The translations under genes and the position numbers were made by a program. A stretch of 64,000 nucleotides of DNA from Pagrus major. Lineage: Eukaryota; Chordata; Actinopteri; Spariformes; Sparidae. Below, one piece after another: positions 1 through 64,000 of the stretch; within the stretch, counting starts at the first letter, position 1, and every line of letters starts with the position of its first letter. Location: the NCBI RefSeq assembly GCF_040436345.1, contig NC_133238.1, positions 5,582,150 through 5,646,149 of the forward strand. The letters are read 5' to 3'. The notes under the pieces were generated by a model that saw only the letters and a program-made list of their open reading frames with translations, made no database searches and was not told the DNA's origin.

Positions 1-6
1 TGTCAT

Positions 7-170
7 CAGGGGAGAGCGCGGACGCAGTCCCCCACTACCACAAATTATGCAGTCGAGATTCCCACATTTGGGGAATTCGCAGGGGTCAGCACAACCGGAG
101 TGCAATGGCTGAGCCTCGCCCTGGGTGAACCACCTTCTTGATCATGGTATCTCCCCTGCCAGGTAAGTAT
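7..170 (-). ncRNA. U1 snRNA gene, copy 1
   Basis: The transcript is the RNA of the U1 snRNP, which pairs with 5' splice sites in the nucleus. The minus strand reads as a 164-nt U1, the same length as human U1. Nt 3-11 are ACTTACCTG (5' splice-site pairing). Stem-loop I has the U1-70K-binding loop near nt 28-37 (GATCAAGAAG). Stem-loop II carries the U1A-type loop ATTGCAC at nt 65-71. The Sm site AATTTGTGG is at nt 125-133, followed by the GC-rich stem-loop IV. Several differences from human U1 occur in paired stem positions, for example an A/T pair change in stem III, as expected of a functional RNA. A PSE-like element lies about 44-62 bp upstream. This unit is followed by a U1-less 414-bp unit at 816. 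Confidence 0.97.
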
Positions 171-213
171 GAGTTGGAACAGTCTGACACAGGATGGCCT
201 TTCCCAGGCTCAG

Positions 214-232
214 CCCCCTGGCTGACGGTGCC
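214..232 (-). promoter_or_regulatory. PSE-like element of U1 promoter (representative)
   Basis: On the U1 strand this reads ggcaccgtcagccaggggg at -62 to -44. That is the spacing of the vertebrate proximal sequence element bound by SNAPc, and the CACCGT start resembles the consensus. No TATA box is visible, as expected for a Pol II U1 gene. It lies 207-225 bp right of each U1 left end. Copies differ at two bases: -48 (G in most, C in copies 11, 15, 26, 29, 32, 34 and 35, T in copy 4) and -53 (A in most, C in the units at 51027 and 53455). Confidence 0.7.
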
Positions 233-301
233 TCTGGGGGGATAATAGCAGAGTTAGGTGCCTTGGGCAATTTGCTCATCCTCATTGGGCACTAAAAGTT
301 G

Positions 302-309
302 CTGCAAAT
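302..309 (-). promoter_or_regulatory. Octamer-like site, possible distal element
   Basis: On the U1 strand this reads ATTTGCAG, a 7 of 8 match to the Oct-1 octamer, at -139 to -132. Vertebrate snRNA distal elements usually sit nearer -200 to -250, so this is only a candidate. It is present in every unit that keeps its spacer. Confidence 0.25.
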
Positions 310-815
310 TCAAAAACACTGGTGCGACTTGACGAGGGTGGCTGGTCCACACATTGTGCCTGTTTTGTGTCCTTTTTCCAGCGATCCATCGCTCGGCAAA
401 ATAGAAAAATAACACTCCGTCAACGGCCACTTGGCATGATGTCTCCGCCCAGTCTGAATGCAACCAGAGACAATGTGCCGCACAAAAGCCTACCAGTAGG
501 CATTCCAGCAATGGACGCGTCCAGACCACATTTCTTATGCAATGCCTCGCAGAGGAGGAGACGCAACAAGGTTTGTGCCGTCTCTAGCAGGCCACGCCCA
601 CTCTGCCCTTTTACCGGGAAAACGGGTAACCCGCACGCAACGCACTGCGACACAGCAGACGCCGGTGTACTGCAACGCTGTGACTTTCAGGACGGATTGA
701 AACGGTAACACAAGGACCCCAAAGCAGCATTCAGAGGTTGAAGGTCGGCTTTCCGAGCTGCTCGGCAGAAAGCGCGGGAGACGAGCACTCACTTGTTTTT
801 CTTCCACATTGTCAT

Positions 816-1229
816 CAGACAAATAACACTCCGTCAACGACCACTTGGCATGATGTCTCCGCCCAGTCTGAATGCAACCAGAGACAATGTGCCGCACAAA
901 AGCCTACCAGTAGGCATTCCAGCAATGGACGCGTCCAGACCACATTTCTTATGCAATGCCTCGCAGAGGAGGAGACGCAACAAGGTTTGTGCCGTCTCTA
1001 GCAGGCCACGCCCACTCTGCCCTTTTACCGGGAAAACGGGTAACCCGCACGCAACGCACTGCGACACAGCAGACGCCGGTGTACTGCAACGCTGTGACTT
1101 TCAGGACGGATTGAAACGGTAACACAAGGACCCCAAAGCAGCATTCAGAGGTTGAAGGTCGGCTTTCCGAGCTGCTCGGCAGAAAGCGCGGGAGACGAGC
1201 ACTCACTTGTTTTTCTTCCACATTGTCAT
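816..1229. repeat. U1-less 414-bp array unit
   Basis: A unit that keeps only the last three bases of U1 (cag), then two filler bases (ac), then the spacer from aaataacactcc onward. A full unit would carry about 395 bp more here, including U1 and its promoter. No U1 can be made from it. The same junction occurs at 2848 and 15894. Confidence 0.92.
1206..1221 (-). terminator. U1 3' box (representative)
   Basis: On the U1 strand, 9 to 24 bases past the RNA 3' end, is gtggaagaaaaacaag. Position and purine-rich AAAAACA core fit the snRNA 3' box used by the Integrator complex for 3'-end formation. It recurs at the same place in every unit. Some units read caaatg instead of caagtg just past it. Confidence 0.7.
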
Positions 1230-1393
1230 CAGGGGAGAGCGCGGACGCAGTCCCCCACTACCACAAATTATGCAGTCGAGATTCCCACATTTGGGGAATT
1301 CGCAGGGGTCAGCACAACCGGAGTGCAATGGCTGAGCCTCGCCCTGGGTGAACCACCTTCTTGATCATGGTATCTCCCCTGCCAGGTAAGTAT
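1230..1393 (-). ncRNA. U1 snRNA gene, copy 2
   Basis: Same 164-nt sequence as copy 1. Its spacer is the commonest haplotype (gacgcgtcc, gtcggctt, gcgcggg), which I use as the reference spacer. Confidence 0.97.
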
Positions 1394-2038
1394 GAGTTGG
1401 AACAGTCTGACACAGGATGGCCTTTCCCAGGCTCAGCCCCCTGGCTGACGGTGCCTCTGGGGGGATAATAGCAGAGTTAGGTGCCTTGGGCAATTTGCTC
1501 ATCCTCATTGGGCACTAAAAGTTGCTGCAAATTCAAAAACACTGGTGCGACTTGACGAGGGTGGCTGGTCCACACATTGTGCCTGTTTTGTGTCCTTTTT
1601 CCAGCGATCCATCGCTCGGCAAAATAGAAAAATAACACTCCGTCAACGGCCACTTGGCATGATGTCTCCGCCCAGTCTGAATGCAACCAGAGACAATGTG
1701 CCGCACAAAAGCCTACCAGTAGGCATTCCAGCAATGGACGCGTCCAGACCACATTTCTTATGCAATGCCTCGCAGAGGAGGAGACGCAACAAGGTTTGTG
1801 CCGTCTCTAGCAGGCCACGCCCACTCTGCCCTTTTACCGGGAAAACGGGTAACCCGCACGCAACGCACTGCGACACAGCAGACGCCGGTGTACTGCAACG
1901 CTGTGACTTTCAGGACGGATTGAAACGGTAACACAAGGACCCCAAAGCAGCATTCAGAGGTTGAAGGTCGGCTTTCCGAGCTGCTCGGCAGAAAGCGCGG
2001 GAGACGAGCACTCACTTGTTTTTCTTCCACATTGTCAT

Positions 2039-2202
2039 CAGGGGAGAGCGCGGACGCAGTCCCCCACTACCACAAATTATGCAGTCGAGATTCCCACATT
2101 TGGGGAATTCGCAGGGGTCAGCACAACCGGAGTGCAATGGCTGAGCCTCGCCCTGGGTGAACCACCTTCTTGATCATGGTATCTCCCCTGCCAGGTAAGT
2201 AT
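2039..2202 (-). ncRNA. U1 snRNA gene, copy 3
   Basis: Same U1 sequence as copy 1. The G-run upstream of the PSE reads tgcggggata. The next unit to the right is the U1-less one at 2848. Confidence 0.97.
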
Positions 2203-2847
2203 GAGTTGGAACAGTCTGACACAGGATGGCCTTTCCCAGGCTCAGCCCCCTGGCTGACGGTGCCTCTGCGGGGATAATAGCAGAGTTAGGTGCCTTGGGC
2301 AATTTGCTCATCCTCATTGGGCACTAAAAGTTGCTGCAAATTCAAAAACACTGGTGCGACTTGACGAGGGTGGCTGGTCCACACATTGTGCCTGTTTTGT
2401 GTCCTTTTTCCAGCGATCCATCGCTCGGCAAAATAGAAAAATAACACTCCGTCAACGGCCACTTGGCATGATGTCTCCGCCCAGTCTGAATGCAACCAGA
2501 GACAATGTGCCGCACAAAAGCCTACCAGTAGGCATTCCAGCAATGGACGCGTCCAGACCACATTTCTTATGCAATGCCTCGCAGAGGAGGAGACGCAACA
2601 AGGTTTGTGCCGTCTCTAGCAGGCCACGCCCACTCTGCCCTTTTACCGGGAAAACGGGTAACCCGCACGCAACGCACTGCGACACAGCAGACGCCGGTGT
2701 ACTGCAACGCTGTGACTTTCAGGACGGATTGAAACGGTAACACAAGGACCCCAAAGCAGCATTCAGAGGTTGAAGGTCGGCTTTCCGAGCTGCTCGGCAG
2801 AAAGCGCGGGAGACGAGCACTCACTTGTTTTTCTTCCACATTGTCAT

Positions 2848-3261
2848 CAGACAAATAACACTCCGTCAACGGCCACTTGGCATGATGTCTCCGCCCAGTC
2901 TGAATGCAACCAGAGACAATGTGCCGCACAAAAGCCTACCAGTAGGCATTCCAGCAATGGACGCGTCCAGACCACATTTCTTATGCAATGCCTCGCAGAG
3001 GAGGAGACGCAACAAGGTTTGTGCCGTCTCTAGCAGGCCACGCCCACTCTGCCCTTTTACCGGGAAAACGGGTAACCCGCACGCAACGCACTGCGACACA
3101 GCAGACGCCGGTGTACTGCAACGCTGTGACTTTCAGGACGGATTGAAACGGTAACACAAGGACCCCAAAGCAGCATTCAGAGGTTGAAGGTCGGCTTTCC
3201 GAGCTGCTCGGCAGAAAGCGCGGGAGACGAGCACTCACTTGTTTTTCTTCCACATTGTCAT
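2848..3261. repeat. U1-less 414-bp array unit
   Basis: Same deletion junction and ac filler as the unit at 816. It differs from that one at a single base in caacggcc. Confidence 0.92.
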
Positions 3262-3425
3262 CAGGGGAGAGCGCGGACGCAGTCCCCCACTACCACAAAT
3301 TATGCAGTCGAGATTCCCACATTTGGGGAATTCGCAGGGGTCAGCACAACCGGAGTGCAATGGCTGAGCCTCGCCCTGGGTGAACCACCTTCTTGATTAT
3401 GGTATCTCCCCTGCCAGGTAAGTAT
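3262..3425 (-). ncRNA. U1 snRNA gene, copy 4 (G28A variant)
   Basis: A 164-nt U1 with A instead of G at nt 28, at the closing edge of the stem-loop I loop that U1-70K binds (plus strand ttgattatgg). The PSE is also variant (ccccatgg on the plus strand). The same U1 variant occurs in copy 23, together with the same gaggggggctgg spacer marker, so the two share ancestry. The change could weaken U1-70K binding, or it may be neutral. Confidence 0.95.
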
Positions 3426-4070
3426 GAGTTGGAACAGTCTGACACAGGATGGCCTTTCCCAGGCTCAGCCCCATGGCTGACGGTGCCTCTTGGGGGATAA
3501 TAGCAGAGTTAGGTGCCTTGGGCAATTTGCTCATCCTCATTGGGCACTAAAAGTTGCTGCAAATTCAAAAACACTGGTGCGACTTGACGAGGGGGGCTGG
3601 TCCACACATTGTGCCTGTTTTGTGTCCTTTTTCCAGCGATCCATCGCTCGGCAAAATAGAAAAATAACACTCCGTCAACGGCCACTTGGCATGATGTCTC
3701 CGCCCAGTCTGAATGCAACCAGAGACAATGTGCCGCACAAAAGCCTACCAGTAGGCATTCCAGCAATGGACGCGTCCAGACCACATTTCTTATGCAATGC
3801 CTCGCAGAGGAGGAGACGCAACAAGGTTTGTGCCGTCTCTAGCAGGCCACGCCCACTCTGCCCTTTTACCGGGAAAACGGGTAACCCGCACGCAACGCAC
3901 TGCGACACAGCAGACGCCGGTGTACTGCAACGCTGTGACTTTCAGGACGGATTGAAACGGTAACACAAGGACCCCAAAGCAGCATTCAGAGGTTGAAGGT
4001 TGGCTTTCCGAGCTGCTCGGCAGAAAGCGCGGGAGACGAGCACTCATTTGTTTTTCTTCCACATTGTCAT

Positions 4071-4234
4071 CAGGGGAGAGCGCGGACGCAGTCCCCCACT
4101 ACCACAAATTATGCAGTCGAGATTCCCACATTTGGGGAATTCGCAGGGGTCAGCACAACCGGAGTGCAATGGCTGAGCCTCGCCCTGGGTGAACCACCTT
4201 CTTGATCATGGTATCTCCCCTGCCAGGTAAGTAT
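4071..4234 (-). ncRNA. U1 snRNA gene, copy 5
   Basis: Reference U1 sequence. The spacer is the haplotype with caacagcc, atggctcgc, gtgcggg and actcattt (called G type here). Confidence 0.97.
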
Positions 4235-4879
4235 GAGTTGGAACAGTCTGACACAGGATGGCCTTTCCCAGGCTCAGCCCCCTGGCTGACGGTGCCTCTG
4301 GGGGGATAATAGCAGAGTTAGGTGCCTTGGGCAATTTGCTCATCCTCATTGGGCACTAAAAGTTGCTGCAAATTCAAAAACACTGGTGCGACTTGACGAG
4401 GGTGGCTGGTCCACACATTGTGCCTGTTTTGTGTCCTTTTTCCAGCGATCCATCGCTCGGCAAAATAGAAAAATAACACTCCGTCAACAGCCACTTGGCA
4501 TGATGTCTCCGCCCAGTCTGAATGCAACCAGAGACAATGTGCCGCACAAAAGCCTACCAGTAGGCATTCCAGCAATGGACGCGTCCAGACCACATTTCTT
4601 ATGCAATGGCTCGCAGAGGAGGAGACGCAACAAGGTTTGTGCCGTCTCTAGCAGGCCACGCCCACTCTGCCCTTTTACCGGGAAAACGGGTAACCCGCAC
4701 GCAACGCACTGCGACACAGCAGACGCCGGTGTACTGCAACGCTGTGACTTTCAGGACGGATTGAAACGGTAACACAAGGACCCCAAAGCAGCATTCAGAG
4801 GTTGAAGGTTGGCTTTCCGAGCTGCTCGGCAGAAAGTGCGGGAGACGAGCACTCATTTGTTTTTCTTCCACATTGTCAT

Positions 4880-5043
4880 CAGGGGAGAGCGCGGACGCAG
4901 TCCCCCACTACCACAAATTATGCAGTCGAGATTCCCACATTTGGGGAATTCGCAGGGGTCAGCACAACCGGAGTGCAATGGCTGAGCCTCGCCCTGGGTG
5001 AACCACCTTCTTGATCATGGTATCTCCCCTGCCAGGTAAGTAT
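4880..5043 (-). ncRNA. U1 snRNA gene, copy 6
   Basis: Reference U1 sequence. The spacer has gacgtgtcc and gcgcgccagac (V type) and agcggag by the promoter. G and V types alternate from here to copy 10. Confidence 0.97.
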
Positions 5044-5688
5044 GAGTTGGAACAGTCTGACACAGGATGGCCTTTCCCAGGCTCAGCCCCCTGGCTGACG
5101 GTGCCTCTGGGGGGATAATAGCGGAGTTAGGTGCCTTGGGCAATTTGCTCATCCTCATTGGGCACTAAAAGTTGCTGCAAATTCAAAAACACTGGTGCGA
5201 CTTGACGAGGGTGGCTGGTCCACACATTGTGCCTGTTTTGTGTCCTTTTTCCAGCGATCCATCGCTCGGCAAAATAGAAAAATAACACTCCGTCAACGGC
5301 CACTTGGCATGATGTCTCCGCCCAGTCTGAATGCAACCAGAGACAATGTGCCGCACAAAAGCCTACCAGTAGGCATTCCAGCAATGGACGTGTCCAGACC
5401 ACATTTCTTATGCAATGCCTCGCAGAGGAGGAGACGCAACAAGGTTTGTGCCGTCTCTAGCAGGCCACGCCCACTCTGCCCTTTTACCGGGAAAACGGGT
5501 AACCCGCACGCAACGCACTGCGACACAGCAGACGCCGGTGTACTGCAACGCTGTGACTTTCAGGACGGATTGAAACGGTAACACAAGGACCCCAAAGCAG
5601 CATTCAGAGGTTGAAGGTTGGCTTTCCGAGCTGCTCGGCAGAAAGCGCGCCAGACGAGCACTCACTTGTTTTTCTTCCACATTGTCAT

Positions 5689-5852
5689 CAGGGGAGAGCG
5701 CGGACGCAGTCCCCCACTACCACAAATTATGCAGTCGAGATTCCCACATTTGGGGAATTCGCAGGGGTCAGCACAACCGGAGTGCAATGGCTGAGCCTCG
5801 CCCTGGGTGAACCACCTTCTTGATCATGGTATCTCCCCTGCCAGGTAAGTAT
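5689..5852 (-). ncRNA. U1 snRNA gene, copy 7
   Basis: Reference U1 sequence with a G-type spacer, but caacggcc in place of caacagcc. Confidence 0.97.
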
Positions 5853-6497
5853 GAGTTGGAACAGTCTGACACAGGATGGCCTTTCCCAGGCTCAGCCCCC
5901 TGGCTGACGGTGCCTCTGGGGGGATAATAGCAGAGTTAGGTGCCTTGGGCAATTTGCTCATCCTCATTGGGCACTAAAAGTTGCTGCAAATTCAAAAACA
6001 CTGGTGCGACTTGACGAGGGTGGCTGGTCCACACATTGTGCCTGTTTTGTGTCCTTTTTCCAGCGATCCATCGCTCGGCAAAATAGAAAAATAACACTCC
6101 GTCAACGGCCACTTGGCATGATGTCTCCGCCCAGTCTGAATGCAACCAGAGACAATGTGCCGCACAAAAGCCTACCAGTAGGCATTCCAGCAATGGACGC
6201 GTCCAGACCACATTTCTTATGCAATGGCTCGCAGAGGAGGAGACGCAACAAGGTTTGTGCCGTCTCTAGCAGGCCACGCCCACTCTGCCCTTTTACCGGG
6301 AAAACGGGTAACCCGCACGCAACGCACTGCGACACAGCAGACGCCGGTGTACTGCAACGCTGTGACTTTCAGGACGGATTGAAACGGTAACACAAGGACC
6401 CCAAAGCAGCATTCAGAGGTTGAAGGTTGGCTTTCCGAGCTGCTCGGCAGAAAGTGCGGGAGACGAGCACTCATTTGTTTTTCTTCCACATTGTCAT

Positions 6498-6661
6498 CAG
6501 GGGAGAGCGCGGACGCAGTCCCCCACTACCACAAATTATGCAGTCGAGATTCCCACATTTGGGGAATTCGCAGGGGTCAGCACAACCGGAGTGCAATGGC
6601 TGAGCCTCGCCCTGGGTGAACCACCTTCTTGATCATGGTATCTCCCCTGCCAGGTAAGTAT
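6498..6661 (-). ncRNA. U1 snRNA gene, copy 8
   Basis: Reference U1 sequence. V-type spacer with the extra marker gggttacccg, which is shared with copies 28 and 34, and agcggag shared with copy 6. Confidence 0.97.
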
Positions 6662-7306
6662 GAGTTGGAACAGTCTGACACAGGATGGCCTTTCCCAGGC
6701 TCAGCCCCCTGGCTGACGGTGCCTCTGGGGGGATAATAGCGGAGTTAGGTGCCTTGGGCAATTTGCTCATCCTCATTGGGCACTAAAAGTTGCTGCAAAT
6801 TCAAAAACACTGGTGCGACTTGACGAGGGTGGCTGGTCCACACATTGTGCCTGTTTTGTGTCCTTTTTCCAGCGATCCATCGCTCGGCAAAATAGAAAAA
6901 TAACACTCCGTCAACGGCCACTTGGCATGATGTCTCCGCCCAGTCTGAATGCAACCAGAGACAATGTGCCGCACAAAAGCCTACCAGTAGGCATTCCAGC
7001 AATGGACGTGTCCAGACCACATTTCTTATGCAATGCCTCGCAGAGGAGGAGACGCAACAAGGTTTGTGCCGTCTCTAGCAGGCCACGCCCACTCTGCCCT
7101 TTTACCGGGAAAACGGGTTACCCGCACGCAACGCACTGCGACACAGCAGACGCCGGTGTACTGCAACGCTGTGACTTTCAGGACGGATTGAAACGGTAAC
7201 ACAAGGACCCCAAAGCAGCATTCAGAGGTTGAAGGTTGGCTTTCCGAGCTGCTCGGCAGAAAGCGCGCCAGACGAGCACTCACTTGTTTTTCTTCCACAT
7301 TGTCAT

Positions 7307-7470
7307 CAGGGGAGAGCGCGGACGCAGTCCCCCACTACCACAAATTATGCAGTCGAGATTCCCACATTTGGGGAATTCGCAGGGGTCAGCACAACCGGAG
7401 TGCAATGGCTGAGCCTCGCCCTGGGTGAACCACCTTCTTGATCATGGTATCTCCCCTGCCAGGTAAGTAT
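7307..7470 (-). ncRNA. U1 snRNA gene, copy 9
   Basis: Reference U1 sequence. G-type spacer, with gcgcggg in place of gtgcggg. Confidence 0.97.
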
Positions 7471-8115
7471 GAGTTGGAACAGTCTGACACAGGATGGCCT
7501 TTCCCAGGCTCAGCCCCCTGGCTGACGGTGCCTCTGGGGGGATAATAGCAGAGTTAGGTGCCTTGGGCAATTTGCTCATCCTCATTGGGCACTAAAAGTT
7601 GCTGCAAATTCAAAAACACTGGTGCGACTTGACGAGGGTGGCTGGTCCACACATTGTGCCTGTTTTGTGTCCTTTTTCCAGCGATCCATCGCTCGGCAAA
7701 ATAGAAAAATAACACTCCGTCAACGGCCACTTGGCATGATGTCTCCGCCCAGTCTGAATGCAACCAGAGACAATGTGCCGCACAAAAGCCTACCAGTAGG
7801 CATTCCAGCAATGGACGCGTCCAGACCACATTTCTTATGCAATGGCTCGCAGAGGAGGAGACGCAACAAGGTTTGTGCCGTCTCTAGCAGGCCACGCCCA
7901 CTCTGCCCTTTTACCGGGAAAACGGGTAACCCGCACGCAACGCACTGCGACACAGCAGACGCCGGTGTACTGCAACGCTGTGACTTTCAGGACGGATTGA
8001 AACGGTAACACAAGGACCCCAAAGCAGCATTCAGAGGTTGAAGGTTGGCTTTCCGAGCTGCTCGGCAGAAAGCGCGGGAGACGAGCACTCATTTGTTTTT
8101 CTTCCACATTGTCAT

Positions 8116-8279
8116 CAGGGGAGAGCGCGGACGCAGTCCCCCACTACCACAAATTATGCAGTCGAGATTCCCACATTTGGGGAATTCGCAGGGGTCAGCA
8201 CAACCGGAGTGCAATGGCTGAGCCTCGCCCTGGGTGAACCACCTTCTTGATCATGGTATCTCCCCTGCCAGGTAAGTAT
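8116..8279 (-). ncRNA. U1 snRNA gene, copy 10
   Basis: Reference U1 sequence. V-type spacer. Confidence 0.97.
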
Positions 8280-8924
8280 GAGTTGGAACAGTCTGACACA
8301 GGATGGCCTTTCCCAGGCTCAGCCCCCTGGCTGACGGTGCCTCTGGGGGGATAATAGCAGAGTTAGGTGCCTTGGGCAATTTGCTCATCCTCATTGGGCA
8401 CTAAAAGTTGCTGCAAATTCAAAAACACTGGTGCGACTTGACGAGGGTGGCTGGTCCACACATTGTGCCTGTTTTGTGTCCTTTTTCCAGCGATCCATCG
8501 CTCGGCAAAATAGAAAAATAACACTCCGTCAACGGCCACTTGGCATGATGTCTCCGCCCAGTCTGAATGCAACCAGAGACAATGTGCCGCACAAAAGCCT
8601 ACCAGTAGGCATTCCAGCAATGGACGTGTCCAGACCACATTTCTTATGCAATGCCTCGCAGAGGAGGAGACGCAACAAGGTTTGTGCCGTCTCTAGCAGG
8701 CCACGCCCACTCTGCCCTTTTACCGGGAAAACGGGTAACCCGCACGCAACGCACTGCGACACAGCAGACGCCGGTGTACTGCAACGCTGTGACTTTCAGG
8801 ACGGATTGAAACGGTAACACAAGGACCCCAAAGCAGCATTCAGAGGTTGAAGGTTGGCTTTCCGAGCTGCTCGGCAGAAAGCGCGCCAGACGAGCACTCA
8901 CTTGTTTTTCTTCCACATTGTCAT

Positions 8925-9088
8925 CAGGGGAGAGCGCGGACGCAGTCCCCCACTACCACAAATTATGCAGTCGAGATTCCCACATTTGGGGAATTCGCAG
9001 GGGTCAGCACAACCGGAGTGCAATGGCTGAGCCTCGCCCTGGGTGAACCACCTTCTTGATCATGGTATCTCCCCTGCCAGGTAAGTAT
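8925..9088 (-). ncRNA. U1 snRNA gene, copy 11
   Basis: Reference U1 sequence and spacer, with the PSE variant ccccgtgg (plus strand). Confidence 0.97.
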
Positions 9089-9733
9089 GAGTTGGAACAG
9101 TCTGACACAGGATGGCCTTTCCCAGGCTCAGCCCCGTGGCTGACGGTGCCTCTGGGGGGATAATAGCAGAGTTAGGTGCCTTGGGCAATTTGCTCATCCT
9201 CATTGGGCACTAAAAGTTGCTGCAAATTCAAAAACACTGGTGCGACTTGACGAGGGTGGCTGGTCCACACATTGTGCCTGTTTTGTGTCCTTTTTCCAGC
9301 GATCCATCGCTCGGCAAAATAGAAAAATAACACTCCGTCAACGGCCACTTGGCATGATGTCTCCGCCCAGTCTGAATGCAACCAGAGACAATGTGCCGCA
9401 CAAAAGCCTACCAGTAGGCATTCCAGCAATGGACGCGTCCAGACCACATTTCTTATGCAATGCCTCGCAGAGGAGGAGACGCAACAAGGTTTGTGCCGTC
9501 TCTAGCAGGCCACGCCCACTCTGCCCTTTTACCGGGAAAACGGGTAACCCGCACGCAACGCACTGCGACACAGCAGACGCCGGTGTACTGCAACGCTGTG
9601 ACTTTCAGGACGGATTGAAACGGTAACACAAGGACCCCAAAGCAGCATTCAGAGGTTGAAGGTCGGCTTTCCGAGCTGCTCGGCAGAAAGCGCGGGAGAC
9701 GAGCACTCACTTGTTTTTCTTCCACATTGTCAT

Positions 9734-9897
9734 CAGGGGAGAGCGCGGACGCAGTCCCCCACTACCACAAATTATGCAGTCGAGATTCCCACATTTGGGG
9801 AATTCGCAGGGGTCAGCACAACCGGAGTGCAATGGCTGAGCCTCGCCCTGGGTGAACCACCTTCTTGATCATGGTATCTCCCCTGCCAGGTAAGTAT
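9734..9897 (-). ncRNA. U1 snRNA gene, copy 12
   Basis: Reference U1 sequence, PSE and spacer. Confidence 0.97.
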
Positions 9898-10542
9898 GAG
9901 TTGGAACAGTCTGACACAGGATGGCCTTTCCCAGGCTCAGCCCCCTGGCTGACGGTGCCTCTGGGGGGATAATAGCAGAGTTAGGTGCCTTGGGCAATTT
10001 GCTCATCCTCATTGGGCACTAAAAGTTGCTGCAAATTCAAAAACACTGGTGCGACTTGACGAGGGTGGCTGGTCCACACATTGTGCCTGTTTTGTGTCCT
10101 TTTTCCAGCGATCCATCGCTCGGCAAAATAGAAAAATAACACTCCGTCAACGGCCACTTGGCATGATGTCTCCGCCCAGTCTGAATGCAACCAGAGACAA
10201 TGTGCCGCACAAAAGCCTACCAGTAGGCATTCCAGCAATGGACGCGTCCAGACCACATTTCTTATGCAATGCCTCGCAGAGGAGGAGACGCAACAAGGTT
10301 TGTGCCGTCTCTAGCAGGCCACGCCCACTCTGCCCTTTTACCGGGAAAACGGGTAACCCGCACGCAACGCACTGCGACACAGCAGACGCCGGTGTACTGC
10401 AACGCTGTGACTTTCAGGACGGATTGAAACGGTAACACAAGGACCCCAAAGCAGCATTCAGAGGTTGAAGGTCGGCTTTCCGAGCTGCTCGGCAGAAAGC
10501 GCGGGAGACGAGCACTCACTTGTTTTTCTTCCACATTGTCAT

Positions 10543-10706
10543 CAGGGGAGAGCGCGGACGCAGTCCCCCACTACCACAAATTATGCAGTCGAGATTCCCA
10601 CATTTGGGGAATTCGCAGGGGTCAGCACAACCGGAGTGCAATGGCTGAGCCTCGCCCTGGGTGAACCACCTTCTTGATCATGGTATCTCCCCTGCCAGGT
10701 AAGTAT
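10543..10706 (-). ncRNA. U1 snRNA gene, copy 13
   Basis: Reference U1 sequence. The spacer has gctctgcaaaa and gacacgtcc, markers shared with copies 16 and 17. Confidence 0.97.
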
Positions 10707-11351
10707 GAGTTGGAACAGTCTGACACAGGATGGCCTTTCCCAGGCTCAGCCCCCTGGCTGACGGTGCCTCTGGGGGGATAATAGCAGAGTTAGGTGCCTT
10801 GGGCAATTTGCTCATCCTCATTGGGCACTAAAAGTTGCTGCAAATTCAAAAACACTGGTGCGACTTGACGAGGGTGGCTGGTCCACACATTGTGCCTGTT
10901 TTGTGTCCTTTTTCCAGCGATCCATCGCTCTGCAAAATAGAAAAATAACACTCCGTCAACGGCCACTTGGCATGATGTCTCCGCCCAGTCTGAATGCAAC
11001 CAGAGACAATGTGCCGCACAAAAGCCTACCAGTAGGCATTCCAGCAATGGACACGTCCAGACCACATTTCTTATGCAATGCCTCGCAGAGGAGGAGACGC
11101 AACAAGGTTTGTGCCGTCTCTAGCAGGCCACGCCCACTCTGCCCTTTTACCGGGAAAACGGGTAACCCGCACGCAACGCACTGCGACACAGCAGACGCCG
11201 GTGTACTGCAACGCTGTGACTTTCAGGACGGATTGAAACGGTAACACAAGGACCCCAAAGCAGCATTCAGAGGTTGAAGGTCGGCTTTCCGAGCTGCTCG
11301 GCAGAAAGCGCGGGAGACGAGCACTCACTTGTTTTTCTTCCACATTGTCAT

Positions 11352-11478
11352 CAGGGGAGAGCGCGGACGCAGTCCCCCACTACCACAAATTATGCAGTCG
11401 AGATTCCCACATTTGGGGAATTCGCAGGGGTCAGCACAACCGGAGTGCAATGGCTGAGCCTCGCCCTGGGTGAACCAC
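11352..11478 (-). pseudogene. U1 snRNA 3' part (nt 38-164), split by LINE copies A and B
   Basis: The 3' 127 nt of U1 copy 14. The break falls exactly before nt 38 (GTGG). The 5' part lies at 12780-12821, beyond two LINE fragments. Stem-loop I is destroyed, so no functional U1 is expected. Confidence 0.96.
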
Positions 11479-12389
11479 TTTTCACTTTTTAGAAGCTTTT
11501 ATTAATTTCAGTCAAAATTAGTTACAGACATACATTAATCCCACAATTAAAATTGCCCAACACCAAGTAGATATTCTAATCAAATAAATAATAGTTACAT
11601 TTCATTCAATAAACATTCTATTCAGCAGTTGTAACACCAAATAGATGTTCCATTCAGTTTTCTTAATTTTAAAAAAGATCCATTAAAGCAACAGGAATTT
11701 TGTCAGTTTTCCACCAGTTTTTCATTTCTTGATCATTATACTTAATTCTATCCCTAATGATGTAGTCCCTGACACCTGTAATGCCAACCTTTGCCACAGA
11801 ATCAGGTGAAATAGAGAGCTTTCTGAAGGCAGTTAGGTTTCTGCATTTCCAGATACCTTCTTTGACACAGTTGATGATTGCCCACCACCTTTCATTTCTG
11901 TCCTTTTCATCTGTCTCAATGTTTCCATATAAAACATCCATTTCATTAGGGGCTCTAAAAAGGTCTGTTAACCATGGATTTAGAATTTCCCACACTGCCC
12001 TTGAAACAGCGCATGACCAAAAGCAGTGGGCCACATCTTCACCATCATTACAATTTTTTATTGGACATTTAGCACTACGTGTGCATCGCCTTCTCAGTAA
12101 GAAGGCTCTTGTAGGGACACAATTTTGGGCTATCTTCCAGGCCAGGTCCTTATGTACATTGAACAAAAATGGTAAGTTTACATTTTTCCAAACTCTGATG
12201 CATTTGCTCTCAGGTAGGATACCTACCGGCACAAGGCTAGAGGTCGGGGGTGAAAGGCACCCCTCCACATCAACCCTATCTATTTTACCTACCACAGACC
12301 AATCTAACTTTGCTACTTTAAAGAGTGTTAATGCTCTCTCGTATAGAGCTGGTCTACTTTCAGCATTGGGCGTACAAAGAGAAACCCTT
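11479..12389 (-). mobile_element. U1-targeting Tx1-like LINE, copy A, 5'-truncated
   Basis: A 911-bp 3' fragment of the same LINE as the full-length copies. It holds the last roughly 240 codons of ORF2 and the 190-bp 3' UTR. The 5' truncation lies just after the KGKR stretch of ORF2, at a short match (ccct) with U1. U1 nt 38-49 (12 bp) follow on its 5' side and are repeated on its 3' side, forming a target-site duplication. Its sequence (for example SVVG, NPW) is closer to copies D and E than to C. Confidence 0.95.
11669..12389 (-). pseudogene. ORF2 C-terminal fragment in LINE copy A
   Basis: Encodes the C-terminal 240 or so residues of the LINE ORF2 protein, from RVSLCTPN to VALMDLF, including the CX4CX7HX4C zinc knuckle. 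The endonuclease and reverse transcriptase are missing through 5' truncation, so it is not functional alone. The open frame continues upstream by chance into the short U1 piece and copy B. Confidence 0.92.
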
Positions 12390-12401
12390 TGGGTGAACCA
12401 C
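12390..12401 (-). pseudogene. 12-bp U1 remnant (nt 38-49) between LINE copies A and B
   Basis: Plus strand tgggtgaaccac, the U1 piece duplicated when copy A inserted. Its left end adjoins the truncated 5' end of A, and its right end is the 3' junction of B. Confidence 0.92.
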
Positions 12402-12779
12402 TTTTTCACTTTTTAGAAGCTTTTATTAATTTCAGTCAAAATTAGTTACAGACATACATTAATCCCACAATTAAAATTGCCCAACACCAAGTAGATAATC
12501 TAATCAAATAAATAATAGTTACATTTCATTCAATAAACATTCTATTCAGCAGTTGTAACACCAAATAGATGTTCCATTCAGTTTTCTTAATTTTAAAAAA
12601 GATCCATTAAAGCAACAGGAATTTTGTCAGTTTTCCACCAGTTTTTCATTTCTTGATCATTATACTTAATTCTATCCCTAATGATGTAGTCCCTGACACC
12701 TGTAATGCCAACCTTTGCCACAGAATCAGGTGAAATAGAGAGCTTTCTGAAGGCAGTTAGGTTTCTGCATTTCCAGATA
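12402..12779 (-). mobile_element. U1-targeting Tx1-like LINE, copy B, 5'-truncated
   Basis: A 378-bp 3' fragment with the last 62 or so codons of ORF2 (12593-12779) and a 191-bp 3' UTR. The terminal A run is one base longer than in the other copies. It sits at the same U1 position as copy A, inside the duplicated target left by A, so it is the younger insertion. U1 nt 38-42 (5 bp) are duplicated around it. Confidence 0.94.
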
Positions 12780-12821
12780 ACCACCTTCTTGATCATGGTA
12801 TCTCCCCTGCCAGGTAAGTAT
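12780..12821 (-). pseudogene. U1 snRNA 5' part (nt 1-42) of split copy 14
   Basis: Keeps the 5' splice-site pairing sequence and half of stem-loop I, and still has its PSE upstream. Transcription from here would run into LINE copy B and then A in the sense direction. The spacer beyond is G type. Confidence 0.94.
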
Positions 12822-13466
12822 GAGTTGGAACAGTCTGACACAGGATGGCCTTTCCCAGGCTCAGCCCCCTGGCTGACGGTGCCTCTGGGGGGATAATAGC
12901 AGAGTTAGGTGCCTTGGGCAATTTGCTCATCCTCATTGGGCACTAAAAGTTGCTGCAAATTCAAAAACACTGGTGCGACTTGACGAGGGTGGCTGGTCCA
13001 CACATTGTGCCTGTTTTGTGTCCTTTTTCCAGCGATCCATCGCTCGGCAAAATAGAAAAATAACACTCCGTCAACAGCCACTTGGCATGATGTCTCCGCC
13101 CAGTCTGAATGCAACCAGAGACAATGTGCCGCACAAAAGCCTACCAGTAGGCATTCCAGCAATGGACGCGTCCAGACCACATTTCTTATGCAATGGCTCG
13201 CAGAGGAGGAGACGCAACAAGGTTTGTGCCGTCTCTAGCAGGCCACGCCCACTCTGCCCTTTTACCGGGAAAACGGGTAACCCGCACGCAACGCACTGCG
13301 ACACAGCAGACGCCGGTGTACTGCAACGCTGTGACTTTCAGGACGGATTGAAACGGTAACACAAGGACCCCAAAGCAGCATTCAGAGGTTGAAGGTTGGC
13401 TTTCCGAGCTGCTCGGCAGAAAGCGCGGGAGACGAGCACTCACTTGTTTTTCTTCCACATTGTCAT

Positions 13467-13630
13467 CAGGGGAGAGCGCGGACGCAGTCCCCCACTACCA
13501 CAAATTATGCAGTCGAGATTCCCACATTTGGGGAATTCGCAGGGGTCAGCACAACCGGAGTGCAATGGCTGAGCCTCGCCCTGGGTGAACCACCTTCTTG
13601 ATCATGGTATCTCCCCTGCCAGGTAAGTAT
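13467..13630 (-). ncRNA. U1 snRNA gene, copy 15
   Basis: Reference U1 sequence. PSE variant ccccgtgg, and a private gaaacagtaac in the spacer. Confidence 0.97.
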
Positions 13631-14275
13631 GAGTTGGAACAGTCTGACACAGGATGGCCTTTCCCAGGCTCAGCCCCGTGGCTGACGGTGCCTCTGGGGG
13701 GATAATAGCAGAGTTAGGTGCCTTGGGCAATTTGCTCATCCTCATTGGGCACTAAAAGTTGCTGCAAATTCAAAAACACTGGTGCGACTTGACGAGGGTG
13801 GCTGGTCCACACATTGTGCCTGTTTTGTGTCCTTTTTCCAGCGATCCATCGCTCGGCAAAATAGAAAAATAACACTCCGTCAACGGCCACTTGGCATGAT
13901 GTCTCCGCCCAGTCTGAATGCAACCAGAGACAATGTGCCGCACAAAAGCCTACCAGTAGGCATTCCAGCAATGGACGCGTCCAGACCACATTTCTTATGC
14001 AATGCCTCGCAGAGGAGGAGACGCAACAAGGTTTGTGCCGTCTCTAGCAGGCCACGCCCACTCTGCCCTTTTACCGGGAAAACGGGTAACCCGCACGCAA
14101 CGCACTGCGACACAGCAGACGCCGGTGTACTGCAACGCTGTGACTTTCAGGACGGATTGAAACAGTAACACAAGGACCCCAAAGCAGCATTCAGAGGTTG
14201 AAGGTCGGCTTTCCGAGCTGCTCGGCAGAAAGCGCGGGAGACGAGCACTCACTTGTTTTTCTTCCACATTGTCAT

Positions 14276-14439
14276 CAGGGGAGAGCGCGGACGCAGTCCC
14301 CCACTACCACAAATTACGCAGTCGAGATTCCCACATTTGGGGAATTCGCAGGGGTCAGCACAACCGGAGTGCAATGGCTGAGCCTCGCCCTGGGTGAACC
14401 ACCTTCTTGATCATGGTATCTCCCCTGCCAGGTAAGTAT
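14276..14439 (-). ncRNA. U1 snRNA gene, copy 16 (A123G variant)
   Basis: U1 with G instead of A at nt 123, two bases before the Sm site (plus strand aaattacgcag). The Sm site itself is unchanged. The spacer is of the copy 13 haplotype. Confidence 0.95.
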
Positions 14440-15084
14440 GAGTTGGAACAGTCTGACACAGGATGGCCTTTCCCAGGCTCAGCCCCCTGGCTGACGGTGC
14501 CTCTGGGGGGATAATAGCAGAGTTAGGTGCCTTGGGCAATTTGCTCATCCTCATTGGGCACTAAAAGTTGCTGCAAATTCAAAAACACTGGTGCGACTTG
14601 ACGAGGGTGGCTGGTCCACACATTGTGCCTGTTTTGTGTCCTTTTTCCAGCGATCCATCGCTCTGCAAAATAGAAAAATAACACTCCGTCAACGGCCACT
14701 TGGCATGATGTCTCCGCCCAGTCTGAATGCAACCAGAGACAATGTGCCGCACAAAAGCCTACCAGTAGGCATTCCAGCAATGGACACGTCCAGACCACAT
14801 TTCTTATGCAATGCCTCGCAGAGGAGGAGACGCAACAAGGTTTGTGCCGTCTCTAGCAGGCCACGCCCACTCTGCCCTTTTACCGGGAAAACGGGTAACC
14901 CGCACGCAACGCACTGCGACACAGCAGACGCCGGTGTACTGCAACGCTGTGACTTTCAGGACGGATTGAAACGGTAACACAAGGACCCCAAAGCAGCATT
15001 CAGAGGTTGAAGGTCGGCTTTCCGAGCTGCTCGGCAGAAAGCGCGGGAGACGAGCACTCACTTGTTTTTCTTCCACATTGTCAT

Positions 15085-15248
15085 CAGGGGAGAGCGCGGA
15101 CGCAGTCCCCCACTACCACAAATTATGCAGTCGAGATTCCCACATTTGGGGAATTCGCAGGGGTCAGCACAACCGGAGTGCAATGGCTGAGCCTCGCCCT
15201 GGGTGAACCACCTTCTTGATCATGGTATCTCCCCTGCCAGGTAAGTAT
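15085..15248 (-). ncRNA. U1 snRNA gene, copy 17
   Basis: Reference U1 sequence. The spacer is of the copy 13 haplotype and is followed by a U1-less unit at 15894. Confidence 0.97.
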
Positions 15249-15893
15249 GAGTTGGAACAGTCTGACACAGGATGGCCTTTCCCAGGCTCAGCCCCCTGGC
15301 TGACGGTGCCTCTGGGGGGATAATAGCAGAGTTAGGTGCCTTGGGCAATTTGCTCATCCTCATTGGGCACTAAAAGTTGCTGCAAATTCAAAAACACTGG
15401 TGCGACTTGACGAGGGTGGCTGGTCCACACATTGTGCCTGTTTTGTGTCCTTTTTCCAGCGATCCATCGCTCTGCAAAATAGAAAAATAACACTCCGTCA
15501 ACGGCCACTTGGCATGATGTCTCCGCCCAGTCTGAATGCAACCAGAGACAATGTGCCGCACAAAAGCCTACCAGTAGGCATTCCAGCAATGGACACGTCC
15601 AGACCACATTTCTTATGCAATGCCTCGCAGAGGAGGAGACGCAACAAGGTTTGTGCCGTCTCTAGCAGGCCACGCCCACTCTGCCCTTTTACCGGGAAAA
15701 CGGGTAACCCGCACGCAACGCACTGCGACACAGCAGACGCCGGTGTACTGCAACGCTGTGACTTTCAGGACGGATTGAAACGGTAACACAAGGACCCCAA
15801 AGCAGCATTCAGAGGTTGAAGGTCGGCTTTCCGAGCTGCTCGGCAGAAAGCGCGGGAGACGAGCACTCACTTGTTTTTCTTCCACATTGTCAT

Positions 15894-16307
15894 CAGACAA
15901 ATAACACTCCGTCAACGGCCACTTGGCATGATGTCTCCGCCCAGTCTGAATGCAACCAGAGACAATGTGCCGCACAAAAGCCTACCAGTAGGCATTCCAG
16001 CAATGGACGCGTCCAGACCACATTTCTTATGCAATGCCTCGCAGAGGAGGAGACGCAACAAGGTTTGTGCCATCTCTAGCAGGCCACGCCCACTCTGCCC
16101 TTTTACCGGGAAAACGGGTAACCCGCACGCAACGCACTGCGACACAGCAGACGCCGGTGTACTGCAACGCTGTGACTTTCAGGACGGATTGAAACGGTAA
16201 CACAAGGACCCCAAAGCAGCATTCAGAGGTTGAAGGTTGGCTTTCCGAGCTGCTCGGCAGAAAGCGCGGGAGACGAGCACTCATTTGTTTTTCTTCCACA
16301 TTGTCAT
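15894..16307. repeat. U1-less 414-bp array unit
   Basis: Third unit with the same deletion junction and ac filler. It differs from the other two by gtgccatctc and by the gttggctt and actcattt markers, so it has exchanged sequence with other unit types since the deletion arose. Confidence 0.92.
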
Positions 16308-16471
16308 CAGGGGAGAGCGCGGACGCAGTCCCCCACTACCACAAATTATGCAGTCGAGATTCCCACATTTGGGGAATTCGCAGGGGTCAGCACAACCGGA
16401 GTGCAATGGCTGAGCCTCGCCCTGGGTGAACCACCTTCTTGATCATGGTATCTCCCCTGCCAGGTAAGTAT
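16308..16471 (-). ncRNA. U1 snRNA gene, copy 18
   Basis: Reference U1 sequence. G-type spacer. Confidence 0.97.
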
Positions 16472-17116
16472 GAGTTGGAACAGTCTGACACAGGATGGCC
16501 TTTCCCAGGCTCAGCCCCCTGGCTGACGGTGCCTCTGGGGGGATAATAGCAGAGTTAGGTGCCTTGGGCAATTTGCTCATCCTCATTGGGCACTAAAAGT
16601 TGCTGCAAATTCAAAAACACTGGTGCGACTTGACGAGGGTGGCTGGTCCACACATTGTGCCTGTTTTGTGTCCTTTTTCCAGCGATCCATCGCTCGGCAA
16701 AATAGAAAAATAACACTCCGTCAACAGCCACTTGGCATGATGTCTCCGCCCAGTCTGAATGCAACCAGAGACAATGTGCCGCACAAAAGCCTACCAGTAG
16801 GCATTCCAGCAATGGACGCGTCCAGACCACATTTCTTATGCAATGGCTCGCAGAGGAGGAGACGCAACAAGGTTTGTGCCGTCTCTAGCAGGCCACGCCC
16901 ACTCTGCCCTTTTACCGGGAAAACGGGTAACCCGCACGCAACGCACTGCGACACAGCAGACGCCGGTGTACTGCAACGCTGTGACTTTCAGGACGGATTG
17001 AAACGGTAACACAAGGACCCCAAAGCAGCATTCAGAGGTTGAAGGTTGGCTTTCCGAGCTGCTCGGCAGAAAGTGCGGGAGACGAGCACTCATTTGTTTT
17101 TCTTCCACATTGTCAT

Positions 17117-17280
17117 CAGGGGAGAGCGCGGACGCAGTCCCCCACTACCACAAATTATGCAGTCGAGATTCCCACATTTGGGGAATTCGCAGGGGTCAGC
17201 ACAACCGGAGTGCAATGGCTGAGCCTCGCCCTGGGTGAACCACCTTCTTGATCATGGTATCTCCCCTGCCAGGTAAGTAT
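17117..17280 (-). ncRNA. U1 snRNA gene, copy 19
   Basis: Reference U1 sequence and reference spacer. Confidence 0.97.
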
Positions 17281-17925
17281 GAGTTGGAACAGTCTGACAC
17301 AGGATGGCCTTTCCCAGGCTCAGCCCCCTGGCTGACGGTGCCTCTGGGGGGATAATAGCAGAGTTAGGTGCCTTGGGCAATTTGCTCATCCTCATTGGGC
17401 ACTAAAAGTTGCTGCAAATTCAAAAACACTGGTGCGACTTGACGAGGGTGGCTGGTCCACACATTGTGCCTGTTTTGTGTCCTTTTTCCAGCGATCCATC
17501 GCTCGGCAAAATAGAAAAATAACACTCCGTCAACGGCCACTTGGCATGATGTCTCCGCCCAGTCTGAATGCAACCAGAGACAATGTGCCGCACAAAAGCC
17601 TACCAGTAGGCATTCCAGCAATGGACGCGTCCAGACCACATTTCTTATGCAATGCCTCGCAGAGGAGGAGACGCAACAAGGTTTGTGCCGTCTCTAGCAG
17701 GCCACGCCCACTCTGCCCTTTTACCGGGAAAACGGGTAACCCGCACGCAACGCACTGCGACACAGCAGACGCCGGTGTACTGCAACGCTGTGACTTTCAG
17801 GACGGATTGAAACGGTAACACAAGGACCCCAAAGCAGCATTCAGAGGTTGAAGGTCGGCTTTCCGAGCTGCTCGGCAGAAAGCGCGGGAGACGAGCACTC
17901 ACTTGTTTTTCTTCCACATTGTCAT

Positions 17926-18089
17926 CAGGGGAGAGCGCGGACGCAGTCCCCCACTACCACAAATTATGCAGTCGAGATTCCCACATTTGGGGAATTCGCA
18001 GGGGTCAGCACAACCGGAGTGCAATGGCTGAGCCTCGCCCTGGGTGAACCACCTTCTTGATCATGGTATCTCCCCTGCCAGGTAAGTAT
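17926..18089 (-). ncRNA. U1 snRNA gene, copy 20
   Basis: Reference U1 sequence. V-type spacer with cttgggggata next to the PSE. Confidence 0.97.
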
Positions 18090-18734
18090 GAGTTGGAACA
18101 GTCTGACACAGGATGGCCTTTCCCAGGCTCAGCCCCCTGGCTGACGGTGCCTCTTGGGGGATAATAGCAGAGTTAGGTGCCTTGGGCAATTTGCTCATCC
18201 TCATTGGGCACTAAAAGTTGCTGCAAATTCAAAAACACTGGTGCGACTTGACGAGGGTGGCTGGTCCACACATTGTGCCTGTTTTGTGTCCTTTTTCCAG
18301 CGATCCATCGCTCGGCAAAATAGAAAAATAACACTCCGTCAACGGCCACTTGGCATGATGTCTCCGCCCAGTCTGAATGCAACCAGAGACAATGTGCCGC
18401 ACAAAAGCCTACCAGTAGGCATTCCAGCAATGGACGTGTCCAGACCACATTTCTTATGCAATGCCTCGCAGAGGAGGAGACGCAACAAGGTTTGTGCCGT
18501 CTCTAGCAGGCCACGCCCACTCTGCCCTTTTACCGGGAAAACGGGTAACCCGCACGCAACGCACTGCGACACAGCAGACGCCGGTGTACTGCAACGCTGT
18601 GACTTTCAGGACGGATTGAAACGGTAACACAAGGACCCCAAAGCAGCATTCAGAGGTTGAAGGTTGGCTTTCCGAGCTGCTCGGCAGAAAGCGCGCCAGA
18701 CGAGCACTCACTTGTTTTTCTTCCACATTGTCAT

Positions 18735-18898
18735 CAGGGGAGAGCGCGGACGCAGTCCCCCACTACCACAAATTATGCAGTCGAGATTCCCACATTTGGG
18801 GAATTCGCAGGGGTCAGCACAACCGGAGTGCAATGGCTGAGCCTCGCCCTGGGTGAACCACCTTCTTGATCATGGTATCTCCCCTGCCAGGTAAGTAT
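18735..18898 (-). ncRNA. U1 snRNA gene, copy 21
   Basis: Reference U1 sequence. cttgggggata next to the PSE. The spacer has gttggctt and actcattt. Confidence 0.97.
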
Positions 18899-19543
18899 GA
18901 GTTGGAACAGTCTGACACAGGATGGCCTTTCCCAGGCTCAGCCCCCTGGCTGACGGTGCCTCTTGGGGGATAATAGCAGAGTTAGGTGCCTTGGGCAATT
19001 TGCTCATCCTCATTGGGCACTAAAAGTTGCTGCAAATTCAAAAACACTGGTGCGACTTGACGAGGGTGGCTGGTCCACACATTGTGCCTGTTTTGTGTCC
19101 TTTTTCCAGCGATCCATCGCTCGGCAAAATAGAAAAATAACACTCCGTCAACGGCCACTTGGCATGATGTCTCCGCCCAGTCTGAATGCAACCAGAGACA
19201 ATGTGCCGCACAAAAGCCTACCAGTAGGCATTCCAGCAATGGACGCGTCCAGACCACATTTCTTATGCAATGCCTCGCAGAGGAGGAGACGCAACAAGGT
19301 TTGTGCCGTCTCTAGCAGGCCACGCCCACTCTGCCCTTTTACCGGGAAAACGGGTAACCCGCACGCAACGCACTGCGACACAGCAGACGCCGGTGTACTG
19401 CAACGCTGTGACTTTCAGGACGGATTGAAACGGTAACACAAGGACCCCAAAGCAGCATTCAGAGGTTGAAGGTTGGCTTTCCGAGCTGCTCGGCAGAAAG
19501 CGCGGGAGACGAGCACTCATTTGTTTTTCTTCCACATTGTCAT

Positions 19544-19707
19544 CAGGGGAGAGCGCGGACGCAGTCCCCCACTACCACAAATTATGCAGTCGAGATTCCC
19601 ACATTTGGGGAATTCGCAGGGGTCAGAACAACCGGAGTGCAATGGCTGAGCCTCGCCCTGGGTGAACCACCTTCTTGATCATGGTATCTCCCCTGCCAGG
19701 TAAGTAT
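19544..19707 (-). ncRNA. U1 snRNA gene, copy 22 (G81T variant)
   Basis: U1 with T instead of G at nt 81, in the 3' arm of stem-loop II below the U1A loop (plus strand gtcagaacaac). It should disturb a base pair in that stem. V-type spacer. Confidence 0.95.
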
Positions 19708-20352
19708 GAGTTGGAACAGTCTGACACAGGATGGCCTTTCCCAGGCTCAGCCCCCTGGCTGACGGTGCCTCTGGGGGGATAATAGCAGAGTTAGGTGCCT
19801 TGGGCAATTTGCTCATCCTCATTGGGCACTAAAAGTTGCTGCAAATTCAAAAACACTGGTGCGACTTGACGAGGGTGGCTGGTCCACACATTGTGCCTGT
19901 TTTGTGTCCTTTTTCCAGCGATCCATCGCTCGGCAAAATAGAAAAATAACACTCCGTCAACGGCCACTTGGCATGATGTCTCCGCCCAGTCTGAATGCAA
20001 CCAGAGACAATGTGCCGCACAAAAGCCTACCAGTAGGCATTCCAGCAATGGACGTGTCCAGACCACATTTCTTATGCAATGCCTCGCAGAGGAGGAGACG
20101 CAACAAGGTTTGTGCCGTCTCTAGCAGGCCACGCCCACTCTGCCCTTTTACCGGGAAAACGGGTAACCCGCACGCAACGCACTGCGACACAGCAGACGCC
20201 GGTGTACTGCAACGCTGTGACTTTCAGGACGGATTGAAACGGTAACACAAGGACCCCAAAGCAGCATTCAGAGGTTGAAGGTTGGCTTTCCGAGCTGCTC
20301 GGCAGAAAGCGCGCCAGACGAGCACTCACTTGTTTTTCTTCCACATTGTCAT

Positions 20353-20516
20353 CAGGGGAGAGCGCGGACGCAGTCCCCCACTACCACAAATTATGCAGTC
20401 GAGATTCCCACATTTGGGGAATTCGCAGGGGTCAGCACAACCGGAGTGCAATGGCTGAGCCTCGCCCTGGGTGAACCACCTTCTTGATTATGGTATCTCC
20501 CCTGCCAGGTAAGTAT
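20353..20516 (-). ncRNA. U1 snRNA gene, copy 23 (G28A variant)
   Basis: Same nt 28 change as copy 4 and the same gaggggggctgg spacer marker, but with the common PSE base at -48. Confidence 0.95.
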
Positions 20517-21161
20517 GAGTTGGAACAGTCTGACACAGGATGGCCTTTCCCAGGCTCAGCCCCCTGGCTGACGGTGCCTCTTGGGGGATAATAGCAGAGT
20601 TAGGTGCCTTGGGCAATTTGCTCATCCTCATTGGGCACTAAAAGTTGCTGCAAATTCAAAAACACTGGTGCGACTTGACGAGGGGGGCTGGTCCACACAT
20701 TGTGCCTGTTTTGTGTCCTTTTTCCAGCGATCCATCGCTCGGCAAAATAGAAAAATAACACTCCGTCAACGGCCACTTGGCATGATGTCTCCGCCCAGTC
20801 TGAATGCAACCAGAGACAATGTGCCGCACAAAAGCCTACCAGTAGGCATTCCAGCAATGGACGCGTCCAGACCACATTTCTTATGCAATGCCTCGCAGAG
20901 GAGGAGACGCAACAAGGTTTGTGCCGTCTCTAGCAGGCCACGCCCACTCTGCCCTTTTACCGGGAAAACGGGTAACCCGCACGCAACGCACTGCGACACA
21001 GCAGACGCCGGTGTACTGCAACGCTGTGACTTTCAGGACGGATTGAAACGGTAACACAAGGACCCCAAAGCAGCATTCAGAGGTTGAAGGTTGGCTTTCC
21101 GAGCTGCTCGGCAGAAAGCGCGGGAGACGAGCACTCATTTGTTTTTCTTCCACATTGTCAT

Positions 21162-21288
21162 CAGGGGAGAGCGCGGACGCAGTCCCCCACTACCACAAAT
21201 TATGCAGTCGAGATTCCCACATTTGGGGAATTCGCAGGGGTCAGCACAACCGGAGTGCAATGGCTGAGCCTCGCCCTGGGTGAACCAC
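21162..21288 (-). pseudogene. U1 snRNA 3' part (nt 38-164), split by LINE copy C
   Basis: U1 copy 24, interrupted by the full-length LINE at 21289-26649. The break is before nt 38, as in copy 14. The 5' part is at 26650-26683. Confidence 0.96.
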
Positions 21289-21473
21289 TTTTCACTTTTT
21301 AGAAGCTTTTATTAATTTCAGTCAAAATTAGTTACAGACATACATAAATCACACAATTACAATTACCCAACACCAAGTAGATATTCTAATCAAATAAATA
21401 ATAGTTACATTCAATAAACATTTCATTCAGCAGTTGTAACATCAAATAGATGTTCCATTCAGTTTCCTTAATT

Positions 21474-24400
21474 TTAAAAAAGATCCATTAAAGCAACAGG
21501 AATTTTGTCAGTTTTCCACCAATTTTTCATTTCTTGATCATTATACTTAATTCTATCCCTAATGATGTAGTCCCTGACACCTGTAATGCCAACCTTTGCC
21601 ACAGAATCAGGTGAAATAGAGAGCTTTCTGAAGGCAGTTAGGTTTCTGCATTTCCAGATACCTTCTTTGACACAGTTGATGATTGCCCACCACCTTTCAT
21701 TTCTGTCCTTTTCATCTGTCTCAATGTTTCCATATAAAACATCCATTTCATTAGGGGCTCTAAAAAGGTCTGTTAACCATGGTTTTAAAATTTCCCACAC
21801 TGCCCTTGAAACAGCGCATGACCAAAAGCAGTGAGCCACATCTTCACCATCATTACAATTTTTTATTGGACATTTAGCACTACGTGTGCATCGCCTTCTC
21901 AGCAAGAAGGCTCTTGTAGGGACACAATTTTGGGCTATCTTCCAGGCCAGGTCCTTATGTACATTGAACAAAAATGGTAAGTTTACATTTTTCCAAACTC
22001 TGATGCATTTGCTCTCAGGTAGGATACCTACCGGCACAAGGCTAGAGGTCGGGGGTGAAAGGCACCCCTCCACATCAACCCTATCTATTTTACCTAACAC
22101 GGACCAATCTAACTTTGCTACTTTAAAGAGTGTTAATGCTCTCTCGTATAGAGCTGGTCTACTTTCAGCATTGGGCGTACAAAGAGAAACCCTTTTACCC
22201 TTCCCTCTATACATCATGCGGCCTACCCAAAACTTGGCAAAATGAAACCAGAGACTGGTATTGCTCTCTGTAAAAACAGCATTCAAAATTGGTGTCAAAA
22301 AAAGGGCATCAAATTTGGCCCCCAACTCAGGTACAGCTTTCCCTCCTTTAACCAGAGGTTTGTACATGATGTCTCTTTTGACATGTTCTTGTTGGGAGCT
22401 CCAAATGAATTGAAACATGATGCGTCTCAAAGAGGTCAGGAATGTCTTGGGAGCTGGCAGAGTGGCCGCCAGAAAGGTCAAAGAGGCCAGAACCTCAGCC
22501 TTAATCACCAAAATTTTGCCAGTGAATGTTAGATCCCTCTGCTCCCACTGAAGCAATTTTCCTTTGATAGCTGGTAGTCTTGCTTCCCAATTTATTATTT
22601 CCATTCCCTTCCCAATTTCCACTCCCAAAATTTTTACCCTCTCTTCTTTTTCAACTAACCCTAAATCAGGCTTTCTTTCTGGCCAATTAAGGTAGAGGAT
22701 CTCACTCTTGGCCCGGTTCAGTTTGGCCCCAGATGCTTGAGAAAATTGCTCACTCCACTGGAGGGCTTTAACCATTGAATTATTGCTGGTACAAAGGATT
22801 GTCAAGTCATCCATATACAGGGACATTTTAGCCTCCTTTCCATTACTACCAGGGACAGGAAGGCCCCGAATATCAGTGTCATGTTTTATCCCACAGGCCA
22901 GAGGCTCCATGGCTAGTACAAACAGGCTGACTGATAGCGGGCATCCCTGTCTGACCCCTGCCTGGATCTTAATAGGTTCACTGAAGTGGCCATTAATGTT
23001 TACTCTACTAGAGCAATCAAAGTACAGTAAATTAATCCATGCCCTCAACTGTGGGCCGAACCCAAACCTCACCAGTGCTTCTTTGAGATACTCATGGCTT
23101 ATTCTATCAAAGGCTTTTTCTAAATCCAGGCCAGCAATACATAGGGGTACATTGCGATCTAAAGCATACAAGTATGAATCTCTTATTAAAGCAAGGTTAT
23201 CACTCATGGAGCGACCTGGAACCACACAGGTCTGCTCGACCCCAACCAACCTCTCTATCACCTCTTGTAGGCGAAGAAAGATTGCTTTTGCTAGAATCTT
23301 ACGATCAACACCAAGGAGAGTAAGGGGGCGCCAGTTTTTAAGATCTTTTTTTTCACCTTTCTTGAATAGAAGGGAAATGGTACCTTCCTTTAGGGATGGT
23401 GGTAACGACCCTAATTGGAGGCTCTCATTGTACATCTCCAAAAGAGGGGCCTTTAACTCTGCCCAGAAGGTAGTATAAAATTCTTTTGGCAACCCATCTG
23501 CCCCAGGGGCCTTGTTATTTTGCATGCTTTCTACTGCTTTGGTGAGTTCACTCAGAGATATTTTACTGTCAAGCTTCCCTTTAAATTCGTTAATATTTTT
23601 ATCTACTTTAGATAGAAGGTTTTCTAAAGCTGTCTTATCTAAATCTTCACTTTTGTAAAGATCAGAGTAGAAGGAGTGTACACAACTTAGTATCTCATGT
23701 ATTTCAGTTTTTTCTTGTCCCTCTTTATTCTTTAATCCTTCTATAAAGTTTTTAGGCCTAGCTAATTTCCTAAAAAAGTATCTAGAGCATTTTTCATTGT
23801 TTTCCATGTGGTGGACTCGGCTACGAATCAGTAGCCCCCGACTGGCCGCCGTGGAGAGGCGTAACATCTCTCTCTTCAATTGAGCTATATCCTCTGCAAC
23901 ATCTAGCCCGGCATAAGCCATTATATAAAATCTCTGCAGCTTTGCCTGATATTTCTGGAGCTTCAGACGTCTCTTTTTAGCAGTTCGTTTACCCACCTCT
24001 ATGAAAAAAGTTTTTGCCCTAACCTTGACTTCTTCCCACCATTCCCCCACAGAGTTGAAGGAGGGCTTAAGAGAGAGCCATTGGTTAAGCTTCACCTTAA
24101 AATCATTGACCACCTTTGCATCTTGTAGTAGGGAAATATTCAGCTTCCATGAACCTCTACCTTTTTTGATGTTTTCTTTAAACATGAGAGAACATTCAAT
24201 TTTATGATGGTCAGAGAAAAAAACTGGCGTGACTGCTGCATCTACAACCTGCAGCCCCCTTGATGTCAACAGAAAGTCTATTCTGGAATGGGTTCTGCCG
24301 TTGGACCAGGTATACCCAGGTAAACTCGGATTTTTTAAGCGGTAAACATCTAACAGTCTAAAATCTTTAATAATGTTTTTTAGGATTTCAGAACTGGAGT

Positions 24401-24899
24401 CCAGCCTTACTGTGGAGGTGGTTAACTTTTCTTTTTTGCTTACCAAGCAGTTGAAATCGCCACCCAGAATGACCTCTCTGTTACACAACAAAAGGGGTTG
24501 TAATTCTTTGAGCACTGTTAACCGTTCTCGGAGCTCAACAGGGCAATACACATTGATTACTCTTAACTTAGCGTTAAACAGTGAAACATCAACACATAGA
24601 ATTCTCCCATCTATCACACGTTGTACCTTCTGGATGATAAAATCATGCCCTCTAAATAATACTGCAACCCCTGAAGATCTGTTTTTGTTGTCGCCTGACC
24701 ATACTGATGGGCCGTGGCTCCATCTCTCCTCGAAGACCTTGTAATTCTCTCTATAGGATACATTACATTCTTGAAGTAGGAAGATGTCATTACCCTCTGA
24801 GTGTAGAAAAGTGAAGGCTGATGAGCACTTTACTGGGTCATTTAGTCCTCTAGTATTGAGGGATGCTATAGAGAGAGGAGCCATAGAAGTGCAGTTCAA
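21474..24899 (-). CDS. LINE ORF2: APE endonuclease and reverse transcriptase (copy C)
   Basis: Predicted 1141-aa protein that nicks the U1 gene and copies the element RNA into it by target-primed reverse transcription. The APE-type endonuclease spans about residues 8-240: N15, E44 in LLQEC, Y118, GGDFN at 146-150, RIDF at 206-209 and SDHH at 229-232. The reverse transcriptase spans about 450-750: NNKAPGADG near 461-469, PGRSMSDN near 561-568, LDLEKAFD at 591-598 with D592, GVRQGCPLS at 648-656, and YMDD at 695-698. Most L1-like RTs have FADD or YADD, so YMDD is a little unusual. A CCHC knuckle (C1010, C1015, H1023, C1028) lies near the C-terminus. It starts 40 nt after the ORF1 stop. A second ATG lies six codons in (MAPLS), and either could be the start. 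No stop or frameshift seen. Confidence 0.95.
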   Translation of the reverse strand: MNCTSMAPLSIASLNTRGLNDPVKCSSAFTFLHSEGNDIFLLQECNVSYRENYKVFEERWSHGPSVWSGDNKNRSSGVAVLFRGHDFIIQKVQRVIDGRILCVDVSLFNAKLRVINVYCPVELRERLTVLKELQPLLLCNREVILGGDFNCLVSKKEKLTTSTVRLDSSSEILKNIIKDFRLLDVYRLKNPSLPGYTWSNGRTHSRIDFLLTSRGLQVVDAAVTPVFFSDHHKIECSLMFKENIKKGRGSWKLNISLLQDAKVVNDFKVKLNQWLSLKPSFNSVGEWWEEVKVRAKTFFIEVGKRTAKKRRLKLQKYQAKLQRFYIMAYAGLDVAEDIAQLKREMLRLSTAASRGLLIRSRVHHMENNEKCSRYFFRKLARPKNFIEGLKNKEGQEKTEIHEILSCVHSFYSDLYKSEDLDKTALENLLSKVDKNINEFKGKLDSKISLSELTKAVESMQNNKAPGADGLPKEFYTTFWAELKAPLLEMYNESLQLGSLPPSLKEGTISLLFKKGEKKDLKNWRPLTLLGVDRKILAKAIFLRLQEVIERLVGVEQTCVVPGRSMSDNLALIRDSYLYALDRNVPLCIAGLDLEKAFDRISHEYLKEALVRFGFGPQLRAWINLLYFDCSSRVNINGHFSEPIKIQAGVRQGCPLSVSLFVLAMEPLACGIKHDTDIRGLPVPGSNGKEAKMSLYMDDLTILCTSNNSMVKALQWSEQFSQASGAKLNRAKSEILYLNWPERKPDLGLVEKEERVKILGVEIGKGMEIINWEARLPAIKGKLLQWEQRDLTFTGKILVIKAEVLASLTFLAATLPAPKTFLTSLRRIMFQFIWSSQQEHVKRDIMYKPLVKGGKAVPELGAKFDALFLTPILNAVFTESNTSLWFHFAKFWVGRMMYRGKGKRVSLCTPNAESRPALYERALTLFKVAKLDWSVLGKIDRVDVEGCLSPPTSSLVPVGILPESKCIRVWKNVNLPFLFNVHKDLAWKIAQNCVPTRAFLLRRRCTRSAKCPIKNCNDGEDVAHCFWSCAVSRAVWEILKPWLTDLFRAPNEMDVLYGNIETDEKDRNERWWAIINCVKEGIWKCRNLTAFRKLSISPDSVAKVGITGVRDYIIRDRIKYNDQEMKNWWKTDKIPVALMDLF

Positions 24900-24939
24900 A
24901 GGGGTGAAGAGGGTTAGTTCAGTGACAACTATGTAACAT

Positions 24940-26547
24940 CTACTTTTTCTTAATTATCTTCTTTTTCTTTGGTTTCACATCTCTTTCCACCTTTCTTGAC
25001 ATGTCTTTTATCTGTGTTGTAGATGTAAAAGCAACTACAACATCTTGCTCAAGAAAGGGGTTTGATGTGGGGGAGGAAACGGGCCAGTTGGAATGAGGTA
25101 ACACAGAAGAGGTCGAGGGGGAGGATTCACCTGATGGGGGGGACTCATTTACCCGTTTTCTTGAAGGAGAGTCCACTGTGTCTGGTACCAAGGTGGTGGC
25201 AATGGGAAGGGGCAAAGAGGTCAGTAAGGACTGGGAGGCATCTTCAGCCCGTTCCATGGAGGTCTGGGAGCTGGGATCTGGCACTGATGCAAGGTTGACT
25301 GTAGATGTTGACCTCGGGCGTTGGCCATCCAATGATGAGGAGGCAGATGAGTCTGGTCCCTGATGGATGGTGATGATTGGCAGCAGGGATGTTGAGCCCT
25401 CAACTTCCTCGAAGAGAGAATTGGCCGTTGGTTCTTGTTTCAAGGTAGCTGCATGAGGAGAGATGCTAGCCAGCAGGTTGTCCAGACGGTTCCCTGCCTC
25501 CTGTAGAGTCATCGGGGTCAACTCTGTCCTTGAGCTGGAGCCAGGTTCGGGAGGATGGTCTGCTTGATGGAAAGCAGTGAGGTCCATTGTGGAGGCAGGG
25601 GAGTTGAATGCTTCGTCGTCATTTTCTAATAGCCCAGCGCTCCAGTCCAAGACTCGTGTTCCCTCTTGTACCTCCTCCTCCAGGTCCAACACCGGTTCTT
25701 CACTTGGCTGTTGGAGTGCAGGGCCAGATGGCTGTCGCACTGGGCTTGTATGTTGAGAGGGCGCCTGATTGTTGCCAGAGTTTTCAGCAATGTGGTCTTG
25801 GCCTAAAGAAACAATTGATCTTACTGTGGACAGTTTCAGCCGGTTGGAGTATGCTTGAGGGCAGTCTTTAAAGCGATGTTGGGCTGAGGCACAGAGATTG
25901 CATTTTACAGGGGTTGGACATTGGGCTGTTGTATGGTCGAGTGCTTTGCAGTTCCTGCAGATGTCCACCGTACATGCAGCAGCCAGATGTTCTAGGCTGC
26001 CGCATTTACGACATTCTTTTGGCTGACCAGAGTAGAACACAGACCCTCTGAAGGCTCCCAACTGGATGGTGCTTGGGAGATGCTGGAGGACCCCCTGTCG
26101 CCTTATGAGACGCACTTGAAATCGTCTGGTGCCTGTCTTGATTCCATCTATGTCAACAACTTCCATGGCATGAATCACCTCACAGTACCGAGCCATCCAT
26201 GTCCAAACATCCTGGTTCCTGACTCTCTCAGAGAAAATCATTACATGTACTGTTTTCAGGTCTCTCTCTGCCAAAGGTGACATAATAATGTTCTTGAAGC
26301 TTGTTGTTGACTTTTTCTTGATTTCAAACTTTTCCAGGCAACTTTCGTAGTATCGTGTTGTTGTAAATATCACCTCAAAGATCTTCTTACCCGGAAATGC
26401 AAAAACGTAGTCAAGCTGGTTGGTGGAAATGCCAAGTTCTTTTTGCAAAATCTGTCTGCTGAATTGCAGCCGGTCCATCTGAAGATCTTCCAGAAGGTCG
26501 AAGCGGACAGCATTCCTGCGGTTGGCTTGATTGTTTCCTAACGCCAT
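24940..26547 (-). CDS. LINE ORF1: nucleic-acid-binding protein with three CCHC knuckles (copy C)
   Basis: Predicted 535-aa protein that should coat the element RNA. Residues 1-170 look like the N-terminal domain found in Tx1-type ORF1 and in ZCCHC3-like vertebrate proteins (recognised from memory). Three perfect CX2CX4HX4C knuckles follow: C179-C192, C197-C210 and C216-C229. Residues 240-510 are rich in Ser, Pro, Glu and Gln and look disordered. The C-terminus is very basic (KPKKKKIIKKK), a possible nuclear or RNA-binding tail. The ATG is 102 nt from the element 5' end and is the first in frame. Confidence 0.92.
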   Translation of the reverse strand: MALGNNQANRRNAVRFDLLEDLQMDRLQFSRQILQKELGISTNQLDYVFAFPGKKIFEVIFTTTRYYESCLEKFEIKKKSTTSFKNIIMSPLAERDLKTVHVMIFSERVRNQDVWTWMARYCEVIHAMEVVDIDGIKTGTRRFQVRLIRRQGVLQHLPSTIQLGAFRGSVFYSGQPKECRKCGSLEHLAAACTVDICRNCKALDHTTAQCPTPVKCNLCASAQHRFKDCPQAYSNRLKLSTVRSIVSLGQDHIAENSGNNQAPSQHTSPVRQPSGPALQQPSEEPVLDLEEEVQEGTRVLDWSAGLLENDDEAFNSPASTMDLTAFHQADHPPEPGSSSRTELTPMTLQEAGNRLDNLLASISPHAATLKQEPTANSLFEEVEGSTSLLPIITIHQGPDSSASSSLDGQRPRSTSTVNLASVPDPSSQTSMERAEDASQSLLTSLPLPIATTLVPDTVDSPSRKRVNESPPSGESSPSTSSVLPHSNWPVSSPTSNPFLEQDVVVAFTSTTQIKDMSRKVERDVKPKKKKIIKKK

Positions 26548-26649
26548 GCTGGTCCTCTGGCCAGAAAGGAGCCGGTATGATATAGCCGCCGACGCTATTT
26601 ACTTTATTGTGCCCCATACACCGCTCGACAACAATAGAGTCAGTTGATA

Positions 26650-26683
26650 CTTGATCATGGTATCTCCCCTGCCAGGTAAGTAT
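26650..26683 (-). pseudogene. U1 snRNA 5' part (nt 1-34) of split copy 24
   Basis: Ends at CAAG, directly followed on the U1 strand by the 5' end of LINE copy C. The U1 promoter is intact and points into the LINE. The spacer of this unit lacks 135 bp near 26900. Confidence 0.95.
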
Positions 26684-27193
26684 GAGTTGGAACAGTCTGA
26701 CACAGGATGGCCTTTCCCAGGCTCAGCCCCCTGGCTGACGGTGCCTCTGGGGGGATAATAGCAGAGTTAGGTGCCTTGGGCAATTTGCTCATCCTCATTG
26801 GGCACTAAAAGTTGCTGCAAATTCAAAAACACTGGTGCGACTTGACGAGGGTGGCTGGTCCACACATTGTGCCTGTTTTGTGTCCTTTTTCCAGCGATCC
26901 AGACCACATTTCTTATGCAATGGCTCGCAGAGGAGGAGACGCAACAAGGTTTGTGCCGTCTCTAGCAGGCCACGCCCACTCTGCCCTTTTACCGGGAAAA
27001 CGGGTAACCCGCACGCAACGCACTGCGACACAGCAGACGCCGGTGTACTGCAACGCTGTGACTTTCAGGACGGATTGAAACGGTAACACAAGGACCCCAA
27101 AGCAGCATTCAGAGGTTGAAGGTTGGCTTTCCGAGCTGCTCGGCAGAAAGTGCGGGAGACGAGCACTCATTTGTTTTTCTTCCACATTGTCAT
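26684..27193. repeat. U1 spacer with 135-bp deletion
   Basis: G-type spacer of 510 bp instead of 645. The deletion joins cagcgatcca to gaccacattt at about 26900, between two copies of tcca, as in slippage or microhomology joining. Confidence 0.9.
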
Positions 27194-27357
27194 CAGGGGA
27201 GAGCGCGGACGCAGTCCCCCACTACCACAAATTATGCAGTCGAGATTCCCACATTTGGGGAATTCGCAGGGGTCAGCACAACCGGAGTGCAATGGCTGAG
27301 CCTCGCCCTGGGTGAACCACCTTCTTGATCATGGTATCTCCCCTGCCAGGTAAGTAT
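27194..27357 (-). ncRNA. U1 snRNA gene, copy 25
   Basis: Reference U1 sequence. V-type spacer. Confidence 0.97.
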
Positions 27358-28002
27358 GAGTTGGAACAGTCTGACACAGGATGGCCTTTCCCAGGCTCAG
27401 CCCCCTGGCTGACGGTGCCTCTGGGGGGATAATAGCAGAGTTAGGTGCCTTGGGCAATTTGCTCATCCTCATTGGGCACTAAAAGTTGCTGCAAATTCAA
27501 AAACACTGGTGCGACTTGACGAGGGTGGCTGGTCCACACATTGTGCCTGTTTTGTGTCCTTTTTCCAGCGATCCATCGCTCGGCAAAATAGAAAAATAAC
27601 ACTCCGTCAACGGCCACTTGGCATGATGTCTCCGCCCAGTCTGAATGCAACCAGAGACAATGTGCCGCACAAAAGCCTACCAGTAGGCATTCCAGCAATG
27701 GACGTGTCCAGACCACATTTCTTATGCAATGCCTCGCAGAGGAGGAGACGCAACAAGGTTTGTGCCGTCTCTAGCAGGCCACGCCCACTCTGCCCTTTTA
27801 CCGGGAAAACGGGTAACCCGCACGCAACGCACTGCGACACAGCAGACGCCGGTGTACTGCAACGCTGTGACTTTCAGGACGGATTGAAACGGTAACACAA
27901 GGACCCCAAAGCAGCATTCAGAGGTTGAAGGTTGGCTTTCCGAGCTGCTCGGCAGAAAGCGCGCCAGACGAGCACTCACTTGTTTTTCTTCCACATTGTC
28001 AT

Positions 28003-28166
28003 CAGGGGAGAGCGCGGACGCAGTCCCCCACTACCACAAATTATGCAGTCGAGATTCCCACATTTGGGGAATTCGCAGGGGTCAGCACAACCGGAGTGCA
28101 ATGGCTGAGCCTCGCCCTGGGTGAACCACCTTCTTGATCATGGTATCTCCCCTGCCAGGTAAGTAT
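28003..28166 (-). ncRNA. U1 snRNA gene, copy 26
   Basis: Reference U1 sequence and spacer, PSE variant ccccgtgg. Confidence 0.97.
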
Positions 28167-28811
28167 GAGTTGGAACAGTCTGACACAGGATGGCCTTTCC
28201 CAGGCTCAGCCCCGTGGCTGACGGTGCCTCTGGGGGGATAATAGCAGAGTTAGGTGCCTTGGGCAATTTGCTCATCCTCATTGGGCACTAAAAGTTGCTG
28301 CAAATTCAAAAACACTGGTGCGACTTGACGAGGGTGGCTGGTCCACACATTGTGCCTGTTTTGTGTCCTTTTTCCAGCGATCCATCGCTCGGCAAAATAG
28401 AAAAATAACACTCCGTCAACGGCCACTTGGCATGATGTCTCCGCCCAGTCTGAATGCAACCAGAGACAATGTGCCGCACAAAAGCCTACCAGTAGGCATT
28501 CCAGCAATGGACGCGTCCAGACCACATTTCTTATGCAATGCCTCGCAGAGGAGGAGACGCAACAAGGTTTGTGCCGTCTCTAGCAGGCCACGCCCACTCT
28601 GCCCTTTTACCGGGAAAACGGGTAACCCGCACGCAACGCACTGCGACACAGCAGACGCCGGTGTACTGCAACGCTGTGACTTTCAGGACGGATTGAAACG
28701 GTAACACAAGGACCCCAAAGCAGCATTCAGAGGTTGAAGGTCGGCTTTCCGAGCTGCTCGGCAGAAAGCGCGGGAGACGAGCACTCACTTGTTTTTCTTC
28801 CACATTGTCAT

Positions 28812-28975
28812 CAGGGGAGAGCGCGGACGCAGTCCCCCACTACCACAAATTATGCAGTCGAGATTCCCACATTTGGGGAATTCGCAGGGGTCAGCACAAC
28901 CGGAGTGCAATGGCTGAGCCTCGCCCTGGGTGAACCACCTTCTTGATCATGGTATCTCCCCTGCCAGGTAAGTAT
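28812..28975 (-). ncRNA. U1 snRNA gene, copy 27
   Basis: Reference U1 sequence. G-type spacer with tgaggggata. First unit of a 6-unit block that partly recurs at 33666. Confidence 0.97.
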
Positions 28976-29620
28976 GAGTTGGAACAGTCTGACACAGGAT
29001 GGCCTTTCCCAGGCTCAGCCCCCTGGCTGACGGTGCCTCTGAGGGGATAATAGCAGAGTTAGGTGCCTTGGGCAATTTGCTCATCCTCATTGGGCACTAA
29101 AAGTTGCTGCAAATTCAAAAACACTGGTGCGACTTGACGAGGGTGGCTGGTCCACACATTGTGCCTGTTTTGTGTCCTTTTTCCAGCGATCCATCGCTCG
29201 GCAAAATAGAAAAATAACACTCCGTCAACAGCCACTTGGCATGATGTCTCCGCCCAGTCTGAATGCAACCAGAGACAATGTGCCGCACAAAAGCCTACCA
29301 GTAGGCATTCCAGCAATGGACGCGTCCAGACCACATTTCTTATGCAATGGCTCGCAGAGGAGGAGACGCAACAAGGTTTGTGCCGTCTCTAGCAGGCCAC
29401 GCCCACTCTGCCCTTTTACCGGGAAAACGGGTAACCCGCACGCAACGCACTGCGACACAGCAGACGCCGGTGTACTGCAACGCTGTGACTTTCAGGACGG
29501 ATTGAAACGGTAACACAAGGACCCCAAAGCAGCATTCAGAGGTTGAAGGTTGGCTTTCCGAGCTGCTCGGCAGAAAGTGCGGGAGACGAGCACTCATTTG
29601 TTTTTCTTCCACATTGTCAT

Positions 29621-29784
29621 CAGGGGAGAGCGCGGACGCAGTCCCCCACTACCACAAATTATGCAGTCGAGATTCCCACATTTGGGGAATTCGCAGGGGT
29701 CAGCACAACCGGAGTGCAATGGCTGAGCCTCGCCCTGGGTGAACCACCTTCTTGATCATGGTATCTCCCCTGCCAGGTAAGTAT
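29621..29784 (-). ncRNA. U1 snRNA gene, copy 28
   Basis: Reference U1 sequence. V-type spacer with gggttacccg. Confidence 0.97.
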
Positions 29785-30429
29785 GAGTTGGAACAGTCTG
29801 ACACAGGATGGCCTTTCCCAGGCTCAGCCCCCTGGCTGACGGTGCCTCTGGGGGGATAATAGCAGAGTTAGGTGCCTTGGGCAATTTGCTCATCCTCATT
29901 GGGCACTAAAAGTTGCTGCAAATTCAAAAACACTGGTGCGACTTGACGAGGGTGGCTGGTCCACACATTGTGCCTGTTTTGTGTCCTTTTTCCAGCGATC
30001 CATCGCTCGGCAAAATAGAAAAATAACACTCCGTCAACGGCCACTTGGCATGATGTCTCCGCCCAGTCTGAATGCAACCAGAGACAATGTGCCGCACAAA
30101 AGCCTACCAGTAGGCATTCCAGCAATGGACGTGTCCAGACCACATTTCTTATGCAATGCCTCGCAGAGGAGGAGACGCAACAAGGTTTGTGCCGTCTCTA
30201 GCAGGCCACGCCCACTCTGCCCTTTTACCGGGAAAACGGGTTACCCGCACGCAACGCACTGCGACACAGCAGACGCCGGTGTACTGCAACGCTGTGACTT
30301 TCAGGACGGATTGAAACGGTAACACAAGGACCCCAAAGCAGCATTCAGAGGTTGAAGGTTGGCTTTCCGAGCTGCTCGGCAGAAAGCGCGCCAGACGAGC
30401 ACTCACTTGTTTTTCTTCCACATTGTCAT

Positions 30430-30593
30430 CAGGGGAGAGCGCGGACGCAGTCCCCCACTACCACAAATTATGCAGTCGAGATTCCCACATTTGGGGAATT
30501 CGCAGGGGTCAGCACAACCGGAGTGCAATGGCTGAGCCTCGCCCTGGGTGAACCACCTTCTTGATCATGGTATCTCCCCTGCCAGGTAAGTAT
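30430..30593 (-). ncRNA. U1 snRNA gene, copy 29
   Basis: Reference U1 sequence. PSE variant ccccgtgg and a private ggataaaagc next to it. Confidence 0.97.
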
Positions 30594-31238
30594 GAGTTGG
30601 AACAGTCTGACACAGGATGGCCTTTCCCAGGCTCAGCCCCGTGGCTGACGGTGCCTCTGGGGGGATAAAAGCAGAGTTAGGTGCCTTGGGCAATTTGCTC
30701 ATCCTCATTGGGCACTAAAAGTTGCTGCAAATTCAAAAACACTGGTGCGACTTGACGAGGGTGGCTGGTCCACACATTGTGCCTGTTTTGTGTCCTTTTT
30801 CCAGCGATCCATCGCTCGGCAAAATAGAAAAATAACACTCCGTCAACGGCCACTTGGCATGATGTCTCCGCCCAGTCTGAATGCAACCAGAGACAATGTG
30901 CCGCACAAAAGCCTACCAGTAGGCATTCCAGCAATGGACGCGTCCAGACCACATTTCTTATGCAATGCCTCGCAGAGGAGGAGACGCAACAAGGTTTGTG
31001 CCGTCTCTAGCAGGCCACGCCCACTCTGCCCTTTTACCGGGAAAACGGGTAACCCGCACGCAACGCACTGCGACACAGCAGACGCCGGTGTACTGCAACG
31101 CTGTGACTTTCAGGACGGATTGAAACGGTAACACAAGGACCCCAAAGCAGCATTCAGAGGTTGAAGGTCGGCTTTCCGAGCTGCTCGGCAGAAAGCGCGG
31201 GAGACGAGCACTCACTTGTTTTTCTTCCACATTGTCAT

Positions 31239-31402
31239 CAGGGGAGAGCGCGGACGCAGTCCCCCACTACCACAAATTATGCAGTCGAGATTCCCACATT
31301 TGGGGAATTCGCAGGGGTCAGCACAACCGGAGTGCAATGGCTGAGCCTCGCCCTGGGTGAACCACCTTCTTGATCATGGTATCTCCCCTGCCAGGTAAGT
31401 AT
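31239..31402 (-). ncRNA. U1 snRNA gene, copy 30
   Basis: Reference U1 sequence. tgaggggata by the PSE, and a private gttggaaaagtc just upstream of the start site (common form gttggaacagtc). Confidence 0.97.
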
Positions 31403-32047
31403 GAGTTGGAAAAGTCTGACACAGGATGGCCTTTCCCAGGCTCAGCCCCCTGGCTGACGGTGCCTCTGAGGGGATAATAGCAGAGTTAGGTGCCTTGGGC
31501 AATTTGCTCATCCTCATTGGGCACTAAAAGTTGCTGCAAATTCAAAAACACTGGTGCGACTTGACGAGGGTGGCTGGTCCACACATTGTGCCTGTTTTGT
31601 GTCCTTTTTCCAGCGATCCATCGCTCGGCAAAATAGAAAAATAACACTCCGTCAACGGCCACTTGGCATGATGTCTCCGCCCAGTCTGAATGCAACCAGA
31701 GACAATGTGCCGCACAAAAGCCTACCAGTAGGCATTCCAGCAATGGACGCGTCCAGACCACATTTCTTATGCAATGCCTCGCAGAGGAGGAGACGCAACA
31801 AGGTTTGTGCCGTCTCTAGCAGGCCACGCCCACTCTGCCCTTTTACCGGGAAAACGGGTAACCCGCACGCAACGCACTGCGACACAGCAGACGCCGGTGT
31901 ACTGCAACGCTGTGACTTTCAGGACGGATTGAAACGGTAACACAAGGACCCCAAAGCAGCATTCAGAGGTTGAAGGTTGGCTTTCCGAGCTGCTCGGCAG
32001 AAAGTGCGGGAGACGAGCACTCATTTGTTTTTCTTCCACATTGTCAT

Positions 32048-32211
32048 CAGGGGAGAGCGCGGACGCAGTCCCCCACTACCACAAATTATGCAGTCGAGAT
32101 TCCCACATTTGGGGAATTCGCAGGGGTCAGCACAACCGGAGTGCAATGGCTGAGCCTCGCCCTGGGTGAACCACCTTCTTGATCATGGTATCTCCCCTGC
32201 CAGGTAAGTAT
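32048..32211 (-). ncRNA. U1 snRNA gene, copy 31
   Basis: Reference U1 sequence. V-type spacer. Confidence 0.97.
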
Positions 32212-32856
32212 GAGTTGGAACAGTCTGACACAGGATGGCCTTTCCCAGGCTCAGCCCCCTGGCTGACGGTGCCTCTGGGGGGATAATAGCAGAGTTAGGT
32301 GCCTTGGGCAATTTGCTCATCCTCATTGGGCACTAAAAGTTGCTGCAAATTCAAAAACACTGGTGCGACTTGACGAGGGTGGCTGGTCCACACATTGTGC
32401 CTGTTTTGTGTCCTTTTTCCAGCGATCCATCGCTCGGCAAAATAGAAAAATAACACTCCGTCAACGGCCACTTGGCATGATGTCTCCGCCCAGTCTGAAT
32501 GCAACCAGAGACAATGTGCCGCACAAAAGCCTACCAGTAGGCATTCCAGCAATGGACGTGTCCAGACCACATTTCTTATGCAATGCCTCGCAGAGGAGGA
32601 GACGCAACAAGGTTTGTGCCGTCTCTAGCAGGCCACGCCCACTCTGCCCTTTTACCGGGAAAACGGGTAACCCGCACGCAACGCACTGCGACACAGCAGA
32701 CGCCGGTGTACTGCAACGCTGTGACTTTCAGGACGGATTGAAACGGTAACACAAGGACCCCAAAGCAGCATTCAGAGGTTGAAGGTTGGCTTTCCGAGCT
32801 GCTCGGCAGAAAGCGCGCCAGACGAGCACTCACTTGTTTTTCTTCCACATTGTCAT

Positions 32857-33020
32857 CAGGGGAGAGCGCGGACGCAGTCCCCCACTACCACAAATTATGC
32901 AGTCGAGATTCCCACATTTGGGGAATTCGCAGGGGTCAGCACAACCGGAGTGCAATGGCTGAGCCTCGCCCTGGGTGAACCACCTTCTTGATCATGGTAT
33001 CTCCCCTGCCAGGTAAGTAT
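32857..33020 (-). ncRNA. U1 snRNA gene, copy 32
   Basis: Reference U1 sequence and spacer, PSE variant ccccgtgg. Confidence 0.97.
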
Positions 33021-33665
33021 GAGTTGGAACAGTCTGACACAGGATGGCCTTTCCCAGGCTCAGCCCCGTGGCTGACGGTGCCTCTGGGGGGATAATAGCA
33101 GAGTTAGGTGCCTTGGGCAATTTGCTCATCCTCATTGGGCACTAAAAGTTGCTGCAAATTCAAAAACACTGGTGCGACTTGACGAGGGTGGCTGGTCCAC
33201 ACATTGTGCCTGTTTTGTGTCCTTTTTCCAGCGATCCATCGCTCGGCAAAATAGAAAAATAACACTCCGTCAACGGCCACTTGGCATGATGTCTCCGCCC
33301 AGTCTGAATGCAACCAGAGACAATGTGCCGCACAAAAGCCTACCAGTAGGCATTCCAGCAATGGACGCGTCCAGACCACATTTCTTATGCAATGCCTCGC
33401 AGAGGAGGAGACGCAACAAGGTTTGTGCCGTCTCTAGCAGGCCACGCCCACTCTGCCCTTTTACCGGGAAAACGGGTAACCCGCACGCAACGCACTGCGA
33501 CACAGCAGACGCCGGTGTACTGCAACGCTGTGACTTTCAGGACGGATTGAAACGGTAACACAAGGACCCCAAAGCAGCATTCAGAGGTTGAAGGTCGGCT
33601 TTCCGAGCTGCTCGGCAGAAAGCGCGGGAGACGAGCACTCACTTGTTTTTCTTCCACATTGTCAT

Positions 33666-33829
33666 CAGGGGAGAGCGCGGACGCAGTCCCCCACTACCAC
33701 AAATTATGCAGTCGAGATTCCCACATTTGGGGAATTCGCAGGGGTCAGCACAACCGGAGTGCAATGGCTGAGCCTCGCCCTGGGTGAACCACCTTCTTGA
33801 TCATGGTATCTCCCCTGCCAGGTAAGTAT
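33666..33829 (-). ncRNA. U1 snRNA gene, copy 33
   Basis: Reference U1 sequence. G-type spacer with tgaggggata, matching copy 27 six units earlier. Confidence 0.97.
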
Positions 33830-34474
33830 GAGTTGGAACAGTCTGACACAGGATGGCCTTTCCCAGGCTCAGCCCCCTGGCTGACGGTGCCTCTGAGGGG
33901 ATAATAGCAGAGTTAGGTGCCTTGGGCAATTTGCTCATCCTCATTGGGCACTAAAAGTTGCTGCAAATTCAAAAACACTGGTGCGACTTGACGAGGGTGG
34001 CTGGTCCACACATTGTGCCTGTTTTGTGTCCTTTTTCCAGCGATCCATCGCTCGGCAAAATAGAAAAATAACACTCCGTCAACAGCCACTTGGCATGATG
34101 TCTCCGCCCAGTCTGAATGCAACCAGAGACAATGTGCCGCACAAAAGCCTACCAGTAGGCATTCCAGCAATGGACGCGTCCAGACCACATTTCTTATGCA
34201 ATGGCTCGCAGAGGAGGAGACGCAACAAGGTTTGTGCCGTCTCTAGCAGGCCACGCCCACTCTGCCCTTTTACCGGGAAAACGGGTAACCCGCACGCAAC
34301 GCACTGCGACACAGCAGACGCCGGTGTACTGCAACGCTGTGACTTTCAGGACGGATTGAAACGGTAACACAAGGACCCCAAAGCAGCATTCAGAGGTTGA
34401 AGGTTGGCTTTCCGAGCTGCTCGGCAGAAAGTGCGGGAGACGAGCACTCATTTGTTTTTCTTCCACATTGTCAT

Positions 34475-34638
34475 CAGGGGAGAGCGCGGACGCAGTCCCC
34501 CACTACCACAAATTATGCAGTCGAGATTCCCACATTTGGGGAATTCGCAGGGGTCAGCACAACCGGAGTGCAATGGCTGAGCCTCGCCCTGGGTGAACCA
34601 CCTTCTTGATCATGGTATCTCCCCTGCCAGGTAAGTAT
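34475..34638 (-). ncRNA. U1 snRNA gene, copy 34
   Basis: Reference U1 sequence. V-type spacer with gggttacccg like copy 28, but PSE variant ccccgtgg. Confidence 0.97.
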
Positions 34639-35283
34639 GAGTTGGAACAGTCTGACACAGGATGGCCTTTCCCAGGCTCAGCCCCGTGGCTGACGGTGCC
34701 TCTGGGGGGATAATAGCAGAGTTAGGTGCCTTGGGCAATTTGCTCATCCTCATTGGGCACTAAAAGTTGCTGCAAATTCAAAAACACTGGTGCGACTTGA
34801 CGAGGGTGGCTGGTCCACACATTGTGCCTGTTTTGTGTCCTTTTTCCAGCGATCCATCGCTCGGCAAAATAGAAAAATAACACTCCGTCAACGGCCACTT
34901 GGCATGATGTCTCCGCCCAGTCTGAATGCAACCAGAGACAATGTGCCGCACAAAAGCCTACCAGTAGGCATTCCAGCAATGGACGTGTCCAGACCACATT
35001 TCTTATGCAATGCCTCGCAGAGGAGGAGACGCAACAAGGTTTGTGCCGTCTCTAGCAGGCCACGCCCACTCTGCCCTTTTACCGGGAAAACGGGTTACCC
35101 GCACGCAACGCACTGCGACACAGCAGACGCCGGTGTACTGCAACGCTGTGACTTTCAGGACGGATTGAAACGGTAACACAAGGACCCCAAAGCAGCATTC
35201 AGAGGTTGAAGGTTGGCTTTCCGAGCTGCTCGGCAGAAAGCGCGCCAGACGAGCACTCACTTGTTTTTCTTCCACATTGTCAT

Positions 35284-35447
35284 CAGGGGAGAGCGCGGAC
35301 GCAGTCCCCCACTACCACAAATTATGCAGTCGAGATTCCCACATTTGGGGAATTCGCAGGGGTCAGCACAACCGGAGTGCAATGGCTGAGCCTCGCCCTG
35401 GGTGAACCACCTTCTTGATCATGGTATCTCCCCTGCCAGGTAAGTAT
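35284..35447 (-). ncRNA. U1 snRNA gene, copy 35
   Basis: Reference U1 sequence and spacer, PSE variant ccccgtgg, matching copy 29. Confidence 0.97.
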
Positions 35448-36092
35448 GAGTTGGAACAGTCTGACACAGGATGGCCTTTCCCAGGCTCAGCCCCGTGGCT
35501 GACGGTGCCTCTGGGGGGATAATAGCAGAGTTAGGTGCCTTGGGCAATTTGCTCATCCTCATTGGGCACTAAAAGTTGCTGCAAATTCAAAAACACTGGT
35601 GCGACTTGACGAGGGTGGCTGGTCCACACATTGTGCCTGTTTTGTGTCCTTTTTCCAGCGATCCATCGCTCGGCAAAATAGAAAAATAACACTCCGTCAA
35701 CGGCCACTTGGCATGATGTCTCCGCCCAGTCTGAATGCAACCAGAGACAATGTGCCGCACAAAAGCCTACCAGTAGGCATTCCAGCAATGGACGCGTCCA
35801 GACCACATTTCTTATGCAATGCCTCGCAGAGGAGGAGACGCAACAAGGTTTGTGCCGTCTCTAGCAGGCCACGCCCACTCTGCCCTTTTACCGGGAAAAC
35901 GGGTAACCCGCACGCAACGCACTGCGACACAGCAGACGCCGGTGTACTGCAACGCTGTGACTTTCAGGACGGATTGAAACGGTAACACAAGGACCCCAAA
36001 GCAGCATTCAGAGGTTGAAGGTCGGCTTTCCGAGCTGCTCGGCAGAAAGCGCGGGAGACGAGCACTCACTTGTTTTTCTTCCACATTGTCAT

Positions 36093-36256
36093 CAGGGGAG
36101 AGCGCGGACGCAGTCCCCCACTACCACAAATTATGCAGTCGAGATTCCCACATTTGGGGAATTCGCAGGGGTCAGCACAACCGGAGTGCAATGGCTGAGC
36201 CTCGCCCTGGGTGAACCACCTTCTTGATCATGGTATCTCCCCTGCCAGGTAAGTAT
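36093..36256 (-). ncRNA. U1 snRNA gene, copy 36
   Basis: Reference U1 sequence. tgaggggata as in copy 30, but the far spacer mixes reference (gtcggctt) and V (gcgcgcc) markers, a sign of exchange within the unit. Confidence 0.97.
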
Positions 36257-36901
36257 GAGTTGGAACAGTCTGACACAGGATGGCCTTTCCCAGGCTCAGC
36301 CCCCTGGCTGACGGTGCCTCTGAGGGGATAATAGCAGAGTTAGGTGCCTTGGGCAATTTGCTCATCCTCATTGGGCACTAAAAGTTGCTGCAAATTCAAA
36401 AACACTGGTGCGACTTGACGAGGGTGGCTGGTCCACACATTGTGCCTGTTTTGTGTCCTTTTTCCAGCGATCCATCGCTCGGCAAAATAGAAAAATAACA
36501 CTCCGTCAACGGCCACTTGGCATGATGTCTCCGCCCAGTCTGAATGCAACCAGAGACAATGTGCCGCACAAAAGCCTACCAGTAGGCATTCCAGCAATGG
36601 ACGCGTCCAGACCACATTTCTTATGCAATGCCTCGCAGAGGAGGAGACGCAACAAGGTTTGTGCCGTCTCTAGCAGGCCACGCCCACTCTGCCCTTTTAC
36701 CGGGAAAACGGGTAACCCGCACGCAACGCACTGCGACACAGCAGACGCCGGTGTACTGCAACGCTGTGACTTTCAGGACGGATTGAAACGGTAACACAAG
36801 GACCCCAAAGCAGCATTCAGAGGTTGAAGGTCGGCTTTCCGAGCTGCTCGGCAGAAAGCGCGCCAGACGAGCACTCACTTGTTTTTCTTCCACATTGTCA
36901 T

Positions 36902-37065
36902 CAGGGGAGAGCGCGGACGCAGTCCCCCACTACCACAAATTATGCAGTCGAGATTCCCACATTTGGGGAATTCGCAGGGGTCAGCACAACCGGAGTGCAA
37001 TGGCTGAGCCTCGCCCTGGGTGAACCACCTTCTTGATCATGGTATCTCCCCTGCCAGGTAAGTAT
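36902..37065 (-). ncRNA. U1 snRNA gene, copy 37
   Basis: Reference U1 sequence. The spacer has tgtggggata, aaaccactgg and gagacgatg, shared with copy 39 on the far side of LINE copy D. Confidence 0.97.
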
Positions 37066-37710
37066 GAGTTGGAACAGTCTGACACAGGATGGCCTTTCCC
37101 AGGCTCAGCCCCCTGGCTGACGGTGCCTCTGTGGGGATAATAGCAGAGTTAGGTGCCTTGGGCAATTTGCTCATCCTCATTGGGCACTAAAAGTTGCTGC
37201 AAATTCAAAACCACTGGTGCGACTTGACGAGGGTGGCTGGTCCACACATTGTGCCTGTTTTGTGTCCTTTTTCCAGCGATCCATCGCTCGGCAAAATAGA
37301 AAAATAACACTCCGTCAACGGCCACTTGGCATGATGTCTCCGCCCAGTCTGAATGCAACCAGAGACGATGTGCCGCACAAAAGCCTACCAGTAGGCATTC
37401 CAGCAATGGACGCGTCCAGACCACATTTCTTATGCAATGCCTCGCAGAGGAGGAGACGCAACAAGGTTTGTGCCGTCTCTAGCAGGCCACGCCCACTCTG
37501 CCCTTTTACCGGGAAAACGGGTAACCCGCACGCAACGCACTGCGACACAGCAGACGCCGGTGTACTGCAACGCTGTGACTTTCAGGACGGATTGAAACGG
37601 TAACACAAGGACCCCAAAGCAGCATTCAGAGGTTGAAGGTCGGCTTTCCGAGCTGCTCGGCAGAAAGCGCGGGAGACGAGCACTCACTTGTTTTTCTTCC
37701 ACATTGTCAT

Positions 37711-37837
37711 CAGGGGAGAGCGCGGACGCAGTCCCCCACTACCACAAATTATGCAGTCGAGATTCCCACATTTGGGGAATTCGCAGGGGTCAGCACAACC
37801 GGAGTGCAATGGCTGAGCCTCGCCCTGGGTGAACCAC
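37711..37837 (-). pseudogene. U1 snRNA 3' part (nt 38-164), split by LINE copy D
   Basis: U1 copy 38. The 5' part is at 43204-43237. The break is before nt 38, as in the other split copies. Confidence 0.96.
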
Positions 37838-38027
37838 TTTTCACTTTTTAGAAGCTTTTATTAATTTCAGTCAAAATTAGTTACAGACATACATTAATCC
37901 CACAATTACAATTGCCCAACACCAAGTAGATATTCTAATCAAATAAATAATAGTTACATTTCATTCAATAAACATTCTATTCAGCAGTTGTAACACCAAA
38001 TAGATGTTCCATTCAGTTTTCTTAATT

Positions 38028-41000
38028 TTAAAAAAGATCCATTAAAGCAACAGGAATTTTGTCAGTTTTCCACCAGTTTTTCATTTCTTGATCATTATAC
38101 TTAATTCTATCCCTAATGATGTAGTCCCTGACACCTGTAATGCCAACCTTTGCCACAGAATCAGGTGAAATAGAGAGCTTTCTGAAGGCAGTTAGGTTTC
38201 TGCATTTCCAGATACCTTCTTTGACACAGTTGATGATTGCCCACCACCTTTCATTTCTGTCCTTTTCATCTGTCTCAATGTTTCCATATAAAACATCCAT
38301 TTCATTAGGGGCTCTAAAAAGGTCTGTTAACCATGGATTTAGAATTTCCCACACTGCCCTTGAAACAGCGCATGACCAAAAGCAGTGGGCCACATCTTCA
38401 CCATCATTACAATTTTTTATTGGACATTTAGCACTACGTGTGCATCGCCTTCTCAGTAAGAAGGCTCTTGTAGGGACACAATTTTGGGCTATCTTCCAGG
38501 CCAGGTCCTTATGTACATTGAACAAAAATGGTAAGTTTACATTTTTCCAAACTCTGATGCATTTGCTCTCAGGTAGGATACCTACCGGCACAAGGCTAGA
38601 GGTCGGGGGTGAAAGGCACCCCTCCACATCAACCCTATCTATTTTACCTACCACAGACCAATCTAACTTTGCTACTTTAAAGAGTGTTAATGCTCTCTCG
38701 TATAGAGCTGGTCTACTTTCAGCATTGGGCGTACAAAGAGAAACCCTTTTACCCTTCCCTCGATACATCATGCGGCCTACCCAAAACTTGGCAAAATGAA
38801 ACCAGAGACTGGTATTGCTCTCTGTAAAAACCGCATTTAAAATTGGTGTCAAAAAAAGGGCATCAAATTTGGCCCCCAACTCAGGTACAGCTTTCCCTCC
38901 TTTAACCAGAGGTTTGTACATGATGTCTCTTTTGACATGTTCTTGTTGGGAGCTCCAAATGAATTGAAACATGATGCGTCTCAAAGAGGTCAGGAATGTC
39001 TTGGGAGCTGGCAGAGTGGCTGCCAGAAAGGTCAAAGAGGCCAGAACCTCAGCCTTAATCACCAAAATTTTGCCAGTGAATGTTAGATCCCTCTCCTCCC
39101 ACTGAAGCAATTTCCCTTTGATAGCTGGTAATCTTGTTTCCCAATTTATGATTTCCATTCCCTTCCCAATTTCCACTCCCAAAATTTTTACCCTCTCTTC
39201 TTTTTCAACCAACCCTAAATCAGGCTTTCTTTCTGGCCAATTAAGGTAGAGGATCTCACTTTTGGCCCGGTTCAGTTTGGCCCCAGATGCTTGAGAAAAT
39301 TGCTCACTCCACTGGAGGGCTTTAACCATTGAATTATTGCTGGTACAAAGGATTGTCAAGTCATCCATATACAGGGACATTTTAGCCTCCTTTCGATTAC
39401 TACCAGGGACAGGAAGGCCCCGAATATCAGTGTCATGTTTTATCCCACAGGCCAGAGGCTCCATGGCTAGTACAAACAGGCTGACTGATAGCGGGCATCC
39501 CTGTCTGACCCCTGACTGGATCTTAATAGGTTCACTGAAGTGGCCATTAATGTTTACTCTACTAGAGCAATCAAAGTACAGTAAATTAATCCATGCCCTC
39601 AACTGTGGGCCAAACCCAAACCTCACCAGTGCTTCTTTGAGATACTCATGGCTTATTCTATCAAAGGCTTTTTCTAAATCCAGGCCAGCAATACATAGGG
39701 GTACATTGCGATCTAAAGCATACAAGTATGAATCTCTTATTAAAGCAAGGTTATCACTCATGGAGCGACCTGGAACCACACAGGTCTGCTCGACCCCAAC
39801 CAACCTCTCTATCACCTCTTGTAGGCGAAGAAAGATTGCTTTTGCTAGAATCTTACGATCAACACCAAGGAGTGTAAGGGGGCGCCAGTTTTTAAGATCT
39901 TTTTTCTCACCTTTCTTAAATAGAAGGGAAATGGTACCTTCCTTTAGGGATGGTGGTAACGACCCTAATTGGAGGCTCTCATTGTACATCTCCAAAAGAG
40001 GGGCCTTTAACTCTGCCCAGAAGGTAGTATAAAATTCTTTTGGCAACCCATCTGCCCCAGGGGCCTTGTTATTTTGCATGCTTTCTACTGCTTTGGTGAG
40101 TTCACTCAGAGATATTTTACTGTCAAGCTTCCCTTTAAATTCGTTAATATTTTTATCTACTTTAGATAGAAGGTTTTCTAAAGCTGTCTTATCTAAATCT
40201 TCACTTTTGTAAAGATCAGAGTAGAAGGAGTGTACACAACTTAGTATCTCATGTATTTCAGTTTTTTCTTGTCCCTCTTTATTCTTTAATCCTTCTATAA
40301 AGTTTTTAGGCCTAGCTAATTTCCTAAAAAAGTATCTAGAGCATTTTTCATTGTTTTCCATGTGGTGGACTCGGCTACGAATCAGTAGCCCCCGACTGGC
40401 CGCCGTAGAGAGGCGTAACATCTCTCTCTTCAATTGAGCTATATCCTCTGCAACATCTAGCCCGGCATAAGCCATTATATAAAATCTCTGCAGCTTTGCC
40501 TGATATTTCTGGAGCTTCAGACGTCTCTTTTTAGCAGTTCGTTTACCCACCTCTATGAAAAAAGTTTTTGCCCTAATCTTGACTTCTTCCCACCATTCCC
40601 CCACAGAGTTGAAGGAGGGCTTAAGAGAGAGCCATTGGTTAAGCTTCACCTTAAAATCATTGACCACCTTTGCATCTTGTAGTAGGGAAATATTCAGCTT
40701 CCATGAACCTCTACCTTTTTTGATGTTTTCTTTAAACATGAGAGAACATTCAATTTTATGATGGTCAGAGAAAAAAACTGGCGTGACTGCTGCATCTACA
40801 ACCTGCAGCCCCCTTGATGTCAACAGAAAGTCTATTCTGGAATGGGTTCTGCCGTTGGACCAGGTATACCCAGGTAAACTCGGATTTTTTAAGCGGTAAA
40901 CATCTATCAGTCTAAAATCTTTAATAATGTTTTTTAGGATTTCAGAACTGGAGTCCAGCCTTACTGTGGAGGTGGTTAACTTTTCTTTTTTGCTTACCAA

Positions 41001-41453
41001 GCAGTTGAAATCGCCACCCAGAATGACCTCTCTGTTACACAACAAAAGGGGTTGTAATTCTTTGAGCACTGTTAACCGTTCTCGGAGCTCAACAGGGCAA
41101 TACACATTGATTACTCTTAACTTAGCGTTAAACAGTGAAACATCAACACATAGAATTCTCCCATCTATCACACGTTGTACCTTCTGGATGATAAAATCAT
41201 GCCCTCTAAATAATACTGCAACCCCTGAAGATCTGTTTTTGTTGTCGCCTGACCATACTGATGGGCCGTGGCTCCATCTCTCCTCGAAGACCTTGTAATT
41301 CTCTCTATAGGATACATTACATTCTTGAAGTAGGAAGATGTCATTACCCTCTGAGTGTAGAAAAGTGAAGGCTGATGAGCACTTTACTGGGTCATTTAGT
41401 CCTCTAGTATTGAGGGATGCTATAGAGAGAGGAGCCATAGAAGTGCAGTTCAA
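38028..41453 (-). CDS. LINE ORF2: APE endonuclease and reverse transcriptase (copy D)
   Basis: 1141 aa, same domains and catalytic residues as in copy C. It differs from C at I183, I293, S647, R687, T773 and E787, and at SVVG and NPW near the C-terminus. R687, just before the YMDD strand, is private to this copy. None of these changes touches a known catalytic residue. Confidence 0.95.
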   Translation of the reverse strand: MNCTSMAPLSIASLNTRGLNDPVKCSSAFTFLHSEGNDIFLLQECNVSYRENYKVFEERWSHGPSVWSGDNKNRSSGVAVLFRGHDFIIQKVQRVIDGRILCVDVSLFNAKLRVINVYCPVELRERLTVLKELQPLLLCNREVILGGDFNCLVSKKEKLTTSTVRLDSSSEILKNIIKDFRLIDVYRLKNPSLPGYTWSNGRTHSRIDFLLTSRGLQVVDAAVTPVFFSDHHKIECSLMFKENIKKGRGSWKLNISLLQDAKVVNDFKVKLNQWLSLKPSFNSVGEWWEEVKIRAKTFFIEVGKRTAKKRRLKLQKYQAKLQRFYIMAYAGLDVAEDIAQLKREMLRLSTAASRGLLIRSRVHHMENNEKCSRYFFRKLARPKNFIEGLKNKEGQEKTEIHEILSCVHSFYSDLYKSEDLDKTALENLLSKVDKNINEFKGKLDSKISLSELTKAVESMQNNKAPGADGLPKEFYTTFWAELKAPLLEMYNESLQLGSLPPSLKEGTISLLFKKGEKKDLKNWRPLTLLGVDRKILAKAIFLRLQEVIERLVGVEQTCVVPGRSMSDNLALIRDSYLYALDRNVPLCIAGLDLEKAFDRISHEYLKEALVRFGFGPQLRAWINLLYFDCSSRVNINGHFSEPIKIQSGVRQGCPLSVSLFVLAMEPLACGIKHDTDIRGLPVPGSNRKEAKMSLYMDDLTILCTSNNSMVKALQWSEQFSQASGAKLNRAKSEILYLNWPERKPDLGLVEKEERVKILGVEIGKGMEIINWETRLPAIKGKLLQWEERDLTFTGKILVIKAEVLASLTFLAATLPAPKTFLTSLRRIMFQFIWSSQQEHVKRDIMYKPLVKGGKAVPELGAKFDALFLTPILNAVFTESNTSLWFHFAKFWVGRMMYRGKGKRVSLCTPNAESRPALYERALTLFKVAKLDWSVVGKIDRVDVEGCLSPPTSSLVPVGILPESKCIRVWKNVNLPFLFNVHKDLAWKIAQNCVPTRAFLLRRRCTRSAKCPIKNCNDGEDVAHCFWSCAVSRAVWEILNPWLTDLFRAPNEMDVLYGNIETDEKDRNERWWAIINCVKEGIWKCRNLTAFRKLSISPDSVAKVGITGVRDYIIRDRIKYNDQEMKNWWKTDKIPVALMDLF

Positions 41454-41493
41454 AGGGGTGAAGAGGGTTAGATCAGTGACAACTATGTAACAT

Positions 41494-43101
41494 CTACTTT
41501 TTCTTAATTATCTTCTTTTTCTTTGGTTTCACATCTCTTTCCACCTTTCTTGACATGTCTTTTATCTGTGTTGTAGATGTAAAAGCAACTACAACATCTT
41601 GCTCAAGAAAGGGGTTTGATGTGGGGGAGGAAACGGGCCAGTTGGAATGAGGTAACACAGAAGAGGTCGAGGGGGAGGATTCACCTGATGGGGGGGACTC
41701 ATTTACCCGTTTTCTTGAAGGAGAGTCCACTGTGTCTGGTACCAAGGTGGTGGCAATGGGAAGGGGCAAAGAGGTCAGTAAGGATTGGGAGGCATCTTCA
41801 TCCCGTTCCATGGAGGTCTGGGAGCTGAGATCTGGCACTGATGCAAGGTTGACTGTAGATGTTGACCTCGGGCGTTGGCCATCCAATGATGAGGAGGCAG
41901 ATGAGTCTGGTCCCTGATGGATGGTGATGATTGGCAGCAGGGATGTTGAGCCCTCAACTTCCTTGAAGAGAGAATTGGCCGTTGGTTCTTGTTTCAAGGT
42001 AGCTGCATGAGGAGAGATGCTAGCCAGCAGGTTGTCCAGACGGTTCCCTGCCTCCTGTAGAGTCATCGGTGTCAACTCTGTCCTTGAGCTGGAGCCAGGT
42101 TCGGGAGGATGGTCTGCTTGATGGAAAGCAGTGAGGTCCATTGTGGAGGCAGGGGAGTTGAACGCTTCGTCGTCATTCTCTAATAGCCCAGCGCTCCAGT
42201 CCAAGACTCGTGTTCCCTCTTGTACCTCCTCCTCCAGGTCCAACACCGGTTCTTCACTTGGCTGTTGGAGTGCAGGGCCAGATGGCTGTCGCACTGGGCT
42301 TGTATGTTGAGAGGGCGCCTGATTGTTGCCAGAGTTTTCAGCAATGTGGTCTTGGCCTAAAGAAACAATTGATCTTACTGTGGACAGTTTCAGCCGGTTG
42401 GAGTATGCTTGAGGGCAGTCTTTAAAGCGATGTTGGGCTGAGGCACAGAGATTGCATTTTACAGGGGTTGGACATTGGGCTGTTGTATGGTCGAATGCTT
42501 TGCAGTTCCTGCAGAGGTCCACCGTACATGCAGCAGCCAGATGTTCTAGGCTGCCGCATTTACGACATTCTTTTGGCTGACCAGAGTAGAACACAGACCC
42601 TCTGAAGGCTCCCAACTGGATGTTGCTTGGGAGATGCTGGAGGACCCCCTGTCGCCTTATGAGACGCACTTGAAATCGTCTGGTGCCTGTCTTGATTCCA
42701 TCTATGTCAACAACTTCCATGGCATGAATCACCTCACAGTACCGAGCCATCCATGTCCAAACATCCTGGTTCCTGACTCTCTCAGAGAAAATCATTACAT
42801 GTACTGTTTTCAGGTCTCTCTCTGCCAAAGGTGACATAATAATGTTCTTGAAGCTTGTTGTTGACTTTTTCTTGATTTCAAACTTTTCCAGGCAACTTTC
42901 GTAGTATCGTGTTGTTGTAAATATCACCTCAAAGATCTTCTTACCCGGAAATGCAAAAACGTAGTCAAGCTGGTTGGTGGAAATGCCAAGTTCTTTTTGC
43001 AAAATCTGTCTGCTGAATTGCAGCCGGTCCATCTGAAGATCTTCCAGAAGGTCGAAGCGGACAGCATTCCTGCGGTTGGCTTGATTGTTTCCTAACGCCA
43101 T
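41494..43101 (-). CDS. LINE ORF1: triple-CCHC nucleic-acid-binding protein (copy D)
   Basis: 535 aa with all three CX2CX4HX4C knuckles kept. Differences from copy C include N160, L196 and F203, plus three changes in the disordered region (KEVEG, PDLSS, ERDED). L196 and F203 lie in or beside knuckle 2 but not on its ligands. Confidence 0.92.
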   Translation of the reverse strand: MALGNNQANRRNAVRFDLLEDLQMDRLQFSRQILQKELGISTNQLDYVFAFPGKKIFEVIFTTTRYYESCLEKFEIKKKSTTSFKNIIMSPLAERDLKTVHVMIFSERVRNQDVWTWMARYCEVIHAMEVVDIDGIKTGTRRFQVRLIRRQGVLQHLPSNIQLGAFRGSVFYSGQPKECRKCGSLEHLAAACTVDLCRNCKAFDHTTAQCPTPVKCNLCASAQHRFKDCPQAYSNRLKLSTVRSIVSLGQDHIAENSGNNQAPSQHTSPVRQPSGPALQQPSEEPVLDLEEEVQEGTRVLDWSAGLLENDDEAFNSPASTMDLTAFHQADHPPEPGSSSRTELTPMTLQEAGNRLDNLLASISPHAATLKQEPTANSLFKEVEGSTSLLPIITIHQGPDSSASSSLDGQRPRSTSTVNLASVPDLSSQTSMERDEDASQSLLTSLPLPIATTLVPDTVDSPSRKRVNESPPSGESSPSTSSVLPHSNWPVSSPTSNPFLEQDVVVAFTSTTQIKDMSRKVERDVKPKKKKIIKKK

Positions 43102-43203
43102 GCTGGTCCTCTGGCCAGAAAGGAGCCGGGATGATATAGCCGCCGACGCTATTTACTTTATTGTGCCCCATACACCGCTCGACAACAATAGAGTCAGTTG
43201 ATA

Positions 43204-43237
43204 CTTGATCATGGTATCTCCCCTGCCAGGTAAGTAT
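43204..43237 (-). pseudogene. U1 snRNA 5' part (nt 1-34) of split copy 38
   Basis: Ends at CAAG against the 5' end of LINE copy D. It keeps its PSE upstream. The spacer has gttggctt and actcattt. Confidence 0.95.
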
Positions 43238-43882
43238 GAGTTGGAACAGTCTGACACAGGATGGCCTTTCCCAGGCTCAGCCCCCTGGCTGACGGTGCCT
43301 CTGGGGGGATAATAGCAGAGTTAGGTGCCTTGGGCAATTTGCTCATCCTCATTGGGCACTAAAAGTTGCTGCAAATTCAAAAACACTGGTGCGACTTGAC
43401 GAGGGTGGCTGGTCCACACATTGTGCCTGTTTTGTGTCCTTTTTCCAGCGATCCATCGCTCGGCAAAATAGAAAAATAACACTCCGTCAACGGCCACTTG
43501 GCATGATGTCTCCGCCCAGTCTGAATGCAACCAGAGACAATGTGCCGCACAAAAGCCTACCAGTAGGCATTCCAGCAATGGACGCGTCCAGACCACATTT
43601 CTTATGCAATGCCTCGCAGAGGAGGAGACGCAACAAGGTTTGTGCCGTCTCTAGCAGGCCACGCCCACTCTGCCCTTTTACCGGGAAAACGGGTAACCCG
43701 CACGCAACGCACTGCGACACAGCAGACGCCGGTGTACTGCAACGCTGTGACTTTCAGGACGGATTGAAACGGTAACACAAGGACCCCAAAGCAGCATTCA
43801 GAGGTTGAAGGTTGGCTTTCCGAGCTGCTCGGCAGAAAGCGCGGGAGACGAGCACTCATTTGTTTTTCTTCCACATTGTCAT

Positions 43883-44046
43883 CAGGGGAGAGCGCGGACG
43901 CAGTCCCCCACTACCACAAATTATGCAGTCGAGATTCCCACATTTGGGGAATTCGCAGGGGTCAGCACAACCGGAGTGCAATGGCTGAGCCTCGCCCTGG
44001 GTGAACCACCTTCTTGATCATGGTATCTCCCCTGCCAGGTAAGTAT
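43883..44046 (-). ncRNA. U1 snRNA gene, copy 39
   Basis: Reference U1 sequence. The spacer is the same haplotype as copy 37 (tgtggggata, aaaccactgg, gagacgatg). Confidence 0.97.
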
Positions 44047-44691
44047 GAGTTGGAACAGTCTGACACAGGATGGCCTTTCCCAGGCTCAGCCCCCTGGCTG
44101 ACGGTGCCTCTGTGGGGATAATAGCAGAGTTAGGTGCCTTGGGCAATTTGCTCATCCTCATTGGGCACTAAAAGTTGCTGCAAATTCAAAACCACTGGTG
44201 CGACTTGACGAGGGTGGCTGGTCCACACATTGTGCCTGTTTTGTGTCCTTTTTCCAGCGATCCATCGCTCGGCAAAATAGAAAAATAACACTCCGTCAAC
44301 GGCCACTTGGCATGATGTCTCCGCCCAGTCTGAATGCAACCAGAGACGATGTGCCGCACAAAAGCCTACCAGTAGGCATTCCAGCAATGGACGCGTCCAG
44401 ACCACATTTCTTATGCAATGCCTCGCAGAGGAGGAGACGCAACAAGGTTTGTGCCGTCTCTAGCAGGCCACGCCCACTCTGCCCTTTTACCGGGAAAACG
44501 GGTAACCCGCACGCAACGCACTGCGACACAGCAGACGCCGGTGTACTGCAACGCTGTGACTTTCAGGACGGATTGAAACGGTAACACAAGGACCCCAAAG
44601 CAGCATTCAGAGGTTGAAGGTCGGCTTTCCGAGCTGCTCGGCAGAAAGCGCGGGAGACGAGCACTCACTTGTTTTTCTTCCACATTGTCAT

Positions 44692-44855
44692 CAGGGGAGA
44701 GCGCGGACGCAGTCCCCCACTACCACAAATTATGCAGTCGAGATTCCCACATTTGGGGAATTCGCAGGGGTCAGCACAACCGGAGTGCAATGGCTGAGCC
44801 TCGCCCTGGGTGAACCACCTTCTTGATCATGGTATCTCCCCTGCCAGGTAAGTAT
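44692..44855 (-). ncRNA. U1 snRNA gene, copy 40
   Basis: Reference U1 sequence. The spacer has gacacgtcc like copy 13, but gctcggcaaaa, and a private gacactgcag. Confidence 0.97.
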
Positions 44856-45500
44856 GAGTTGGAACAGTCTGACACAGGATGGCCTTTCCCAGGCTCAGCC
44901 CCCTGGCTGACGGTGCCTCTGGGGGGATAATAGCAGAGTTAGGTGCCTTGGGCAATTTGCTCATCCTCATTGGGCACTAAAAGTTGCTGCAAATTCAAAA
45001 ACACTGGTGCGACTTGACGAGGGTGGCTGGTCCACACATTGTGCCTGTTTTGTGTCCTTTTTCCAGCGATCCATCGCTCGGCAAAATAGAAAAATAACAC
45101 TCCGTCAACGGCCACTTGGCATGATGTCTCCGCCCAGTCTGAATGCAACCAGAGACAATGTGCCGCACAAAAGCCTACCAGTAGGCATTCCAGCAATGGA
45201 CACGTCCAGACCACATTTCTTATGCAATGCCTCGCAGAGGAGGAGACGCAACAAGGTTTGTGCCGTCTCTAGCAGGCCACGCCCACTCTGCCCTTTTACC
45301 GGGAAAACGGGTAACCCGCACGCAACGCACTGCGACACTGCAGACGCCGGTGTACTGCAACGCTGTGACTTTCAGGACGGATTGAAACGGTAACACAAGG
45401 ACCCCAAAGCAGCATTCAGAGGTTGAAGGTCGGCTTTCCGAGCTGCTCGGCAGAAAGCGCGGGAGACGAGCACTCACTTGTTTTTCTTCCACATTGTCAT

Positions 45501-45627
45501 CAGGGGAGAGCGCGGACGCAGTCCCCCACTACCACAAATTATGCAGTCGAGATTCCCACATTTGGGGAATTCGCAGGGGTCAGCACAACCGGAGTGCAAT
45601 GGCTGAGCCTCGCCCTGGGTGAACCAC
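45501..45627 (-). pseudogene. U1 snRNA 3' part (nt 38-164), split by LINE copy E
   Basis: U1 copy 41. The 5' part is at 50994-51027. Same break position as the other split copies. Confidence 0.96.
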
Positions 45628-45817
45628 TTTTCACTTTTTAGAAGCTTTTATTAATTTCAGTCAAAATTAGTTACAGACATACATTAATCCCACAATTAAA
45701 ATTGCCCAACACCAAGTAGATATTCTAATCAAATAAATAATAGTTACATTTCATTCAATAAACATTCTATTCAGCAGTTGTAACACCAAATAGATGTTCC
45801 ATTCAGTTTTCTTAATT

Positions 45818-48800
45818 TTAAAAAAGATCCATTAAAGCAACAGGAATTTTGTCAGTTTTCCACCAGTTTTTCATTTCTTGATCATTATACTTAATTCTAT
45901 CCCTAATGATGTAGTCCCTGACACCTGTAATGCCAACCTTTGCCACAGAATCAGGTGAAATAGAGAGCTTTCTGAAGGCAGTTAGGTTTCTGCATTTCCA
46001 GATACCTTCTTTGACACAGTTGATGATTGCCCACCACCTTTCATTTCTGTCCTTTTCATCTGTCTCAATGTTTCCATATAAAACATCCATTTCATTAGGG
46101 GCTCTAAAAAGGTCTGTTAACCATGGATTTAGAATTTCCCACACTGCCCTTGAAACAGCGCATGACCAAAAGCAGTGGGCCACATCTTCACCATCATTAC
46201 AATTTTTTATTGGACATTTAGCACTACGTGTGCATCGCCTTCTCAGTAAGAAGGCTCTTGTAGGGACACAATTTTGGGCTATCTTCCAGGCCAGGTCCTT
46301 ATGTACATTGAACAAAAATGGTAAGTTTACATTTTTCCAAACTCTGATGCATTTGCTCTCAGGTAGGATACCTACCGGCACAAGGCTAGAGGTCGGGGGT
46401 GAAAGGCACCCCTCCACATCAACCCTATCTATTTTACCTACCACAGACCAATCTAACTTTGCTACTTTAAAGAGTGTTAATGCTCTCTCGTATAGAGCTG
46501 GTCTACTTTCAGCATTGGGCGTACAAAGAGAAACCCTTTTACCCTTCCCTCGATACATCATGCGGCCTACCCAAAACTTGGCAAAATGAAACCAGAGACT
46601 GGTATTGCTCTCTGTAAAAACCGCATTTAAAATTGGTGTCAAAAAAAGGGCATCAAATTTGGCCCCCAACTCAGGTACAGCTTTCCCTCCTTTAACCAGA
46701 GGTTTGTACATGATGTCTCTTTTGACATGTTCTTGTTGGGAGCTCCAAATGAATTGAAACATGATGCGTCTCAAAGAGGTCAGGAATGTCTTGGGAGCTG
46801 GCAGAGTGGCTCCCAGAAAGGTCAAAGAGGCCAGAACCTCAGCCTTAATCACCAAAATTTTGCCAGTGAATGTTAGATCCCTCTCCTCCCACTGAAGCAA
46901 TTTCCCTTTGATAGCTGGTAATCTTGTTTCCCAATTTATGATTTCCATTCCCTTCCCAATTTCCACTCCCAAAATTTTTACCCTCTCTTCTTTTTCAACC
47001 AACCCTAAATCAGGCTTTCTTTCTGGCCAATTAAGGTAGAGGATCTCACTTTTGGCCCGGTTCAGTTTGGCCCCAGATGCTTGAGAAAATTGCTCACTCC
47101 ACTGGAGGGCTTTAACCATTGAATTATTGCTGGTACAAAGGATTGTCAAGTCATCCATATACAGGGACATTTTAGCCTCCTTTCCATTACTACCAGGGAC
47201 AGGAAGGCCCCGAATATCAGTGTCATGTTTTATCCCACAGGCCAGAGGCTCCATGGCTAGTACAAACAGGCTGACTGATAGCGGGCATCCCTGTCTGACC
47301 CCTGACTGGATCTTAATAGGTTCACTGAAGTGGCCATTAATGTTTACTCTACTAGAGCAATCAAAGTACAGTAAATTAATCCATGCCCTCAACTGTGGGC
47401 CAAACCCAAACCTCACCAGTGCTTCTTTGAGATACTCATGGCTTATTCTATCAAAGGCTTTTTCTAAATCCAGGCCAGCAATACATAGGGGTACATTGCG
47501 ATCTAAAGCATACAAGTATGAATCTCTTATTAAAGCAAGGTTATCACTCATGGAGCGACCTGGAACCACACAGGTCTGCTCGACCCCAACCAACCTCTCT
47601 ATTACCTCTTGTAGGCGAAGAAAGATTGCTTTTGCTAGAATCTTACGATCAACACCAAGGAGTGTAAGGGGGCGCCAGTTTTTAAGATCTTTTTTCTCAC
47701 CTTTCTTAAATAGAAGGGAAATGGTACCTTCCTTTAGGGATGGTGGTAACGACCCTAATTGGAGGCTCTCATTGTACATCTCCAAAAGAGGGGCCTTTAA
47801 CTCTGCCCAGAAGGTAGTATAAAATTCTTTTGGCAACCCATCTGCCCCAGGGGCCTTGTTATTTTGCATGCTTTCTACTGCTTTGGTGAGTTCACTCAGA
47901 GATATTTTACTGTCAAGCTTCCCTTTAAATTCGTTAATATTTTTATCTACTTTAGATAGAAGGTTTTCTAAAGCTGTCTTATCTAAATCTTCACTTTTGT
48001 AAAGATCAGAGTAGAAGGAGTGTACACAACTTAGTATCTCATGTATTTCAGTTTTTTCTTGCCCCTCTTTATTCTTTAATCCTTCTATAAAGTTTTTAGG
48101 CCTAGCTAATTTCCTAAAAAAGTATCTAGAGCATTTTTCATTGTTTTCCATGTGGTGGACTCGGCTACGAATCAGTAGCCCCCGACTGGCCGCCGTGGAG
48201 AGGCGTAACATCTCTCTCTTCAATTGAGCTATATCCTCTGCAACATCTAGCCCGGCATAAGCCATTATATAAAATCTCTGCAGCTTTGCCTGATATTTCT
48301 GGAGCTTCAGACGTCTCTTTTTAGCAGTTCGTTTACCCACCTCTATGAAAAAAGTTTTTGCCCTAATCTTGACTTCTTCCCACCATTCCCCCACAGAGTT
48401 GAAGGAGGGCTTAAGAGAGAGCCATTGGTTAAGCTTCACCTTAAAATCATTGACCACCTTTGCATCTTGTAGTAGGGAAATATTCAGCTTCCATGAACCT
48501 CTACCTTTTTTGATGTTTTCTTTAAACATGAGAGAACATTCAATTTTATGATGGTCAGAGAAAAAAACTGGCGTGACTGCTGCATCTACAACCTGCAGCC
48601 CCCTTGATGTCAACAGAAAGTCTATTCTGGAATGGGTTCTGCCGTTGGACCAGGTATACCCAGGTAAACTCGGATTTTTTAAGCGGTAAACATCTATCAG
48701 TCTAAAATCTTTAATAATGTTTTTTAGGATTTCAGAACTGGAGTCCAGCCTTACTGTGGAGGTGGTTAACTTTTCTTTTTTGCTTACCAAGCAGTTGAAA

Positions 48801-49243
48801 TCGCCACCCAGAATGACCTCTCTGTTACACAACAAAAGGGGTTGTAATTCTTTGAGCACTGTTAACCGTTCTCGGAGCTCAACAGGGCAATACACATTGA
48901 TTACTCTTAACTTAGCGTTAAACAGTGAAACATCAACACATAGAATTCTCCCATCTATCACACGTTGTACCTTCTGGATGATAAAATCATGCCCTCTAAA
49001 TAATACTGCAACCCCTGAAGATCTGTTTTTGTTGTCGCCTGACCATACTGATGGGCCGTGGCTCCATCTCTCCTCGAAGACCTTGTAATTCTCTCTATAG
49101 GATACATTACATTCTTGAAGTAGGAAGATGTCATTACCCTCTGAGTGTAGAAAAGTGAAGGCTGATGAGCACTTTACTGGGTCATTTAGTCCTCTAGTAT
49201 TGAGGGATGCTATAGAGAGAGGAGCCATAGAAGTGCAGTTCAA
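45818..49243 (-). CDS. LINE ORF2: APE endonuclease and reverse transcriptase (copy E)
   Basis: 1141 aa. It shares I183, I293, S647, T773 and E787 with copy D, keeps G687 as in C, and has a private G811. Endonuclease, YMDD and C-terminal CCHC residues are all present. Confidence 0.95.
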   Translation of the reverse strand: MNCTSMAPLSIASLNTRGLNDPVKCSSAFTFLHSEGNDIFLLQECNVSYRENYKVFEERWSHGPSVWSGDNKNRSSGVAVLFRGHDFIIQKVQRVIDGRILCVDVSLFNAKLRVINVYCPVELRERLTVLKELQPLLLCNREVILGGDFNCLVSKKEKLTTSTVRLDSSSEILKNIIKDFRLIDVYRLKNPSLPGYTWSNGRTHSRIDFLLTSRGLQVVDAAVTPVFFSDHHKIECSLMFKENIKKGRGSWKLNISLLQDAKVVNDFKVKLNQWLSLKPSFNSVGEWWEEVKIRAKTFFIEVGKRTAKKRRLKLQKYQAKLQRFYIMAYAGLDVAEDIAQLKREMLRLSTAASRGLLIRSRVHHMENNEKCSRYFFRKLARPKNFIEGLKNKEGQEKTEIHEILSCVHSFYSDLYKSEDLDKTALENLLSKVDKNINEFKGKLDSKISLSELTKAVESMQNNKAPGADGLPKEFYTTFWAELKAPLLEMYNESLQLGSLPPSLKEGTISLLFKKGEKKDLKNWRPLTLLGVDRKILAKAIFLRLQEVIERLVGVEQTCVVPGRSMSDNLALIRDSYLYALDRNVPLCIAGLDLEKAFDRISHEYLKEALVRFGFGPQLRAWINLLYFDCSSRVNINGHFSEPIKIQSGVRQGCPLSVSLFVLAMEPLACGIKHDTDIRGLPVPGSNGKEAKMSLYMDDLTILCTSNNSMVKALQWSEQFSQASGAKLNRAKSEILYLNWPERKPDLGLVEKEERVKILGVEIGKGMEIINWETRLPAIKGKLLQWEERDLTFTGKILVIKAEVLASLTFLGATLPAPKTFLTSLRRIMFQFIWSSQQEHVKRDIMYKPLVKGGKAVPELGAKFDALFLTPILNAVFTESNTSLWFHFAKFWVGRMMYRGKGKRVSLCTPNAESRPALYERALTLFKVAKLDWSVVGKIDRVDVEGCLSPPTSSLVPVGILPESKCIRVWKNVNLPFLFNVHKDLAWKIAQNCVPTRAFLLRRRCTRSAKCPIKNCNDGEDVAHCFWSCAVSRAVWEILNPWLTDLFRAPNEMDVLYGNIETDEKDRNERWWAIINCVKEGIWKCRNLTAFRKLSISPDSVAKVGITGVRDYIIRDRIKYNDQEMKNWWKTDKIPVALMDLF

Positions 49244-49283
49244 AGGGGTGAAGAGGGTTAGTTCAGTGACAACTATGTAACAT

Positions 49284-50891
49284 CTACTTTTTCTTAATTA
49301 TCTTCTTTTTCTTTGGTTTCACATCTCTTTCCACCTTTCTTGACATGTCTTTTATCTGTGTTGTAGATGTAAAAGCAACTACAACATCTTGCTCAAGAAA
49401 GGGGTTTGATGTGGGGGAGGAAACGGGCCAGTTGGAATGAGGTAACACAGAAGAGGTCGAGGGGGAGGATTCACCTGATGGGGGGGACTCATTTACCCGT
49501 TTTCTTGAAGGAGAGTCCACTGTGTCTGGTACCAAGGTGGTGGCAATGGGAAGGGGCAAAGAGGTCAGTAAGGACTGGGAGGCATCTTCAGCCCGTTCCA
49601 TGGAGGTCTGGGAGCTGGGATCTGGCACTGATGCAAGGTTGACTGTAGATGTTGACCTCGGGCGTTGGCCATCCAATGATGAGGAGGCAGATGAGTCTGG
49701 TCCCTGATGGATGGTGATGATTGGCAGCAGGGATGTTGAGCCCTCAACTTCCTCGAAGAGAGAATTGGCCGTTGGTTCTTGTTTCAAGGTAGCTGCATGA
49801 GGAGAGATGCTAGCCAGCAGGTTGTCCAGACGGTTCCCTGCCTCCTGTAGAGTCATCGGTGTCAACTCTGTCCTTGAGCTGGAGCCAGGTTCGGGAGGAT
49901 GGTCTGCTTGATGGAAAGCAGTGAGGTCCATTGTGGAGGCAGGGGAGTTGAATGCTTCGTCGTCATTCTCTAATAGCCCAGCGCTCCAGTCCAAGACTCG
50001 TGTTCCCTCTTGTACCTCCTCCTCCAGGTCCAACACCGGTTCTTCACTTGGCTGTTGGAGTGCAGGGCCAGATGGCTGTCGCACTGGGCTTGTATGTTGA
50101 GAGGGCGCCTGATTGTTGCCAGAGTTTTCAGCAATGTGGTCTTGGCCTAAAGAAACAATTGATCTTACTGTGGACAGTTTCAGCCGGTTGAAGTATGCTT
50201 GAGGGCAGTCTTTAAAGCGATGTTGGGCTGAGGCACAGAGATTGCATTTTACAGGGGTTGGACATTGGGCTGTTGTATGGTCGAATGCTTTGCAGTTCCT
50301 GCAGATGTCCACCGTACATGCAGCAGCCAGATGTTCTAGGCTGCCGCATTTACGACATTCTTTTGGCTGACCAGAGTAGAACACAGACCCTCTGAAGGCT
50401 CCCAACTGGATGGTGCTTGGGAGATGCTGGAGGACCCCCTGTCGCCTTATGAGACGCACTTGAAATCGTCTGGTGCCTGTCTTGATTCCATCTATGTCAA
50501 CAACTTCCATGGCATGAATCACCTCACAGTACCGAGCCATCCATGTCCAAACATCCTGGTTCCTGACTCTCTCAGAGAAAATCATTACATGTACTGTTTT
50601 CAGGTCTCTCTCTGCCAAAGGTGACATAATAATGTTCTTGAAGCTTGTTGTTGACTTTTTCTTGATTTCAAACTTTTCCAGGCAATTTTCGTAGTATCGT
50701 GTTGTTGTAAATATCACCTCAAAGATCTTCTTACCCGGAAATGCAAAAACGTAGTCAAGCTGGTTGGTGGAAATGCCAAGTTCTTTTTGCAAAATCTGTC
50801 TGCTGAATTGCAGCCGGTCCATCTGAAGATCTTCCAGAAGGTCGAAGCGGACAGCATTCCTGCGGTTGGCTTGATTGTTTCCTAACGCCAT
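49284..50891 (-). CDS. LINE ORF1: triple-CCHC nucleic-acid-binding protein (copy E)
   Basis: 535 aa, three CCHC knuckles kept. Differences from copy C are N69, F203 (shared with D) and F234, the last just after knuckle 3. Otherwise the disordered region matches C more than D, so ORF1 and ORF2 of the three copies do not give the same tree. Confidence 0.92.
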   Translation of the reverse strand: MALGNNQANRRNAVRFDLLEDLQMDRLQFSRQILQKELGISTNQLDYVFAFPGKKIFEVIFTTTRYYENCLEKFEIKKKSTTSFKNIIMSPLAERDLKTVHVMIFSERVRNQDVWTWMARYCEVIHAMEVVDIDGIKTGTRRFQVRLIRRQGVLQHLPSTIQLGAFRGSVFYSGQPKECRKCGSLEHLAAACTVDICRNCKAFDHTTAQCPTPVKCNLCASAQHRFKDCPQAYFNRLKLSTVRSIVSLGQDHIAENSGNNQAPSQHTSPVRQPSGPALQQPSEEPVLDLEEEVQEGTRVLDWSAGLLENDDEAFNSPASTMDLTAFHQADHPPEPGSSSRTELTPMTLQEAGNRLDNLLASISPHAATLKQEPTANSLFEEVEGSTSLLPIITIHQGPDSSASSSLDGQRPRSTSTVNLASVPDPSSQTSMERAEDASQSLLTSLPLPIATTLVPDTVDSPSRKRVNESPPSGESSPSTSSVLPHSNWPVSSPTSNPFLEQDVVVAFTSTTQIKDMSRKVERDVKPKKKKIIKKK

Positions 50892-50993
50892 GCTGGTCCT
50901 CTGGCCAGAAAGGAGCCGGTATGATATAGCCGCCGACGCTATTTACTTTATTGTGCCCCATACACCGCTCGACAACAATAGAGTCAGTTGATA

Positions 50994-51027
50994 CTTGATC
51001 ATGGTATCTCCCCTGCCAGGTAAGTAT
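50994..51027 (-). pseudogene. U1 snRNA 5' part (nt 1-34) of split copy 41
   Basis: Ends at CAAG against the 5' end of LINE copy E. The PSE of this unit carries the -53 change (plus strand ggcggacgg), shared with copy 44. The far spacer has gatctgctcgg. Confidence 0.95.
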
Positions 51028-51672
51028 GAGTTGGAACAGTCTGACACAGGATGGCCTTTCCCAGGCTCAGCCCCCTGGCGGACGGTGCCTCTGGGGGGAT
51101 AATAGCAGAGTTAGGTGCCTTGGGCAATTTGCTCATCCTCATTGGGCACTAAAAGTTGCTGCAAATTCAAAAACACTGGTGCGACTTGACGAGGGTGGCT
51201 GGTCCACACATTGTGCCTGTTTTGTGTCCTTTTTCCAGCGATCCATCGCTCGGCAAAATAGAAAAATAACACTCCGTCAACGGCCACTTGGCATGATGTC
51301 TCCGCCCAGTCTGAATGCAACCAGAGACAATGTGCCGCACAAAAGCCTACCAGTAGGCATTCCAGCAATGGACGCGTCCAGACCACATTTCTTATGCAAT
51401 GGCTCGCAGAGGAGGAGACGCAACAAGGTTTGTGCCGTCTCTAGCAGGCCACGCCCACTCTGCCCTTTTACCGGGAAAACGGGTAACCCGCACGCAACGC
51501 ACTGCGACACAGCAGACGCCGGTGTACTGCAACGCTGTGACTTTCAGGACGGATTGAAACGGTAACACAAGGACCCCAAAGCAGCATTCAGAGGTTGAAG
51601 GTCGGCTTTCCGATCTGCTCGGCAGAAAGCGCGGGAGACGAGCACTCACTTGTTTTTCTTCCACATTGTCAT

Positions 51673-51836
51673 CAGGGGAGAGCGCGGACGCAGTCCCCCA
51701 CTACCACAAATTATGCAGTCGAGATTCCCACATTTGGGGAATTCGCAGGGGTCAGCACAACCGGAGTGCAATGGCTGAGCCTCGCCCTGGGTGAACCACC
51801 TTCTTGATCATGGTATCTCCCCTGCCAGGTAAGTAT
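51673..51836 (-). ncRNA. U1 snRNA gene, copy 42
   Basis: Reference U1 sequence. tgtggggata by the PSE and a private ccctttaaccg in the spacer. Confidence 0.97.
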
Positions 51837-52481
51837 GAGTTGGAACAGTCTGACACAGGATGGCCTTTCCCAGGCTCAGCCCCCTGGCTGACGGTGCCTC
51901 TGTGGGGATAATAGCAGAGTTAGGTGCCTTGGGCAATTTGCTCATCCTCATTGGGCACTAAAAGTTGCTGCAAATTCAAAAACACTGGTGCGACTTGACG
52001 AGGGTGGCTGGTCCACACATTGTGCCTGTTTTGTGTCCTTTTTCCAGCGATCCATCGCTCGGCAAAATAGAAAAATAACACTCCGTCAACGGCCACTTGG
52101 CATGATGTCTCCGCCCAGTCTGAATGCAACCAGAGACAATGTGCCGCACAAAAGCCTACCAGTAGGCATTCCAGCAATGGACGCGTCCAGACCACATTTC
52201 TTATGCAATGCCTCGCAGAGGAGGAGACGCAACAAGGTTTGTGCCGTCTCTAGCAGGCCACGCCCACTCTGCCCTTTAACCGGGAAAACGGGTAACCCGC
52301 ACGCAACGCACTGCGACACAGCAGACGCCGGTGTACTGCAACGCTGTGACTTTCAGGACGGATTGAAACGGTAACACAAGGACCCCAAAGCAGCATTCAG
52401 AGGTTGAAGGTCGGCTTTCCGAGCTGCTCGGCAGAAAGCGCGGGAGACGAGCACTCACTTGTTTTTCTTCCACATTGTCAT

Positions 52482-52645
52482 CAGGGGAGAGCGCGGACGC
52501 AGTCCCCCACTACCACAAATTATGCAGTCGAGATTCCCACATTTGGGGAATTCGCAGGGGTCAGCACAACCGGAGTGCAATGGCTGAGCCTCGCCCTGGG
52601 TGAACCACCTTCTTGATCATGGTATCTCCCCTGCCAGGTAAGTAT
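52482..52645 (-). ncRNA. U1 snRNA gene, copy 43
   Basis: Reference U1 sequence. V-type spacer with cttgggggata. This unit is 810 bp because of a private cttttacgag (common form ctttccgag). Confidence 0.97.
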
Positions 52646-53291
52646 GAGTTGGAACAGTCTGACACAGGATGGCCTTTCCCAGGCTCAGCCCCCTGGCTGA
52701 CGGTGCCTCTTGGGGGATAATAGCAGAGTTAGGTGCCTTGGGCAATTTGCTCATCCTCATTGGGCACTAAAAGTTGCTGCAAATTCAAAAACACTGGTGC
52801 GACTTGACGAGGGTGGCTGGTCCACACATTGTGCCTGTTTTGTGTCCTTTTTCCAGCGATCCATCGCTCGGCAAAATAGAAAAATAACACTCCGTCAACG
52901 GCCACTTGGCATGATGTCTCCGCCCAGTCTGAATGCAACCAGAGACAATGTGCCGCACAAAAGCCTACCAGTAGGCATTCCAGCAATGGACGTGTCCAGA
53001 CCACATTTCTTATGCAATGCCTCGCAGAGGAGGAGACGCAACAAGGTTTGTGCCGTCTCTAGCAGGCCACGCCCACTCTGCCCTTTTACCGGGAAAACGG
53101 GTAACCCGCACGCAACGCACTGCGACACAGCAGACGCCGGTGTACTGCAACGCTGTGACTTTCAGGACGGATTGAAACGGTAACACAAGGACCCCAAAGC
53201 AGCATTCAGAGGTTGAAGGTTGGCTTTTACGAGCTGCTCGGCAGAAAGCGCGCCAGACGAGCACTCACTTGTTTTTCTTCCACATTGTCAT

Positions 53292-53455
53292 CAGGGGAGA
53301 GCGCGGACGCAGTCCCCCACTACCACAAATTATGCAGTCGAGATTCCCACATTTGGGGAATTCGCAGGGGTCAGCACAACCGGAGTGCAATGGCTGAGCC
53401 TCGCCCTGGGTGAACCACCTTCTTGATCATGGTATCTCCCCTGCCAGGTAAGTAT
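53292..53455 (-). ncRNA. U1 snRNA gene, copy 44
   Basis: Reference U1 sequence. Carries the -53 PSE change (ggcggacgg) and atggctcgc, like the unit at 51027. Confidence 0.97.
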
Positions 53456-54100
53456 GAGTTGGAACAGTCTGACACAGGATGGCCTTTCCCAGGCTCAGCC
53501 CCCTGGCGGACGGTGCCTCTGGGGGGATAATAGCAGAGTTAGGTGCCTTGGGCAATTTGCTCATCCTCATTGGGCACTAAAAGTTGCTGCAAATTCAAAA
53601 ACACTGGTGCGACTTGACGAGGGTGGCTGGTCCACACATTGTGCCTGTTTTGTGTCCTTTTTCCAGCGATCCATCGCTCGGCAAAATAGAAAAATAACAC
53701 TCCGTCAACGGCCACTTGGCATGATGTCTCCGCCCAGTCTGAATGCAACCAGAGACAATGTGCCGCACAAAAGCCTACCAGTAGGCATTCCAGCAATGGA
53801 CGCGTCCAGACCACATTTCTTATGCAATGGCTCGCAGAGGAGGAGACGCAACAAGGTTTGTGCCGTCTCTAGCAGGCCACGCCCACTCTGCCCTTTTACC
53901 GGGAAAACGGGTAACCCGCACGCAACGCACTGCGACACAGCAGACGCCGGTGTACTGCAACGCTGTGACTTTCAGGACGGATTGAAACGGTAACACAAGG
54001 ACCCCAAAGCAGCATTCAGAGGTTGAAGGTCGGCTTTCCGAGCTGCTCGGCAGAAAGCGCGGGAGACGAGCACTCACTTGTTTTTCTTCCACATTGTCAT

Positions 54101-54264
54101 CAGGGGAGAGCGCGGACGCAGTCCCCCACTACCACAAATTATGCAGTCGAGATTCCCACATTTGGGGAATTCGCAGGGGTCAGCACAACCGGAGTGCAAT
54201 GGCTGAGCCTCGCCCTGGGTGAACCACCTTCTTGATCATGGTATCTCCCCTGCCAGGTAAGTAT
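54101..54264 (-). ncRNA. U1 snRNA gene, copy 45
   Basis: Reference U1 sequence. tgtggggata, and gatctgctcgg in the spacer, shared with the unit at 51027. Confidence 0.97.
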
Positions 54265-54909
54265 GAGTTGGAACAGTCTGACACAGGATGGCCTTTCCCA
54301 GGCTCAGCCCCCTGGCTGACGGTGCCTCTGTGGGGATAATAGCAGAGTTAGGTGCCTTGGGCAATTTGCTCATCCTCATTGGGCACTAAAAGTTGCTGCA
54401 AATTCAAAAACACTGGTGCGACTTGACGAGGGTGGCTGGTCCACACATTGTGCCTGTTTTGTGTCCTTTTTCCAGCGATCCATCGCTCGGCAAAATAGAA
54501 AAATAACACTCCGTCAACGGCCACTTGGCATGATGTCTCCGCCCAGTCTGAATGCAACCAGAGACAATGTGCCGCACAAAAGCCTACCAGTAGGCATTCC
54601 AGCAATGGACGCGTCCAGACCACATTTCTTATGCAATGCCTCGCAGAGGAGGAGACGCAACAAGGTTTGTGCCGTCTCTAGCAGGCCACGCCCACTCTGC
54701 CCTTTTACCGGGAAAACGGGTAACCCGCACGCAACGCACTGCGACACAGCAGACGCCGGTGTACTGCAACGCTGTGACTTTCAGGACGGATTGAAACGGT
54801 AACACAAGGACCCCAAAGCAGCATTCAGAGGTTGAAGGTCGGCTTTCCGATCTGCTCGGCAGAAAGCGCGGGAGACGAGCACTCACTTGTTTTTCTTCCA
54901 CATTGTCAT

Positions 54910-55073
54910 CAGGGGAGAGCGCGGACGCAGTCCCCCACTACCACAAATTATGCAGTCGAGATTCCCACATTTGGGGAATTCGCAGGGGTCAGCACAACCG
55001 GAGTGCAATGGCTGAGCCTCGCCCTGGGTGAACCACCTTCTTGATCATGGTATCTCCCCTGCCAGGTAAGTAT
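54910..55073 (-). ncRNA. U1 snRNA gene, copy 46
   Basis: Reference U1 sequence. Private tgtggagata by the PSE and cgcatcgcac in the spacer. Confidence 0.97.
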
Positions 55074-55718
55074 GAGTTGGAACAGTCTGACACAGGATGG
55101 CCTTTCCCAGGCTCAGCCCCCTGGCTGACGGTGCCTCTGTGGAGATAATAGCAGAGTTAGGTGCCTTGGGCAATTTGCTCATCCTCATTGGGCACTAAAA
55201 GTTGCTGCAAATTCAAAAACACTGGTGCGACTTGACGAGGGTGGCTGGTCCACACATTGTGCCTGTTTTGTGTCCTTTTTCCAGCGATCCATCGCTCGGC
55301 AAAATAGAAAAATAACACTCCGTCAACGGCCACTTGGCATGATGTCTCCGCCCAGTCTGAATGCAACCAGAGACAATGTGCCGCACAAAAGCCTACCAGT
55401 AGGCATTCCAGCAATGGACGCGTCCAGACCACATTTCTTATGCAATGCCTCGCAGAGGAGGAGACGCAACAAGGTTTGTGCCGTCTCTAGCAGGCCACGC
55501 CCACTCTGCCCTTTTACCGGGAAAACGGGTAACCCGCACGCATCGCACTGCGACACAGCAGACGCCGGTGTACTGCAACGCTGTGACTTTCAGGACGGAT
55601 TGAAACGGTAACACAAGGACCCCAAAGCAGCATTCAGAGGTTGAAGGTCGGCTTTCCGAGCTGCTCGGCAGAAAGCGCGGGAGACGAGCACTCACTTGTT
55701 TTTCTTCCACATTGTCAT

Positions 55719-55882
55719 CAGGGGAGAGCGCGGACGCAGTCCCCCACTACCACAAATTATGCAGTCGAGATTCCCACATTTGGGGAATTCGCAGGGGTCA
55801 GCACAACCGGAGTGCAATGGCTGAGCCTCGCCCTGGGTGAACCACCTTCTTGATCATGGTATCTCCCCTGCCAGGTAAGTAT
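55719..55882 (-). ncRNA. U1 snRNA gene, copy 47, last complete copy
   Basis: Reference U1 sequence. The spacer has gagacgatg as in copies 37 and 39, cttgggggata, and private gactagacg and gtctctgccc. Edge units carry more private changes, as expected if array ends are homogenised less. Confidence 0.97.
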
Positions 55883-56527
55883 GAGTTGGAACAGTCTGAC
55901 ACAGGATGGCCTTTCCCAGGCTCAGCCCCCTGGCTGACGGTGCCTCTTGGGGGATAATAGCAGAGTTAGGTGCCTTGGGCAATTTGCTCATCCTCATTGG
56001 GCACTAAAAGTTGCTGCAAATTCAAAAACACTGGTGCGACTAGACGAGGGTGGCTGGTCCACACATTGTGCCTGTTTTGTGTCCTTTTTCCAGCGATCCA
56101 TCGCTCGGCAAAATAGAAAAATAACACTCCGTCAACGGCCACTTGGCATGATGTCTCTGCCCAGTCTGAATGCAACCAGAGACGATGTGCCGCACAAAAG
56201 CCTACCAGTAGGCATTCCAGCAATGGACGCGTCCAGACCACATTTCTTATGCAATGCCTCGCAGAGGAGGAGACGCAACAAGGTTTGTGCCGTCTCTAGC
56301 AGGCCACGCCCACTCTGCCCTTTTACCGGGAAAACGGGTAACCCGCACGCAACGCACTGCGACACAGCAGACGCCGGTGTACTGCAACGCTGTGACTTTC
56401 AGGACGGATTGAAACGGTAACACAAGGACCCCAAAGCAGCATTCAGAGGTTGAAGGTCGGCTTTCCGAGCTGCTCGGCAGAAAGCGCGGGAGACGAGCAC
56501 TCACTTGTTTTTCTTCCACATTGTCAT

Positions 56528-56603
56528 CAGGGGAGAGCGCGGACGCAGTCCCCCACTACCACAAATTATGCAGTCGAGATTCCCACATTTGGGGAATTCG
56601 CAG
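56528..56603 (-). pseudogene. U1 snRNA 3' part (nt 89-164) at array edge
   Basis: The 76 nt from CTGCGAATTC to the U1 3' end, with 3' box intact at its left. U1 identity stops sharply between nt 88 and 89, and unrelated DNA begins at 56604. The missing nt 1-88 are not found in the rest of the window. A different break point from the LINE insertions (nt 34-38). Confidence 0.95.
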
Positions 56604-56897
56604 ATGTCCGTCCCGGCGCAGTGCAAACCCCACTGTAGACTGTAGACAATTCCCGCCGCCCATTGGACCAGAGTCTACACTTGTCTACAGTTGCCGGCCG
56701 CCCGTTGGACCAGAGTCTACACTTGCTTGCGCTTCGGCGCGCTTGATTGGTCGAAAGTCTACAGTTCACACACCTCCCCGCCCCCTTGCGGTGATTGACA
56801 CATGGCAGTCAACGGTTTTCGGAGTTTGACACTTGGCAGTTCGGGGTTTCGGAGCTAGCCAAATTGCGATAGTGTTTTTCGCAGAGACAAATACAAG
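56604..56897. promoter_or_regulatory. GC-rich leader with direct repeats, possible terminal region and promoter
   Basis: Holds two 30-bp direct repeats (56654-56683 and 56696-56725, sharing ttggaccagagtctacactt) and several gtctaca or tgtagac motifs in both orientations. A second pair of about 30-bp repeats (56791-56824 and 56824-56854, sharing the gacac, ggcagt and ttcggag blocks) follows. Clusters like this near a transposon tip often bind transposase. The stretch probably also holds the promoter and the noncoding first exon of the gene, ending at a donor site acaag/gtaag at 56897/56898. Confidence 0.5.
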
Positions 56898-57902
56898 GTA
56901 AGAGTCGTGATCGGAGTCTTTTATTTTTTCCAGCCACTACGTTGACTTCATCGTAGGGTTTTACCTATGTTTTTTTCCACTGTTAATGTGCTTTCTTACG
57001 TAGTAACATCGTCTGAATAAGCGCATATAGACGTGCGTCCATTCATTCCATTTCCTTCATGCATTCATTCATTCATTCATTCATTCAAAAATGAACATGT
57101 AAAGTCATTCTTTCTAGCGGATAAAAGTGTATTGTTTAACTGTTGATTATTCTTATGCTTTCTTACGTAGTAACATCGTCTGAATAAGCGCATATTATGT
57201 CCCATTGACGCGTAGCCTTGACGTGCGTCCATTCATTCCATTCATTCAAAAATGAACATGTAAATTCATTCTTTCTAGCGGATAAAAGTGTATTGTTTAA
57301 CTGTTGATTATTCCTATTCTGTAGTATAGCTCATTTAAGTCAGGTGTAAAGTCTTTTGAGGGGGGGATACTGAACTTGCTTTGACGTGGGGGAGGGGGGG
57401 AGCGGAGTTTGCGGCCTGTCCAGAGGGGCAAGGGCCAGTGATTTAACACAGAGCAACTGATCATATAAGAAGAAAGAATACAAGTAACTTGGTAGCTAAT
57501 AACTAGTTAACTCGTTATATGGTGTGACTCTAGGCCTATATGACCTAGAGTTACTATATGCACTTAATAGCTACTGCTGCTTTATTTCAGTACATGGGAA
57601 GGAGTTCAAATAGAGAAAAATAACCATTCATGGTCAGAATTCATCAGAATCATCCTAACTACTAGTCACTTTTTGTTTTCCTCTGCACGTCAGAAATTCT
57701 GTGCACAGTTTAGTACGTTGTTAAGTAAGTAAGTTAAGTAAGTCACTTGAGTATCACCGCTGTGAATAACACTGGTATTCTAACCTGGCATCTGCAAATA
57801 TGAAGTAGTTTTAATGTCTTTCTCACACATTGTTTCAAGACCCCACTGGCTTTGCACATTTAAGTAAGCCCCTTTTAACTGGCCTCACATTTTCTTCTAC
57901 AG
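56898..57902 (+). other. Presumed 5' UTR intron
   Basis: No gene seen. Bounded by a good donor (gtaagag, 56898) and an acceptor (tttcttctacag, ends 57902). Contains a tandem duplication, an (attc)n run and short aagt repeats near 57720. AT-rich compared with the leader. Confidence 0.5.
56989..57313 (+). repeat. Tandem duplication of about 160 bp with (attc)n
   Basis: Copy 1 is about 56989-57154 and copy 2 about 57155-57313. Both run from tgctttcttacgtagtaac through the cattcattcca and atgaacatgtaaa blocks to aactgttgattattc. Copy 1 has a longer attc run (57060-57087). Copy 2 has about 23 extra bases near 57196. Confidence 0.85.
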
Positions 57903-57918
57903 AGTGAATTAAGTCAAA

Positions 57919-60900
57919 ATGGAGTTCAAGGCAGCTTCTCATTCAGCAGGTGAGTCACAGGTGAAGGCAGGGATATTTGTGCTGCCTTCATCAATACCTC
58001 CTGTGTCCTTCACACTAAATCTAGTATTTAATAGTTTGTTTCCAGTGTGATTTAATAGTTTGTTCGTTTCATTACATCGTCACTAAAAGACCCTTTCATA
58101 CATATGTGTTTTGTTGAACCTACAAACGTACAGCTTTAGTACTTTTATCAAGGGTGAAGTCCCAAATCACTTAAACGGTTCAATGTTTTTCAGCTAAGAG
58201 ACCTGGAGCAGATCCATTGTTGCCTGTCTTGTGTGTTCTGGACACAAGTGTGCCACATGACAGGCAACAATGTGTTCTCAAAGCATCAAAGGAGGCCAAG
58301 GTGTGCCAGTCATTCAAACGAGCATCCCAGATGTATGATGACAGCAGGCTGGGGGATCCAGAGACGGCTTGTGAGGAAGGTAATATCACAACCAACATAT
58401 GATCCATGTAGATGTGTTTGCACCTGACCCATCCTGTGCTGTGCTGCAAGCATGCCAAGCTACTGCACAGTGCACTATACGCTTAATATTTGTAATAACC
58501 TTTCCAATGTGTAACTCTTCAGCTAAGAAGAAATGCCTCCTGATCACCACAAAGCCCACCGAGAAGCAGTATCTCGGGCAGCTAACTGTCCCATTTGGGA
58601 AATATGGGGGCAAAAATTTCAAGTGGCTGATCGAAAATGACGTTGGGTATCTCAAATTGTAAGTTTGCCTCACTAAACAGAATCAAACATTGTTGTTTTA
58701 AGTTAGCTTTAAGTTGTTTTTCTTAAATAACATGTTCTGTATTTTAGTCTCCTCGATCGCCACGTGAAGGAGAGCCGCCACCCAGACAGGAAAGGTGGAA
58801 TGCAGGATGTGTGGGTGAAGGATTACCTCCTGAAGTACATTCAGATGTTCCCTGCGGTCTCCTGCCACCTGGAACTAAACGTTGACAGGGCCATTTATGG
58901 GCAGGGCCGCTTCAGGTCCTTCACATTCCAGGAGATGTGGCAGTGGTACAGCCTGCACAAGTGCCTTCAGGCCGATCCCCAAGCTGGCAGTGACCACGAG
59001 CGAAAGATGTCTCAGGAGGCTTTCTGCTATTAGGCAGTGGCTCGTCATGAAAGAGGATGACATCTCTTCCAAGTCGCTGAAGCGCTTCAGGCAGTACATC
59101 CTAGACAAAGAAAAAGAGGTAGGTCAAGGCTCCTTAAGTGAAAAGCAGGCTGCAGTTCATAAGACAAACCTCAAGCCTGTACTCAAACTGCACTTTACAG
59201 AAATCTCCCCAAAAAGTGGCCCCTCCAGCAGCAACTGCCACATCCAGCATCTCAGGGTCCCGTGGTGACGACAGCTGGGCAGATGTTGCTGATGACAGCC
59301 GGGCAGATGATGCTCTGCTGGCTGACGCACTTGCAGCTTTTGAAAGTCAAGGTATATCAGTTTATCTCCTTGGATTAATATTACTGCATGGACCTCATTA
59401 ATGCAGAATCTGTATCTAATAAACCAGCTGCAGACTAACACTGAGGATGGTTCTACAGTTCTGTCCTTTAGCTGCTTTGACAGATTTTTGTCCTCATGGC
59501 TGCATAAGGTTTTGTCCCGATTTCCTTTCAGGGGACACTGACCCGACTACTGATGCTGCCTCCCAACCAGACCCTCCACAAGACCCTCCGTCACAGACAG
59601 CAACTTGTCCACCATCACCTGTAAGCCCATAATTCATAGATTACACCGACCATGTCAACATTAAGGTTTATACTAATACACTGATCTCTTTAAAGGCTCC
59701 TCCGTCAGCTCCCGTTGGACAACAAGGGACAACATCTGATGTGACTGGTGCAGCGCTGCAGGCGAGCGAAAGTGCTGTGACTGAGGCGGCAGTAGCTGCT
59801 CCACCTGAGGTAATACATGCAGCTTAATGGAGGAACAGCCTTACAGTCGGAGCACTTACTGGTTGGTAGATGAAAGTCTCGTCTTTGTTATTCAACCAGG
59901 TTAAGTACGAGGGGTGGCACAAAATGTGGGAGTCTGGTGCTCATGGGCTCCCTGAAGCAGACGTCAGGTGGCTGAAGGAGGACGCAGAAAGAGGGCTCTT
60001 CCAACCCATGATGTCATTTGAGGACAAGAGCGGTCACATCAAAACCAGAAAAGTCCTGAAGAACGACAGAATGTGGTTTCATCCGCCTGAGTTTCCTGGA
60101 GTGGTGTTGGGAGGGGGAGTGCCCTCAGCGGAGTCCTTCTTTCGCAGCAAGGTGTTTTTTTGGAGACCAGTCGGTGTGTGGGGCTACAGCCTTCGCTGTC
60201 CCAGGTCTGAGTGCCCAGCGCGTGCTAAGAAGGACGCTTTTCTGTACCGCTGTGGCTACTCAAAAACTGTCAGGCAGATCTGCCACATGTCTGGCTGGTA
60301 CTCCATGCTGACGGAGGTCCTGGCCTGTAACGCTTGCAGGAAAGCTGCCCAGGAGTCGAAGGACCATGCCATCGGCCGCTTCCTGGCGTGGGATGCGGCG
60401 ATAATCGACCAGCTGAGTCCAGCTCACAGAGCCGTGTTCCCTGCTATTTTAACACTGAGGTGAGTCTCTGAGTTATTTTACCGTAAATTGAATTCTACAA
60501 GATTGTATTAGAACATGTAATTCCTAATGATTATGCTGTAATTTTAGACGCGGTGTGGACAAGCAGGTGATCCGCCTGATGAGGGATCGCACTCAGGGCA
60601 ACACCATGGCCAAGGTGTGGAGGCAGGTCCAGGAGAGCCACTGTGAGGAGTACCTGCAGAGAAAGGACCTCTACACCACCCTCCTCAGCCAGCTCAACAA
60701 GCCCGGTGGGATCACAAGTAAGTCAGATTTGAGTTGCCTGTTTTGTTTCACTGTGTAGAAAAATGAATGCTTCTCTCAGATGTAGCAAATAGATCATTTC
60801 CATCTGCCAGCCTTAATAAAGAATACATAATACAACAGGAGCGCACACTGTAATAGGAATGAGGGAGCTTTCTTAGAAGACTTAAACTGAGGCAAAAAAA

Positions 60901-63900
60901 AAAATACAAAAAAATACTTATTACACACTTACCTTTACTTACCTTACCTTATTAATGCTTACCATAACCCTGGTGAATATTGCTGGTAACACTGGTCCTG
61001 TTAGATTCCTCTTCCCCTGATGGAGAGAATTAAAACAGTCAGTATTGCAAATTGTCTTAGAGATCCTACAGTCTAATGTTGAAGTTCACTGTGTGTGTGT
61101 GTGTGTGTGTGTTTCCAGGGACTCTCAACCAACAGTTTCAGCGACCACCACCAAAGAGGGAGCTGCCCTCCCCGAAGCTGTTGAGGAAAACCTTCCTGAT
61201 AGCTGAAACAGAAAATATTGAGGACTACCGGACCCAAATCATGTCCACATTCGGAAAAGTCCTAAAATATGACTCCACCAAGAAGGTAATTTGATGCAGT
61301 CTTACAAACAGGAACATTTTTAATTGAAAAAGTAGTCATTGAATTTAAATTCAGTACTGATGATGTTTTAGTGATCATTTAGTTTGAATACAGTACAGAA
61401 ACGAAACCTGATGAAATAATGGCCAAGCATCATACAGTTGAAGTGTTATTTTAGCTCAAATGAAGACGATGGCATTCAAACTAAATGATCACTATAACAT
61501 CATCAATACTGAATTTAAATTCAATGACAGTTACAGCTTGCACCTCTTGGATCACGTGTAGAATAACCTTATTTTGGAGCTGTATGTTTTTCCTCTGCAG
61601 CAATGTTAGTTTTGGCTCATATTGCTCCTGACACATGACATCACTACATGGCATCATAACATGTCCCTTTATGTCCTTAACTAAACTCTGGTCCTGTGAG
61701 CACTCAATTGCTTCGCCCAACATTATTTTCAGGTGATACATTTTAGACATATTTCTATAAATGTCACCTTGTTAACGCCTTTTTTATTATATTTTTAACC
61801 AGTTTTTAAAGGCTCGATGAACACAAATAATCATCAATTTATGACAGAAGTATATACAATTAACATCTCAATAAAACATGTCTCAGAGATAGTTACATAT
61901 GACAGTTTTTACACACATGGTTATACCGCTGCTAAATGGTTAGCATGTTTTCATCATCAGACTTGTCTTTTCATCATCAGATTTGCAAGAAACTCTCCGG
62001 AGACGGAAAAGGCACCGCAGAGTGGTGCACCAACGTGGCCAATGAACTTGGTCAGATCCTCGTGGCTGTACTCACCTGTGAGGAGTCTGTGGACAAAATG
62101 CGGCCAATGGCTGAAGGCCTCATGGCCAGGTACAGAAGAGCAGGAGAGGCACCTCCTGAACTGATGTATGTGGACCGCGGCTGCTGTCGCGTGCATGGTG
62201 TGTCGTCTCTGGAGCAGCTGTTCAGTGAGTGGGCTGACAGTGGCATGATGGTGCGCCTGGACATCTTTCACTGGATACACAGGTTTGACGCTGCTGTCAG
62301 AACGGATCACCACCCAAAATATGCACTCTTTAAGTCTGCGCTCTCTGCTGCAGTCTTTTCTTACAGCAAGGACGACATGGCGCTGCTCATCCAAGCCATA
62401 TGTGCAGGACACCCGTCCAGGTACGATTCCCTGTCTGATGGTCAGATCATTGAATTGCATGTCAGCAAAAATGATCTGAAGCATTACGTCAGGAGGATCA
62501 CCGTTGGAGCCCTGGAGACGTTTGCACGTGTGCAGAATTCTATTGACATCCTGAAGGGACCGGCTGGGATGGATGAGAACCAGGTCCATCTGTTCAAGGA
62601 TGCAGCAGCCATCGACCATGTCTGGGAGAACCAGCAGAAACACCTGGAGTGCATTCAGGATCCGCCAGGAAGAGACATGTACACCATCATTAAGTACATC
62701 ACCCGTAATGGTGTGCGGCTGCCACATTATAGCACAGCGAGGGGAAGCAACAGCCTGGAGGGATTCCACTCCTTCCTGCCGGCCATGATACCGGGGCCCC
62801 ACTGTGCCGCAGTCCCCTTCCAGGTTTATCTCCTCAGTGGAATTGCACGCTGGAACTCAGACAGGGAGTCGGCCAGCGTCAAAGGCCAGAAAGGGAGGAA
62901 GCACATGGTGTACGTCTCTCCTCTGATACACCGCCTCAACCAGAGGTGCCAGGAGTTGTTTGGAGAGGTTGAAGAGGCAAACTTCCGGCCTCCTGTTCCT
63001 GCTGGAGACGAGCGAATTGGTCTGGAGTATCTGTTCTCTCAGTCATCAGCACCATTCAGTGCTCCAGACCATTATGCTCAAACCAGAGAGACCCTTCAAG
63101 CTGCAGAGGATGGAGATGATGAGGTGGTGGTTGCTGATGAGGTGGTCGCTGACACAGAGGGATCCCTGGAGGATGATGTGGGCTACAACTCTGACAGTGA
63201 GAGTGACAATCTGACTCCGCTGAGGAAGAGCCTGCATCTCACCGATCAGGTTGTGGCTCCTGAGCTGGATCCCTGTGTGGAGGACGTGTGCGGTCCGAAC
63301 CATCTTCCTGGGTACCAGCATGTAGAGGAGCTGAGCGCTGCGCTCGTTGAGATTGCCTTGGAGGAGGGAAAGCTTGCTCTCAGTGACTCCATGAGACAGC
63401 GAGTCATCAGCGGCTGGAACAAGCTTGATCTCCACGATCGCAGCATCCAGCATTTTGACAGCCTCTACTCAGCACGTTGGGGTAACGCTCTGTTCGGCCG
63501 CACTAAAGGTGATCCGGGTGAGTCATCTCTGGTGCAAAAGCTGAAGTTCAGCAAGCGGTATTCTGCCGCTCACCTGCTGGACTCCAGAAAGAACCGCCTC
63601 ATGTACTGCATCATTAAACAGCTGTGGCTTCATCCAGACTGTGGTGGAAAGGCTCATGGGTCCCAACAGAAGAACCAGGTCACCAAGATGTACCAGCGTG
63701 TGCAGCAGAGGGTGACGGTCGACGACCCCGAACTCAGCAAACTCGGGATTCCCATCCTTAAAGTAAACTCTAAGTGTATTGCTGAGTTCGTCAGGAGACA
63801 GGAAGCCTTGTCGGCCACGAATGTGACGGATCAAGGTTTGTCTGTCCTCCGTCGTCATCAAAGTGTGGCCAGCACGACCCAACCCCAGGCAGCAGAGCTT

Positions 63901-64000
63901 CCAGATATGCGACCTCTTACCACTCGACCGCAGGTGCAGTATCTGATCGCTCCATCATTGGCAGGGACCAGGAAACTCAAGCAGAGGTTCGATCATTTCT
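57919..64000 (+). CDS. Multi-exon gene, Cys-rich plus DDE-like protein (partial, runs off right end)
   Basis: Exons chosen from open frame, splice sites and phase: 57919-57949, 58194-58379, 58523-58658, 58748-59118, 59201-59351, 59532-59620, 59696-59809, 59900-60459, 60548-60717, 61119-61285 and 61981 to the window end. All introns are GT-AG and all phases join, except that the frame shifts once inside exon 4 near 59030. The start ATG (MEFKAASHSA) follows a likely 5' UTR intron. The product would exceed 1300 aa. Order of parts: short N-terminal region, a GKYGGKNFKWL region (exon 3), an acidic and proline-rich linker (exons 5-7), a Cys-rich domain (exon 8), an RNase H-like core (exons 10-11) and an acidic stretch. 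Likely a transposase or a gene derived from one. The single frameshift may be a true defect, a short missed intron or an assembly error. Confidence 0.75.
58523..59118 (+). CDS. Exons 3-4: GKYGG-motif region of the DDE-like gene
   Basis: Exon 3 (58523-58658) ends in FGKYGGKNFKWLIENDVGYL, which reads like the short fGkykG...W..e.dvgYl motif seen in many teleost proteins of this type. Exon 4 (58748-59118) continues with VDRAIYGQGRF and MWQWYSLHKCLQADPQAG. Its frame runs into a TAG at 59031-59033 (FCY then stop), while similar-looking sequence (IRQWLVMKEDD, YILDKEKE) continues in the next frame to the donor at 59119. So exon 4 appears frameshifted once. The stop is preceded by a pyrimidine-rich stretch and AG, so a splice acceptor there cannot be fully excluded, though no matching donor is evident. 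Confidence 0.65.
59201..59809 (+). CDS. Exons 5-7: low-complexity linker of the DDE-like gene
   Basis: Three short exons (59201-59351, 59532-59620, 59696-59809) coding Ala, Asp, Pro, Thr and Ser rich sequence (DDSWADVADDSRADDALL, DPPQDPPSQT, ASESAVTEAAVAAPPE). Probably a disordered linker between the N-terminal part and the Cys-rich domain. Phases 0, 1 and 0 agree with exons 4 and 8. Confidence 0.65.
59900..60459 (+). CDS. Exon 8: Cys-rich (DUF6729-like) domain of the DDE-like gene
   Basis: A 560-nt open exon from acceptor caaccag at 59899 to donor gtgagt at 60460. It encodes VKYEGWHKMW at its start, then a domain with FFRSKVFFWRPVGVWGYSL, CPRSECPA, FLYRCGY, VRQICHMSGWYSML and ACNACRKA. Three cysteine pairs could bind two zinc ions. 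I recall this pattern from many uncharacterised teleost proteins carrying the domain Pfam calls DUF6729. Function unknown. A DNA-binding zinc domain is a reasonable guess. Confidence 0.75.
60548..61285 (+). CDS. Exons 9-10 of the DDE-like gene
   Basis: Exon 9 (60548-60717) encodes RGVDKQVIRLMRDRTQGNTM and YLQRKDLYTTLLSQLNKPG, with a helical look. Exon 10 (61119-61285) encodes PPPKRELPSPKLLRKTF and then FGKVLKYDSTKK. The aspartate of YDSTKK (codon 61271-61273) is at the end of a predicted beta strand, as for the first D of an RNase H fold. The intron between them (60718-61118) holds a (gt)n run close to the acceptor. Confidence 0.7.
61088..61112 (+). repeat. (gt)n microsatellite by a splice acceptor
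   Basis: About 12 GT dinucleotides directly before ttccag, serving as or next to the pyrimidine tract of exon 10. Confidence 0.9.
61286..61980 (+). other. Intron 10 of the DDE-like gene
   Basis: 695 bp with a good donor (gtaatttg) and acceptor (tcatcatcag). It contains the hairpin at 61337-61526. A tcatcatcag block is duplicated at 61951 and 61971, so two alternative acceptors 20 bp apart exist. Only the second keeps the frame used in exon 11. No gene seen. Confidence 0.65.
61337..61526. repeat. Long hairpin, MITE-like inverted repeat
   Basis: Arms at 61337-61389 and 61474-61526 are 53 bp each, match as reverse complements at 51 of 53 positions, and are separated by 84 bp. AT-rich (gaatttaaattc inside each arm). 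Could be a small foldback transposon or a solo hairpin inside the intron. I do not see a clear flanking duplication. Confidence 0.85.
61981..64000 (+). CDS. Exon 11: DDE/RNase H-like core of the gene (open to window end)
   Basis: One exon with 673 open codons and no stop. It starts ICKKLSGDGKGTAEWCTNVA, then LMYVDRGCCRVHG with the aspartate at codon 62173-62175, VRLDIFHWIHRFD, and RGSNSLEGFHSFLP with the glutamate at 62758-62760. With D of YDSTKK in exon 10 these form a plausible D-D-E set with 68 and 194 residues between them. The strand layout (D, hydrophobic strands, YVD, FH near it, later LEGFH) recalls MULE and IS256-like transposases. Past codon 380 an acidic stretch (DGDDEVVV, EGSLEDDVGYNSDSESD) is followed by a further conserved-looking region (HFDSLYSARWGNALFGRTKG). 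The C-terminus is beyond 64000. Confidence 0.75.
   Translation, partial: MCKKLSGDGKGTAEWCTNVANELGQILVAVLTCEESVDKMRPMAEGLMARYRRAGEAPPELMYVDRGCCRVHGVSSLEQLFSEWADSGMMVRLDIFHWIHRFDAAVRTDHHPKYALFKSALSAAVFSYSKDDMALLIQAICAGHPSRYDSLSDGQIIELHVSKNDLKHYVRRITVGALETFARVQNSIDILKGPAGMDENQVHLFKDAAAIDHVWENQQKHLECIQDPPGRDMYTIIKYITRNGVRLPHYSTARGSNSLEGFHSFLPAMIPGPHCAAVPFQVYLLSGIARWNSDRESASVKGQKGRKHMVYVSPLIHRLNQRCQELFGEVEEANFRPPVPAGDERIGLEYLFSQSSAPFSAPDHYAQTRETLQAAEDGDDEVVVADEVVADTEGSLEDDVGYNSDSESDNLTPLRKSLHLTDQVVAPELDPCVEDVCGPNHLPGYQHVEELSAALVEIALEEGKLALSDSMRQRVISGWNKLDLHDRSIQHFDSLYSARWGNALFGRTKGDPGESSLVQKLKFSKRYSAAHLLDSRKNRLMYCIIKQLWLHPDCGGKAHGSQQKNQVTKMYQRVQQRVTVDDPELSKLGIPILKVNSKCIAEFVRRQEALSATNVTDQGLSVLRRHQSVASTTQPQAAELPDMRPLTTRPQVQYLIAPSLAGTRKLKQRFDHF

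Follow-up and report, generated by a model that had tools for sequence, protein, structure and literature searches.

A probable target-specific LINE at a single nucleotide of the U1 snRNA genes of Pagrus major

L1 inserts at dispersed TTTT/AA-like sites, and the Tx1 group combines an L1-type ORF2 with an ORF1 that carries a CCHC zinc knuckle. Mutsu and Dewa are LINEs that have small RNA genes as targets. According to PMC3706591, these zebrafish elements are specific for 5S rRNA and the tRNA-Leu spacer, respectively, targets that differ from U1. Among snRNA genes, PMC4640811 lists only Keno and Utopia (both in U2), Dada-U1 and Dada-U6 as elements reported by 2015, and describes Keno as a U2 snRNA-specific LINE with an APE-like endonuclease known from several animals. 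Searches of the open-access literature found no U1-specific LINE, although a name confined to a database such as Repbase may exist.

Here we describe a LINE in the U1 genes of the fish Pagrus major. It resembles Keno, as characterized in PMC4640811, in its APE endonuclease and reverse transcriptase (RT), a snRNA target near the RNA 5' end, its orientation with the gene and the A-tail at its 3' junction, but it targets U1 nt 38 whereas Keno targets U2 nt 39. With Utopia it shares a snRNA gene as target, a sharply defined 3' boundary, 5' boundaries that vary and occasional tandem insertions (PMC4640811); Utopia, however, uses a restriction-like endonuclease and U2, and the present element an APE endonuclease and U1. 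Dada-U1 also targets the U1 genes of ray-finned fish (PMC3706591 and PMC8869645) but is a DNA transposon with a DDE transposase and a GCGAAT/GCGAAC duplication elsewhere in U1, in contrast to a LINE at nt 38. Assignment to Dada-U1 was rejected because the element encodes an APE endonuclease and RT and has neither a DDE transposase nor the GCGAAT duplication (PMC3706591). We conclude with high confidence that this is a target-specific, APE-type, Tx1-group-like LINE, a relative of Keno distinct from Keno itself, and that it inserts at one nucleotide of U1. The best reading is a new target-specific LINE, with U1 as a new target for a known kind of LINE. U1, the snRNA that recognizes 5' splice sites, would then join the few RNA genes that serve as havens for LINEs.

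The window analyzed is a 64,000-nt stretch of P. major contig NC_133238.1 (positions 5,582,150 to 5,646,149; C24 in our contig numbering). Its minus strand carries part of a tandem U1 snRNA gene array that occupies C24:5436167-5638031 (~202 kb) in the 786-Mb genome and, at its low end, reaches at least to an assembly gap. The repeat unit is 809 bp (164 + 645 bp), in agreement with the spacer of about 645 bp per unit given in a first-pass annotation of this DNA; the 48 U1 loci that it reported in the window are corrected here to 47 U1 5' ends, including 43 uninterrupted over the whole model and four interrupted. Across C24:5390001-5646149 (256 kb), we counted 184 U1 5' ends (16-mer, ≤1 mismatch), and the first 164 nt are identical in 157 of these 184 copies. 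The host array keeps 174 uninterrupted genes, with nt 38-60 at the correct distance (≤2 mismatches), alongside nine that are interrupted by the LINE; one further 5' end meets an assembly gap. In accord with the first-pass annotation, the insertion point probably lies in the U1-70K-binding loop of stem-loop I, at its 3' edge, so the interrupted genes should yield no working U1.

Ten copies of the LINE are present in the array, all in U1 orientation: six full-length, two missing ~100 nt at their 5' end and two with strong 5' truncation. The window holds five (three full-length and two 5'-truncated), all on its minus strand. Copy A (45628..50993; 5,366 bp when counted up to its final A, both ORFs open) is preceded by U1 nt 1-34 (50994..51027), with nt 35-37 (AAG) absent, and followed by nt 38-164 (45501..45627). 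The same arrangement is found around copy B (37838..43203), a full-length copy with 17 substitutions relative to A (nt 1-34 at 43204..43237, nt 38-164 at 37711..37837), and copy C (21289..26649), a full-length member of a second subfamily with 41 substitutions relative to A (nt 1-34 at 26650..26683, nt 38-164 at 21162..21288). The 5'-truncated copies D and E are consecutive insertions at the same site of one U1 gene. Copy D (12402..12778) follows U1 nt 1-43 (12779..12821) and has GTGGTT (nt 38-43) on either side, a 5-6 bp duplication with one base ambiguous. U1 nt 38-49 (GTGGTTCACCCA, 12390..12401), an 11-12 bp target-site duplication, separates it from copy E (11479..12389), which is inserted at the same nucleotide as D and runs into nt 38-164 (11352..11478).

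Copy A consists of a 102-nt 5' UTR, ORF1 (49284..50891, 535 aa), ORF2 (45818..49228; 1,136 aa from the first ATG or 1,141 aa when counted from a TTG upstream of it) and a 3' UTR (45628..45817) in which AATAAA lies ~20 nt before the A-tail and the end reads AAAAAGTG(A)4. ORF1 encodes a pair of ZCCHC3-type RNA-binding domains as well as a CCHC zinc knuckle, and its matches in the PDB were to zinc knuckles only. ORF2 contains an APE endonuclease, an RT with YMDD and a zf-RVT-like C-terminus that scores just below the Pfam cut-off (27.1 versus 27.5 bits); its closest sequence match in the PDB is L1 ORF2p (residues 7-863, E = 3.4e-87), and its predicted structure has a mean pLDDT of 67.5 and a pTM of 0.52. 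A search of NCBIfam gave no match for ORF1 and two for ORF2, both below cut-off. The element thus has the features of a LINE, or non-LTR element (APE-type endonuclease and RT in one ORF, an A-tail and 5' truncation with target-site duplication), and the domains that define the Tx1 group, namely an L1-type ORF2 and an ORF1 with a CCHC zinc knuckle. It differs from L1 in being site-specific and in the ZCCHC3-type domains and zinc knuckle of its ORF1. Long copies are 0-50 substitutions apart and form two subfamilies, and full-length copies start with T-ATCAAC (n = 4) or G-ATCAAC (n = 2). Of the eight long copies, five keep both frames open (A, B, C, G and I, the ORF1 start codon being absent from G and I), and F, H and J have damaged ORFs. 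An R2-like, self-cleaving HDV-like ribozyme at the 5' end was considered and rejected, since window positions 45400-51700 gave no match to any ribozyme family at E ≤ 1. Besides U1, the scan of this interval returned three weak matches far below cut-offs.

The LINE was confined to the U1 array in all searches with its own DNA sequence. Using the 3' 1,001 bp as query against the whole genome, 10 of 10 matches fell in the array. The 3'-terminal 201 bp likewise gave 10 matches, every one of them in the array (all 10 candidates scored); the DNA search used for both queries skips very common words. The first-pass annotation had named copies lying mostly outside U1 as the outcome that would count against a U1-specific family; the two queries gave the opposite result, and in this one genome all ten copies stand at one U1 position. 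The exact A-tail/U1 junction pattern AAAGTGGTTCACCCAGGGCGAGGC occurs nine times in the genome, always in the array, and the reversed-pattern control gave 0 occurrences. At the protein level, an ORF2 search of the genome (E ≤ 1e-20) listed 41 matches from the best 40 of 4,734 candidates, so distant families are undercounted. The matches listed comprise 10 to the U1 element (all in the array), 16 to a second family, one to a relic and 14 more distant ones that are spread over 11 contigs and that we read as L1-like. The broken relic, at C24:2048158 and 3.4 Mb away, has 53% identity and is the only outside match above 37% among those listed.

At the 3' junction, all ten copies have an A-tail followed directly by G38 (GTGG), with longer U1 sequence downstream in nine and nt 38-49 only in copy D. 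Tails are 4, 5 or 7 A long (4-5 in the window). The first-pass annotation had placed the five window copies in U1 genes, in U1 orientation and directly before nt 38, and had expected nearly all 3' flanks to begin there; this holds for 5 of 5 copies in the window and for 10 of 10 in the array of this genome. The 5' junctions are variable. Full-length copies begin after U1 nt 34 with nt 35-37 gone, a junction common to all six apart from the T or G, while copy D begins after nt 42-43, copy E after nt 48-49, and copies G and I after nt 50-54, where GGCG is common to target and element. The array therefore contains at least four distinct 5' junctions, three of them with target duplications and 1-4 nt of microhomology.

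These junctions bear on the possibility that a generic, non-specific LINE landed once in U1 and was multiplied by unequal crossing-over or conversion within the array. Such a history would fit long copies that are at most 50 substitutions apart, the single 5' junction (apart from T or G) of the six full-length copies, and the near-identical flanks of F and H on both sides and of G and I on the upstream side. F and H are indeed near-duplicates, with 0 substitutions between them and 1 and 0 differences in their flanks. G and I have the same junction, and their upstream flanks show 1 difference over 1,500 bp, whereas their bodies differ at 37 positions, a pattern indicative of recombination or conversion among copies; we counted them as one event. 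However, one landing is hard to reconcile with at least four 5' junctions that differ from one another and carry different duplications, including two inside one gene, or with A-tails of 4, 5 and 7, and a generic LINE would be expected to have copies elsewhere in the genome, as the L1-like ORF2 matches among those listed do. We consider a single landing very unlikely. The shared site instead reflects a minimum of four independent insertions at one nucleotide, and there may be as few as four. The chance that three further events would strike the nucleotide of the first within an 809-bp unit is ~(1/809)^3, and with at least four distinct 5' junctions at one 3' nucleotide, the earlier claim that the precision exceeds chance is upheld. 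The five window copies cited in its favor do share the site, but they include related duplicates (for example, A and B with 17 differences) and are not all separate events.

Target sequence is also present outside the array. Nine U1 genes on other contigs (four on C2, three on C22 and one each on C10 and C13), drawn from the best 42 of 10,000 U1 candidates so that further U1 loci may exist, share nt 1-64 identically, and the genome-wide pattern search found no exact A-tail/U1 junction at the U1 loci of these four contigs. Sequence alone may therefore not explain the restriction to C24, to which the array context, the number of copies or selection may contribute. The uninterrupted genes elsewhere, which indicate that the target sequence does not guarantee insertions, would be compatible with a LINE that inserts widely and survives in the U1 array as a refuge, its other copies having been lost to selection. 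Nonetheless, 3' junctions that are exact to the base in four or more separate events call for recognition of the site and not for retention alone, and we regard the refuge explanation as very unlikely.

From the precise 3' site, the A-tail, the variable 5' ends and the target duplications or 3-nt deletion seen at the junctions, we infer nicking and target-primed reverse transcription (TPRT) for the site-specific LINE. The endonuclease would nick the bottom strand of U1 opposite the bond that joins nt 37 to nt 38 (CCAC^CTTC as read on that strand), and the 3'-OH on the nt 38 side would prime reverse transcription that starts in the poly(A) tail of the element's RNA. Cleavage of the top strand would be looser, falling 3 nt upstream in the case of full-length copies, with loss of nt 35-37, and ~5-17 nt downstream in that of truncated copies. 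Unequal exchange and conversion in the array may then duplicate and mix the copies. More speculatively, the U1 promoter may transcribe the LINE, since the element reads in the same direction as U1 and follows nt 1-34 of the gene, and the terminal GTG could be a remnant of a former junction. If copy D was inserted before E, U1 nt 1-37 would be dispensable for recognition or mimicked by the end of the element; if E was first, U1 beyond nt 49 would be dispensable. The recognized part of U1 might, on these speculative grounds, be nt 38 onward with D first or nt 1-49 with E first. The element is a candidate for placing DNA at a defined site in a conserved gene with many copies.

The second family has its first ORF2 match ~11 kb beyond the U1 array. 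Its 3' end has 17 matches in the genome, with 13 at C24:5.65-5.79 Mb, three at C24:1.87-1.89 Mb and one on C22. In the one 3' end that was read, the A-tail is followed by TCTGTTCTTATCAG, which matches U2 in Rfam (E = 1.1e-24), and the order of AATAAA, A-tail and target is common to this copy and the U1 element. The ORF2 of the U2-joined copy is open across the stretch read and 76% identical to Takifugu Q76B34, a published target-specific element. The junction is presumably at U2 nt 39. PMC4640811 reports that U2 genes disrupted by Utopia lack the 5' 38 bp and that Utopia 3' flanks are identical to those of Keno; together with this one 3' end, that suggests that the second LINE uses the Keno site in U2. 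Two LINEs in such proximity, one in U1 and a cousin in U2, offer a natural comparison of how APE endonucleases acquire their targets. The single C22 match to the 3' end of the second LINE stands near U1 genes.

Trees of ORF2 proteins separated the two elements. A quick 64-sequence tree and a careful 36-sequence tree were concordant, as was an earlier 61-row tree that had no U2-joined element and omitted eight partial or composite proteins; the trees were midpoint-rooted, used a simple model and hand-chosen rows and carried letter make-up warnings, and the Keno type was represented in the first two by the U2-joined element. The U1 element and its relatives formed a clade with 100% support, distinct from the one that contains the U2-joined element (99-100%), and Takifugu Q76B34 also fell outside the U1-element clade. 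A joint clade of the Keno type with Xenopus and Pleurodeles proteins, which would be the sister of the U1 clade, had support of 82/83.

Given this neighbor, the U1 LINE might be a Keno member whose target was recently switched or relaxed, and the presence of Keno-type elements so close to the array, the position of both U1 and U2 insertions near the 5' end of a snRNA gene and the occurrence of GATCAAG at U1 nt 28-34 and U2 nt 25-31 would all agree with such a switch. Against it, the two ORF2 proteins are 35% identical over 1,092 aa, and their separate clades, each with 99-100% support, mean that any split between the U1 LINE and Keno is old. The distance from GATCAAG to the 3' junction is also different, at 3 nt in U1 versus 7 nt in U2, and we retained GATCAAG as a lead only, not as a recognition motif common to U1 and U2. 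A recent switch appears to us very unlikely, and with 10 of 10 copies in U1 and not U2 and an ORF2 outside the U2-joined clade, we did not classify the element as Keno.

In the 64-sequence tree, the clade of the site-specific U1 LINE includes 16 other ORF2 proteins with 49-65% identity to it. Relatives at 49-74% identity come mostly from short, apparently environmental contigs and are known from proteins alone, and translated U1 flanks, sought in 120 relative proteins, were found in none. It is a tentative and rather doubtful idea that the whole clade is old and U1-specific, that it forms a U1/U2 pair with the Keno clade split by choice of target, that its members are transcribed from the U1 promoter and that the AAAAAGTG(A)n 3' end is a fossil of an earlier A-tail/U1 GTG junction, with the RNA polyadenylated just inside the target. 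A scan of viral contigs for relatives gave none among 228 pattern stretches. Composite gene models of Dissostichus and Epinephelus contain stretches with 60-66% identity, and a scan of prokaryote genomes recovered two distant loci (30-31%) in bacterial bins among 54 pattern stretches.

A cluster of 13 3' ends of the Keno-type LINE, a second family of this genome whose ORF2 is 35% identical to that of the U1 element, begins ~3 kb past the end of the window (C24:5649002-5794508, on the same contig). In the one 3' end of this cluster that was read, U2 snRNA was joined to the Keno-type sequence, and on this basis U1 and U2 genes, each with its own LINE, appear to be neighbours on C24. A diverged Keno-type 3' end (80%) also lies ~2.2 kb from three U1 genes on another contig (C22:18498022-18506174). 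Outside the U1 array, a broken ORF2 relic, 53% identical to the ORF2 of the U1 element, was found at C24:2048158-2049306.

Within the window, three U1 units of the array carry a tandem duplication of a 414-bp piece of the spacer (window 403-1232, 2435-3264 and 15481-16310). Spacings of 1,223 bp (809 + 414) occur 24 times over the whole array, and these too are presumably caused by the spacer duplication. A G28A variant of U1 is present in ten copies, two of them inside the window, with U1 nt 28 at window 3398 and 20489.

Beyond the array, the window contains two open frames on the plus strand (59870-60463 and 61936-63999). The first contains DUF6729 (E = 1.1e-26), and the second, of 688 aa, had no Pfam match at E ≤ 0.001.
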